Below, piece after piece: positions 1-64,000 of a stretch of DNA of 64,000 nt. The stretch spans positions 5,126,536 through 5,190,535 of the forward strand of contig BSYO01000014.1 of the NCBI GenBank assembly GCA_033239525.1. The letters run 5' to 3'. Source of the stretch: Nepenthes gracilis (lineage: Eukaryota > Streptophyta > Magnoliopsida > Caryophyllales > Nepenthaceae). The translations under genes and the position numbers were made by a program. Within the stretch, counting starts at the first letter, position 1; each line of letters starts with the position of its first letter. Below the pieces are notes generated by a model. That model did not search any database, had not been told where the DNA came from, and saw nothing but the letters and a program-made list of their open reading frames with translations.

Positions 1-493
1 AAGAGGATGATTCTGATGCATTGCCAGATTGCCCCACTCTGAGTTCATCTGCACTGCCTTTTGATTGTGATCAAGATCCTCCTCCCTGTAATGATGAACC
101 TACCCCTGATGCAATGCACGTCATGGCCTTGGTCGATCCGACTGTGCTTATTGTCGATGACGGTGTCGGATCGCCCAGTCAACCCCCCATCTCATCTCCC
201 CCCTGGGCCTAGTAGTCCAATCCATTGTTCGGAGCCTCCCGGTTCACATCCCTCGAAGCTGGAAAGGGCTTCCTCCGATCCTGGATTGCTTGGAGCTCTT
301 AACCCCTGTACTTCTTCCACCCCAGACCCTTCGACTGTTACACCTCATTGTGCTTCATTGCCAGGCCCTGCTGGTAGTTTGACAAAAAGTGGTCCATCAT
401 CCAGAAATGGGGACCGTGTTTCTTCTCGTTGAAATAAAAAATCTCGGGGGGTTAGTAATCCTTCCCTCCCCCTCAACCCTAACCCATGAATAA
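1..493 (+). pseudogene. LINE-A ORF1, C-terminal remnant
   Basis: This is the low-complexity, Ser/Pro-rich C-terminal part of a LINE ORF1 protein (nucleic-acid-binding, gag-like). Reading frames switch, so at least one frameshift is present. The end resembles the K element ORF1: both have a SSDPGL-like segment, then a KNGERPSSRR/RNGDRVSSR basic stretch, then a Pro/Ser-rich tail. The terminal codons read CAT GAA TAA, and the TAA at 491-493 overlaps the ORF2 start at 486. The DUF4283 domain would lie left of the window. The family assignment rests on this match and on the adjacent ORF2. Confidence 0.7.
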
Positions 494-2203
494 CATTGCC
501 TGTTGGAATGTGAGGGGACTTAATGGGATTGTCAAAGCCCACGAAGTCTGCAACCTCATTTGCTCCCATAGGTGTAGTATCGTTGGCTTGGTAGAAACCA
601 AGGTAGCGGAGAAAAACTCTCTTGCTATTTCCACTAGAATCAGACCTAACTGGTCTTGGGTTATGAATTACTCTTCGGGTTCGGGTGGTCGGAATTGGGT
701 TGGCTGGGATCCTAATCTGATTTCGTGCACTATTCTTTCCTTGGAGGACCAGGCCATTCATCTTGAGGTCCTGCTCCTCGAGGAAAATATTCGCTGCATT
801 TTGTCCTTTATATATGGTGCAAATTCAGTAATCTCCCGTAGACTCCTATGGGATAGCCTTCGCGCGGTGTCAAACCATCCAGGCGATCTCCCTTGGGCGG
901 CCCTCGGGGATTTCAATGTTATCCGATCCCCTTTCGAGGCCTTGGGTGGGATTTGGCATAACAATAGCTCGAATGACCTTGAAAACTGCCTTAGAGACTG
1001 CGATCTTAACGATGTGTGCCATGAAGACATGCATTATACCTGGAATGATGGGCGTGACTCTTCTCTTCGCATCTTCAGAAGCTTGATTGTATTGTCGCCA
1101 ATGGGTATTGGTTTGACAAATTTCGCAGGGCCAAAGCCCTTTTTCCCCCTCCGAGGGCTCTCGACCATTCGCCCTGTATTCTCATCCCTGCTGGCGTTCC
1201 ACCCCGTAAACACGGGTTGTTCCGGTTCAATAATTTTCTTACCAAATCCCCAAAATTTCTCCCTTTGGTTACTGATGCCTGGTTGGATGACATCAATGGC
1301 ACGCCTATGTTCAGGCTTGTGTCCTGACTTAAGCATGTGAAAAAATCTCTTAAAATGCTAAATGTCCATGAGGGTGATGTTCACGAGGAGGTCACCCGTG
1401 CCAGGGAAAGGCTTGACGCTATCCAAAGTCAGACTCCCTCTAACCTAGGGAGTCTTCTTGAGGAGCGTAGCTGTAAGGAGCTTACCATGCGGCCCTGGCA
1501 AAGGAAGCCGACTTTATGAAGCAAAAAGCCAAGATAAGGTGGCTCAAAGAAGGTGATCAGTGCAAAAAATACTTCTTTAAGACTGTGAATGGTAATAACA
1601 ATAAGAATCGGATTATTTCCCTTCTTGGTCATGATGGGAATCCTACCATCGGTGCTGAAAATGTTCAAAAGCTGATTGTGGACCACTTTAGTAGGGCTCT
1701 TGGGTCTGGTCGCACGTACAGATCGACTGATGCGGATCGGCTGCGTCCTTACATCCTTCATACTGTGCCTGAATCACTTATGGACTCTCTCGTGGGCCCG
1801 GTAACCGATGATGAGATCCGCAAGGGGATCTTTTCAATTGGTGACTATCGGGCCCCGGGGCCTGATGGTTTCAGTTCCCACTTCTTTAAGGAGTCGTGGG
1901 ATATCATTGGATCATCTGTTTGTGAAGCCATTCGTGATTTTTTCAATCATGGAAAGCTTCTCAAATAAATAAATTCGACGATCATCAGCCTAATCCCCAA
2001 AATCCAGTCTCCTTGGTTGGTATCTGATTATCGTCTCATTTCATGCTGTAATGTCATATACAAAGTCATCTCGAAGATTATTGCAAATCGCCTAAAGATG
2101 ACTTTACCTTATCTGGTCGATAAATGCCAAACGGCTTTTGTGGCGGGGCGCCAAATCAGTGACAACATTCTCATAGCCCAAGAGCTTCTCCACAAGTATC
2201 ATC

Positions 2204-2222
2204 TTTTTTTTTTTTTTTTGGT
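2204..2222 (-). mobile_element. Tail-only insertion 1 in LINE-A RT
   Basis: A 19-nt insert, read on the minus strand as ACC followed by 16 A, sits between two copies of AAGTATCATC (2194-2203 and 2223-2232). The uninterrupted HKYHLG coding sequence in other LINE copies shows the pre-insertion state. The minus-strand TSD ends in ACTT, so the junction reads ACTTACC, the family's 3' terminus. I interpret it as a retrotransposition event that copied only poly(A) and a few bases. Confidence 0.8.
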
Positions 2223-3039
2223 AAGTATCATCTTGGTCATGACCCTCCACGTTGTACTATGAAAATTGACCTCATGAAAGCCTATGACTCTGTTCATTGG
2301 GACTTCATTATCAATGTCCTGACCATCATAAAATTCCCGCGCCCAAAATGATAAATTGGATTAAGGAATGTATTACCACCCCCTCGTACTCTGTAAATAT
2401 CAATGGTGAAGCGGTTGGTTTTTTCAAAGGGGGTAAGGGTCTTTGTCAAGGAGATCTCATTTCTCCTCACCTCTTTGTTCTGGCGATGGAGGTGTTAAAC
2501 GGGATTATTGAATTCAAAGCTCGTATGAACAAAAATTTCACATTTCATTGGAATTGTGGACCGACTCATACTGTCATGCTTGCCTTTGCAGATGATCTTC
2601 TCCTCTTCCCTCATGCTGATGTCTGCTCTATCCGAATTATCAAGGATTGCCTTGAGGAATTCTTTTGGCTTTCTGGCCTGTCGGCTAACACAAATAAGAG
2701 TGGGGTCTTCCTTTGCTCTAAAGACCCGTCCCTTAATCAGAATATTGCCGATGTCCTGGGGTTCCAAGTTGGTTCTCTCCCCATTCGATACCTTGGCGTC
2801 CCTCAGATTTCTACCAGGCTGTCAATTCGGGACTGTAAGGCTCTCACTGAGAAAATTACTTGCCGAATCAAATCGTGGAAAAACAGGTGGCTCACTTTTG
2901 GGGGCCGCCTCCAACTGGTGGCCTCGATCCTCTCTTTTATCCACATCTATTGGGCCTCAGTCTTCATTTTACCCAAATCTATTCTTAACCAGATTGACTG
3001 CATTTTGAGGCGTTTCCTCTGGAATGGCTCTACGGACGG

Positions 3040-5184
3040 TTGAATGTATATGTAAACATCCAGATTTCGCTCTAACAATTTCGCTCTGACAAAGGCGATT
3101 TTCAAAATTCAAATTCGAATTTTGATTCTGCGGGCGTCGTCCTCGACGCGTCTGACTTTGGGTGCCGGGCGGCTCCTGTGCCTGCCCGGCCGGCCTCGGT
3201 TGCTTGCCCGCCCCCCGTCACCCGGCTTCTATGTGCTGGTGCTGTCGGCCTCGGCGACCTCAAGAATTCGGTGTTGCCTGCGATTTTGATTGCCTGCGTT
3301 TTTCGACCATCTTTTCGCCTTCGTGGAGGCGAAGGCTCCTCCTAGGTTGGAGAGTTCGTGGCTGGTTGGGTGATGCTTGACCGAAGCCTGAATGTACCGG
3401 CCGTGGAACCGTTGGATGCCTATGAACTTTCGGTTACGTGGCTCAGGAGCTAATTCCGTTGGCGTCCTGGTAGGTCTCGCTCTCTGTTCGGCTTCCCGTG
3501 CCTGGAGTCTTGGGCTGTTGGATTGGCTTTCCTCTGCCAATGTGATTCACCATTGTTAGTTGGGTTTTTGGGGTGCCCATGCTGCTCTGGGTGGAGCTTT
3601 TGGCTGAGGTTTTGTGATCCGATAGTGTTATCTTGGCTGCAACGGCTGGCTGTTGAGTCGAGCTCCTGGCTGGTTGTTGTCTCTGTGGTCGCTGCCTTAT
3701 GGGGTGAAATGCCTGTCTGCAATAGTGGCATCTGCGATTGGGTTCCCGGTGGGCTGTTGCCTCTTCTCGTAGTAGTGATGCTGCCGAATGTACCCGGATG
3801 CTGCTCCGATTGGCTGTGTTTCCCATTTGTTGATTGGGTAGGGGGTGCCCGTGGGCTTATGGTTTGGGTCTCGTCGGCTGAGAAATGAGTAGCTGAATGT
3901 GGTTCTTTTTGGTGGCTTTTTGCTCTTCTTGTTTGAGGTGATACCTTGCCGGTGAGCTGATTAATTGTGGTGTCTGTGGTAAAGTCCATTGGACTGATTG
4001 TCTGGCTAATTCAGCCTGTATTGATGTTGTTGCCTGTTGCAACTTCATCTTTTGTATGGCTTGCTGCAATGATTGGTATTTACCTCCTCTGGTTTTATTG
4101 ATCCTTTGCTGCAGCCAGAATTTGATTGAGGGACAGTGGTATTTTCTTCTGTCTCGAGATCTTTCTTCTGCAACTTTGCTTGCTGAATTTTCGGCTACTT
4201 CGTCCTCTGCATCAGGAGCAGCCGATTTTGCCTTCTGATGATGTCCTTGGATTGTTTGTGTCTGGCGATTTCAGCCAATTAGCTGAATTTGTTTCTTTGC
4301 ATCAATTCTGAATCATATGATCTATGGATTGCTGCTTTGGTCTATCGATGCTATTGTTGCGGCTGAATGGACTCCAGTGCTGAAGGATGTTCGGTTGCTG
4401 CACTTCTATTGCAATGGTTTGGTGATTGTGGCTGCTGGATTAATGGCGTTGGATGATGTTGGGTCATGGTGCTGTACCCGTATACTGGGCCATGATGCTT
4501 CTCTGTAGAATTATGCAACTTATTTTGTTCTGCAGTTCAGTAGTGCTATTTGGTTGGTGCTGCCTGCCTGTGCACTGTGATTGTGCTGAGCTAAATGCTG
4601 GTCCCTTGTGGTATGATGGCATGGTGGGAGCCAATGTTGATGTGTTTAGCTGGTTTTGGTACTGGAGTATTCTGCTCTCAAGTGCGTTGTGCTTCTGCCG
4701 GGCCAATTTGTGTGGTTCAGCTGCCTGTTGTAGTGCATTTTGCTGTTGGCTAGCTGCAGTAGTGCAGCAACCGATGGCAATGTCTTGCTGGAGCTGCTGG
4801 AATGCTTTCTGGCTGCTGTGGTGTGGAGCTGTGGGACTTAAGCTGATGTCGGATGTTTTTGTGCTGCATCTGCTGGCCGTAGGCTGTTGGTGCTAAAATG
4901 CCATGTAGGCTGCCTGCTGGCTCTTTCATGTTGCTGGCATTCTGGATCTTGCCTGGGAATGGCAGTTTATTTTTGTCTAGGAATTACCATTGTGTGATGC
5001 TCTTGTGTCATATGATCACCAGCCATTTTATCCTTTAGCTGGTATCATCAGTTGTATCTAAGTGCTCGGGGCATGCCCTAACTTTTTTGGTTTATCCCCA
5101 AGTCGGAAAAACACTTGGTGATAATTCCATACTTGTAAATTTTCTCCCATAAATCCAAATCACTTACTTATCAAAAAAAAAAAA
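3040..5184 (+). mobile_element. E1: full-length ORF-less short element, 2.1 kb
   Basis: E1 is bounded by a perfect 14-bp TSD, GGCTCTACGGACGG (3026-3039 and 5185-5198), and splits the LINE-A reverse transcriptase. The 5' end has an AT-rich self-complementary box (AATTCGAATT near 3111) followed by a GC-rich leader (about 3130-3260). The rest is CTG-rich with no conserved ORF. The tail has the GCTCGGGGCATGCCC hairpin (about 5063), a TTATCCCCAAGT/ACTTGGTGATAA stem-loop (about 5093-5127) and CTTACTTATC plus poly(A). Element Z (60022-62133) matches it along its whole length, so E1 is a defined non-autonomous subfamily member rather than a random truncation. Confidence 0.9.
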
Positions 5185-6299
5185 GGCTCTACGGACGGGA
5201 AGGCAAATGCAAAAGTGGCTTGGTCCGATATTTGCTACCCTAAGAGTGAAGGTGGGTTGGGGCTTAAAAATTTGCAGGCTCAAAATAAAGCCCTTATCTG
5301 CAAGCTCTTATGGCGTATCCTGTCTAAAGACCCCGAATCGGCATGGTCTTCTTGGATCCAAAAGACTAGAATCAAGGACCGGTGCATCTGGACCCTCAAA
5401 GTCCCTGATTCTGCCCCTTGGAGCTGGAGGAAGATCATGAAACTTCGTTCGTTCATGTGCTCACATGCTGTTAAGATCATTGGTGATTGTGTCGATTCCT
5501 TTATCTGGCATGACAATTGGCACCCGGGTGGCCCGCTCAGTAGGGTTTGCACGGATCGCATCCGTACGATCACTGGTTTATCTTGGGACGGCAAGGTCTC
5601 TTAGATAATCAGAGATAACCAATGAGCCTGGCCTAATCCTTTTGATCAGGAGGTTTCTAGTCTCGCCACAAACATGCCCCATTATTCGCCCAACGATGAG
5701 CTTAAAGACTCTTTGAGATGGGTTGGTAGCTCTAACGGTGTCTTTTCGTCTAAGTCTGCCTACCTCCTCTTTCACCCGCCTAAGCCGAAACTGAGCTGCA
5801 CTAACCTTGTCTGGGGTTCTTTCCATATTCCTGCCCACGCCTTCACCCTTTGGCTGGCTATAAAAGGCCGGCTTAATACCTCCGACCGTGTTTACGGTAT
5901 TCCCAACCTCTCCCTCACTTGTTCTCTCTGTGATTCGAGACATCGAAAACCATGACCATCTTTTTCTCTTGCCCATTCTCCTCCTCCGTGTGGACTTCTA
6001 TCCAACGGATTCTTGGCATTCAAGTGGCCATACCCCATCTGGTCCCATAATGTTAATTGGGCTGCACACATGTGGAAAGGTAACAACCTCATCGCCCTCT
6101 CAAAGCGTCTCTCTTGCGGCCATTTGTTTATTATATTTGGAGAGAACGTAATAATCGTATCTTCGAGAGTTCACCCCATCAGGATGCTTCCCAGATCTGC
6201 TCCTAGGTTTCAAACGTCGTTCGAGACAAACTAAAGGCCTCCTTGCCTATTGCTGGTCGCCCTAACCACTCGCTGGTTAGGCGATAGAACTTATAAAAA

Positions 6300-8563
6300 T
6301 TAAAAAATTAAAAAAAAAAGGGGGGGTGGTCTCCTTTGCTTATTTAGAGGCTGCTGTCCTCTGTTTGCCCTTAAGGGTTGTGCTGCTGGGGGTTCTGCTC
6401 TGTGGTGGCCTTCTGATGGCGCTCTGCCGGGTCTGGCTCCCCGCTGCCCTACCTTATGTTGCTGAACCTTCTGGTTGCTGCCTCCCAGGTGCGGGTCGTC
6501 TGATTTGGCTTTTGTTCCCGCCTTGGGAGCCTTGGTTGTTCTCTCCTCTCCAAAAAAAAAGGGTTCCCTGAGCCCAAAAAAAAAAAAAAAAAAGTGGGGG
6601 TGTTTGGATCCTGGGGTTTTTTGCTGCTGGGCCTTGGTTGATACTGATTTTGCAGGATTCTCTTATGCTCTTTGTGGTGGGTTTTTTTCTTGAGTCTGAC
6701 ATGGCTGTGGCTATTCCTGCTTTGGGTTGATGATACTGCTCCCTGAAATTGAGATGTGGATTCTCCTGGTTGGGATTGGAGTGTCTTGATCTGGTTTGTT
6801 GCTCTGTGTTGTGGCTGGGGGTTATGTGGGATGGTGCCTTGGCGTTCTATGACTGTTCTGCCTCTGGCCATGAATCTAGTCAGTGTGATGTGTTGGACCT
6901 GATTAGCTGTTTCTGTTGTGGCTATGCCGAGCTGCTGAAACACAGAAGTGGGATGCTCAGTCTGGCTCACTGTTTTGTTACTGATGTTGCACATGTGGCA
7001 TTGCTAAGGAGCTGGTGTTGTCAACTCTTTCCCTTCTGCTGGGCCAGTTGACCGGTTGTACATTTCTACACACCTGTTAATCTGCTGTGAACCTATTGCT
7101 GTATGGATTTTCTCTGCTATTATTTTGGCCATCACAATTGCTAATGTGGCTGTTGCTGAGATGTTGGAGTAATGCCGAGCTGGTTGGTCGAGTGCTGGTA
7201 TCTGATATTGGCTCTCGGGGGTTGGGTTTGGAAGATTATCAGTTGGGCCTGAATTGTTGCTTGGAGAGATGCTGAGATTGCATGGTTTGCTGGCGGATCT
7301 AGACTATGATTCCTCATGGGCTAGCTCCCTATTGCTGATCTTTGCTGGGACTGCTCGCGGGCGCAGCTGATCTTGCTAATGTAGCACAGCTCCATTATCT
7401 GTCGGGCTTGGGTTTGCTATGTGTTCGAGAATTGAGCTGACTGGCTACAGAAGGCGTCCTTGCCATTTTTTGCAGCTGGTTTCGTGGGTTGTTGAAGGCG
7501 TCCTGCTTTCCTCTGTGGTTCTTTTTTCTTTTCTCTGCTTGCTAGGTTACTCTGATTATTGCGCTGAAGCTGTGTTGGGCAGTGCCCTGCTGAAGCTGCT
7601 GGCCTTTGGTCTTGTTTTTGTGGCGTGGAAGCACTGGTCTTATGCTGCTGGCGGCGTTGGTTATGGGTTGAAAACTCTTAAGCTGTTTTTGTTGGCTATG
7701 ATGCTGTAACATTTAGTATTAGCCTGGCCTACTTGCTGTCCCACCTGATTCAAGGAATGATGCTGCTCATGGTGGTTAACATGCTAGTTATTCTGGGTGG
7801 CTATTTTGCCGACGGGTGGTGCTGCTACTTTTCTTAAGTGATGTTGTTGGGTATGTGCTGATTATGCTGCCTGCTGATGCAATGTGCTGCTGGAGCTGGG
7901 GAATCGGAATTAGAGGATTGCTGTTTGGTGGATGGCAGGGCTTGGTATCTGCAGTTGCTGTTTCGTGGCTGGCCTGCGGGTGGTGCTACAGTTGCTGTGC
8001 AGATGTGCAATTTTCTTATCCTGAATGTGCTGGTGCTGAAATGACCAAGCCTTATTGGAGCTGCTGGATTGCCATAATGTCTGCTGGGGCCTGGAATTAT
8101 TGGATCTCGGCTGCTGGTCGGGCAGTCCACATTCTGGGCCTTTACTGCTGCTGGCCTTGTTCATTGGGATCACGGCTGTTATGCGTTAATGCTCCCGATG
8201 TGGGTATGGCTGGTTTTGTAGTACCATTGCAAATGAAGGTGCTGCTATTTTTGTTCTCTCATGTTGCTATGCTGTCTGGCTAGTGCGATGCTACCCGTTA
8301 CCGTTGCTGATCCAAGATGAATATATCAGTTGGGTCTGTTTTTCTGTCCTAGGTTCTTTAGGCGCACATTTTCACGAATCTTTTCGTGTGTATTAGATGA
8401 CAATTGTGGTAGTTTTTTTTTTTTTTGATATACTAGTTGCTCGGGGCATGCCCTAGAGCTTAATGTTTTACCTCTAAGTAAAATACTTGGAGTTAAAATA
8501 TTTTTCTTGTAATTATTTTCTCCCATTAATCCAAAATTCTAACTTACCAAAAAAAAAAAAAAA
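6300..8563 (+). other. LINE-A 3' module: internal A-tracts, CTG-rich region, hairpin tail
   Basis: After ORF2 there is an A-rich tract and a G run (about 6295-6326), about 230 bp, then A-tracts at about 6551 and 6579. About 1.9 kb of CTG/TTG-rich DNA follows, without a credible gene. The small Leu/Trp/Cys-rich ORFs are products of CTG bias. The tail includes GCTCGGGGCATGCCC near 8432, an imperfect TACCTCTAAGT/ACTTGGAGTTA stem and AACTTACC plus poly(A). Confidence 0.75.
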
Positions 8564-8706
8564 GTACTAGGTGCTCGGGGTATGCCCTAACTTTTTATGT
8601 TCTAACTCCAATGTCAAAAAATTTAGAGTTATAACATAGGTTTTGTAAATTTATTTTCTCCCTTTAATCCAAAATACACACTTACTTACCAAAAAAAAAA
8701 AAAAAA
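8564..8706 (+). mobile_element. U: 3' tail of an element interrupted by LINE-A
   Basis: A second complete family tail follows directly after the LINE-A poly(A): GGTGCTCGGGGTATGCCC, a TAACTCCAA(TGT)/TTTAGAGTTA stem-loop, CACTTACTTACC and poly(A) at 8691-8706. The short GTACTAG at its start is the normal sequence just upstream of this tail, so U looks split by LINE-A at that point. The body of U would lie left of the window. Confidence 0.65.
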
Positions 8707-10827
8707 GCATGTTCCTTGGTTGATCTCCTGTTGCTGAGAACTGTTTTTTTTTTTGGTAAGTAAGTATTTTGGATTAATGGGAGAAAAAAATATTACAAAA
8801 TTGATGTTTTATCGCCAAGTATTTTAACTTGGGGATAAAACATAAACCGCTGGGGTATACCCTGAGCAAAAGTACATCCAAAGGTACAAAACAAGCCTCT
8901 AGGAGGCCCACGATCTACAAACCCTATAGAGTTGAAAAATATTACAGAAAAGTTCAAAAACCTACAGCAGCAGGCCCATCAGCCATACACACCAGCTTTC
9001 GAACATCCCTGGAACCCACAGTCTACAGCACAACCTTCAGCAGGGGAGCATGATGTTATCAGCAACCAACTGCAAACCAACACTACTCAACAACCGCATC
9101 TTTGCCAGATCAACAGTCCAACATCCAGTTAAGGACAGTCGGACAGCCCACAATTCAGCATTTTTGCATTTTACAGCACCTTTCGACACAGTCGGACAGT
9201 TGCTGAGAACTGCTGTTTACGCATTGCTCTCCATTTGTTTGCTAAGCTGGCCTCTGCTTCTGCTGGTGTATGTTGGAGTACTGCTGCATAAGCATTGCTA
9301 CTCCATTTGTTTGCTGAGCTGGTTTCTGCTTCTGCTGGGGCAAGCTGTTGGTCTTTTCTTGCTGAGGTGTTTGGGATGCATGGAAGCTGGTTAGACTAGC
9401 AGCTGGGACTCCAATGTGGATGTTGATTTCACAATTGTTTGTTTTCTTTGTGAAGAAAGTGGTGGATCAGCGAATGGAGTTGCTCCTAACGATGGATGTG
9501 GTTATTGATGTTGTTGCATCCTGTTGAGTGTAGCACATTGCTGATGCTGCTTACTTGCTGATATTCTGATGTTGTCCAGCTGATGGCGACTTTGAATTTT
9601 GGACCTTTGCTTCTGGGAGCCACCTTCTGATGCTGGTGCTTTTGATGGTGGTGGCTGTCTTGGAATGGCATGGAGCAGGGGTCACACTCAGACGATTGCC
9701 AGATGCCCTTGCAAATGTTATCCCTCCTCTTGGAAGGCTGTAACTCAATTGCTGCTCTTAAGTTGGGCTTGTGAAGAGCAGCTAACGATGTAGGAGGTGC
9801 TGTAAAGGCTTTCTATGCTGCTGTCACAGTGTTGCCTCTTGTGATCGATTCTATGGAGTCGATGGTTGTGGCGGGAAGTTTACTACATGTGCCTACTTCT
9901 TTGGCAGAGTCTTTCACTTTGCTGTTGATATGAGCTGCTGTGGAATAATGGTAGCTTCAAATGGTTGTTTATATGGAAATCCTTCCTGCTGTTGCTGAAG
10001 GACGCTGCTTTTGATGCCAACGCTGCTATGAATTTTCTGAGGCGGCTCCGTGCTGTCCATATTGCCCTGCTGCTGGTCCCAGTGTTGATTTTCTTGGTTG
10101 CTGTAATCCTGTTCTGTTGCTGTTGAAGACGGCAGCATGGTGTTGCTGAAAAGGCCCCTGGGTGGCCTGAAGATCCATTTGGCAATAATGTTGAAGCTGG
10201 TGGAGACACGAATTCTTCTGTTGCCAGTTTCAGTAGCTGATGTTGGAAGGGTGCAGAATCCGGTTGCTGCGATGAAAGGCAGCTGCTGTCGGTTTGCTGC
10301 TTTCTCATTCTTGCATGGAATTAAAATGCTAGACGCAGCATCTTGAAGTTGTGAGCTGATGAGGCTGCGGTGCTGTTGCTACTGGCGCCTGCTGTGCTAT
10401 TGGCTTGGCTTGTCCTGGATGTGGACACTAGATATCCTGGATCCATTTTGGTGACTTGGATATCTAGTTATCCTAGATATCAGCTGCCATTTGCTCCTTG
10501 CTGTGAAAACTAGGGTGCTTTTGGTTGCCGGCTGATACGTTCTAAAGTAGTAAGTTGCTGCGGGGTGATCGGATGATGTTGTTCCAATCGTCTCGAGAGT
10601 AACTGATTTTGCTTTAACTTATGTATAATGATAGTGTTCTTTTTTTTGTTTTTCTGTAAGATAGTTTCTCTTAGGTTTTTTGAGAAATTCTCTGTTGTAT
10701 CAGTTGCTCGGGGTATGCCCTAGCGTTTTATGTTCTAACTCCAAGTCAAAAAATTTGGAGTTATAACATTGCTTTTGTAAATTTTTCTCCCGTTAATCCA
10801 AAATACACACTTACTTACCAAAAAAAA
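8707..10827 (+). mobile_element. V: CTG-rich family element, 5' end outside window
   Basis: This CTG-rich non-coding stretch ends in a canonical tail (GTTGCTCGGGGTATGCCC near 10702, a TAACTCCAAGT/ATTTGGAGTTA stem-loop, ACACTTACTTACC, poly(A) at 10820-10827). It lies against LINE-B ORF2 sequence on the minus strand, so V inserted into LINE-B. The other TSD copy is outside the window. A 455-bp antisense family copy interrupts it at 8744-9198. ATCC/GGAT-rich direct repeats near 10430-10490 (GGATATCTAGTTATCC-like) are the only other structure noted. Confidence 0.75.
8744..9198 (-). mobile_element. 5'-truncated family copy in V
   Basis: This antisense copy is bounded by a perfect TSD, GTTGCTGAGAACTG (8730-8743 and 9199-9212). 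On the minus strand it ends in a stem-loop pairing around CCAAGT/ACTTGG (about 8803-8842), then ACTTACTTACC and poly(A). About 300 bp of upstream module is retained, so it is a short 5' truncation. Confidence 0.88.
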
Positions 10828-12347
10828 AGTTTTAGAGAGGATAGGGGTACCGTGAATCCGATCCGTGGTGTTAAGCCTACCCCTTATAGCCAGCCAGAGA
10901 GTAAATGCATGGGCAGGGATGTGTGAGGGGCCCCAGACTAAGTTTGTCCAGCTTAGTTTGGGCTTTGGAGGGTGAAAAAGAAAGTAGGCCGACTTAGTAG
11001 AGAAATGGCCATTTGGCCTTCCATCCCAACGCAAGGTATCTTTACGCTCAGAACTAGGGAGGTAATGGGGCATATTTTCGGCAAGGCGAGAGACTTCCTG
11101 ATCAAAAGGATTAGGCCAAGACCATTGATCATCTCTAATTATTTGAGCAACCTTTGCGTCCCAAAATAACCCCGTGACCAGGCGAATTCGGTCCGAGCAC
11201 ACATTAGTGAGCGGGCCCATAGGGAGCCAGTGGTCATGCCAGATAAAGGTATCAACGCCATCACCAATGATCTTAATTGTGTGGGTGCACATAAAGGGCC
11301 GGAGTTTCATGATCTTTTTCCAGCTCCACGGTGCTGAATCAGGGACTTTTAGGGTCCAGATACACCGATCCTTTATTCTAGTCTTGTGGACCCATGATGA
11401 CCAAGCCGATTCGGGGTCTTTTGTCAAGATACGCCATAACAGCTTGCATATGAGGGCTTTATTTTGTGCCTGCAGATCCTTAAGCCCCAACCCACCTTCA
11501 CTCCTAGGGTAGCAGATGTCAGCCCATGCAACATTTGCATTAGCCTTTCCTTCAGTGGAGCCGTTCCACAAGAACCACCTTAACAAGGATTCAATCTGAT
11601 TCAAAATGGATTTGGGGAGAAGGACAATGGATGCCCAGTATAGGTGGATGGACGATAGGATGGAAGCTACAAGTTGCAGCCGTCCCCCGAATGAGAGCCA
11701 CCTATTTTTCCATGATTTAATCCGCCTAGTAATTTTCTCACTGAGGGTGTTGCAATCGCGGATCGACAGCCTGGTGGTAATCAGCGGGACACCCAGGTAT
11801 CTAATGGGAAGAGAGCCCAATTTGAAACCCAGGATATCGGCAATAATCTGAGGAAGAGAGGGGTCCTTGGAGCATATGAATATTTCGCTCTTATTCACAT
11901 TTGCCGAAAGGCCAGAGAGCCAATGGAATTCCTCAATGCAGTCCTTTAGAATACGAATTGAATCGGCATCGGCGCGAGAGAATAAGAGAAGGTCATCTGC
12001 AAAGGCAAGCATTAGAGTCTTAGATGCCTTACAATTCCAGTGAAAATTGAATTTTTCATTCCTACAGGCCTTGGCATTAATAATCTCATTCAAAACTTCT
12101 ATAACCAAAACAAACAGGTATGGGGAAATGGGATCACCCTGCCGAATCCCCTTTCCCCCTTTGAAGAAACCAATCGCCTCCCCATTAATATTGACAATTG
12201 TACGAGGGGTAGTTATGCATTGCTTAATCCAGTCGATCATTTTAGGTGGGAAATTCATAATGGTCAAAGTAGAAATAATGAAGTCCCAATGTACTGAGTC
12301 ATACGCTTTCATGAGGTCAATTTTCATGGTGCAACGAGGAGGATCAT
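10828..12347 (-). pseudogene. LINE-B ORF2: RT palm to connection/zf-RVT block
   Basis: This block is a long open frame on the minus strand, starting near 12327 with MKIDLMKAYDSVHWDF and continuing through GKGIRQGDPISPYLF, the FADDLLLFSRAD catalytic block, LPIRYLGVPL and the WKNRWLSFGGRLQL region. It reaches LWLAIRGRLNTTDR of the zf-RVT segment near 10850. There V interrupts it, and the last 30-odd residues of the open frame belong to V. Within the block it is one of the best-preserved RT stretches in the window. The missing N-terminal RT motifs are in the next block. Confidence 0.88.
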
Positions 12348-13298
12348 TGCAGGGGACTCGAAGTTATGGTGCTTCAGATATGAGAGCTGGGGTTGATGCA
12401 GTTGTTGGATATCGTTTGCCTGGTCGCTGAATGGGGTTTGGTCTGATGCTCTATGTTGATCTGTGGTCCGATGCACTATATTGATCTGATGGGAATGTTT
12501 ATTCCTGCATCTGTATTGGTGCAGCTCTTTGAGGTTTTTGGTGCTATTATTCCCTTGTATGGCTGGGCGTTTGATGGTCGATACCCATGTATTCTGGCGT
12601 ATTGGTGATTGTCAGTGCTGTTGAATGATGTTGATGCCTCAGTCTGATTTGCAGCGGATGTTGCTGCGCTGCGTGTATCTAGTCACGTGCCATTGGGCTG
12701 CAAGGTGCAGGCTGTTGGCTGCGGTTGTGCAGATGTGCAATTTTCTTATTCTGAGTGTGCTGGTGCTGAAATGGCCTTGCCTTATTGGAGCTGCTGGAAT
12801 GCCATTATGTCTGCTGGGGCCTGGAATTATTGAATCTCTGATGCTAGTCGGGCATTCCACATTTTGGGCTTTTATTGCTGCTGGCTTGATTCGTTGGGAT
12901 CTCGGCTCTTTTGCGTTAATGCTCCCGGTGTGGGTTTGGATGATTTTGTAGCACCTTTGCAAATGAAGGTGCTGCTGTATTAGTTCTCTGTTAGTGAGAT
13001 GCTGCCCGTTACCGTTGATGATCCAAGATGAAGATGTTAGTTTGGTCTGTTTGCTGTCCTCGTTGCTTTAGGCGTAGATTTTCACGAAACTTTCCGTGTG
13101 CATTAGATGACAATTTTCATTCTCTGGTTTGTGGTAGTTCTTAATGTTTTGTTTTTCCTTCTTTGATGTACTAGTTGCTCGGGGCATCCCCTTGAGCTTT
13201 ATGTTTTACCTCCAAGTAAAATATTTGGAGTTAAAATATTTTTCCTGTAATTTTTTTCTCCCATTAATCCAAAATTCTTACTTACCAAAAAAAAAAAA
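12348..13298 (+). mobile_element. F': 5'-truncated family element in LINE-B
   Basis: F' is bounded by a perfect 17-bp TSD, GCAACGAGGAGGATCAT (12331-12347 and 13299-13315). It is 951 bp, CTG-rich and non-coding, and ends in GTTGCTCGGGGCATCCCC, a TTTTACCTCCAAGT/ATTTGGAGTTAAAA stem-loop and CTTACTTACC plus poly(A). The body from about 12700 matches the LINE-A 3' module from about 7980, so it is a copy of the LINE-A subfamily that lost its 5' part. Confidence 0.9.
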
Positions 13299-13315
13299 GC
13301 AACGAGGAGGATCAT

Positions 13316-14152
13316 GACCCAGGTGATATTTATGGAGGATTTCTTGGGCCAGGAGAATGTTGTCACTAATATGGCGACCGGCCACAAATTTTTTTTTTTT
13401 TTTGGTAAGTAAAAACTATGGTAAGGGTAAGCTTTTTAACGTGACTGGCCCCACCGCTTCGCGGCCCCATACCCCAGAAATCCCGAAGGATTTTTTAGGG
13501 AGGCTCAGTACCACGGGTGCTTCCGCAGAGATTCGAACCCGGGTGGAGAGGGAAGGCGTAAGCGTTACTAACTCGGGTGGCGACCGGCCACAAAGGCCGT
13601 TTGGCTCTTATCTACAAGAAAAGGTAATGTCATCTTTAGCCGATTAGCTATAATCTTCGAGATAACTTTGTAGATGACATTACAGCATGATATGGGGCGG
13701 TAGTCAGAAACCAAATGAGGGGATTTGATTTTTGGGATGAGACTAATGATCGTAGTGTTCACTTATTTTAGAAGCCTTCCGTGATTGAAGAAATCACGAA
13801 TAGCTTCACAGACAGAAGAACCAACAGTTTCCCATGATTCCTTAAAGAAATTTGAGCTGAAACCATCAGCACCCGGGGCATGGTAGTCGCCATAGAGAAA
13901 ATCGTCTTTTGAATCTCGTCATCACTAACCGGATCAATAAGAGGGCCCAAAAGGGAAACAAGCACTGTGTGCTGGATGAAAGGACGCAGTCGATCAGCGT
14001 CAGCCGATCCGTACGTACGTCCCGTCCCAAGAGCCCTACTGAAATGATTGACAATCAGATTATGGACCTTTTCAGCTCCAGTGGTAGGATTCCCATCGTC
14101 ATCAAGGAGGGAGAAGATTCGATTCTTATTGTTGTTACCATTTACAGTTCTG
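13316..14152 (-). pseudogene. LINE-B ORF2: N-terminal RT block
   Basis: On the minus strand this block encodes the start of the RT domain: a TVNGNNNKNRI segment near 14140, then a degraded linker, then LISLIPKIKSPHLVSDYRPISCCNVIYKVISK near 13750-13640, and TAFVAGR before the SINE. The frame is interrupted several times between 13770 and 14050. The SINE splits it at 13389, within the TAFVAGR codons. Confidence 0.8.
13389..13578 (-). mobile_element. tRNA-derived SINE
   Basis: A 190-bp antisense insertion is bounded by a perfect 16-bp TSD, GGCGACCGGCCACAAA (13373-13388 and 13579-13594). Read on the minus strand it starts ACCCGAGTTAGTAACGC (A-box-like) and has GGGTTCGAATC, a near-perfect tRNA B box, about 40 nt downstream. 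These would form an internal RNA polymerase III promoter. The body ends TTTTTACTTACC plus poly(A), sharing that short terminus with the LINE family but not the large hairpin. It is likely mobilised in trans by a LINE ORF2. Confidence 0.85.
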
Positions 14153-15919
14153 TTCTGGGGCCCTATGGCCTCTGAGAGTGCGATGGCGCTCTCTTTGAGT
14201 CCTCGCATCTCTCTCCAGCTCGTTTCCGTTTATCCTCGGTTTGTGCCTACAGTTTGATCTAGTTTCGTCTCTACCATTCAGATTTGGATGGGGCTTTCGA
14301 AGGCCTGGGTGCTGGCTCTAAGGTGCCGATGCCTGGTTGTTCCCTTCTGGCCGACGGTTTTGGGGGATGCCGTGTCGTGCTGGTTTGGTGATGCTTGGCC
14401 GATGCTCTGAAGCGTCGGCCGTGGACCTCTTGGATGACTCTGAACTTTCTGGTGCGTTGGGGATCCTTCCTTGTGCTTCCTTTTTTGGAGAATGGCTTGA
14501 ATGCCTACGGTATGGACTGCAGCGAATTGCTGGTCTCTCTTAGATTTGTGGCTTCGTGGTGTGTCTCGCTCTATGTTCGGCTTCTTGTGCCTGAAAATGT
14601 CTTGGGCTGCTGGATTGACTACCCATTGCCAATGTGTTTCACCCCTGTTGGTTGGGTTGGGGGTGCCCGTACTGCTCTGGGTGGGGCTTTCTGGCGGTGG
14701 TTTGTTGATCGGACAGTGATATTGTTGGCTGCAATGGCTGTTTGTTGAGTTGAGCTCCTGCTGGTTGTTGTCTCTGTGGGGTGCTTCCTTAAATTGATGC
14801 TGCTGTATCTGGAGGCTGCTGTTGCTGGAGTGTTTAAGTGCCTTTCTGTGGGCTGCTGTCTCATCTTGTAGGAATTAATGTAGCCGAATTTCCGATGGTG
14901 CTGCTCTGATTGTTCTATGGCTGTGTGTCCCATTTGCTGATTGGGTTGGGGGAGCCCGTGTGTTTGTGGATTGGGACCCTTTGGCTGAGGGCTGAGTAGC
15001 TGGTTGTGGAATATTTTGGTTGCTAAAATTTCTTCTTGTTGAGGTGGTGCTGGTCTGCTTGCTGCTTTATTGTGGTGAGATTATGTTGCAGTCCTTCGGA
15101 TTGCTTTTGTCTGGCTTCTACAGCCAGTTTGTTGCTGTTGTTGCTTTGCAACAATTTTGCTTGGACTGCAATGGATGATGATCCTTCGTTGGCTGATCCC
15201 ATTGGCGTGTTTTGCATTGCCTGCTGCCAGGAGTGGCTAATTGGCGGTTGCAACTGCTGCCTGCTATTGGGGTAGTGGATGCAGACGGCTTTGTTGTGGA
15301 TTGTCTTAGAATGGCTATGATTGGCAGTTTGCTGAACTGCTGCCTTCTGTTTGTCCGGGGGATTGCTGATCTAATCTGTTAGTTTTCCTGCTGGTTTGGC
15401 AAGCTGAAGATGGTGCTGGTGTCAGCTTTCTATTATGGCATTGGCTATATCACTATCCAGTTGGCATGGGGTTGAAAATGCTCTTGGAAGTTTGCGGGTT
15501 GATGTAGTTTAGTGGTATTTCCTTGATCGGTTTGCAGATTCGGCTGGTGCTTTGCTGAAGTTGGGGCTGGCGCTTTGCTCATTGTTGAATAAAGTGCTGC
15601 TCCTGATTGAGCAGCATCCTTATGACCATATGAGTTTCGAGGCATTGATGATTGTGCCATTTGGTTTTTTTGTATTGCGGGATGCTGATGCTGATCTCCT
15701 GCCAGGTGGTGTGTGAGCCTGGGTGCAGTGTTTGGTTGCTGAGTACTAGCCCTTCAGATTTTGTTCACCTTGTGGTGATGGAAAGGCTCGGTTGCCATGT
15801 AGCTTCTCCTCATTTTGCGATCCTGCCCAGTGGTGGGCTGATGCTGATGTACAACGACCATGCTGTGGAGCTGGGGTGATTCCGTGGGTGAGCCAGCTTT
15901 GCGTGGTGATGATGATGTT

Positions 15920-15937
15920 ACTTACCAAAAAAAAAAA
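15920..15937 (+). mobile_element. Tail-only insertion 2 in G
   Basis: An 18-nt insert, ACTTACC plus 11 A, lies between GTGGTGATGATGATGTT (15903-15919) and GTGGTGTTGATGATGTT (15938-15954), a 17-bp TSD with one mismatch. It contains nothing of the element beyond the terminal heptamer and poly(A). Confidence 0.8.
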
Positions 15938-16063
15938 GTGGTGTTGATGATGTTTCCAGCTGCTGGATTCTTGGGGTGCATTTAATTTTGCTTATGTATA
16001 ATGTTTTTTTTTTTTTGGTAAGTAAGTATTTTGGATTATAGGGAGTAAAAATTACAATATCAA

Positions 16064-16100
16064 TGTTTTTTTCCAAGTATTTTGACTTGGAAAAAAAACA
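16064..16100 (-). other. 3' stem-loop of H (representative, with compensatory stem)
   Basis: The conserved stem-loop here has an unusual A/T-only distal stem. On the minus strand TGTTTTTTTTCCAAGT faces ACTTGGAAAAAAACA around a CAAAAT loop, so both arms changed together relative to copies with ACTCC/GGAGT or ATCTCC/GGAGAT. Confidence 0.75.
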
Positions 16101-17685
16101 TAAAAGCTAGGGCATACCCCGAGCCAACGGTACAATTGAAAATACCAAAATTTCCCTAAGAGGACAGCGTACAACAAAACAACAAATGTAATATGAAATT
16201 ACATTAACCAGACACACACACATCTGGAGGCAGCCAGTAAATTTTCAGGCTATTGCTGATTCAAATCAGCAGAAGAAGGAAGCCCAGGCATCAAAATACC
16301 ATCACATGCTTCAGCTCAATGCACCAGACGCACCTCGCATATCAGCAAAGCATCATCAGCAAATGCCAAAAGAGTGTTCAGCATCACGCAGCTGCGCTCA
16401 ACATCACTACAGCACCAGCAGCACTACAGTAGTGACCTCTCCTTCCAGGAGAAAAGGAACCACCAGATCAGCATCCATCAGCATGGATACTGGAATCAAG
16501 CATGCAAATGAATACAGCAGCAGGAACCAACAGCAGCCGGAAACACCTCAGCAGCTCTTCACTGCATTCCTCTTCGATCAGCAGCAGAAAAGGAAGAACC
16601 AGTATGCCCATAACATCTCTGGCACCACCAAGCCTTCGAATATCCCAGCTGCAATATCAGCTCCCAATTCAGCAGCACAGAAGCAACAAGAGTGCACATC
16701 AGCACACCGACCGGTATATAGGGATCCCCAAAAGCATTATCATAGGCCAGTACTTATATCAACAAACCATAGTACATCCACCCGACTGCAAATAACCAGC
16801 AAAAGCCACCACAGTCATATCACAGGAAGGCCATAAACTGGCAACCCAAAGTGCATTGCAGGTGAGCAGGTAGCAGAAACCTGCATCAGAGTAAAGCCAG
16901 CACCCAGAAGGCCAGCATTACAAATTGGCCCCGCATAGTCCCAACACCATACGGAAGGGGGTCAAACCCCTAAAGCAAACTTCACAACTCTGTCAATTCA
17001 GCAGCAGCAGTGTATCAGAACAACAAACAGCCACTCTACATCAAAGCAAGATCAACTTGCTGATCAGCCCCATTCTTGCGGTGCAACCGAGCCCAACAAC
17101 AGCAAACTCCACTTAACCATCAGCAGCTACAGCAGGCCAACAGTTAAGTAGTACATCAGCAGGCATCAGCACATGGCTCTACAGACTCGCAGAGCACCAG
17201 AACGGCAATCTGCAACCGAATCCAGCCAAATATCAACGTTTGAAAACCCAACAGAATAGCATCCCAATTCATCGACAACACCATTTGCGGTGCATCAGGG
17301 TCATGGAACTTGTTTCAGCTACAGCAAAAGGCAAACAGGCCTCTGCCCAGACAACTGAACACAACAAGCCTGCCTCACAATATTCCAGCTGCAACAACAG
17401 CAGTAAAATCAGCAAACAGGATCGAAGAGGATGCAAATCAGCGCACCAACTGGGCCAGAGGGGCAGCCTCCACATCCTGTAACACAGTATCACTGGACTA
17501 ACTCCATCAGATCAGCAGCCAATATCACGACTGCAGCATAATCAGCCAAATGCACTGCTGGAGCAGGCAGCAGAATCCAACTAGCAAGTACTATAAATAA
17601 GCCACAAGGCCCATTGGACTGGTAGAGAGCCATGACCCAACAGCCACAGCTGCCATTAAACAAAGCAACACAGCTGCAGCAAATT

Positions 17686-19880
17686 TTAGGAAAGGGAACG
17701 CCGGCCTTTCTTGGAGGCAGATTTACGCCGACGACGATTAGCAGCCACACGTTCCCATCCATTAATAGCCTGTCGAGCAAATAGCTCATCCATATACCGT
17801 TGGTAATCATCCTGATCCACACCGCCGGCAACTGGCTTCGCACTGGACATTGCTGGACCACCACCACAACCAGGATCCATGGAAACAGTCACTAAAGGCT
17901 CAGAATTCAAATACGAGCTTCCAGTAACAGGGGCCGGATCCGGAACAGATCGAATAGCAAGACCCGCAGGAACCCCAGGACATGGAACACAAGGCGATGA
18001 GCCCTGCAACGCAACCACATCCTCTGAAGAAGGTCCCACTGGTGCACCGGAAGCCATAGAGCAACATGGCAGGTGATGATCAGGGCTGGACAGGATACCA
18101 AAATCATCAGTCACAGGGTCCCCAGCATAAGGACCCGCACATGGCAGAGTGAGCTCCAATCCACGGCCCGGGTCACAGATCATCACTGTTTCAACCCCTG
18201 AAGCCTCAGAGCCCTTTACAGGGCAGCCCGACAGAGGAATAGAACCAACTTCTTGGAATTCAATTGGATGCTTGTTCAATAGACCTTCAACGGCATCTAC
18301 CAGAGAGTATTTGCGGGTGATTCGCGCGATAGACTCCGGAGTAGAACCGTTGACGCCCGAAATGAGACCACTCTCGACTGAATTCGCACCTCCATCGACC
18401 CCAGTACTAATAGGAGGTCGATGAGGAGACTCAGCAGCAAGGTCAGCCACAAACGGAGCCCCTACAACCAATACTGATTGGACAGCATTAGTGTCACCAG
18501 GAGCAGTCACAACTATCGTGGATCCAGAGGGAGCCCCAACCTCGTCAGGAGTAGACCCAGCTGCAGCAGAGTGCACATCACAGGGTGCCTGAGAAGGATC
18601 TGAATCAATTATTTGAGAAGGCATCTTAGATGCCAAACCACAAGCATTAACGACAGTGGCAGGGCTGCAGGTCTGCTGGTTCAAAACCCCATCCTCCATA
18701 GCAATCCCCCCGCACACAGGAGAGGAAACAGCCCTCACACCTGAGATCCCCGCATCAGGAGATTCATAGCCAACCAAAACCTGATCAGAATTGGGTTTTA
18801 TGGAGCACCCACCCTCACCAACAGCAGGACCCGGGGCCTTAGGCATGGACTTTAGACTGCTGGGGACAGAATGATATGCAACTTTAACTTCCATCAGCTT
18901 AGCAGAAGAGGCAGCGCCCGAGAGAATCATGATTTTTGCAGGTTGAGGATCATCCTTTTTCATCTCAACACAGATTCTGGCCACTTGAACCCGATTCATC
19001 ATGGCTGTATAGGGATCACACAGGATTGGTTTGCCAATCCTACTAGCAATCCAACTCAAGCCCAATGGAGTCCAATATTCAATTGGAACGTTTGTCAGCG
19101 AAATCCAAACAGGGAAGGACGAGAGGGAATCCCTATCTACGGTCAATCCCGGATGCCATCGAGTGAGAACAATAGGGGATTTCTTGAAGGCCCAAGGACC
19201 ACGAGCCAAACAAGCCTCAAGTTGAGACACAGATTCAAATTGGAAAAAGAAGAATCCATCTCCATTAACAGCTACGTGCCGCAAACCGAATCGAGCCCAG
19301 ATTCTCCTAGATATGGAGTTAACCGCCGAGAAGTGAAGAGGATTTCCAGGGAAGAAGCCCACTAAAGTTGCGCCCCAAAAATCTGAGCCTTGTTGCACAA
19401 CCTCAGCAGGAGGAGGTAAAGGACTGTCGAAGACAGATCCAGCCTGAGGAGGGAAGAATTTGAGGGAGCCAAAGGAACGGAGACCCTCATCCAGAGCAAC
19501 TTGTGCCCAAGATTTTGTGTTATCAGAAATAAATGCAGGCTGGACGGTGGAATTAGAGGATACCTCTACTGCAAAATTTTCGCAGGCGACTTAACCTCAT
19601 CATCCAACCGTGGCGAGCCACTGCATTGCGCTTCAGAGCCGACCGAAAGAGGATAAGGAGGGCCATCCGACGCCGACGGATTGCAAGGGCCAGCATCCAA
19701 ACCCTTAAGCTTAGTAAGGAACCCAGCATCTGGGCCAGTAGGAGTGGCAAGGGAGTTTACGAGGAGAGGCGGAAATTCAAACGCAGCGTTCAGCTCCTTC
19801 GATGGCAGAGAAGGGCCGGAGGAACAGTGGGAGTCGGGATCCGAGGACGGAACGAGGGGAGACCCCAGAGGACCTGCCAT
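17686..19880 (-). pseudogene. H ORF1: DUF4283 (gag-like) protein, one frameshift
   Basis: This ORF1 would encode about 730 residues; the role of DUF4283 proteins in plant LINEs is taken to be binding the element RNA. The ATG at 19880 lies in GGCCATGGC and the protein starts MAGPLGSPL. That frame closes at 19566; a one-base shift around 19570-19600 leads into a frame open to 17686. DUF4283 covers about 19400-18880: FWGATLVGFFPGNPLHF, FGLRHVAVNGDGFFFFQF, LSSFPVWISLTNVPIEYW, LSWIASRIGKPILCD, VARICVEM. No CCHC knuckle is visible. A Ser/Pro-rich middle leads to a conserved end: ESIARITRKYSL, then a Trp and a basic tail (RRRRKSASKKGRR). One indel aside it is nearly intact. Confidence 0.85.
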
Positions 19881-20204
19881 GGCCGGCGACGGGGCCGCGA
19901 GAGCCGAACGGACGGCAAGCTCGAATTTGAAATTCGAAAATTAGAGAGAACCCAAACCGGACAGGGGACTAATTGCTTATGTATAATGACTTTGATCATT
20001 TTCGATCTTTTAGATTATTCCCCTTAGAGGTTTTCTTGAAATATCCGTTGATGTACTAGCTGCTCGGGGTATACCCTAACTTTTTATGTTCTAACTCCAA
20101 GTCAAAAAATTTAGAGTTATAACATAGTTTTTGTAAATTTATTTTCTTCCTTAAATCCAAAATACACACTTACTTACAAAAAAAAAAAACCATTTACAGT
20201 TCTG

Positions 20205-20522
20205 AAGAAAAATTTATTGCATTCGTCTCCCTCTTTGAGACACCTTATCTTAGCTTTTTGCTTGATAAGGTCGACTTCCTTGGCCAGCGTAGCGCGATAA
20301 GCTTCCCTACAGCTGCGCTCCTTGTGATAACAGTCAGCGTATGACGGAACCTGGCCCTGGATAACCTCAAGATTGTTCCGCGGACGGATGACATCCTCGT
20401 GGAAATCGCCCTCGTGAACATTTAGCTTTTTCAGGGCCAATTTCACCTTCTTAAGCCGAGGCACCAGCCGGAACATGGGAGTGCCAGCAATGTCGTCCTT
20501 CCAAGCATCGGCAACGAAACTG
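20205..20522 (-). pseudogene. LINE-B ORF2: linker between endonuclease and RT
   Basis: On the minus strand, MFRLVPRLKKVKLALKKLNVHEGDFHEDV near 20476 followed by LAKEVDLIKQKAKIRCLKEGDECNKFFFRTVNG matches the coiled-coil-like linker of LINE-A (about 1310-1590) and K (about 48930-48640). The block joins 14152 once G is removed. Homology ends near 20522, so the endonuclease is absent and LINE-B is 5'-truncated here or was broken later. Confidence 0.82.
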
Positions 20523-20790
20523 TAAAAAGAAAATGCTATGCTTCTGCAGGTTATTAGTTTACTTCTACTCTAAACTTTTGGATATACTTACTGGGTCCTA
20601 GACGGCATCTCGTTATTGAACTGTTAATGTAGCTAACATTTTTATAGATTTATGCCATGGATGGCACATGTGATCCTGTGTATACTTGTTGTAGGAAGAT
20701 TTGTGGATAATTGATAGTTGTATGTTTGAAATGGATGATCATACAGGTTGTATTTTGGGTTTTTCATCCTGTTACAGAAGAGATTCTGCC
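20523..20790 (+). other. Unclassified sequence between LINE-B and LINE-C
   Basis: About 270 bp of AT-rich DNA lacks CTG bias, a family tail or a convincing ORF. It may be the 5' flank of LINE-C, an intron-like remnant (TTACAG near 20772) or another retroelement edge. I see nothing in it that can be named. Confidence 0.4.
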
Positions 20791-21521
20791 CAAATTCCAG
20801 CCTAAATCAATTTTGAAAAAACCCAAGGGCCTAAAAGAAGGCATTCCCCTACCCTCAAGTCCCATGGTTAGCATTATTTGCCGGAACGTTCGGGGGCTGA
20901 ATGGGGCTCCCAAAATCCATGATGTCAAGCAACGTATCTTATCCACATAGTGCGCTATTGTTGGTCTTGTGGAAACGCGGGTTAGAGAAAATAAACTTGC
21001 TCATATTTCCAAGCTTCTGATGCCCTCCTGGAAGTGGGAGTGGAATTATTCTGCCACTCCTTCTGGTCGCATTTGGATTTGTTGGGATGCTAATCTTATT
21101 GATTTAAGCGTTTTGACAAAAACTGCTCAAATCATCCACTGCAAAATCCTTAACAAAATTAATAATCACTCCTGTTTTATTTCCTTAATTTATGCCTCTA
21201 ACGTGGAAATCGACAGAAGATCTCTCTAGACAGAGCTGTGCGCTATCCACCACCTGATTTCCAGCAAACCCTGGGCTGCACTAGGGTACTTTAATGCTAT
21301 TAGAGCCCCTTCTAAAAACCTAGGGGGCAACGAATACCACGTGCAATGAAGCCCAGCTGGCCCACCAGATTACTGCTGCTGTTTGGGCCAAGCTGGAGTT
21401 CTCTCATGTTGCGGCTGCCCGTAGACACAGATCGATTCTGATAAGATGGAGCATCTCCCTTGCGGTCCTAAATGCAGACTTTGATCCCTGACAGTTACCG
21501 TCATCCGGAGCGTTTTATTTC
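20791..21521 (+). pseudogene. LINE-C ORF2: endonuclease fragment of a different LINE lineage
   Basis: From about 20864 the plus strand encodes a decayed APE-type endonuclease: SIICRNVRGLNGAP, then a stop, IVGLVETRVRENKLAHIS, WKWEWNYSATPSGRIWICWD, SLIYASN, and after another stop KPWAALGYFNAIRAPSKNLGG. The spacing matches the endonucleases of LINE-A, D and K, but the sequence is clearly more divergent, so it is a separate plant L1-type lineage. The catalytic Asp of the DFN motif reads Tyr here (GYFNAIR). The copy stops at 21521, where the LINE-D tail abuts in antisense. No RT follows in the window. Confidence 0.75.
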
Positions 21522-24495
21522 TTTTTTTTGGCAAGTAAGTGTGTATTTTGGATTAATCGGGAGAAAAAATTTGCGAACACTATATTATAATTTCAAGTAT
21601 TTTGACTTAGAGTTAAAACATACAACGTTAGGGCATACCCCAGCAACAGGTACATTAGAGAATAACTCAAAAAAAACCTCTAAGAGGAAAATATTAACAG
21701 CATACAAAAAGTGAGCCTTGTCATAACACAAAACCATCAACCACCAATTAAAGTGCACTCCTAGTTTTCCATCAACTAGCAGCAAAGGGCAGCTGCATTC
21801 CACCCACGATCCAACGCCTGCAGAAGACACCAGCAGCAGCAGCAGAAGTGACGCCCAGCAAGAAAGGACCGAGGTCCAAACCCGCCAAGTACCCAATCAC
21901 AGTATCTATCAGCAAGCAAATCGGCGCCAGCCTTGAACAGCAGCAGCAAGATGGAATAGCAGATCCAGCTGTGTCCAAACACAACAGCAGCAGGGCCAAC
22001 TTACAGCAGCATATGGCACCAACAACCTGCATCAAGGAGCCGTAATTTAAAGCCGCCAGCAGCAGGCCATCGTCCAAACACAGCACAGTCAGAATGCATT
22101 TACTGCATCAGCATTGAACTGCAGGCAATAGGATGCATCAGCAGCTTTTACACTTCCAGCGTTAGGAGCACCGGAACCACACGGCATCAGAATGAAGCAA
22201 ATCGTCAACTGCTACCTCGACACTGCCCAAAATGAAGCCGTGAACCTGTACAGCCCCACCGGACAGCATGTCATCATGAGAGAGCAGGCATATCAGCTTC
22301 ATCATTTGCTTCAAGGCATACAGAAGCAGCCACATCCACCCCGAAGCATAATCAGCATTCCAGCCATGTTCAATGCCAACAACACAGTGCATCAAAGTGC
22401 AAAAATTCAGCATCATCAACGCGGCTCCTGCATCCCAGTTCACAACCAAGCAGCATCTCGGAAAATTGGACAGCAGCACCTGGCCTACAAACAGGCAAGA
22501 ATAGATAGCAGTAGCCAGGAGCATCAGTCCTGCATACCATCCAACACCCCATCAGCAGAATCAGGCAAACCCAGCACAGCATCATCCCCAGCCAACAGCA
22601 CTAAATATCCGAACCAATTCTTCTGCTGCATCAACCTCAGTCATACATTCATGATCAGCTCAACATCCGGCAAAAGAACGGCAGCAATGGAGATCCGAAC
22701 AACAGCATCCACCATGCTCAAAACCAGTATTCCTTGGAAAGATTGTCAGGGTAGCAGCAGATGGTTGGCACAATTTACCAGTCCCGGCTTGGCAATCCAA
22801 CGCCGGCAGAATACACCAGCAGCAGCAGCAAAAATAGAGCCCAGCAAGAGTAGGGCCGGAATCCAGACCCACCAACAAACCAAAAGCAGCAAGATGGAAT
22901 CAGATCCAGCTGTGTGCAGACACATCTGCAACTGGGCCAACTTACACCAGCATATTGCACCAGCATCCAAAGGTGGCGCCTGCATCAGCATTGAGCTGCA
23001 GGGGACTGGATGCATCAGCAGCTTTAGGCGTCCAGCATTAGGAGCACCGGGACAAACCAGCAGAACTAACATCAAATTCGATGTGGTGTAAAGACACAAT
23101 CCAATTTCACAGCACAATGCCGCAGCAGCAACCGAACCAAGGTGAATCTGCATGCAGCAACCGCACACCAGAACAGTATCATCAACAACCAACTGCAGCG
23201 CATCTCCACAGGCCAAATCAGAGTTGATAGCCTGTATCAGCAATGCCATCTCTAACCAGCTACCAGCATCAAGCTTCGGACAGCATGCCATCATAAGAGA
23301 GCAAGCAGGACAGCAACTTCATATACTCCCAGAAGCATTTGCATCCACCCAAAAGCACATTCAACCTATCAGCCGTGTTCAAGGCCCTCAGGAATCCATA
23401 CCTTCCAAGACTCACCAAACAGAACCGCGATCCAGCATTCCAGCAAATAGAAATTCCAGCATTCCAAGACTCACAATTACACATCCTCGGAAAAAATTGT
23501 GCTTCACATTTCAAAAACACAGAGAACATGCAGATCAGCAAACAACAGTGCACAATTAGCGAAGCCTTAGTATCAGTATCGTGGTTAAAATCTGCATAAT
23601 ACACAGTCCAACTGCATCTCAGAACGGTGGCCTACTACAATAAGCCAACACACAGGCAGTACAACCCCCAGCCAACAGCAATAATTATCCGATCCAAGTC
23701 ATCTGCTGCATCAGTCCTGAGTCAATCATTCAAGAGCAGCCCTTGCACAGACCCATCAAACTCAGGCAGAGACAACATTGGCTCAGATATTTCCGGTAGC
23801 ACATCAACTTGAACACCGAGCAACTAACCCGAAGGCTCCAGAGCAGTCATCAACACCCATTTTTCCAACATCATATTCAAGAAAGAAAGTCATGGTTCAG
23901 TATACTCTGCAAATTACTTCAAGAAATCCTAATCAGCAGGAGAAAGCATATAAACAGCAGCAACTAACCCCGCATCACTTCACCAATGTCAGCTTGCCCC
24001 AGCAGCATCCACATAAACCCCAATCAGCATCAGTAATAATCAACCGATCTCAGCCCCATTACTCAGAGATCTGATCACAATCAGATTCAGCCGCCAGCAC
24101 TCCAGGCTTCAGCCCCCATACAGCATCTGAATCAATCAGCCAAGCGCATCCACATAAAATCTGATCTCAAACAGATTCAGCACCCAGTACTCCAGGCTTT
24201 AACAGATCACACACGCACACAACATCTTTTTTTTTTTTTTTTTTTGGGAGGGGGAGGGGAGGCAGAAAGAGGGAGGGGACAATACAACAATCAGGAAATA
24301 GCACCGACCAAGAGCTAACGCACAATACAAAATAATATGAATGAGCCAACAAACCACAACCGGGAACCAAGCTCCAATAGAGCCATCCAACCCAATCGTC
24401 AGATATCTTCGCCTCCGCACGAGCTAAAGGCCCAAACCACCCAAGGACAACAGGTTGCCAAGAGGCAGCTTCAACAGCCACTCAATTCAAAGACC
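21522..24495 (-). other. LINE-D 3' module with hairpin tail and internal poly(A)
   Basis: This is CAG-rich on the plus strand and CTG-rich in element sense. It contains the tail (stem-loop about 21588-21622, ACTTGCC plus poly(A)), a tandem duplication (about 21790-23790) and an internal 18-22 nt A-tract at 24224-24245 in element sense, about 270 bp after the ORF2-end A/G tract. It has no credible gene. At almost 3 kb it is about 1 kb longer than in LINE-A and K, which the duplication accounts for. Confidence 0.7.
21790..23790 (-). repeat. Imperfect tandem duplication, unit about 0.9-1.05 kb
   Basis: Landmarks recur in the same order: CCAACGCC(T/G)GCAGAA at 21811 and 22797, GATGCATCAGCAGCTTT then GGAGCACCGG at 22165 and 23041, GGACAGCATGYCATCAT at 22261 and 23278, and CCCAGCCAACAGCA near 22589 and 23661. 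Offsets range from 876 to about 1075 bp, so the two units have diverged by indels as well as substitutions. Confidence 0.75.
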
Positions 24496-24516
24496 CCCCC
24501 TTTTTTTTTCTTTTTA

Positions 24517-27500
24517 GATTTCCCACCGCATCCGAGTTGTCCTGGAGACTCCCCTTTCATGCGCCGTGATGGTCAAAAGTTTGAGTCTCACAACAGTGAC
24601 CACTGAAGAGAAGATTTGGGAGATGTCTTGGGGGAATGATTTTTGGAAAATTCGGTTATTACGCTCCCTCCATAAGAAGTAAATCGTGGCGGCCAGGGAT
24701 AATCTTTTAGAGACAGCCATAAGGCTTTTCCCTTTCCAAATAGAAGCAGCCCAAGATATGTTCTGATTCCAATCGGGATGGGGCCAATGAATACCGGAGT
24801 GTCTTCGGACAATATCCCGTACTGCTCTTAAGAAATGGCAAGAAAAGAAAAGATGACCAAGGTCTTCATTTTCAGCATTACAGAGAGTGCATTGAGGAGA
24901 CAGATTTGGGATATAGTGGAGGCGGTCAAGAGTATTCAGTCTATTCTTAACGGCGAGTCAGAAAGTAAAGGCGTGGGAAGGGATATGGGAAGGACCCCAT
25001 ACCAACTGAGTCCAGTAGACCTTAGGTTTGGGAGGATGGATGAGACGGTATGCAGATTTAGTCGTGAAAATGCCCTTGACATTCCCAATCCACCTCAAAG
25101 AGTCTTTTTGATTGCTGTGAGGAGGATTTTTCGACATGTTCATTGCAAGGTGGGAAACTTCAGTGTCAAAAGGGTTAGGCCAAGACCAAATGTTATTCCT
25201 GATTATTGCATCAACCTTAGTGTCCCAATTCAAACCCGAAACAAGGCGGGTACGATCAGTACTCACCTCACTCAGGGGGCCAAGAGGGTGCCAGTTATCA
25301 TGCCAGAGGAAGGTATCAGAACCATCCCCTATGTCCTTGACAGAGTAGGCACGCATGAAGGGCCTCAGTTTCATAATCTTGCGCCAGCTCCAAGGGGCAG
25401 ATGTCGGGATTTTCAAGGTCCAGATGCACTGATCTTTGATTCTGTTCTTATAAATCCATGCAGACCAGGCCGAATTCGAATCTTTTGTTAAGAGGTGCCA
25501 AAGAAGCTTACAATTGAGAGCCTTGTTTTGATCCAGTTGATGGGTCTTTATGCAGGTGCTGGTTATGGGTTGTAGCCGGAACTGCTGGCCCTGCCCATCA
25601 TTGGTGGAGGGGTGAGGGACGAATTGCTATATCTTAAAGAGCTGGTCTGTTTGCTCTTTACAGATGTAAAGGGTTTGTGACGGCATTGGTTTTTGGAAAT
25701 GAGAAGCGTTGCGGATGCCAACTAATGTTGTTTCTTGATGCAACCGGGTGTTCACTGGCCCCGGCTTTTTCCATTGGTTGGCTGTCCGTTTGTGTGATAA
25801 TCCATGATACTCTTCTGTCCCGCGTGTGGTTATGAATTGCTGGGTTTGTATGGCTGTGCAGGTGTTAAACCATGTAGCTGATGGTGCTGCTGGAACCTTT
25901 TGCTGATACTGGAAGAGGGTTGGGCTGCTGCCTTATCTAGAATGGGGTTGAAGCTGGGCTGTTATCATAGTCCTGCTTTGGTAGCTAGTCTTTGGGATAT
26001 CTGGGGAGGATGATGGCGTTGGGGTTTAGGTGATTGACGAAGTTTATTTGCTGATGCTGACCTGTTGAAGGTTTGCTGTTGGCTTTGTATTAAAGGGCCA
26101 TGCAGTTGCCCTTGATTGCTGGCTGTCTGTTGTTAATTCTGATATTTACAGTGGCCCCGCTGTTTCTGCATCTGAACATTGAATCTCAGATTTTCTGGTT
26201 ACTGTAGGTCTTGCCGCTGACTATTGTTCTTGCATTCTGCTGATTGAAGTTGGTGATTGATTATGACCTTTTGTCTTGGCTGAGCTACGGCTTAGTGCTT
26301 TCACTACTATGGAGTTTTGTTGAAGAGGGTTATGATGAATCTGATTCGGTGACTGTGATGAGCCTCATGTGCCGTTTTAGCCATCTGATGGCCGGATTGT
26401 CTTCTCTGCGTTCAACAGACTTTTGGCCAATTCCTTGCGGGGTTGAAGCTGGCTCTCTTTTGCCTAGATGGATGCCTTGTTTTGGTGTTGTAGGGGATGA
26501 TATGCTTTGCTCCTATGTGGTGGGTGCAGATGTCGGACTGGCTGCCTCCCCATGGTTGCTGAGTTTGTGAAAATCGTTGTGGCACTATCTGCTCACTGGT
26601 GCTGGCTTTCATGCTTCTCAGTTCTTCATTTGGTGACTGGATTGGGCAGTGCGGGTCAATCCATTATGCGTGAGCTGGGGAGTTTTGTATGGATCTTTCT
26701 TGGTGTGGTCTGCTGATCTTTTGCCGGGGAATGTCAATGCCGTCTCCGCCCTGCGGTGTGCTGGCTTGTGAGCTGCCAATTCCCTCTGATGCATGTTGGA
26801 GTTGGTATTTCGTTGCCGATTCCTTTTGGTGTTACTGTGGATGCATGAAGATTTTATATTTTGTTTGATGAACCACAGTTAGTTAGGACCCTTATTTTGT
26901 AATTTATGCTGATCGTTTGTCCTCCTAGAGGATTTTCTTTTGTACTCTGATTACGATTTCCTGTTGTATTAGATGCTCGGGGTATGCCCCAGCGGGTTAT
27001 GTTTTTACTCTAAGTCAAAATACTTGGAGTAAAAACATAGTTTTTGTAATATTTTTCTTCCATTAATCCAAAATACTTACTTGCCAAAAAAAAAACTTGT
27101 TTTGATCCAGCAAGTTCTTTATACCCAGCCCACCTTCCGACTTGGGGAAGCATATATCATGCCATGCTACTTTAGCACAGACTCTTCCTTCGGAAGCACC
27201 ATTCTGAAGGAAACGTTGAAGAATGCACTCAATTGCTTTCAGGATGGTTTTGGGTAAAATAAAAATAGAGGCCCAATAAAGTTGAATAGACGAGAGTATG
27301 GAGGCAACGAGTTACAATCGCCCACCGAAGGAAAGCCATCTACATTTCCAGGATTTAGTCCTCTTAGTGATTCTGTCAATGAGAGATTTACAATTAGAAA
27401 CCGAGAGCCTAGAGGTGATCAGAGGGACCCCCAGGTATCTTATTGGAAGTTTGCCCATTCTAAATCCCATGATAGCAGCTATTTCCTGATGAAGGAAAGC

Positions 27501-29711
27501 GTCCTTAGAACAGATGAAGATTTCACTTTTCTTCGGATTAGCAGTTAGGCCAGAGATGGCATGAAATTTGTCAAGGCATTCTTTGAGGATCTGGGTGGAC
27601 TGGGTATCGGCCTGGGAGAAGAGGAGGAGGTCATCAGCAAAGGCAAGCATTACAGTCTGTGTTTTGGCGCATTTTCAGTGAAATTTAAACTGATCATCCC
27701 GCCTTGCCTTGACCTCAATAATGCCATTGAGAACCTCCATAACAAGAACAAATAAATATGGAGAAAGCGGATCCCCTTGGCGAAGACCTTTACCACCTTT
27801 GAAGAATCCAACCACTTCCCTATTTATGTTGAGTGAATACATCGGAGTGGTGATGCACTGGCCGATCCAATTGACCATTTGTGGGGGAAACTTCATGAGG
27901 GTCAGAATATTGATAATTAAATCCCAATAGACCGAGTCATAAGCTTTCATAAGGTCAACCTTCATAGTACATCTAGGAGGATCTGATCCAAGATGGTACT
28001 TATGCAGGAGCTCCTGGGCTAGAAGGATATTATCACTAATATGCCGCCCTGCCACAAAGGCCGTTTGGCATCTGTCGACCAGGAAGGGAAGAGTGGTCTT
28101 GATTCTGTTCGCAAGAATTTTGGATATGACTTTGTAAATAACATTGCAACAGGAGATTGGGCGAAAATCTGATACCGATCGCGGAGACTGAACCTTAGGG
28201 ATAAGGCTAGTCAAAGTGGTGTTCAGCTGTTTAAGAAGCTTTCCATGATTGAAGAAATCATGGATTGCTTCAGAAACAGTATGACCAGTAATCTCCCAGG
28301 AGTCCTTAAAGAATTTCGATGTAAAACCGTCAAGACCAGGAGCTCTGTCATCACCTATGCAGAAAATCGATGAGCGAATTTCCTCATCACTAACCGGCCT
28401 GACAAGAGGGCTAGTTTGGGACTCCAAGACAGTGTTAAGAATATAAGGATGGAGCCGATTTGTCTCCGTCGTCCCATGGGATCGACCAGATCCCAGAGCA
28501 TTTTTGAAATGGCTTTCAATTAGGTGATTAAGCTCCTCCAGTCCTTTAGTAGGGTTACCAGACTCATCAAGGAGGGAGATAATCCTATTCCGGTTAATGT
28601 TCCCATTAACAGTTTTGAAAAAGAATTTGGTGCATTGGTCTCCCTCTTTGATCCATTTGATCTTAGCTTTTTGGCGGAGAAAGTTAGCCTCCTTAGCCAT
28701 AGCTGAATAATATGCAGCCTTGCAATGTCGTTCTATGTCACAATTCCCAGTGTGGGGGATGGTCATAGATTGGACATCTTCCAGGCATTTACGAGTACGT
28801 AACACCTCTTCATGAACATCTCCATTCTGACTGTTAAGATTTTTGAGCGCGTTCTTCACCTTTTTGAAAGATGACACCAACTTGAACATCGGGGTGCCCG
28901 CGCTTACCGAATCCCACGCTTCCTTGACCAAAGGAAGGAAATTTGGGGACTTGGTGAGAAAATTATTAAATCTAAACGGCCCCCGTTTACGGGTATTCCA
29001 ACTAGCAGGAAGAAGAATGCATGGGGAGTGATCAGATAACCTGGCTAGTGGAAAAACTGCTTTCGATCTTCTAAAGAGATCGAACCAAGGACCATTCGCT
29101 ACGACTCTATCTAATTTCCTGAAGATACGAGTAGTGGAATCGCGACCATCATTCCAGGTGAAAAACTGACCTTCATGACTGACATCTTCATGGTCACAGT
29201 CCCTAAAACATTCATTAATGTCAGTGGAACTTTTATAGTGCCAGGATCCTCCAAGGGCCTCAGTCGCCGAGCGAATAGCATTAAAGTCGCCCAGGACCAC
29301 CCAAGGAATATCACTCGAGAGGCCCGAATGCCTCTTAAGGCTTAGCCAGTGGAGCTTTCTTGAAACCTCTAAGTTTGCACCGTACACAAAGGACAGGAGG
29401 CAATGAACGTTATCTTCAAGGAAAGACACGTTGGTATGGATAACCTTGTCGTCCTTGGAGATAATTTTAACATCCACCTTCTTAGGGTCCCATCCAACCC
29501 AGATTCTCCCAACAGATGAGGTGGAGTAGTTCATGGACCACGTCCAATGAGGATTAATCCTATCAGAGATAGAGGCCGCTTTATTCTCTGCAACTTTGGT
29601 TTCAATCAAGCCGATAATGGAACAAGCGTGAGTCGAAATGAGATTGCGGACTTCGTAGGCTTTCACAACCCCATTGAGTCCTCTCACATTCCAGCAAGCT
29701 ATGTTAATCAT
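24517..29711 (-). pseudogene. LINE-D ORF2: endonuclease / RT / zf-RVT, four or more nonsense or frame lesions
   Basis: ORF2 starts at 29711 (MINIACWNVRGLNG) and stays open for about 680 codons. It shows the endonuclease (ETKVAE, LGDFNAIRS, FTWNDGRDS, RIFRKLDRVVANG, LSDHSPC), the linker, and RT blocks (FRPISCCNVIYKVISK, KAYDSVYWDL, GKGLRQGDPLSPYLF). At about 27672 a Trp codon reads TGA just before the FADDLLLF block. A Gln reads TAA at about 27311. J splits the gene at 25537. Then comes WSWRKIMKLRPF, another Trp to TGA near 24957, and the zf-RVT region CTLCNAENEDLGHLFFSC. The lesions are few and mostly transitions, so the copy is fairly young but dead. Confidence 0.9.
25537..27095 (+). mobile_element. 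J: 5'-truncated family element in LINE-D ORF2
   Basis: J is bounded by a perfect 15-bp TSD, CTTGTTTTGATCCAG (25522-25536 and 27096-27110). Its 1,559 bp are CTG-rich and non-coding. The tail has GTCCTCCTAGAGGA near 26920, ATGCTCGGGGTATGCCC near 26973, a TTTTTACTCTAAGT/ACTTGGAGTAAAAA stem-loop (about 27001-27036) and TTACTTGCC plus poly(A). Confidence 0.9.
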
Positions 29712-31812
29712 TGGAAACCGGTGTAAGGGGGTTCTTCTTTTTAGGCCCCTGGACTTTTCTCGTCCTCTTAGAGGATTTACGACTCCTGCTCTTAGCCACC
29801 ATTTCAAAGCCAATGGAGTCATATCTGTCCGAAAGAGAGCCCGGACTCAGTGGATCATGATGGCACTCAAGTGATGATTGGCCTGATTCATCCCCATGGC
29901 CATTGTTCATCTCCGGTCGCTGAACAACAAAGTCACAGGCCGAGGCCTCAACATTGTAGCTTTCGGATCCAACGTGTGGCCTTACCGGATCGGGGGTCAG
30001 GGAAAACCTAGATTGGGGCTCAAACCCATCATGAGGTCTCACCACCTCAGGGCCACTAGTTGGGAGGGCATGTTGATTATCTGGGGGGAGGGTGGGTGCA
30101 GGGACACTATGAGAGTGATCCGTAGTGTCCTCTGACCGGTGAATCGGCGGGATGTGACCATCGCAAGCCGTGGGTTCTTCAGGAGAGGCTCCTGGAGAAC
30201 ACAGAAAGGATTATCAGAATGAGCATCCTTCTGATTAGATCGTCCAAGGTGTATGTCATCTTTCTTTCTGGGAGACCCTTTGGAATGGGCTTTGGCATGA
30301 TCCACCTTCTTAGGGACCCATGCTTTTTTAATTGGCGGACCTTTATTCCCAATTTTCAGAGGGACCTCCTTACGTGCCGGCTTATGTTGGTATTCAATCT
30401 TAATCTCCCTAAGATTGTCATCCAAATGGTCTCCAGAGCCATTTGTGTGGATCTTCACCGATGCCGGACGGGGAGCTTCGGCCCCCATTTGGACACAAAC
30501 TCTAGCAAATCCCAACCGCTCTAATTTCTCCGTGACCGGGTCAAGCCGGATTGGTTTCCCAACAGCACTCGCAATCCAGCATAAACCCAGAGAGGTCCAA
30601 TACTCTACCGGGATCCCCGACATGGTGATCCAGACTGGAAATGATTTATGCTCTTCACGGGATAAAACCATTCCCGACTTCCATCTTTTAAGGAAAATGG
30701 TATGGCCAGCGATTGACCACGGGGCGCTATTAAAACAATTCTTGAGCATTGCATTCGAGGAGAATCGGAAAAAAAAGAATCCCGACTCGTTCCCGACAAC
30801 ATGTTGAAGCTCAAACCTCCTCCAAATTTTCCTAGTTATGCTATTAACAGCATTAAAATGTACCGGGTTGCCGTTAAAATATCCCACGAGAGTGGAGCCC
30901 CACATGTCTTCACTCTGTTGGATAACTTCGGGAGGGGGGGAAAAATTAGATTAGCCATATCGGAGGGAGTAGGAGGGAAGAATTTAATCGAGGACTTACC
31001 TCCATCAGCCCGATTGTCAACAATCGACGCCCAAGAGGCGCAAGGCGATGCAGAACCCAAGCGATCTGAAAGACCAGGGCCACTTCCAGATTTAGTCTCT
31101 TGGACATCTTGACACAGAGAGGGCGCAGCAGGCAATCTTAGTGGATCGCAATGTTCAGCATCAAGAGGAATTAACTGGTCAGAAACCAGCATGGAAGAAT
31201 TTTCCTCAGAATCCAAACGGCTTCCATGATCAGATTCAATGGCTGGCATCTCCGAAGGATGAACAGCCATCGTGAGATGAGTTTCGGCCGAGCAACTGGA
31301 GTGCTCACAGCAGCACGGGGACCCACAGCCACCAACCGGCGAAGCCGGGCCTCCATTGGGAGTTTCTTCGACATGGAAGGAACCCTTCACCTGGGTTTGG
31401 GCATAACGGGCACCTTTTCTAACCGAGGCAAGGAAAGCCCCATCTGGAGTGCAGTGGACGGGCGGGGAAGAAGCCGAACGAAGATTGCAACCCTCGACTC
31501 CCAGAATGAGGGGATCAGGCCGGATGGAAGAATGGGAAATAGATTCAGAGCACATCCCACATCCAGACAGAGGGCTACCACTCGGAGAGCAAAGACGACA
31601 GTCGGCTGGAGGCAGGGAGTCGGAGAGGTCGGGAGAAGAGGGAGAGAAGTGGGAATAGGTGGCCGAGGACATGAATTTCAGCGGCCACGGGGTTGCCGGA
31701 CGTGGAATGGTGGGAGAGGAAGGGGCCAAAAAACTTCGAGGGTGAGCAAGAGAGGGAGAAGAAGGACCGATTCAAAGAGACGAGGTGGGTGGGTGGCTTC
31801 TGGAGCCATTGG
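29704..31812 (-). pseudogene. LINE-D ORF1: DUF4283 protein, frameshifted
   Basis: The minus strand carries an N-terminal Ser/Pro-rich part (open about 31729-30836), then DUF4283 from about 30905: MWGSTLVGYFNGNPVHF, FELQHVVGNESGFFFFRF, HKSFPVWITMSGIPVEYW, LCWIASAVGKPIRLD, FARVCVQM. A Lys-rich segment (EIKIEYQHKPARKEVPLK) and a C-terminal part end in a basic stretch (RSRKSSKRTRK). At least two frame changes separate these blocks. There is no CCHC knuckle. The terminal codons AAT GAT TAA overlap the ORF2 start by 8 nt (29704-29711). The start codon is uncertain; ATGGCTCC at 31812 is a candidate. Confidence 0.82.
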
Positions 31813-31892
31813 TGCCGGCGGAGAGGGCTGGTGGCGTGGCTAGGATTCAAAAACGTCAACGAGAGGGAAGGAGATGATGGTATCAACAAAAA

Positions 31893-31966
31893 TTGGCAAA
31901 AACTGTGTTAAGGGTAAGCTTTTTTAAGTGACTGGCCCCACCGGAGTGGCCTGAATCCGGAGCAGT
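31893..31966 (-). mobile_element. SINE remnant
   Basis: On the minus strand, CGGTGGGGCCAGTCACTT, an A-run, then AGCTTACCCTTA(A)CA(C/T)AG match the 3' half of the SINE at 13389-13578. The B box and the poly(A) are not seen. The remainder of the original site lies beyond element S, from 33708. Confidence 0.55.
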
Positions 31967-31982
31967 TAGTGATGGATAAATC

Positions 31983-33707
31983 TTTTTTTTGGTAAGTAAG
32001 TATATTGGATTAACGAAAGAAAAAATTTATAAAATTTATACTTTATCTCCAAGTATTTTAACAGGGAGATAAAGCATAATACGCTAGGGCATCCCCCGAG
32101 CTGCTAAGTACAGCATAAGACATCAAAATGATGATACAAGAGCATAGTCCCCTAGGGGGAAAACACTCAACAAAATCGGCCAAACATTAGGTCTATCCAT
32201 TTTAGAATAACAATTCTACTACGCATGATGAATCGCCGCTCCACCATTTCAGCAAAAAGGCCACACATCAGAAATAGGAAGCCATCACTGGATCGGCAAC
32301 TCCGGCCGAAGCTTCGGCTAAATCAACAGCCAATTTAACTACTCAGAAATTCAGCAGGCAATGTGGCTTTCAAGCGCCAATCCAAGAGTTGGCTTCAATT
32401 AGCAGCAGGGGCACCAATCACCAGCATGTGACATGGAAATTCCTTTCTTCAAAGGAATTCCATTGAAACCAGCTTCAAACTCCTCGGCCACACCAGCGCA
32501 GGAAGGAAATTCAAACCAACTACTGCAAAAAAGGCAAACACAGCAAAGGAACCAGCAGCAATTCAAGCAAACGCTTCCAGTTCAGTATGGAACTCAGCAA
32601 TCCAAAACCCAGCCTGCTGCAGCAACACCACCCTGTCATTGAGGCAACTGCAGCCAAACCAACGTTAGCATCCCCTCAGGAGCGAAAAGTCTGAGCTAAG
32701 GCCTACTGCAGCAGTTCAGCATTATACTCTTCACCAGCAATCTGCACTCAGCATTCTACACAGAGAGCAAAGAAACCATAACCATAGGCACCAGCATTAT
32801 AATCTGCTGAAGCCCATCAGATCCCGGTTCATCAGCATCAATGAATTGCATTCAGCAGCAGTAATTAAATTTCAGAAGAGCCGGCCCCTTCCAGTAGTTA
32901 TAGAACCAGCTTAGCAGGTTAGATCCATTACAGCCCCGACCAGCAGGATGAATTCAGACACATGCAAAGCCATTCTTCACATCACAGAAAGGAGTTGCAC
33001 ATAACAGAGGCACAGAAGCACTCCAGCAACAGCAGCCGCCAAATACAATATTTGGCACATAAAACCAACTGCAGCAGCACCACTACAGAATCCACTGCCA
33101 ATAACGGATAGAAAATGGCAAATAGACAGGCCAAGCCTAATCCACCGCCCCAGAAGGTTCACCAGCATCCAACCAAGGCCACGCCAACTCTTCAGCACCC
33201 CAGCATAGAGTTTCAAATCCAGAGCTGCACGGTCCCCCTTCCCGTCCAACTGGAATGAACCCCACAGACATACGAGCAACAGAGCAAGCATCACAGACAG
33301 TCATCTGCGATAGAACCAGAGAGCAACACAAGAGCCAATTCAAGCTTCAGACAGCCACACCCGAAGCTAAAGAACAGCAGGCTAAAGAATAAGCCATTCA
33401 CACACAGCAGTGCCCAACCAAAGGACGCTCCCCACAATGGCAACAACCGGCAGGAACTCACCGCAACAGAGGGCCATTAGCAGCCAAAACTATACCACTG
33501 TCGGCTCAACAGACCATAGCCAGAAAGCCCCAGTCTGAGCAGTACGGCAACCCCCAACCCAACCAACAGGAGGGAAACACATTGGCTAAGGATCATCAAG
33601 CCAGCGGCCCAAGACAGATTCAGGCACCAGAACCCGTGCATAGAGCGAAACCCACCAGGAGGCCAAAGGAGGCAGCTCGCAAAGTCACTCAGATGCATAC
33701 CCGTGCA
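31983..33707 (-). mobile_element. S: short ORF-less family element
   Basis: S is bounded by a 16-bp TSD with one mismatch, TAGTGATGGATAAATC (31967-31982) and TAGTGACGGATAAATC (33708-33723). It is 1,725 bp, CTG-rich in its own sense, with no conserved ORF. The 5' region (about 33480-33690) aligns with E1, G and L around the GTTGGTTGGGTTGGGG stretch. The tail has CTTTATCTCC/GGGAGATAAAG (32041-32074) and ACTTACTTACC plus poly(A). Confidence 0.88.
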
Positions 33708-33739
33708 TAGTGACGGATAAATCGATTGGTCCTGGCTTT

Positions 33740-34370
33740 TTAGGACTCCGGATTCCGGAGTGTTCTCTTTTCGCCCTGGCTTTTGTGACTTCGGATTCCG
33801 GAGTTGCTCTTGAGGACTCCGGATCCGGAGCGTTTCCTTCTGTGCATTTTTTCTGCCCGTTAAAAAAAAAACAAAATTCCTTTGCTTTTGTGGAATCCGG
33901 TTTCCGGAGCACTTTGGTAAACTCCGGAATTCGGAGTGTTATTTTGTTTGCTTCTTTTGCCGGAGCTTTTGAGAACTCCGGAATCCGGTTTCTTTGGATG
34001 CCCGGATTCCGGAGTGCTTCTTTGTTAGCTTTTTTGCTGGAGTTGCCTTTGTGCCTGTAGCTCCGTTGATTGAATCTGGAGCTGGTTCTCTCTAAGGCCG
34101 GTGTGGCTTGAGTTCAAAAAAAAAAAATTCCATGGCTTTTGTGGAATCCGGTTTCCGGAGTGCTTTGGTGAACTCCGGAATCCGGAGTGTTCTTTTGTTT
34201 GCTTCTTTTGCCGGAGCTTTGAGAACTCCGGAATCCGGTTTCTTTGGAGGCCGGGATTCCGGAGTGCTTCTTTGTTAGCTTTTTTGCTGGAGTTGCCTTT
34301 GTGCCTGTAGCTCCGTTGATTGAATCCGGTAAGCTTTTTTACTTGTTTTGCCGGAATCCGGAGCTGGTTC
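33740..34370 (+). repeat. Array of TCCGGA palindromes with a 251-bp tandem duplication
   Basis: At least 13 short palindromes built on TCCGG(A/T)(A/T)TCCGGA or ACTCCGG...CCGGAGT recur every 30-70 bp (for example near 33747, 33817, 33922, 33975, 34173 and 34225). The segment starting near 33861 (A-tract, then TGGAATCCGGTTTCCGGAG at 33891) repeats at 34112 (same motif at 34142), an offset of 251 bp. Both units end in GCTGGTTCTCTCTA and GGCTTGAGTTC plus A. No ORF of interest is present. It lies just upstream of E2 and could be tandem 5' leader monomers. Confidence 0.7.
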
Positions 34371-34403
34371 TCTCTATGGCCGGTGTGGCTTGAGTTCAAA
34401 AAA

Positions 34404-34419
34404 CTTACCAAAAAAAAAA
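34404..34419 (+). mobile_element. Tail-only insertion 3
   Basis: CTTACC plus 10 A lies between two perfect copies of the 17-bp GGCTTGAGTTCAAAAAA (34387-34403 and 34420-34436). The first upstream repeat unit (about 34105) carries the uninterrupted GGCTTGAGTTC sequence. Confidence 0.82.
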
Positions 34420-34436
34420 AGGCTTGAGTTCAAAAA

Positions 34437-37079
34437 AGGACACCAAAATGCCCATCCATCTATCAGCTCTGAGGTGGTGAGCCTTCATCTGGCCGCGTCT
34501 CCTGCGACGCTTCTCATCTGGCCGGGCGGCGCCGGAGTCGGCCACGGCCGGTCTCCCGGTTGCCTAGCCCGGCCGTCTCCCGTTTCTCCTCCTCTTCTTT
34601 TACTCACGCGGCGGCACTGAGACCTCTTAGGTTTCGGTGTCATCCTTGCCATTCCGGCTCTAAATCTCTCGGTTCGTGCTTTGGAAGTGCAATTTCAATG
34701 GCTCTGGCTACTCTTGGGTGTTCCTCCGGATCATCCGTCTCAGAGTGGCTTGAATCTCCCACCCTGTTCTCTGGCGATGACCGGCCCTGTTCCAGGGCTC
34801 CGCGCGTTTGCCCGTTTCTGCTTCCTCGCTGGATGTGGTTTGGATTTCCATCTGCTTCCTCCGGCTGTGGGATGTTGGGTCCTCTCCGTTGTAATTGCTC
34901 TTCGCTGCTCGTTGGGTTTGACGTTGACGAACATCTGAGCCCGGTCTCTGAAGCCTCTCTGCCTGTACGTTCCTTCCGGTCTGATGGGTTGGGGGAGCTT
35001 GTCTTTAATCGGGTATGGAAGTATGGGCTGGAGTGCGGAAGTAGTGGGAATGGCCATGTTCGGACGCTGAAAATCCTTCTGATGCGGTGAGTTGTTTGCA
35101 GCAGTCAAAGTTGCTATTGTGAGGTGATTACCTCTGTTTTCAATGTTTGCTGATTTGCTGGGCTGAAGATGGAGTCCTGGACTCTTCTGTTGGTCCTGGC
35201 ACAATCATCTGATTGGTGTTTGGTTGGACCGATTATGGCGCAATCGCTGTGTGTGAATGCGGTGATACCCCAAGGGTATTCTTTGTGTTGCTGGGTTGGC
35301 TTCTGGCTTTAGCTGGAACATTGTCTGAATAATCGGTCTGGTGCCGTGTTCCTTTGAGCCACTGTCGATGTGTGGGTTGGGGAGGAGGCCGACTATACAC
35401 TGGTTTTGGTTTTTGGTTGAACTGGTCCTGGACCTTTTAGTCTTTTGCTCCCCCTGTTGCAGGGGATTTCTCCTTGCCGTTAGGCATTAGGTGGAACTGG
35501 GTTTAGACTCAGTTTCGGTTTGTTCCTGCCTGTATGCTGGCCTTGCGGCTGCTCGCTGTTGGAGCTGTCGTGGCTGAAGCTGAGAAGTTGTAATACATTC
35601 TGGTGCCAAGTTGGTCGACTTACAGCCAGGTTGTGTTGACTGGGCTGCGGCTTATGCTGTTTTAATGCTGTGCCCCGTGTAGCAATTTTGATTGCTGATG
35701 TGCTGAAGCTTTGGCAGTTGAATGGAGATGAGCTGTGTGGCATTGGTGTCTGCTGGCTCGCTCCTCATGGTGTCTGCTGGCTCAGTTTATGGACCGGTTG
35801 CTGCACTTTTTTTGAATGGCTTTTGCAGCACTTTGGCATATTTTTGTGTGTCAGACTAGGAGTCTTTTCAGACTTCTTTTGCTATAATCTGTTACTTGTA
35901 GTCCTCTTAGACGTTTTTTTGGTATTTTCTTTGTACCGTCTGCTCGGGGTATGCCCTAGCTTCTAAATGTTTTAAATCCAAGTCAAGATACTTGGAGATA
36001 AAACATTAATTTTGTAATTTTTTTCTCCCTATAATCCAAAATTCTTACTTACCAAAAAAAAAAAAAAGTATGCTGGCCTTGCCTACGCGAGGTGAATTAG
36101 ATTCTATCCCCTGGTTGCTGTGGGTACCGGCTGGTTGTATGTTGTTCTCTTTGGAGTTCAGCTGGCTCTGTTCCAGATACTGTTGAACTTTCCTTTCTGA
36201 CGTCGGTTGGCTGCGAAGCTAACTGATTGCTGCTGTGCTGTTGGTATGCTGGTGATCTCGATGCTGGTGGCATTGTTGTATTTGAAGCCTGGCGCTGGTG
36301 GCAGTGCATCTGGTGGACTATGGATGTGCTGGCTCTGGAGGACCCTGAATAGCAGTGTCTTCTGAGGTTGGTGAAGCGCTCCTGCTTAGATGCAGATTTG
36401 CAAGTTGCTGGTAGCAGCTTGTTGCCAATTTTGTGAGGCTGTGGTTGGAGACCTACTGGCCCAGCTTTGATGATGGGTGAAATGCGGTTGTTGCATTGGA
36501 TGCTGTTGGGGTGTGGCCACTGTTTTTGTTTGCTGGACTGTGATGCCTCTCTGCATCTAATTTACACCGGCTGGTGTTGTTAGACCTGGTGCGATCGAGG
36601 GCTTGCTGTTTCAGCTGCAATTGGTTTGTTAATCATAGAGTTCGACAGAACTCTTGAATTTGCTGATGGAAATTTTGCTGCTGATGCTGTGATGATATAC
36701 ATGTGGGTTAGTGCCCTGCTGCGTGGTGATTCTGAAGCATGGACAGTTAAATGGTACTGCAGCTGGTTTCAGTTTCTTGTAGCTGCTGGATGGCATTGTG
36801 TAGGTGCTAGTCCCAGGTGTTGCTTGCGTTGCACCGCAAAATGCTCCTGCACTGTTGATGCTTGTGTGTCTGCTTATGTTTAATTTCATATTACATATGT
36901 TGTTTCCTGTTGAGCGTAGTCCTCTTAGAGGCTATTTTGGTATTATCTGTTATACCGTTTGCTCGGGGTATGCCCTAACTTTTTATGTTTTAAATCCAAG
37001 TCAAAATACTTGGAGATAAAACATAGTTTTTTATAATTTTTTCTCCCTATAATCCAAAATACTTACTTATCAAAAAAAA
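34437..37079 (+). mobile_element. E2: short ORF-less element interrupted by W
   Basis: Without W, E2 is about 2.1 kb, matching the short class. Its GC-rich leader (CTTCTCATCTGGCCGGGCGG near 34511, then GGTTGCCTAGCCCGGC) is closely shared with L (about 56820-56900), and the next 200 bp also align with L. The tail has GTCCTCTTAGAGGC (about 36918), GCTCGGGGTATGCCC, a TTTTAAATCCAAGT/ACTTGGAGATAAAA stem-loop and ACTTACTTATC plus poly(A) to 37079. The true 5' end may lie further left, in the TCCGGA array. No TSD was identified. Confidence 0.75.
35547..36067 (+). mobile_element. W: 5'-truncated family element in E2
   Basis: W is bounded by a perfect 15-bp TSD, GTATGCTGGCCTTGC (35532-35546 and 36068-36082). 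About 270 bp before its poly(A) is almost identical to the LINE-F tail (39165-39440, opposite strand), including GCTTCTAAATGTTTTAAATC and ACTAGGAGTCTTTTCAGAC. This makes the two the closest relatives among the tails. Confidence 0.9.
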
Positions 37080-37234
37080 GTGTATATTGGATAGGCAAGT
37101 TTCATTGATGCATCAAGTAGCTTCATAAATACACAATGTCTTCATTTGTCGTCCCTTAGAACCCATGGGAACGCCTGCTCAAGGAAGCATATTAACCATC
37201 GACTGGATTGGTCCACTCCCATGGAAACGTGTCC
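37080..37234 (+). other. Unclassified sequence, possible retroelement integrase fragment
   Basis: This 155-bp stretch is not CTG-rich and has no family tail. One plus-strand frame (about 37134-37232) reads ICRPLEPMGTPAQG then SILTIDWIGPLPWKRV, faintly like the region of LTR-retroelement integrases around the first catalytic Asp. The match is short and weak. It may be the oldest target DNA in this half of the window. Confidence 0.3.
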
Positions 37235-38887
37235 TTTTTTTTTTGGTAAGTAAGTGTTTTGGATTATAGAGAGAAAAAATTACATAATCTATGTTTTTAC
37301 GCTAAGTATTTTGACTTGGAATAAAAAAATAAACCGCTGGGGCATACCCCGAGCAACATATACATCAGAAAATACAGACAAACATCACAAGGAGGATACA
37401 CGATTAAAATAGTCAACAAAATATGAGACCAGCCTAAAAAAAACCTAACGCAAAGACCACCGCTGCCAAATCGACACACAGCAAACGGGTAATAACAGGC
37501 CAGCCATCAAAGACGAGAAAAAACAGCCGGCAATATCGGCAGCCGAGCAGAACCAGATCTGAAATTTCAGCAATATCATCATCAGCAACCACAAAAGAGA
37601 GGCAACAAAGCACGCGGCCGGCCAAGAACAGCTTCTCAATCCCAGCCCAAACAATTACAAGCAAGTGTTAACCCTGAACTGCAGCAATTCCGGCAAGCTC
37701 AAGAGCTGCCCCAAAATTTTCAATGCCCCCATCACCAACAGATGGCGCCCGCAGCAACCATATGCCTTCGAAGTTCACACCTGGCTTCAGCAATCAGCAC
37801 TCAGCATTCCAGCTAAATTTAGTGCTCACCCGTCAGCATCAAGATCGCCTCAAAACAGCACGGAAACAAATTAAAGCCACGCCTCCTGCAGCATCTTGAT
37901 AATACATCCAGGCCAACTGAAAATGATTCAGCATCATAACCACCCATTCCCACAATGGCAACCAAACCAGCGAATCAGACATCAGCATCAGCATCAAACA
38001 AGCACCAGCACCTCAATATATGGATGCAGCAAAGACACATACAGACAGAACCCTCAATACAACTCCAAAACATCCGCATCTAGCTAGCAGCCCCTCCCTC
38101 AACCAGAGCAAAAAACAGGATCCAAGCTCCGCACCACATTAGACAACTAACAACTACAGTTCACAACCCGGTGACAACCGGTGTTCCAGACAGCCTGCAA
38201 AAGCAACACCATGAAATGGCAACTGCCGGCAAACAACCAATTCCACCAGCTGCATCCGTAGAACCAATGGAGTCAAGAACCGCGAGCATGCTATTTGGCT
38301 GGAGCACCCCCAACCCATTTAGTCAGCAGGGGTGCTCCAGCATGCTCCCACAAATCCTGTAATGCCTCCATCAGCAAAGCTGATTAAAAACCAACACAAA
38401 AGCGCGCAAAGCCACCTACCACCTCTACATGTACACATGGCACTCCAGCACACCATGACAAACTCAAGGATACAGGACCTGCACCCTCCATTTAACATCA
38501 GAGCTGACCAGCAGGGGATCACTACAAACCATCAAGAATAGCGATCACCAACAACAGCACCCCTTCATCTGTTTCTGCACCACATACATCAAACTCGCAA
38601 ACCTCACAGAGCTCAAAATAAGGGGCATACGATGCACAGTCAGGCAGGTAAGCAGACTAGATCATCAAAACATCAGCCGGCAGCAGCATATCCTACCCAT
38701 CACAAGAACCAGCTACATGCCACCCTGTTGGATTCTGTTCCATTTTACACAGCATCCTCCAGGCAGTAGCAAGCTCTTCAGCTTGCTAGAGGTAAAGGCC
38801 GGCGTCATTCAATACCCATTGACAAGCAAAATGACGCAGCCTGCATAACAGAAGCAACCAGAGCGCCAGCAGCAGACAAACCAAATC

Positions 38888-38941
<54 letters not shown>

Positions 38942-39164
38942 GAAAAAGAATACAACCAAAGCTCCCAAGGAGGGAGCGGAAACCGAACAAATCAAAACTC
39001 AACAAGGGAAACATCAACTAGTAGGTTCAGAACCGACAGGAAGAGCAACGAGGAGCCACACCCGGCAAGGCACCATCAGAAGATCACCACGGTGCAGATG
39101 CTCCAACAGCACAACCCTCAAGGCCAACAAGAAGGCCAGCAGCCACAACGGCAGCGAAATAGAA
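37235..39164 (-). mobile_element. R: antisense family element, 5' part beyond LINE-F
   Basis: The poly(T) at 37235-37243 is followed by the tail in antisense: a TTTTTATTCCAAGT/ACTTAGCGTAAAAA-type stem-loop (about 37289-37327), GCTCGGGGTATGCCCCAGC and the CCTCCTTGTG region. CAG-rich DNA then continues to 39164. The tail is closest to X (62779 onward). A (ATT)n tract lies at 38889-38941. R is cut by LINE-F at 39165, and its 5' end and second TSD are not in the window. Confidence 0.7.
38889..38941. repeat. (ATT)n microsatellite, about 17 units
   Basis: This is an uninterrupted ATT run. Similar TAA-rich tracts follow ORF2 in K (46050-46130), so it may be a vestige of such a tract in R, or ordinary microsatellite expansion of an A-rich site. 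Confidence 0.9.
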
Positions 39165-41257
39165 TTTTTTTTTTTTGTTAAGTAAGAATTTTGGATTATA
39201 GGGAGAAAAAAATTACAAAATTAATGTTTTATCTCCAAGTATCTTGACTTGGATTTAAAACATTTAGAAGCTAGGGCATACCCCGAGCAGACGGTACAAA
39301 GAAAATACCAAAAAAACCTCTAAGAGGACTACAAGTAACAGATTACAGCAAAAGAAGTCTGAAAAGACTCCTAGTCTGACACACAAGCATATGCCAAAGT
39401 GCTGCAAAAGCCATTCAAAAAAAGTGCAGCAAAATAGAAACAATTTCTTTTTTTTTTTTATAAATTCCATCGTCTAACCAGCGAACGGTTAGGGCGACCA
39501 TCAACAGGCAAGGAGGTCTTCAGTTTGTCCCGAACAACGTTTGATATCTGGGAGCAGATCTGGGAAGCATTCTGGTGGAAGGATTTCTCGAAAATACGAT
39601 TGTTACGTTCTCTCCAAATAAAATAAACGGTGGCCGCAAGAGAAAGACGCTTGGAAAGGGCAACGAGATTCTTACCTTTCCACCTGTGGGCAGCCCATTC
39701 AACATTTTTTTTGGTAAGTATGGCCACTGAATGCCAGCAATCCGTTGGATAGAGGTCCACACGGAGGAGGAGAACGGGCAAGAGAAAAAAAGATGGTCAT
39801 GGTTTTCAGTGTCTGAATCACAAAGAGAGCAAGTGGGGGATAGGTTGGGAACACCGTGAACACGGTCAGAGGTAATAAGCCGGCCTTTTATTGCCAACCA
39901 AAGGGTGAAGGCGTGGGTAGGAATATGGGAAGAGCCACAGACTAAGTTGGTCCAGCTCAGTTTCGGCTTGGGGGGTGAAAAAGTAGGTAGGCAGACTTAG
40001 ACGAGAAAACACCATTAGGGCTACCAACCCATCTGAAGGAGTCTTTTTGCTCATTGTTGGGAAGATAATGGGGCATATTTGAGGCGAGACTAGAAACCTC
40101 CTGATCAAAAGGGTTAGGCCAGGCCCATTGGTCGTTTCTGATTATTTGAGACACCTTGCCGTCCCAAGATAATCCAGTGACCGAACGAATGCGATCCGTA
40201 CAGACCCTACTAAGGGGGCCAATAGGGTGCCAGTGGCGTGCTAGACAAAGGTATCAACGCCATTACCAATGATCTTAATAGTAGCAAGCACATGAAAGAA
40301 CGAAGTTTCATGATCTTCCTCCAGCTCCAAGGGGCCGAACCAGGGATTTTGAGGGTCCAGATGCACCTGTCCTTGATTCTAGTCTTGTGGATCCATAAAG
40401 ACCAAGCCGCTTCAGGGTCTTTAGACATGATACGCCAAAAGAGTTTACAGACGAGGGCTTTATTTTGAGCCTGCAAATTCTTGAGCCCCAACCCTCCTTC
40501 ACTCTTAGGGTAACAGATGTCGGCCCAAGCCACTTTTGCGTTGGCCTTCCCATCCATCGAGCCATTCCAGAGGAATCGCCTCAATATGCAGTCGATCTGG
40601 TTCAGAATAGATTTGGGTAAAATGAAGATTGAAGCCCAATAGAGGTGGATAGATGAGAGGATAGAGGCAACCAATTGAAGACAGCCCCCAAAGGAGAGCC
40701 ACCTGTTCTTCCATGATTTGATGCGGCGAGTAATTTTCTTAATGAGAGCCTGACAGTCCCGAATCGACAGCCTAGTGGAGATCAGGGGGATGCCGAGGTA
40801 TCTAATGGGGAGAGAGCCAACTTTGAACCACAGGACATTAGCAATATTCTGATTCAGGGATGGGTCTTTAGAGTAAAGGAAGACCTCGCTCTTGTTTGTG
40901 TTTGCCGATAGGCCAGAAAGCCAAGAGAATTCCTCAAGACAATCCTTGAGGATCCGGATAGAGCAGACATCAGCATGAGAGAAAAGGAGAAGGTCGTCGG
41001 CAAAGGCAAGCATGACAGTATGAGTCGATTCACAATTCCAGTGAAAAGTAAACTTATCGTTCCTATGAGCTTTGGATTCGATAATCCCATTCAATACCTC
41101 CATTGCCAGAACAAAGAGGTAAGGAGGAATGGGATCACCTTGACGAAGACCCTTACCCCCTTTGAAGAAACCAACCGCTTCCCCATTAATATTAACAGAG
41201 TACGAGGGGGTGGTAATACATTGTCTAATCCAGTTTATCATTTTGGGCGGGAATTTC
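39165..41257 (-). mobile_element. LINE-F: LINE with a short 3' module, interrupted by P
   Basis: On the minus strand, RT sequence begins at 41257 where P interrupts it and runs to the ORF2 end near 39471. An A-rich tract and only about 270 bp of 3' module follow before ACTTAAC plus poly(A) at 39165. The 3' module has therefore lost about 1.7-2 kb compared with LINE-A and K. The 5' half (endonuclease, early RT) is not in the window and is expected beyond 64000 if P's other TSD lies there. Confidence 0.78.
39471..41257 (-). pseudogene. LINE-F ORF2: RT C-terminal half and zf-RVT
   Basis: From the FPPKMINWIRQ motif at 41257 the frame runs through GKGLRQGDPIPPYLF, the FADDLLLFSHAD catalytic block, LPIRYLGIPL, WKNRWLSFGGCLQL and the WRKIMKLRSF region to about 40230. 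There the frame breaks, and again near 39960. The zf-RVT cysteines (CSLCDSDTENHDHLFFSC) occur near 39800 and the normal LVRRWNL end near 39470. The residues at the extreme N-terminus of the open frame derive from the P tail. It is inactive, being split and frameshifted. Confidence 0.87.
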
Positions 41258-42039
41258 TTTTTTTTGGTAAGTGATTTGGATTTATGGGAGAAAAAATTTA
41301 CATGTAATGATTTATCACCAAGTGTTTTTTCGACTTGGGGATAAACCAAAAAAGCTAGGGCATGCCCGAGCATTTAGATACAACCTATGAAACCAACTAA
41401 AGGACAAAATTGGTAATCATACAACACAAGAGAATTACTCAAAAGTAATTCCTAGACAAATTAAACTTCCATTCCTGTGCAAAATCCAAAAGGCCAGCCA
41501 CAGGAAATAGCCGATAGCAGCCTTCTTCGGTTGCTGCACTATCTGCAACAAAAACAACATCATGCAACATCTACACTGCCCATTATCAAGACGGCAAGCA
41601 AGCAAACCAGAAGAACAGCCTTGGTATCAATAATACCAGCACATGCTTCAGCTCACCGTCCCCAAAGCATAAGTGGGCATCACCACACGGCAAAACAAAG
41701 CGCGCCAACGTGGATTGAACAAAGAAAGGCTTTCAAGCTCACAACAAACCAATGGGCATCGGCACAGCCCACTAACAGCAGCAAACAGCATCGAATCCTT
41801 TGCAACCCGAGAGCAGGACGCTGTAATACTCCAACAGCAGCAGAGGACAGACTTCAACATTCAAACAGCAGTGGGATCATCATTCAGCATAGGAGCTGCA
41901 TCCTGATCATCCAACCGGATCCAGGACTAAGCCAGCATCCACAATCAGCAGAGGGAACCAGCCCATCTCGAGAAGCACAAGGGCTAACCAAGGTAACAAA
42001 CAACCTCGCGAGCGAATGAGCCAGAATCACCAGAATCCC

Positions 42040-42330
42040 AGCCAGGAGACCGTCCGGCAACGACACAACCCGGCCAGAGGAGACGAGGCCCTAAGGCAAC
42101 TCACAGGACGAGCGAAGAAAATAGAGCCACGCGAACTTGCCAGGACTAGCAGGAGATGAGAAGGAGAAGCGGCCGGGCTGAGCAACCAGGAGGCCGGCCG
42201 AGGCCGGCTCCGGCGCCGCCTGGCCAGAAGAGGGTCACCGAAGGAGACGCCGGGAGGGCCGAGCGCCAGCAGATTCAATTTTCAAAATTTGAACCTAGAG
42301 AGAGGCGAGAGCACCTCTCTCTAGAACCGA
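42040..42330 (-). other. Short-class 5' leader inside the P 3' module
   Basis: On the minus strand this block contains GGTTCTAGAGAGAGG, the AT-rich box (AAATTTTGAAAATTGAAT) and the GC-rich GGCCAGGCGGCGCCGGAG...CGGCC leader of the short elements (L, E2). It sits between the ORF1 stop and the tail of P. Either a short element inserted here and shares P's tail, or P is a template-switch chimera. Confidence 0.65.
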
Positions 42331-42797
42331 AGGAGACGCCCCTATACTACAATAGCAACATGATCAAATGTATCACGCAAATTTGCCAACAGTTCAGCAG
42401 TCCAGCAGCAAACGAAAACCACCAGTCCATCTACAGAATGAGCACAGCATAGGGAGAGGCAATCAGCAATTGAGATCGGAAAGCCAGAACCACCAATTGC
42501 CATGCATCAGAAGATCGCCACAGCAGCTGTTCCACGTCAAAAAACTAAGCCCAGCCACGAAAGCAAATCAGCAACAGAAGAAATTTGAGGTTCACATGTC
42601 AAGTCCGGCATCAGAAACGCTCCGTCCAACAAATAGCCAAGAGGCACTCCGGACAAAGCACACGAGCCATAAAAGATCCGGAGAAGAGCAATCCAGACAA
42701 AGAGCTCCTGCTAAAACTCCAGACAAAGAACTGAAGCCTCCGCTCCATGCCAAACCAAAGGCAGCAATTATTTTCAGCTGAAAGGAAAATGACAGCA

Positions 42798-43629
42798 TCA
42801 TAGGGCCAAGGCACCCGGAGAAGGCTTGAGTTTTTTAGGTTTTTTCTTTTTCCGAGATTTTGAGGGCTTCCAAGATTCACACTGCAGTGCCATTGCCTCA
42901 GTGACGCTTAAAAATTTCTCTGTAGAGTAATCAATGGCCCGCCCCACATAAATTTCAGCAGAAGATACACAGGGGTTAGCAGATACAGAGCCCACATGCT
43001 TGAACGAATTCAGGCCATACTTTTTTTGAATACGTTGAATGGAGATAGGAGTAGACTCACTATCTGTATCAATTTCAGCGCCCGCCTTTTTGGGGAGAGC
43101 AACAGGAGGGCCATCCATATGACCAGTGTCATTCGAAAGGCATATCGAATGGCCAGGGGCTGTAGACAACAAAAAAGGAGCTGATTCCAAATCAGCCACA
43201 TCAACATCGGGAGAAGGAAGGTTTAACACAGTGGAACCAACCACCGTGCCAATAGCAGCCTCTCGGTCCTCATCGGAGATCAACCTACATGGCAACAAGG
43301 CGATTCCATCGGCCACCAATTCCATTGATTCTGTATCCAGTCCAGAACCATGAATCACAGCAATAGATTTTTCACCTGGAGCTGGAGAAACTGAATAAGT
43401 AGCCTGAGCATGATGCCGCTCGATCAACTGAGCGCAAACAGGCATCTTAGAAAGGCATGGAGCCGAATTGGGGTCAAAATTCGAAGGATCTAACACAGAA
43501 AGCACAGAGGGCTCCTTGGCGCAGCAGTTCTCAATAGAAGGTTGAGGTATCAGCTCATATTAAGAGGACGACAGAGCCATAGCAGCAATTCCATCAATAT
43601 TTTTATCCAATCCAGGCTCCTCAGAACCT
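42798..43629 (-). pseudogene. P ORF1, C-terminal part
   Basis: This block is open from 43505 to 42798 and matches M ORF1: LSVLDPSNFDPN..., HAQATYSVSPAP, GHSICLSNDTGHMDGPP, ISIQRIQKKYGL, then a Trp and the basic end SRKKKKPKKLKPSPGALAL. The 43510-43629 stretch, next to L, has stops in this frame. The RIxKKY segment and W...SRKKKK tail are shared by all ORF1-only proteins here. The N-terminal remainder is split off by L. Confidence 0.8.
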
Positions 43630-43940
43630 CACAGCAATATAGACTTTTTTTTTTTTTGGTAAGTAAGTGTGTATTTTGAATTAAAGAGAGAAAAGAAATT
43701 TACAAAACCTATGTTATAACTCCAAGTTTTTTGACTTGGAGTTAGAACATAAAAAGCTAGGGCATACCCCGAGCAACTAGTACATCATAGAATATCTCAA
43801 AAGAACCTCCAAGAGGAACAATCTAAAAGACCGAAAATGAACAGAGTCATTATACATAAGCAAAAACTAACTGCACCCCAAGTATTCCAGCAACTGGAAG
43901 CAACACGCAACACCACTCCAGCGCCAGCAAGAAATTAAGC

Positions 43941-46124
43941 TTTTTTTTTTTGTAAGTAAGTGTGTATTTTGGATTTATGGGAGAAGTAAATTACAAAGCA
44001 TAATGTAATAACTCCAAGTTTTTTGACTTGGAGTTAGAACAAAAAAACGCTAGGGCATACCCCGAGCGACGAGTACATCAGATAAATCCACAAGAAGCCT
44101 CTAAGAGGAACGATCAAAAGAAAACAGAGAAAATGAATGTGTCATTTACAAAAGCATACTACCAACAACCAAAGCCAAAATGCACAGGGCCACAGCATCC
44201 AAAAATAACATCAGGATCATTTAGTCACATTTAAATGGGCAATTACCGTACAGCAATACCCGCCAACAACAGATCCGGTGCGAGCAGCAATTGAGCGTGT
44301 GATACTGATCCAGCGATCAAAGACTAGGAGAGAAACAGCAGCAGCATTAACAGTGCAGAAAACTGGAGCCAAGGTTTCAGCAACACATTTGGCAACCCCA
44401 AGAGAAGACAGGCAGCTGGCACCAACTGAATCAGCACCCACAGTAGCACCGGACAGCATAATCGATAACAACTTCAAAATCCCAGCCCAGGTCAGATAAA
44501 TCAGGATTTAACCCAGAGTACCAGCAATTCCATCAAACCCGAGAACACCCCCAGCGATGCTGTACCCCCAACATCAACAAATGGCATCAACAGGAATCCA
44601 TTGCCATCCATCAATAGATTAAAAGGGGAGCACAAGCAAGCTGAGGTTCAGTATCAAATCAACCACAGCAACACTGATGAAGAAAGTTCAAGCAATGATC
44701 TTCAGCAGCCAAGGAAAATGATCATCAAGGCCAGGACCGCAGGAGCCATCCACAGCACATTCAGTGATCACACCAACAGTGGATGTTGCAGGCCAAATTC
44801 AGAATAAACAGCCAACAAACACAGCAAGAAACTCCATCCTGCATCCAACCACATGCAGCAACACTCCAGTACATTCTCTCCGCAAAAACAGGAGAAATCG
44901 ACAGGCTTCAGGAGCCCAATACACAAGCATCAGCATTTTGCAAAGTCAGCGGCCCGCTCATTTAGAAAAATAGCCCAGCAATGGCAACAAACACCATCAC
45001 AAGCAGTCCATCCTCAGCACAGGCCACCGTGAAGATAATGACAGCAGCAGCAACTTAAAGCTTCCAATACATCAGCAAGCGCAAACACACAAAGCATCAT
45101 TGGCCAGTCCATAGACAAGGATTTTAGCATTCCGAGCAATCGGGCCTGGCCACCCGAAATCAGAGAACCAGGCGAGAGTGGCATATACCAAGAAAGCAGC
45201 AGCGATCATCTCACAGCATCAAAATAACAGCAGAGCTGATCTGCCGGCAACCCATAGCATCCTAGACTTCCAGCAGCAAGGAGGACAATGCAGCATCAAG
45301 CACGCAACAGCTGCACATTATAAACAGCAGCAAACAGCAGCACATCAGTAGCATACTACATTCGGTGCACCAGCATGCTTCAGCAGCAAATCTAGCAACA
45401 ATTCATGTATTCCAACGCCCACAACAAATAGCACCAGTGCAATGGTCCAGTAGCCACCAGCAGCAAGAGGACTAAATACAACAGCAACGTGATGGCATCA
45501 GCAGGCAAAAGACCAGTAGCAGGCTCATGCCCATTATTTTCACAGAAAAAAAATAGAAACCAGCTGAAACTGCTCCACAGGACAGGGATTTCAAGCCTTC
45601 AAGATGCACCAATCATCAATGTTTGCAAGCCCAGGGCCCCACAGCATTCACACGAGGTCTCATCCAAGGGGGAGACAATAGTCAAGACCAGAAGCTCCAA
45701 CCAAATCCCACCATCAGAAGTAATCAGAACCATCAGCCACCACATCATGTACGAAGGGAATACCAGCACTCCATGTTATACACAAAATGGGGAAAATAAT
45801 AGAGCCAGAACCCCACGGCAGAAGCATAGGGCCAGGATAATAATAATTTTTTTTTTTTCTTTTCTTTTTTTTTTTTTGGACCCCAAACACAGCCCTCCAG
45901 GCCAAAAAGGCCAGCAGCGGCAGAAAAGGCAAGTTTTTTTTTTAAATATATATATATATATATTTTTAAAAAAAAAACCAACGCCTAACCAGAGGCGAGG
46001 AGGGGAAGAAGAAACCAAAAAAACCAAACAAAAAATCAAAACAACAAAAAAATAAGAGGGGTTTATTTTATTTTATTTTATTTTTTATTATTATTTTATT
46101 ATTATTATTATTATTTTTTATTTA
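43941..46124 (-). other. K 3' module: TAA/TA tracts, CTG-rich region, hairpin tail
   Basis: After ORF2 come a TAA-rich tract (46050-46130), a 35-bp AT-repeat region (about 45940-45980), long A/T homopolymer runs at 45847-45879, then CTG-rich non-coding DNA to the tail. The internal A-tracts match in position those of LINE-A (6551, 6579) and LINE-D (24224). Confidence 0.75.
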
Positions 46125-49100
46125 ATGTAAATTCCACCGCCTAGCCAACGACCAGTTAGGGTGACCAGCACGAGGCAACGAGGCCTTCAACTTATCACGT
46201 ACAGTGTTTGAGATTTGAGAACAAATGTGGGAGATGTTTTGAGGCAAAGATTTCTCAAAGATACGGTTGTTTCGTTTCTCTCCAAATATAATAGATAGTA
46301 GCCGCATGAGAGAGAGACGTTTAGACAAAGCAGAAAGATTTTTTTCCTTTCCAAATGAGGGCAGCCCAGCTGACATTTTGTGGCCAGCTTTGGTAAGGCC
46401 AATGAATACCGGCCTTCCGTTGGATGGTGGTCCAAACGGAATTAGAAAACGGGCAGGAGAAGAAAAGATGGTTGTGGTTTTCAGCATCCGAGTCACACAG
46501 GGAGCAAGTAAGAGATAGATTAGGGACACCGCGAACACGGTCGGCAGTATTAAGCCTTCCTTTGATTGCCAACCAGAGGGTAAAAGCATGGGCAGGGATA
46601 TGGAAAGGACCCCAAACTACATTGGTCCAACCGAGCTTTAGATTGGGGGGAGAAAAAGGAGGTAGGCAGACTAAGTCGAGAAAATACCATTATGGCATCC
46701 AAGCCATCTCAGGGAGTCATTTCGCTCGGCATTGGGAAGATAATGGGGCATATTTTCAGCAATGCTAGAGCCCTCCTGATCATAAGGGTTAGGCCAATCC
46801 CAATGGCCATCTCTGATAATCTGAGAAACCCTGGCGTCCCCAGATAATCCGTGACAGTACGAATGCGGTCTGTGCAAAACCCACTAAGGGGGCCTTGAGG
46901 ATGCCAGTGGTCATGCCAGACAAAAGTGTCCATGCCATCACCAATGATCTTGGAAGTGTGAGCGCACATGACAGAACGGAGCTTCATAATTTTCTTCCAG
47001 CTCCAGGGAGCAGATTCAGGGACTTTGAGAGTCCAAATACATCGATCCTTGATCCTAGTTTTGTGGACCCAAGAAGACCAAGCCGAGTCAGGATCTTTAG
47101 ACAGGATGCGCCAGAGAAGCTTACAGATGAGGGCTTTATTTTGAGCTTGCAAGTTCTTGAGACCCAAGCCACCTTCACACTTAGGGTAGCAAATATCCGC
47201 CCAGGCCACTTTTGCATTTACCTTACCTTCCGAGGATCCATTCCAAAGGAATCGCCTCAAGATGCGGTCGATCTGATTAAGGATGGATTTGGGGAGGATG
47301 AAGATCGAAGCCCAGTAAAGGTGGACAGATGAGAGAATCGAGGCCACCAATTGTAAGCGACCGCCAAATGAGAGCCACCTATTCTTCCAAGATTTAATGC
47401 GTTGGGTAATTTTCTCAGTAAGGGTCGTGCAATCACGGATTGACAATCTGGTGGAAATCAGAGGGACGCCAAGGTATCTGATGGGGAGAGAACCCAATTT
47501 GAAGCCCAAAACATCAACAATATTCTGAATCAGAGCAGGGTCATTAGAGCAAAGGAAGGTCTCACTCTTATTTATGTTTGCCGACAAACCAGACAGCCAA
47601 TGGAATTCCTCGAGGCAATCCTTGAGAATACGAATGGAGCTCACGTCAGCATGAGAGAATAGGAGGAGGTCATCAGCAAAGGCCAGCATGACAGTCTGGG
47701 TCGCATCGCACTTCCAATGAAATGTGAAATTTTCGTTCCTGCGCGCCTTAAGGTCAATGATACCATTCAGCACCTCCATAGCCAGCACAAAAAGGTAAGG
47801 AGAGATCGGATCGCCTTGGCGAAGACCCTTACCCCCTTTGAAGAAGCCAGCCGCTTTCCCATTAATATTTACCGAGTACGAGGGGGTGGTAATACATTGC
47901 CTGATCCAATTTATCATATTGGGCGGGAAATTCATGATGGTCAGAACAGATAGAATGAAATCCCAATGGACAGAATCATAGGCTTTCATTAGGTCAATTT
48001 TCAAAGTACACCGAGGGGGGCCGTGACCCAGATGGTACTTGTGGAGGAGTTCTTGGGCCAGGAGAATATTGTCACTGATTTGGCGACCCGCCACAAAAGC
48101 CGTCTAGCATTTATCGACCAAATAAGGTAACGTCATCTTTAACCGATTGGCAATGATTTTCGAGATGACTTTATAGATGACATTACAGCAGGAAATGGGT
48201 CGGTAGTCAGAGACCAGCCGAGGAGACTTAACCTTGGGGATCAGGCTAATGATCATAGAGTTCACTTGTTTGAGGAGCAAACCATGATCGAAAAAGTCAC
48301 GGATGGCCTCACAAACAGATGAACCCACGATATCCCACGCTTCTTTAAAGAAATGTGCACTGAACCCATCAGGGCCCGGAGCTCTATAATCACCAATGGA
48401 GAAGATGGTCTTGCGGATCTCATTATCACTTACAGGGCCGGCAAGAAGGTCCATGAGTGATTCAGGCACAGAGTGTATGATGTAGGGGCGTAGGCGATCC
48501 GCGTTAACAGAACCGTATGTGCGTCCGGTCCCAAGAGCCATGCTAAAGTGGTCCACAATTAGCTTTTGGACATTTTCAATACCATTGGTAGGAGTCCCAT
48601 CATGATCAAGGAGCGAGATGATCCGATTCTTATTATTGTTCCCATTAACAGTCTTAAAAAAGAAATTATTACATTGATCACCATCCTTGAGCCACCTTAT
48701 TTTAGCTTTTTGCTTAGTAAGGTCGGCTTCCTTGGCCAGCGCATTATGGTAAGCATCCTTACATCTGCGTTCTTCGAGATGGCACACAAGGTTAGGAGGA
48801 TTTTGACCCTGGATCTCCTCAAGCTTGATCCTCAGGCGAACAACTTCCTCATGGACATCACCTTCATGGACATTAAGCTCTTTCAGAGCCTTTTTCACCA
48901 GCTTGAGGCGAGCTACAAGCCTGAACATCGGATAACCATTGGTTCCATCCGACCAAGCATCTGCAACCAAAGAGTGAAAATTAGGGGATTTTGTGAGGAA
49001 ATTGTTGAACCGGAACATCCCACCTTTTCTGGGGGATAACCCCGAGGTGAGAAGGATACAAGGCGAATGATCAGACAGTCTAGCAGGGGGAAAAAGGGCC

Positions 49101-49750
49101 TTAGCCCGTCTGAAATTATCGAACCAATGCCCATTCGCGACCACACGATCCAGCTTTCTGAAAATGCGAAGGGAAGAGTCGCGGCCATCGTTCCAGGTAT
49201 AGTGCATACCTTCATAGCAAACGTCATCAAGATCACAGTCTCTAAGGCAGTGATCCAACTCAAGCGAGCTTTTGTTGTGCCAGATACCACCCAAGGCCTC
49301 AGTATGGGATCTGATAGCGTTGAAGTCCCCAAGGGCAGCCCACGGGAGGTTGCCAGGATATTTAGACATCATCCGAATGCTATCCCAAAGGAATCTACGA
49401 GAGATTTCAGAGTTAGCACCATAGATAAAAGATATCAGGCAACGGGTATTCTCCTCGAGGAAAAGGACTTCAAGATGAATGACCTGTTCCTCCGAGGCGA
49501 GGACGTTGCACGAAACCAGAGTGGGATCCCAGCCCACCCAAATCCGACCATTCGAGGAGGCAGAGTAATTCATGACCCAAGTCCAATTAGGTCTAATCCT
49601 GGTGGAAATAGTCAAAGAGTTTCTTTCCCTAACCTTGGTTTCCACCAAGCCTGCAATGCTACACCTATGGGTGCTAATGAGGTTGGAGACTTCATGGGCA
49701 TTTACCAACCCATTTAGGCCCCTCACATTCCAACAGGCAATGCTAGTCAT
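46125..49750 (-). pseudogene. K ORF2: endonuclease / RT / zf-RVT, nearly intact
   Basis: ORF2 starts at 49750 (MTSIACWNVRGLNG) and is open to 48104. It shows the endonuclease (ETKVRE, LGDFNAIRS, YTWNDGRDS, RIFRKLDRVVANG, LSDHSPC), the NVHEGDVHEEV linker and RT start (YRPISCCNVIYKVISK, LPYLVDKC). A TAG at 48101-48103 replaces Gln in CQTAF. The frame reopens at 48094 with KAYDSVHWDF, GKGLRQGDPISPYLF, FADDLLLFSHAD, LPIRYLGVPL and WSWKKIMKLRS, then shifts near 46850. zf-RVT cysteines (CSLCDSDAENHNHLFFSC) lie near 46490. Three or four lesions only, making it the best ORF2 here. Confidence 0.92.
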
Positions 49751-50629
49751 GAGTAGAGGGAGAAGGTGGGGGATGATTTTTAATCCCCCGAGATTTTTTA
49801 TTTCTCCGAGAGGAAGGACGCTCCCCATTTTTGGGAGGGGGACTACCACTTGTCAGACTACCAGGGGATCTAGAAGGTGGATCACCATGCATGGTGGCCG
49901 GCGGAGCAACTGGTGCGATAGGTGGATGGTTGATACTAGGACCAGACAGGCCTGGTTCGGAGGAGTACCTTTCAGTCCTCATTTTTGAGGAACTGGGAGG
50001 CACCAGACACCGTGAGAGACTCACAGAACCGGGATGGGTAAACGAGTCAGGGAGCCGACTAGATGGGACGATGGCGGCGGGGCCATGATGCCGAGTGGGA
50101 TCGGCCTGGTCCACTACGTGCATCGAAGAAGGGTCAGAGCTAGCAAGACTGGGCGGAGGTTCATGAACCCCCTCCTGTAAGGCCATGAAAGAGTTAAAAG
50201 TCGAAATGGCCTTATGTTCAGACACAATGGGAAAGGGCTCCGCCACTGGCGGAGATTTTCAGCGGGGTGACATTTTAGAGGACCCAGGGGAGGGAATAGG
50301 ATCCCGGGAAGGGACCACCTTCTTAGGAACCCAGGAATTTTGAGACGGGTGATTCTTGTTCTTATTCTTTTCCGGGACGGTCCTCCTACCCGGCCTAACC
50401 TGGTACTCAATTTTGATTTCACAAAGATGATCAGCCGGGTGATCGACGCAGCCTCTAGCCTGAACTTTAAGAGATACCGGACGAGGGGCATTGACCCCCA
50501 TCTCAACACAAACCCTTGCAAAACCCAAACGTTCAAGTTTTTTAGTGACGGGGTCTAGAAAAAGTGGTTTCCCAACCGCACTCGCGATCCAGCTTAATCC
50601 CAAAGGGGTCCAGTATCCCAAAGGGGTCT
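49743..50629 (-). pseudogene. K ORF1: DUF4283 C-terminal half, 5'-truncated
   Basis: The copy begins inside DUF4283 (YWTPLGLSWIASAVGKPLFLD, FARVCVEMGVNAPRPVSLK), followed by an EIKIEYQVRPGRRTVPEK basic segment, a frame change near 50240, and a Ser/Pro-rich end (KNGERPSSRRNKKSRG). No CCHC knuckle follows DUF4283. The final codons ACT CAT GAC TAG overlap the ORF2 ATG by 8 nt (49743-49750). The truncation point coincides with the TSD at 50630. Confidence 0.85.
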
Positions 50630-53331
50630 AGAAATTAAGCAGTAGCTGCACATTCCAGGGGCTCCCATCAGATGAGCAGGGACCTGGACTTTCAGCCATT
50701 CCACCTTCACGCAGGCCAAGTAAGCTCAAAGACCAAAGCATATGGCACCAAAGAAGAATCGCTTCAAATCATGCAACAAAGAACTGCTGGGCCGATTACT
50801 TCAAAGAACCATTATCAACATTTGCAGCAAGTGATCCAAATCACTACTGCACCAAAGGCCACATCCAGCGGCACCTCAAAAAGAACAGAGGAATCAGAGA
50901 GTAAGCTGATACCAACAAAGCGCCAGTAAGGACCAGCGATCCAAGCTCAGCACACAAGACAAACAACACCCTATCTACTGGAATGACCGCACTTCAGCAA
51001 GAGCAGGTACCATCCAAAGAAGTGACCAACATCAACAGATTTGCAAGCCGGCTAATACACAGCAATGGGCATCGGGCAGCAGAGTACCACCAATCACAGC
51101 CACGCTAAGAAAACCACAACATAGCCGCATGCACCCACTACTCCAATTGCATAACAAGCAGCAGATGCATCAGCACTTTAGCCACTCCTGGCAGCAGGCA
51201 GTGCAGAACAGATGAACTTCACAATCCAGCCAAAAGGATCAGTCATCGAAGGATCAGCATCCTATGCTGTCCCAACAGAATTGCTGCAAAACAGCATCAG
51301 CAGCAGACCCCCTAGCCTCCTCAACAACAGCAGAACAAACTGAAGACCATCAATTTGATACAACACCTAACATCCCGCCACATGCAGCATTGCAGAACAA
51401 TGACACAGCAGGCAAAGCCATCCCAAACAGCAACACCTATGAAGACGGCATTACAAAAGAGGCAAAATTAAGGCCCTGTACAGATAGATTGAATTCGGCA
51501 ACCCATCCCTAATATGCAACGGTACATAATCATTCTTGACTGCATTACCAGCACCATGAGAAACGGCACCGTCGCCATCGACCGCAGCCGCTGAGAAACC
51601 TACAGCCCACACCGGGCTGGCTGCGAGCGGAGGAAATCCATCACACCGAAGGATCTCTTGCAACAAAATAGTCCTCAGCCAGCTCTTGAACCACATCCAG
51701 TAGATACAAGCCTGAACAAAGACGGCATCCCCAACCCGTCCAACAGGAGGAAAACACACTGGGAACGAACCTTAGAAGCCTTTTTTTTTTTTTTGGTAAG
51801 TAAGAATTTTGGATTAATGGGACAAAAAATTACAGTAGCTATGTTTTATCTCCAAGTATTTTGACTTAGAAATAAAATATAAAACGCTGGGGCATACTCC
51901 GAGCAGACGGTACATCAGATAAAAATAAAAAGCCTCTGGGAGGACAACGATCAATACATGCTATGACATATCAATCATAAAAAAATATGAAAAGTATGAC
52001 CCCTGTAACCTCCAATCAGACATTGCGAATAATAGAGGAAATCTGGGCAAAGCCGCCACACCGGCAGAATGAGCACCAAAGCCCACCTACACACCATGAG
52101 CACGTAAAAGCCGAGGTCATCAGCTATGCAGAATTGCCCGAGCCCATGCTGACCACCAGCAATTCAATGTTGTAGTAAGCACCACAACATCTGCGGGTCG
52201 GCAATATTTAAATCCAGCATTTCCAGAATATTGTATCATGGAACCTTCAGTATTGAAGCAAGATGAAGCCAACAACCTTCAATCAGGCCCAGCAGCAATC
52301 CAGAGACCAAGCTGATTACCAGCAATTCAAAACAGCAACATTCAACTGTTGCCGAGCTCAACACCTACAGGATGGCAGCAATTGATTCCCGCCAATCCAG
52401 AGAAAAACAGCAGGAGAAGCACTCCCGCTTCCATCAAACACTGCAAACTAATTCAAGGGTTCGCAAACTTCCACATAGAGAAAAACATGGAGCACTGAAT
52501 GCTGGCAGCACCTCCAGCACATCCAAATCAGTGGCAGAGCCACGCACACCCAAGCAGAATTTAAACCAGCCAATGGGAGGAGATGGAACAGCAAAATACA
52601 AATTTCACAACCCAATAGAGGGATAACACAAGATTAGCAGCAAGAGCAGCATTCAGGCCAACAGCGCCAGGGCCAAAAGGGGCCGTCAGAGTCAGCTGTA
52701 TACCAGCAAAGGCAACTGAGTTGCAGCATACCATCAGCAAGGCACTCCCAAGTCCAGCCAATCAGAGGAAAACAGATTCAATACCCAAGCGCAATGTAAC
52801 TTCAGCAGACAGCAGCAGCTTCCTTCCAAACTGCACCAGTTGATAGGGGCCGGCAATCAGTAAATTGGATGAACATCCAATATCACCAAAGCCAGAACCC
52901 ATCTAATTTGCATAATGCGAAAATAAAGGCAACAAAATCTGTTCTGATCCAGCCAAAGAAAATGATGAGGCCTGGCTATCAGTAGATTGGATGACAGCAG
53001 CCAATAACACCATAGCAAGATCCCATCTAATGAGCATAAAGCAAAAAAAAATAAAGGCAACAATAGCTGATCTGAACCTGCCACCTGATTGCTGCCAAAG
53101 GTGAAGGCATCAGCCAAGCCCACTGTTCCAAGAATTTGCCGCATGTGAAGCCACTAGCCAGTGCATCCATTCAACCAAATAACACCGGCCCACAACAAAG
53201 CAGAACAAAATCCAACCACCAACCTCTTCAATTATCCTCAACCAGAACACAGAAGATAGAAGAACTAATGGAGGAGCATTTGCCACCAGAAGAGGAACCC
53301 CGTTCCAATGGCCAAACCATAAGCGGTGCCT

Positions 53332-55229
53332 TCAAAGGGCCGAGGCTCCCGGGGAAGCCTTAGGTTTTTTGGGCTTTTTCTTTTTTCGTGATTTTGAGGG
53401 TGTCCAAGAATCACACTCAAGGGCCAACGCCTTATTGGCACTCAAAAATTTCTTAGTGGAGTAAACACGACCCACTGAAATTTCAACAGAAGAAAATTCG
53501 GATTCCACATGCTTGAAAGAATCCAGTCTATATTTTTTAGTTATACGACGTATAGAGATAGGAGTACACTCACTATCTGTATGAGATTCGGGGCCCGACC
53601 TATTGGGGAGAGCAATAGGGGGCCACCCATCCTACCGGTTGCATTTGAAAGGCAAACCGATCGTCCGGGATCTACGGACAGCAAAAATGAATCCGATACC
53701 AAAGGAGCTGAAACCCGATTGGTCTCCTCATCATCAGGAGGGGGATGGTTTATCAAAACGGGATCACCCACCGGGCCAGGGACATCCACCCGTCCCTCAT
53801 TGGAGTCCAGCCTACAAGGCAGCCTGGCATTTTCAATATCCACAGAATTCACATGATCCGGATCCAGCCCAAGACCAAGGATTGCAGCAGCAGAATTTTG
53901 ATGCATACATGGAGCAGGGGATGCTGAATAAGAAGCCTGAGCATGAGGCAGCTTATTCAACTGAGAGCAAACTGGATTCGGTGATGTACAAGAGGGCAAC
54001 TTGGGGTCACCCGAGGAGTCTAATACAGAGACCACAGATGTAGAGAGCACCTCCAAAAGAGTTTGGCCCAGTCCATGCACCGAAGGTTGGTTGAACATAG
54101 AGGGGTCAACCTCCGTGCCCAGAACAGCAACATGGCCGGAAGGACTGGATAGCGGATTGGAGACATCCGAACAATCCTTCAAAGAAGCCTCAGATGCAGA
54201 AGACGTCTCTGGCTTAGGATGAGCCAAGTTGGGCAACACGCCCTTCAGGTCCAGGGATTCTGAAACTTCACCTGACTTCATGCCATTGCCGTGGAAGGAA
54301 TCATCAGATTTTTGGTGGTCTATGCCAGTGCTTCGTCTTCCCCTAGACCAGGAACCTGGCAAGTCCACCTCCACAACAGTGGCATCAACCCCTTCATTTG
54401 CAGAGCACTCTAAAATAATCTTGGACGGCAGCACCGAATCGGGAGAGATTTCGACACACACCCTAGCAGCTTGCAACCGATCCATTTTGGCAGTGAATGC
54501 ATCAAGGTGGAGAGGTCTGCCCACCGCGCTACTAATCCAACTGAGCCTAAGAGGGGTCCAATATTCTGCCGGAACGTTTCTCAATCGAATCCAAACGGGA
54601 AAAGATTTCAATTGTTCCTTAATCAACGGCATTCCCGGGTGCCAGCGCTTGAGAAAAAAAGGAATACCTCTAAACGTCCAAGGGGATCTGGCCAGGACCG
54701 CGTTTGAGAGTTCGTCAGATGAGAATCGAAAGAGGAAGATTCCATTTGCACCCTTCGCAACATGACAGAGGCCAAATCTCTTCCAAATTCGACGAGCAAT
54801 GTTTGCCACGGCATGGAAATTGAGGCCATTTCCAGAGAAGCATCCAACCATGGTCGACTTCCAGGAGAGTAGACTCTGTTGAATCACTTCAGGGGGTGGA
54901 GAAATTCGCGCGACTTCACCAGCAACTGACAGTGGAGGAAAAAATTTCAGGGACGGAGAAGTAGGGCGCCCATGGTTTATGGCGGAATCAGACCCAGAGG
55001 AGAAGGACGGAGCCGGCGCAGAGGCCAGGCCCGAAGTTGACGGGCTTTCCACACCAGACGACGAAACAGGTTGGGGAGAGGGAGAACTCGCATGCACAGT
55101 GGAATCGGGTGGAGAGGACTGAGGACCCGAAACATTGTGGAGGCAAGGCAGAGAGGAGGGGTCGAGAGCCGCAACCGAAGGGCCAGCTGGGGCCGACAAC
55201 GCCGCCGTCGGAGACGGGAGGAGCGCCAT
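53332..55229 (-). pseudogene. M ORF1: DUF4283 protein, one frameshift
   Basis: The start at 55229 (TCCATGGCG, MALLPSP) opens about 560 codons. The Ser/Pro-rich N-terminus is followed by DUF4283 at about 54890-54430: STMVGCFSGNGLNFHA, FGLCHVAKGANGIFLFRF, LKSFPVWIRLRNVPAEYW, LSWISSAVGRPLHLD, AARVCVEI. A VVEVDLPGSWSRGRR motif follows, then a low-complexity middle with GRSVCLSNATGRMGGP. The frame shifts near 53560, after which ISIRRITKKYRL, a Trp and SRKKKKPKKPKASPGASAL end it at 53332. No knuckle is present. About 630 residues, like Y and P. Confidence 0.85.
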
Positions 55230-55254
55230 GGATGAATTCAAATTTGAAATCTGA

Positions 55255-55501
55255 AATTCGAAAGTAAGAGAGAAGGAGGAGAACTTCTCTCTACGGCTTG
55301 TTGTAATTCTTGGGAGGTGGGCATTGTTTAACAGAAATATCAGGATCAGGAGAGGGCCTAACGGAAACGGGATTTGGATTTATTGATTCAAGTTTAGGGG
55401 GAGAGGAGAGTTTGGATGGTCTATTGGGAGAGCCCCCTTTGTCAAGGCTTTTTTTTTTTTTTGGTAAGTCCCCTTTGTCAAGGCATAGAGTCAAAGGAGG
55501 T
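55255..55501 (-). other. Extra 5' sequence of M, possibly captured coding fragment
   Basis: Between the usual leader start (GTTCTCCTCCTTCTCTC) and the TSD lie about 210 bp absent from other copies. In one minus-strand frame they read DKGGSPNRPSKLSS, PPKLESINPNPVSVRPSPD, PDISVKQCPPPKNYNKP, then TAG. It looks like a 5' transduction or template-switch product. The source is not identified. Confidence 0.5.
55449..55469 (-). mobile_element. Tail-only insertion 4 in M
   Basis: On the minus strand this is ACTTACC plus 14 A, between two perfect copies of CCCCTTTGTCAAGGC (55434-55448 and 55470-55484). No other element sequence is present. Confidence 0.85.
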
Positions 55502-55860
55502 ACGAACCTTAGAAGCCAGCAGAAGAACATACCTTCGTCAGCGCTAGATTCTTTGAGAAGCAGAAAAGTCGACAATAGCGTCAAACAGCACCTCCCGAAA
55601 CAAATCAGGAGGGCAAAAGGACTAACCAATTCCAGCCAGTAAGTAGAAACGAGGCAAACGCACGATGCCCAGGAACAGGGGCGTTCAGCCCCAGTAAACA
55701 GGGCAGGTAATCCCAATCCACTACGAGACGGATGAGCCGGAGGAACACCCATAGTGTAGTCAGAGCCATTAGAAGCGCACTGCCAAAAGCACGAACCGAG
55801 AAGATTCGGGGCCTGAGCGGCAAGGACGACATCGAAAACCTAAGAGGTCACAGTGCCGCC

Positions 55861-56789
55861 TCTTGTTTCAAGACACGATGCCTTCGGCTGCTGCTGGAGG
55901 CATTTGCAGGTATTGAGGGTTTTGGGTGCTGCGGTTGGGGTAGCCTCGTTGATGATGAGGTTTGGGATGTAGCCTCTCAGGAACGTGTTGGTGTTGGCAG
56001 ATTTCCTCTTTGCTGTTTCAGAGGTTGGTTGTGCAGAGACCGAAGCCGGGCTTGAACGCCGTGATGAAATCTGGTCCCCGTTGCTTATTTTAGATGAAGT
56101 CTATGTTTTTTCGCGCCGGGTTTCAATCATTTGTCTTTGGTGGCTGCTGCTGAAATCGATGGGAGGGGAGCAATTTGTTAAATCATGCTCTTTTTTGGAG
56201 GCTGGTTGATACTGGCCATTTGTGTGGATAAATCAAGTCGCAGCCCTGTTTTTGCCTCTGATGACGATTCTCTCTTGCTGCTTTAGAATTCGGGTTCTTG
56301 GTGGTGGAACTTTGCTGTGGCATTTTGGAGTGGATTGTAAGCTGCCTTGCTTCAAACCGGCCGTGCGTGACTTTGAATCTAGAGCTGTTTATTTCGCTAT
56401 AGATTGATATTACTTGGCTGTACCAGTTTTCCCCGTTGGATCTACGGGCCTCGGAAGCTGTTGGACCTTCTTGCTCTTTGTATATTTGTACTGCTTTCGT
56501 GCCTACTTGCTGCGTCTGTGTTGAAGATCTTGAGGCGCTGGACGTGTAGCTTCGGGCTTGCTGTGAACTGCTGGAATGGGGATTGAAGATCTTGTGCCTG
56601 TTTTTTATTCTGTGGTGTCTGTAATTAGTTGTCCTCTTAGAGATCTTAGATATTTTCTGATGTAACACTTGCTCGGGGCATGGCCTAGCGTTTATGTTTT
56701 AACTTCAAGTCAAAACACTTGGAGATAAAATATAGATTCTGTAATTTTTCTCCCTTTAATCCAAAATACTTACTTACCAAAAAAAAAAA
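55861..56789 (+). mobile_element. N: 5'-truncated family element in L
   Basis: N is bounded by an 11-bp TSD, ACAGTGCCGCC (55850-55860 and 56790-56800). It is 929 bp, CTG-rich, non-coding, and in opposite orientation to its host. The tail has GTCCTCTTAGAGA (56630), GCTCGGGGCATGGCC, TTTTAACTTCAAGT/ACTTGGAGATAAAA and ACTTACTTACC plus poly(A). Confidence 0.87.
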
Positions 56790-56971
56790 ACAGTGCCGCC
56801 GCGGGAGTAAGAGAAGAGGAGGAGAAACGGGAGGCAGCCGGGCTAGGCAACCAGGAGATCGGCCTTGGCCGGCTCCGGCGCCGCCCGGCCAGATGAGTAG
56901 CGTTGCAGAAGACGCGGACAAATTCGAAGACGAAATTTGAAATCGAAGAGAGAAGCCACAGAGCAGTAGAC

Positions 56972-57227
56972 TCATCCAGTTAGGTAGATCCAAGCCAGGC
57001 ACCAAGGCAATCATGTCCAAAGAATTTGTAACAACATCACTAGGATCCAATCCAGGAGAGACAGTCGCCTGGGTCTCACATGGCTGGGTCGGTTCATCAG
57101 AGCCAGAAGACCCACTTGACGTCAGTCCACTGCCCTGGAGGCAAGCAGCTGATTTAGAACGACCTAGAGAAGATCTGCGACCTCCCCTAGTCCGAGAACC
57201 AGGCAATTCCACCTCCACAACAGTGGC
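56972..57227 (-). pseudogene. P ORF1, middle part
   Basis: On the minus strand, TVVEVELPGSRTRGGRRS is followed by a Ser-rich stretch (SACLQGSGLTSSGSSGSDEP), then LDPSDVVTNSLDMIALVPGLD. It matches the segment just after DUF4283 in M (VVEVDLPGSWSRGRRS). X breaks it at 57228 and L at 56972, and the C-terminal continuation is at 43629-42798. Confidence 0.78.
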
Positions 57228-58888
57228 TTTTTTTTTTTGGTAAGTAAGAATTTTGGATTATAGGGAGAAAAAATATTACAGAATCCATGTTTTTACTTTT
57301 TTTTTGGTAAGTATTTTGGATTGATGGGAGAAAAATTACAAATTGATGTTTTAACTCCAAGTATTTTGACTTGGGAGTAAACATAACCATTGGGCATACC
57401 CCGAGCGATAAGTACATACAGAGTTACATAATGACCTCTAGGAGGCCAACGTTCTACGTAACCTATAGAAAATGAAAAATATTACATCACAAAACAGCGG
57501 GTCGAACCCATCGAACCCAAGCCAGGTGAAGCAGCTGAACCATCGGCCAACAAAGAAAATCACCACTTCGGGTTCAAGAAACCACACAACCGATCCAGCT
57601 TCAGCCTTTGTCATTTTACATAATCATGCTACCCACAACCCAAATGCTTCCCAAGGTTACAAAAGTAGAAGCAAATCAGCAGCTACTAGATTATTTCAAA
57701 GAGCCTCCAAAATTCCAAGTTGTGCTCCAAAGATCACTCATAATGAGCCAGCAACAGCAACACGGCACGAACTACCAAACAGCAGTTCAGCCCAATAGCA
57801 TTCCAGTTCGAGCAGCATGGAACAACCCCATAGATCATCAGGAGCAGCACCCAAAATCTGCCAGCAAACCATACATCAAAACCACGAGCTCACCATTAGA
57901 TGCATCCAATTCATAGCCGCAAGTATCCACCCCCAATCCAGAGCAGTACAGCATCAACCACCCCGATCCAAAGCACTCTGCTTCAGCACACCAATTATGG
58001 CAGCAGAACCATGGCTACTAGTGGATCAAAGCGGCAGGTACACAGTAATATCAGCAATTGTAATGGGGCATACAGGAGCAGCACCAGCCACTCCCAACAG
58101 CCCACTCCAGAATCGCTCCTGGCCAGCATTCAGGAAAGAGGAAATGCTTCCGGTATGCATTCCTTAATTACAACCAATCAGCAACAGCAGCAGGTCACAC
58201 CAACAGCCGACCAAAAACTGTTCTAACCATCACCACAAGATCAGCAGTCCAGCCACCATTAGCATCCATAAGGTGGTTACACATGGGAGCAAAGCCTGAT
58301 CAGCACCAGGCAGCAAGACATCCATTCCAAGAACAGCATAATTCCAGCTCGTCCACAGCAAGAACCAACTACCACGATACTATGCTCCCTCCCAGCCAGT
58401 CTCAGCCGTCAGATGCCCAATTTATAGCCATCCTTCGACTACTGAACAATTGGAGCCCCATCAGCAGGGTAGCTTACCAAAACAGGGGTCAAATAATTCA
58501 CCCATGGCAATCAGCGGCATCCAAATGATCGGTTGAAGCACAAAAGGCGAGAACCCAACAAGCAAAGAATGAATAGCCACCCACAGGCTTAAACCGTCAA
58601 GTTTATTCACCAGCTGCAAACCTCCAATTTTAGAAAAAAAATTGGAGCCCCAGCAACACAGGCAACATACCAAAATATTCACCTCTGGCATGCAGCAGCA
58701 TCCAACAATAGCACAGACCAGTGGAGGCAGATGAAGTTCCCAGGAGACAGGATATATTTTGCCCGGTAAGTACCAAAAAGCCTCTAAGCACAATTCTTAT
58801 GAGGCAGGAAGAATCCACCAAAAGACACCAGATCAATTCCAAGGTCCCAGGATCAAGACCCAGACAAAAAAACTCCAGCAGCAAAGTC

Positions 58889-61800
58889 CTAAGAGGCAGA
58901 GGCGCCTCTGGACTTTTTGGAGGCAGCCTTCTTCTTTTTCCTAGACATAGGAGTCTTCCAATTAGCCTCCATGCCCCTCAATTCATCAACCGAAGAGGAA
59001 ATTGAGGAATATTGCTTAGTAATCCTCTTGACAGAGCTTGGGGTAAGCATAAATTCATCTAAATCTATATTATGATGTTGAGATTCGGAATCCGGGGAAT
59101 TAAGATCCAAATCATCCATCTGCAAAACCAGGAGGCCATCCACACATCTGGAGTCATCCGGTAGGCATAATTGATGCGCACACTCAGCTGAAGATTGTGA
59201 GATAGCACTCCCAATCTGGCTTCTGTCAACAGAACCCAAAAGGGGAGGCCCATCTAAGTACCCAGAGTTTGCCGAATGCCTCATTTGGATTCCAATGTCA
59301 TCAGATTCTTGGGATTCCGAACCAAGAGTCTGAATAGCCAGCAGTCCAGGGGTGACAGAATCCAGCACAGCCCCAGGAGGTGAACCACTCACGCTACATT
59401 CACAATTCTGGGGCTCAAATGTGTCAGCAGTTGGATTCGTGGGGGAATCCATTTGATTCACGGCTTTATCAACCACAGAAGTGGAGACATTAACATCAAT
59501 CCCATGTCCAGGGCATGGCGAGGAGACCTTTTGGACATTTTCCACCGGTACAGAATTGGTGGAATTGTAGTGGGAATTACAACCACTTTGACCCACAGTA
59601 ACTTTCTAGGCATCAAAATCGGGTGGGGGAACACCCACGTTCCCAGGACAGGGCGTTGAGGCCAAAGGAGTCTTATTCAAATGAGCAGAGCTGGAAGGTT
59701 TGGATCGGGACTTACCAGAAGGAGCATTAGCATCCATGGGATGACATTGTACTCCTTCATGCCCCAACAGGCTGCATCGACTGCACCGAATAGGCCGCCA
59801 GCTATACTCCACATTAACCACAACTGGGGACGAATCGTGGCTGGCTTTGATGGTGAAGCTTTTGGGAAAAGGCCCGTCAACCACCATCTCCACACAGACT
59901 CTAGCGAAGGAGATATTCTCCATACGGGCAGTCCGGGAGTCAAGCTGGATAGGAACGCCCACAACACTAGCAGCCCAGCTGAGGCCGGCCTGGGTCCAAT
60001 ACTCAATCGGCAGATTGTGTATTTTTTTTTTTTGGTAAGTAAGTGATTTGGATTTATGGGAGAAAATTTACAAGTATGGAATTATCACCAAGTGTTTTTC
60101 CGACTTGGGGATAAACCAAAAAAGTTAGGGCATGCCCCGAGCACTTAGATACAACTGATGATACTAGCTAAAGGATAAAATTGCTGGTGATCATACGACA
60201 CAAGAGCATCACACAATGGTAATTCCTAGACAAAATAAACTGCCATTCCAGTGCAAGATCCGAATGCCACAAGAATATGAAAGAGCCAGCAGGCAGCCTA
60301 CATGGCATTTTAGCACCAACAGCCTACGGCCAGCCAGACGAAAGACAAAAACATCCGACATCGCCTTAAGTCCCACGGCTCCACACCACCAGCCAGAAAG
60401 CATTCCAGCAGCTCCAGCAAGACATTGCCATCGATTCTCGCACTACTGTAGCTAGCCAACAAAGCAAAATGCACTACAACAGCAGCTGAACCACACAAAT
60501 TGGCCCGCAGAAGCACAACGCACTTGAGAGCAGAATACTCCAGTACCAAAACCAGCTAAACACATCAACATTGGCTCCCACCATGCCATCATACCACAAG
60601 GGACCAGCATTACACATCAGCACAATCACAGTGCACAGGCAGCAGCACCAACCAAATAGCACTACCGAACCAGAACAAAATAAGTTGCATAATTCTACGA
60701 GAGAAGCATCATGGCCCAGTATACGGGTACAGCACCATGACCCAACATCATCCAATGCCATTAATCCAAAGAGCCACAATCACCAAGCCATTGCAATAGA
60801 AGTGCAGCAACCGAACATCCTTCAAGACTCGAGTCCATTCAACCGCTGACAATAGCATCGATAGACCAAAGCAGCAATCCATAGATCATATGATTCGAAA
60901 TTGATGCAAAGAAACAAATTCAGCTAATTGGCTGAAATCGCCAGACACAAACAATCCAAGGACATCATCAAGGCAAAATCAGCTGCTCCTGATGCAGAGG
61001 GGCACAGTAGAAAATTCAGCAAGCAAAGTTGTAGAAGAAAGATCTCGAGACAAGAAAATACCTTTTGTCCCTCAATCAAATTGGTCAAAGCAAAGGATCA
61101 ATAAAACCGGAGGAGGTAAATACCAATCATTGCAAGCAAGCCATACAAAAGATGAAGTTGCAAATGGGGAACAACATCAATACTGGCTGAATTAGCTGAC
61201 AATCACCCAATGGACTTTACCACGAGACACCACAATTAATCAGCTCCCGGCAAGGTATCACCTCAAACAAGAAAGAGCAAAAGGCCACCAAAAAGAACCA
61301 CATTCAGCTACTGATTTCTCAGCCGACAAGACCCAAAACCATAAGCCCACGGGCACCCCCTACCCAATCAACAAATGGGAAACACAGCCAATCGAGCAAA
61401 GCATCCGGGTACATTCGACAGCATCACTACTACGAGAAGAGGCAACAGCCCACGAGAACCCAATCGCAGATGCCACTATTGCATGACAGGCATTTCACCC
61501 CATAAGGCAAACCACACAGACAACAACCGGCGGGAGCTCGACTCAACGGCCAGCCATTGCAGCCAAGATAACACTATCGGATCACAAAACCTCAGCCGTA
61601 AAGCTCCACCCAGAGCAAAGCATGGGCACCCCAAACCCAACCAACAATGGTGAATCACATTGGCAGAGGAAAGCCAATCCAACGGCCAAGACTCCGAGGC
61701 ACGGTGAAGCCGAACGAGAGCGAGACCTACCGGGACGCCAACGGAATCAGCTCCCTGAGCCACGTAACCGAAAGTTCATAGGCATCCAGCAGATTCCACG

Positions 61801-62749
61801 GCCGGTACATTTTCAGCTTCGGTCAAGCATCACCCAACCAGCCACGAACTCTCCAACCTAGGAGGAGCCTTCGCCTCCCAGAAGGCGAAAAGATGGTCAA
61901 AACGCGTGGGCAATCAAAATCGCAGGCAACACCGAATTCTTCGAGGTCGCCGAGGCCGACAAGACCCGGCACATAGAAGCCGGGTGACGGGAGGGGGCGG
62001 GCAAGCAACCGGAGGCCAGCCGGGCAGGCAGGAGCGCCTAGCACCCAAGTCAGACGCGTCGAGGACGACGCCGAGCAGAATCAAAATTCGAATTCGAATT
62101 TTGAAAATCGCCTTTGTCAGAGCGAAATTGTCTTCGGCAGATTGTGTAGCTTAATCCAAACTGGAAATCGTTTTTGTTCATCCTTGAGAAGAGACATCCC
62201 CGGCTTCCAGCATTTGAGGAAAATAGCTTTCCCAGCCATGGTCCCCTGGCCAGCCTGGAGACATTTATTCAACATCTCCTGCGAAGAGAAACGGAAGAAG
62301 AAATACCCGTCTTCATTGCCGGCCGTGTGAGTGAGACCGAATCTGCCCCAAAGCTTGTTTGCAATGGCTTTGACCGCCAAGAAGTGAGGGGGGGAGTCAC
62401 AGAAGTAGCCAAATAAGGAGAAGCGCCAGAAACTCTGGCCTTGTTCGATGACTTCTGCCGGAGGGGAGATAATGGACGGAGAACCACCATCGGCCACCGA
62501 CGGGAAGAAAGTCAGCTCCATACGCTCCGGACGACTGTCTTTGCGCACAACTTCAGCCCAGCTAGATGAGCAACTGACCTTGCCATTAGGTTCGAAATCG
62601 GAGCCCTTAGGTTTCAAGACGCCCGAAATCTTTCCTACTGGGATGGAAGGAGATGGTGCCGATGGCACTGAAGCCTTTGGAGATGATGAGGGGACAGGGG
62701 AAAAGGCATCCGGAGAGAGGCCGGAGGAGGGCTCGAGGTGGTCGGCCAT
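58889..62749 (-). pseudogene. Y ORF1: DUF4283 plus CCHC zinc knuckle, split by Z
   Basis: The start at 62749 (ATCATGGCC, MADHLEPSS) leads into DUF4283: FWRFSLFGYFCDSPPHF, FGLTHTAGNEDGYFFFRF, QKRFPVWIKLHNLP. Z interrupts at the next codons. After Z come LSWAA, VVGVPIQLD and FARVCVEM, then a CX2CX4HX4C knuckle (CSRCSLLGHEGVQC, near 59785), missing from the other ORF1s here. One TAG near 59604 separates this from a 230-codon stretch ending with SVKRITKQYSS, a Trp and SRKKKKAASKKSRG. About 585 residues without Z. Apart from Z and one stop it is intact. Confidence 0.88.
60022..62133 (-). mobile_element. Z: full-length ORF-less short element, 2.1 kb
   Basis: Z is bounded by a perfect 15-bp TSD, TCGGCAGATTGTGTA (60007-60021 and 62134-62148), in Y ORF1. 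By eye it is collinear with E1 and mostly identical, from the AATTCGAATT box (62086-62098) and GC-rich leader to the tail (TTATCACCAAGT/ACTTGGGGATAA, 60090-60116; ACTTACTTACC plus poly(A)). It has no conserved ORF. It is the youngest insertion in the right-hand nest. Confidence 0.92.
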
Positions 62750-62768
62750 GATCGACGGAGGCGAATCC

Positions 62769-62808
62769 ATGTTTTTACTCCAAATATTTTGACTTGGAGT
62801 AAAAACAT
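62769..62808 (-). other. 3' stem-loop of X (representative perfect hairpin)
   Basis: The plus strand reads ATGTTTTTACTCCAA, a short loop region AT(TTTTG)ACT, then TTGGAGTAAAAACAT, a perfect inverted repeat of 15 bp. The Y insertion duplicated the first bases of this arm. Confidence 0.8.
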
Positions 62809-64000
62809 AAACTGCTAGGGCATTGCCCGAGCATCTAATACATCAGAAAAGGAATAAAAATAAAACAACTCCTCTAGGAGGACAAGCGATTAACATAATC
62901 CACAAAATATGGGACCAGACTAATATATGGCCAAACACAACAACCGCAGCTACCAATCCGACATGAGCATACAGCAAACGAATCACCATTCCAGCCATCG
63001 GAGAATCAGCCAAATGCTTCTTCAACAATGCAAGATTCCAACGACCGTTTGACGCGAGAACCTAAAGGGATCATCCGACAGGACAGGATTTCAGAACCAG
63101 CAACCACAAAAAAGGGGCCTGCACAAAAGCAGCAGCCACAAACCAAGAGGATCGCTGCAAAACCAGCAAAAAAACCAGCAGCAATTGCCAACCGCAGTGC
63201 ACTCATGAAACCTACAGCCGCGCAGACCAAGACCTACCGGCCACCTTAATGCGACCCTATATATCCAGTTCCCCCGACAGGCCAGCGCACACCCTACAGC
63301 ATCACTTAAAGAAGGCAGCAACATCAGCCTTCAGCAGCACAGCCAACCTCAGCATGGGCATAGACACTCGAGCAACATCGGTAGCAGCATTAATGCTACA
63401 GACCCCAGCAAGGCCACAGACACCGGAGCAATAATCGTATCACCATTAATGCAACATAACACACTGCATTACATTCCCACCAATCCCAGCTTCAAGAACC
63501 ATGCCAACCTACCTACCACGCCTAAACAATCGCACCAGAACCAGCACGCTTCGGCTAAAACTGCCAAGCAGATCAGAATACTCACATACCAGCAGGAAAG
63601 CATTCACCACAGTTCATCAACCCAGGTACCTCCACATCAGAATAAACAATGGACTCACAAAGCTTTGCACCCGCAGTAATAACTGGCAGGGACCAAAGCC
63701 AAATCTCAGGGGTCACTTCATATGGAGAAATCAACAAGATAAGTACAAAATGACCACACGGCAGGGGAGCACATTTGATCAACCAGGTGCACCTTAATCA
63801 TATGCAACGAAACATTCAGCAATGAACCGACTAAGCCATCAGCCAAAATCCAAAACGCCATAGCCCTTAGAACAAATGGAATCCGCAACGGAGTCCACCA
63901 AGATAAACACCATGGCCAGTGATTTCAGATCTCCAAGGAGATGACAGCACGGCCAGCAGAAAATTTCCAGCACTTCCACAACGCAGAAAATAGACCATCA

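Follow-up and report, generated by a model that had tools for sequence, protein, structure and literature searches.

How do LINEs, ORF1-only elements, and ORF-less elements at one locus come to end in the same 3' tail, and what does this tail do? We analysed a window, the whole 64,000-nucleotide stretch of Nepenthes gracilis DNA (contig BSYO01000014.1, positions 5,126,536 to 5,190,535), for which the original prediction had listed 23 such tails. A tail was found at all 23 listed places, 22 of them whole and one split in two halves by a nested element, and the tails align and end in short poly(A). They are listed below with their elements and target site duplications (TSDs); "R1 match" refers to the covariance model R1.

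5053..5178 (+), whole tail of an ORF-less 2.1 kb element (3040-5184), TSD GGCTCTACGGACGG
8428..8554 (+), whole tail, TSD with 1 mismatch; belongs probably to a LINE copy that starts upstream of the window
8562..8706 (+), tail-only element (listed at 8570) directly behind the poly(A) of the 8428..8554 tail
8749..8878 (-), whole tail of a 5'-truncated element of about 453 bp, exact 14 bp TSD
10695..10825 (+), whole tail, R1 match
10735..12363 (-), ORF2 fragment (RT, zf-RVT)
13166..13292 (+), whole tail of a 5'-truncated element (12348-13298), 17-bp TSD
16004..19972 (-), ORF1-only element with whole tail (16011-16135), ORF1 at 17686-19590 (DUF4283), 16-bp TSD
20051..20184 (+), whole tail of element 14153-20189, which contains the nested 16004..19972 element, 16-bp TSD
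21524..31943 (-), LINE with ORF2 at 27675-29846 (endonuclease, RT), ORF1 at 30039-30950 (DUF4283), whole tail (21524-21655), a SINE 3'-end piece (31898-31943) fused to its 5' end, and a candidate 9-bp TSD GCTCCGGAT, by eye
26964..27091 (+), whole tail of a 5'-truncated element (25537-27095) nested in the preceding LINE, 15-bp TSD
31985..32112 (-), whole tail, TSD with 1 mismatch, element truncated at its 5' end and about 1.7 kb long
35931..36059 (+), whole tail of a 5'-truncated element (35547-36067), 15-bp TSD
36950..37077 (+), whole tail, R1 match
37239..37365 (-), whole tail, R1 match
39171..39299 (-), whole tail, TSD with 1 mismatch, short element of 261 bp truncated at its 5' end
40210..41373 (-), ORF2 fragment, an RT-bearing frame running from stop to stop
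41260..41382 (-), whole tail of a subfamily with loop GUCGAAAAAACAC
43652..43785 (-), whole tail, R1 match
43941..50627 (-), LINE with ORF2 pieces at 46709-48103 and 48104-49852, whole tail (43945-44078), TSD GCTTAATTTCTTG with 1 mismatch and a score of only 9
51781..55498 (-), ORF1-only element with ORF1 at 53541-55379 (DUF4283), whole tail (51789-51915), 19-bp TSD with 1 mismatch
56660..56784 (+), whole tail, R1 match
57233..57297 (-) and 62763..62933 (-), 3' and 5' parts of the split tail (listed at 57228)
57297..62762 (-), ORF1-bearing element between the split-tail halves, whole tail (57300-57417), 17-bp TSD
60022..62133 (-), ORF-less 2.1 kb element nested in 57297..62762, whole tail (60028-60153), 15-bp TSD

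The original prediction had proposed a covariance model as a check. R1 was trained on 46 tails, none from the window, taken from 51 tails extracted elsewhere (L006:907, L007:2773, L008:2053, L009:4045, and L016:5737 were dropped; the extraction also skipped 6 further matches without a fitting poly(A) pattern). This model from outside tails detects every window tail, recovering 22/22 whole tails (E <= 8.2e-13) and both split-tail halves (E 2.6e-7 and 1.3e-5). Of the 7 matches that follow, with E values of 0.12 to 0.65, 5 are the palindromic stem read in antisense, leaving 2 others. Allowing up to 2 mismatches, GCTCGGGGYATRCCC is present 5074+5056 times in the genome, versus 579+559 for the reversed pattern. 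Hairpin-bearing copies were rarer in the arms of the one contig examined. The tail spans 110-130 nt and consists of a hairpin GCU(C)GGGG-UAUG-CCCYAGC, a longer covarying stem around CAAGU...ACUUG, a spacer, (ACTT)ACTTACC, and short poly(A). A first-box palindrome had been claimed for all tails and did not hold up: CCTCnnnGAGG is intact in 9/22 whole tails, one more tail (31983, CCCCCTAGGGG) has altered yet pairing letters (10/22), and in 12/22 the palindrome is missing or broken. An Rfam scan of the window matched no family. A satellite origin of the tails was ruled out by the TSDs and the differing flanks.

Judged by sequence, the elements are plant L1-clade LINEs together with their ORF1-only, ORF-less, and truncated relatives. 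Pfam domains above the curated cut-offs were RVT_1, zf-RVT, Exo_endo_phos, and DUF4283, in different frames. By these domains, ORF2 carries RT, endonuclease, and zf-RVT and ORF1 is of the DUF4283 type, and the elements have a poly(A) 3' end and TSDs, as plant L1-clade LINEs do. The idea that the island is a known LINE centromere was dropped; the available text of the N. mirabilis paper describes largely Gypsy regions. Median pairwise identity across 21 window elements (tail 8570 omitted) was 81% in the tail, 60% further up, and 59% in shuffled sequence. The tail is thus common to LINEs, ORF1-only, and ORF-less elements, as predicted, and the upstream sequence is unrelated.

Among the 46 outside tails, 14 of 24 pairs show changes on both sides, a level reached by 0/500 shuffles; the 22 window tails alone are weaker (5/24 pairs, 62/500 shuffles). 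A conserved 3' stem-loop with such compensatory changes is typical of LINEs of the stringent type. The changes are present in the second hairpin, and helix 1 is nearly invariant and hence shows little covariation. In helix 2, G.U outnumbers A.C by 62 to 26. Because of the two-sided pair changes and this G.U excess, a conserved RNA-level structure in the element sense is supported. The RNA structure suggested earlier is thereby supported; its combination with poly(A) is already known. Recognition of the tail by the ORF2 protein (ORF2p) would fit these data. A conserved polyadenylation or stability element would yield much of the same conservation pattern.

All listed tails are real, but the list of elements had missed at least 4 micro-insertions and one SINE that end in ACTTACC-poly(A) without hairpins. 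A micro-insertion consists only of (A)CTTACC-poly(A), 16-28 nt, between TSDs. It is ACTTACC-poly(A), and not the hairpins, that every insertion class has at its 3' end.

2194..2234 (-), 17-nt micro-insertion comprising just the poly(A) end of the tail, 12-bp TSDs, empty site in related LINE copies
13372..13594 (-), SINE insertion including 17-bp TSDs, 189 bp, ending in ACTTACC-A15, no hairpins
15903..15954 (+), micro-insertion ACTTACC-A11, 17-bp TSDs with 1 mismatch
34387..34437 (+), micro-insertion CTTACC-A11, 17-bp TSDs
55431..55484 (-), micro-insertion TACC-A14, 18-bp TSDs with 1 mismatch

In 264 kb plus 27 short loci, 19 of 99 TTACC-A7+ sites contain an insert of 16-28 nt with a TSD score of 9 or more, and none of the 99 contains an insert of 29-60 nt at that score. 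The LINE-tail length kept is 4-10 nt in 17 of these 19. As a control, 7/234 other A-runs pass the same test: four are A/T-rich and of low complexity, one lies in a tandem-like repeat, one is a degraded micro-insertion, and one is unexplained. Moreover, the joined flanks of 4/19 (24484, 102224, 11178, and 9703 of 'big') match related uninterrupted copies gap-free. Chance A-runs were ruled out by this control and these empty sites. ACTTACC-A10 occurs 2956+2880 times genome-wide (reversed control, 13+5), and among its first 20 sites in contig C1, taken consecutively, 8 qualify as micro-insertions under the strict test and 3 have a hairpin tail. We read the micro-insertions as putative products of aborted target-primed reverse transcription. 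A search of the open PMC literature found no report of 16-28 nt LINE micro-insertions in plants.

The SINE is ~200-bp long, and what follows its 3' T-run is ACTTACC-poly(A), sequence from elsewhere in the LINE, or a second SINE. It has no copy of the LINE stem-loop, and the LINE junction point is variable. We take GGTTCGATTCC in the SINE alignment to be B-box-like, and a presumed Pol III origin rests on this motif and the T-run. The SINE head was not called a tRNA by ARAGORN (0/7), and Rfam gave one sub-threshold match to an unrelated family. Genome-wide, 68 SINE-tail junctions were found (control, 0), in the forms T3 to T7, AACTTACC, ATACTTACC, CACTTACC, ACACTTACC, and ACTTACTTACC. Slippage could partly account for the varying T number. 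Among 100 listed of the 186 SINE 3' ends, classified by motif, 35 lead to the ACTTACC-A end or near variants, 4 to a longer tail, 14 to LINE 5'-end-like sequence, 12 to a SINE, and 35 elsewhere. When 14 of the last group were inspected, 2 were not this SINE and 11 of the 12 real copies, all but L075, ran into a LINE or SINE. Junction letters mirror the tails of different LINE subfamilies, and SINE similarity does not predict the type of junction (permutation P 0.55; short L059 left out), which rules out inherited junctions. L005 was omitted because it overlaps L004. TSD-enclosed chimeras include +68511 (SINE-ORF1 element) and -11254 (SINE-SINE-LINE tail). Like template-switch chimeras, they combine a non-coding RNA 5' part and a 5'-truncated LINE 3' part in the same sense within one TSD pair. 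A role of the SINE as the LINE's own 5' promoter was rejected, as ORF1-bearing elements with good TSDs (63096 of 'big', 16004 of the window) lack it at their start. The junction pattern points to end-to-end template jumping, a known process, yet apparently the usual route of the SINE here.

Target sites were compared across the three insertion classes. In 264 kb, exact TSDs of at least 11 bp flank 32/66 tail-zone A-runs and 0/66 with reversed flanks (a control covering only inserts of about 100 nt and more), in agreement with the predicted association of the tails with poly(A) and TSDs. Conversely, 39 A-runs (8 or more) in this sequence have such a TSD, and 34 of them begin at the LINE-specific end (32 in tails, one micro-insertion, and one SINE). 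By reading, the other 5 are two repeats or low-complexity tracts, one match between related copies, and two unexplained cases. Two A-runs of 'big' that lack the ACTTACC end, 153051 and 158641, show 13-14 bp direct repeats and could be relaxed poly(A) insertions. TSD scores were below 10 in 26 of 62 tail-bearing elements, a set that omits 5 matches without recognised poly(A). A cross-element control gave 10% at score 10 and 7% at score 11, values that nested neighbours may inflate. Tail-bearing elements, micro-insertions, and SINEs are alike in having poly(A) of 7-16 (the lower bound being fixed by the search patterns), TSDs near 15 bp in length, and a first TSD base that is usually G. G occupies this position in 75% of 64 sites (31 elements, 18 micro-insertions after a length filter removed one of 19, and 15 SINEs), of which a few element sites may be false given the cross-element control. 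Since the TSDs mostly begin with G, pairing of a T-run primer with poly(A) is not the rule.

Taken as a whole, target-primed reverse transcription by one L1-clade LINE machinery probably starts at the tail, with early aborts leading to micro-insertions or to jumps onto SINE RNA. We infer that ORF2p would hold the hairpins and start copying at ACTTACC-poly(A), often stopping within a few nucleotides of tail. The short cDNA may then be sealed in, yielding a micro-insertion, or the enzyme may jump to a SINE RNA, presumably of Pol III type, at its oligo-U 3' end, yielding a newly tailed SINE. Jumps to the SINE end later in the copying of the LINE RNA and at the LINE 5' end would give chimeras and dimers, the SINE being carried as second template. 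As to how far this goes, we lean towards the SINE spreading mainly or only as second template, the same aborts having left hundreds to thousands of 16-28 nt micro-insertions. Such a SINE would have no 3' recognition tail of its own, and each copy would gain a new end by the enzyme's jump. A need for the hairpins is not proven by the micro-insertions and SINEs, because neither carries them.

The tail might instead be a polyadenylation or RNA-stability region, the LINE protein reading only poly(A), as in mammalian L1, and the hairpins being irrelevant to RT. The aligned tails do end in poly(A), and TAATCCAAAAT followed by ACTTACC-poly(A) could presumably act as signal and cleavage site for polyadenylation in plants, which favours this reading. 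We consider it unlikely, however, as 34 of the 39 TSD-flanked A-runs start from the LINE-specific end and the prevalence of G at the TSD start implies no T-run primer. Mere common descent, in which the non-autonomous elements are internal-deletion products of LINEs that passively retain the 3' end, agrees with the clear LINE relationship of the ORF1-only elements. It is very improbable in view of 3' regions that fall to background upstream of a tail with 81% identity and compensatory changes.

The SINE could also be an ordinary family whose RNA encodes ACTTACC and is picked directly by the LINE protein, ACTTACC-poly(A) alone being the signal. The micro-insertions have the identical end, and 17/22 SINE copies picked for an ACTTACC-An ending have a TSD score of 11 or more. 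This account is nonetheless doubtful, given that the SINE 3' end occurs as well in fusion with internal LINE sequence, LINE 5' ends, hairpin-bearing tails, and other SINEs, and that the junction letters follow differing LINE subfamily tails independently of SINE relatedness.

These observations bear on whether plant L1s read structure or just poly(A), and on how T-run SINEs find partners; p-SINEs and Au-like SINEs have no known LINE partner in the account of PMC3747384. If true, the second-template route could explain how plant SINEs with short 3' T-runs move at all. LINE insertion counts may miss a common product in the micro-insertions; a mammalian survey, as described in PMC2912911, took only insertions of at least 50 bp. 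If read correctly, micro-insertions would be a fossil record of failed retrotransposition in chromosome arms, where they record endonuclease cut sites. ACTTACC would act as a barcode of the first-copied RNA, so that early template switching becomes separable from direct choice by sequence alone.

Several known systems share parts of this arrangement. HAL1 of mammals is an ORF1-only L1 derivative that keeps ORF1 and the 3' end without ORF2; the likeness drawn here is one of architecture, and ORF1 in the Nepenthes elements is of the plant DUF4283 type. A structured 3' end with poly(A) is already known in L1-clade LINEs (PMC3747384). According to that source, shared or required 3' ends with poly(A) occur in Chlamydomonas L1-1_CR with SINEX-3_CR and in silkworm SART1; these are other organisms, SART1 belongs to another clade, and its available text does not describe micro-insertions. 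The closest plant case there is the stringent L1 'monocot 1a' (ME1), with the maize and sorghum partners ZmSINE2 and ZmSINE3 (Ohshima, PMC3747384). Like the Nepenthes tail, ME1 belongs to an L1-clade plant LINE and has a conserved 3' hairpin with compensatory changes shared with non-autonomous elements. It differs in comprising the last ~45 nt with one hairpin plus a conserved CGAG and a conserved UCU, whereas the tail here is 110-130 nt, has two hairpins of other sequence, and occurs in a eudicot. By eye, the ME1 marks as given there, CGAG 3' of the stem and UCU in the loop, are absent at the matching place in the tail consensus. In the ME1 system the SINE contains the structure, whereas most SINE copies seen here do not. 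In Magnaporthe, MINE fuses WEIRD RNA to a 5'-truncated MGL LINE (31 chimeras, motif GCC*A/U; PMC2104539), and the text available reports no solo WEIRD copies. The likeness lies in a non-coding RNA present only as the 5' part on a LINE, TSDs, and preferred switch sites; MINE, however, switches at several LINE sites and its acceptor is WEIRD RNA, whereas here the enzyme would switch mainly a few nucleotides inside the poly(A) end, onto a putatively tRNA-like SINE. Mammalian U6/L1 chimeras likewise have an oligo-U-ended Pol III RNA as preferred switch acceptor (PMC4476161), and LINEs of stringent clades yielded, in that account, only chimeras. For mammalian U6-poly(A) pseudogenes, early switching and polyadenylated snRNA are both possible sources (PMC4476161); unlike there, ACTTACC between poly(A) and SINE here marks the LINE as first template.

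The material comes from one genome. Genome-wide searches covered the 752.5-Mb assembly (133 contigs), with counts made by pattern only; the other analyses used a 264-kb region, termed 'big' (C14:5026536-5290535, where C14 is contig BSYO01000014.1 and the window is C14:5126536-5190535), and 62 short loci (L handles; 8 of 3 kb, 54 of 0.3-0.9 kb). Reading frames in the window match the Pfam domains RVT_1, Exo_endo_phos and zf-RVT (ORF2) and DUF4283 (ORF1), which identifies plant L1-clade LINEs. All 23 tails of the original prediction were extracted and aligned, 22 of them whole; the one at 57228 is split, with its 3' part there and its 5' part at 62763-62933(-), and element 57297-62762(-) is inserted in its stem (17-bp TSD). 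The boxes proposed for the tail are common, with variants, except the CCTC/GAGG palindrome, which is intact in 9 of the 22 whole tails and compensated in one. Lying 5' of both hairpins, it is possibly an optional third hairpin. The compensated form is CCCCCTAGGGG, in tail 31983.

A 24-pair structure was placed on 46 tails outside the window. Paired cells amounted to 89.1%, a percentage biased towards the structure because this was drawn by hand from these same alignments and an RNAalifold consensus; change counts are less affected, and both sides had changed in 14 of the 24 pairs (52 such cells). None of 500 shuffles matched these tails on any of five measures, and sliding the structure lowered pairing to 38-49%. 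The 22 window tails alone were 89.9% paired, with both-side changes in 5 pairs and two of the five measures unexceptional against shuffles (62/500 and 120/500). A covariance model built from tails outside the window recovered all window tails. Helix 2 contains 62 G.U versus 26 A.C, consistent with element-sense RNA. Among 21 window elements, median identity was 81% over the 110 nt that start at GCTCGG; the 100 nt preceding them gave 65% (shuffled, 62%) and sequence still further upstream 60-61% (shuffled, 59%). Diverged tails retain two hairpins whose letters have changed, examples being loops GUUGGCAAAACAC and a first hairpin AGGGGUUCCCCCC. They form at least two lineages with other loops and spacers and the same ACTTACC-poly(A) end, and include:
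L012:611-738
L015:9691-9818
L009:1373-1501
L011:5593-5720
and others.

That differing architectures carry a common tail was borne out when TSDs were taken as boundaries:
LINEs with ORF1 and ORF2, TSD-bounded
ORF1-only elements, TSD-bounded: in the window 16004-19972 and 51781-55498, and beyond it +63096 and +68511, the latter headed by a SINE
Elements ~2.1 kb long in which the ORF1 and ORF2 queries had no match: 3040-5184, 60022-62133 and, outside the window, -46982
5'-truncated copies, TSD-bounded
Tail-only copy (one)

The 5' part of -46982 is the same as in 3040-5184 and 60022-62133; element -4038, also outside the window, has the length of this class and a different start. A TSD score of 10 was reached by 36 of the 62 tail-bearing elements in the 264 kb, with 26 below (cross-element control, 10% of 1220), and TSDs that match exactly over 11 bp or more were found at 32/66 A-runs in tail zones there, compared with 0/66 for reversed flanks. 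Tails are dense to about 'big' 181000, some 17 kb past the window, where this LINE island has a sharp edge; beyond it they are almost absent (one, at 245034). Similar clusters lie at C1 17.16-17.51 Mb and at C2 11.26-11.39 and 12.45-12.87 Mb, and might be pericentromeric. Two A-runs without ACTTACC have direct repeats of 13-14 bp ('big' 152936-153060 and 158461-158650; window 52936-53060 and 58461-58650) and are possibly relaxed poly(A) insertions, or chance.

Searching by the end motif instead of the hairpins uncovered micro-insertions, in which only the last tail nucleotides and poly(A) lie between TSDs. At 19 of 99 TTACC-A7+ sites in the 264 kb and 27 short loci, direct repeats flank an insert of 16-28 nt; none of 29-60 nt emerged from this test. 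In the control, 7 of 234 other A-runs passed the test (4 A/T-rich, 1 in a tandem-like repeat, 1 degraded micro-insertion, 1 unexplained). Seventeen of the 19 retain 4-10 nt of tail and the other two 3 and 16 nt, some of these letters also belonging to the TSD. The window contains four of the 19:
2194-2234
15903-15954
34387-34437
55431-55484

For 4/19 (24484, 102224, 11178 and 9703 of 'big', with 102224 being window 2224), the joined flanks align without gaps to related sequence, so that an empty site is seen; at 115922 the alignment is poorer and contains gaps. GGAGTGC-rich short tandem-like repeats at L011 ~4380-4900 ('big' 24380-24900) contain a micro-insertion. Genome-wide, ACTTACC-A10 occurs 5836 times versus 18 for the reversed pattern. 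On C1, 45 of 90 such ends, counted from the listing, fall within 343 kb (17.163-17.506 Mb), as do 20 of the 24 exact hairpin cores listed. The first 20 ends on C1 all lie outside this cluster. Eight of them pass a strict micro-insertion test; L046 is similar by eye, as are L031, L036 and L038 with decayed repeats, and a hairpin tail is present in 3 (L037, L042, L048) and a partial one in 1 (L045). By extrapolation, the genome would hold hundreds to thousands of micro-insertions.

The same end is joined to a SINE, a repeat of ~200 bp that has a 3' T-run and contains a B-box-like motif. Two stand-alone copies have TSDs and no hairpins, and both terminate in CACAG/CATAG-T(n)-(A)ACTTACC-An:
window 13389-13577 (-)
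'big' 20299 (-)

Across the 68 SINE-ACTTACC junctions listed genome-wide, T number and LINE letters vary. TSD scores of at least 11 were obtained for 17 of 22 ACTTACC-ending SINEs (20 fetched, 2 local), these 17 having inserts of 183-215 bp. The SINE 3' end CCTTAACACAGTTT occurs at 186 places (reversed control, 7). Sorting by motif the 100 of these listed, we found ACTTACC-A or near variants after 35, longer LINE tail after 4, LINE 5'-end-like sequence after 14, SINE after 12 and other sequence after 35. Fourteen of this last class were fetched, 2 of them not SINE; from 11 of the 12 real copies LINE or SINE sequence continues. Eight run into LINE/ORF1 5' regions and 2 into ORF2 interior; in L072 a SINE dimer precedes sequence resembling the body of tail-bearing element -11254, and in L075 the sole match, of 48 nt, lies 212 nt downstream. 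Junction type is independent of SINE similarity (21 copies; median 0.885 for 21 same-junction pairs versus 0.888 for 189 others, permutation P 0.55). Single TSDs enclose the chimeras +68511 (SINE and ORF1 element, 10 bp) and -11254 (SINE, SINE and LINE tail, 19 bp), and near L008:2472(-) a SINE is joined to a whole hairpin tail.

Elements, micro-insertions and SINEs, presumably inserted by a single machinery, alike have poly(A) runs 7-16 long (the search patterns impose the minimum) and a median TSD of 15 bp. The first TSD base is G in 75% of 64 sites; A is nearly excluded there by construction, as the A-run end sets the TSD start, and the G share among the remaining three bases is still far above the background of ~31%. 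The preceding base is T in 48% and A in 36%. The primer-strand 3' end is thus mostly C rather than a T-run able to pair with poly(A), in contrast to the TT/AAAA sites of mammalian L1. ORF2p would recognise the tail hairpins, as originally proposed, and reverse transcription would stop early inside the (ACTT)ACTTACC end; the short product would then be sealed in, or the enzyme would jump to the oligo-U end of a SINE RNA. An attractive cause, by analogy with abortive initiation, would be that the enzyme grips hairpins ~45 nt upstream and must release them to go on. Since LINE RNA is the first template under this jump model, hairpin-less SINEs and micro-insertions do not argue against hairpin recognition. 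SINE-SINE dimers, joined from the T-run end of one to the 5' end of the next (C12:8159359, C13:10634093, C17:4145389, L072 and others), would be expected from repeated template jumps. Read on the opposite strand, ACTTACC is GGTAAGT, the consensus 5' splice site, and it equals a stretch of the U1 snRNA 5' end; where the tail inserts in antisense, it places a perfect 5' splice site after a T-run.

In the literature searched, we found no description of a SINE with every copy joined afresh, or of 16-28 nt LINE offcuts forming a class across the genome. Template-switch chimeras are known from Magnaporthe (PMC2104539) and, for Pol III U6 RNA, from mammals (PMC4476161). Ohshima (PMC3747384) described stringent plant L1s that have a 3' hairpin in common, as well as an L1 pair in which a common tail is combined with poly(A), so the main idea of the original prediction fits a known kind of LINE. 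Relative to the stringent L1s described there, the N. gracilis tail differs in its eudicot host and in being a longer, two-hairpin structure.
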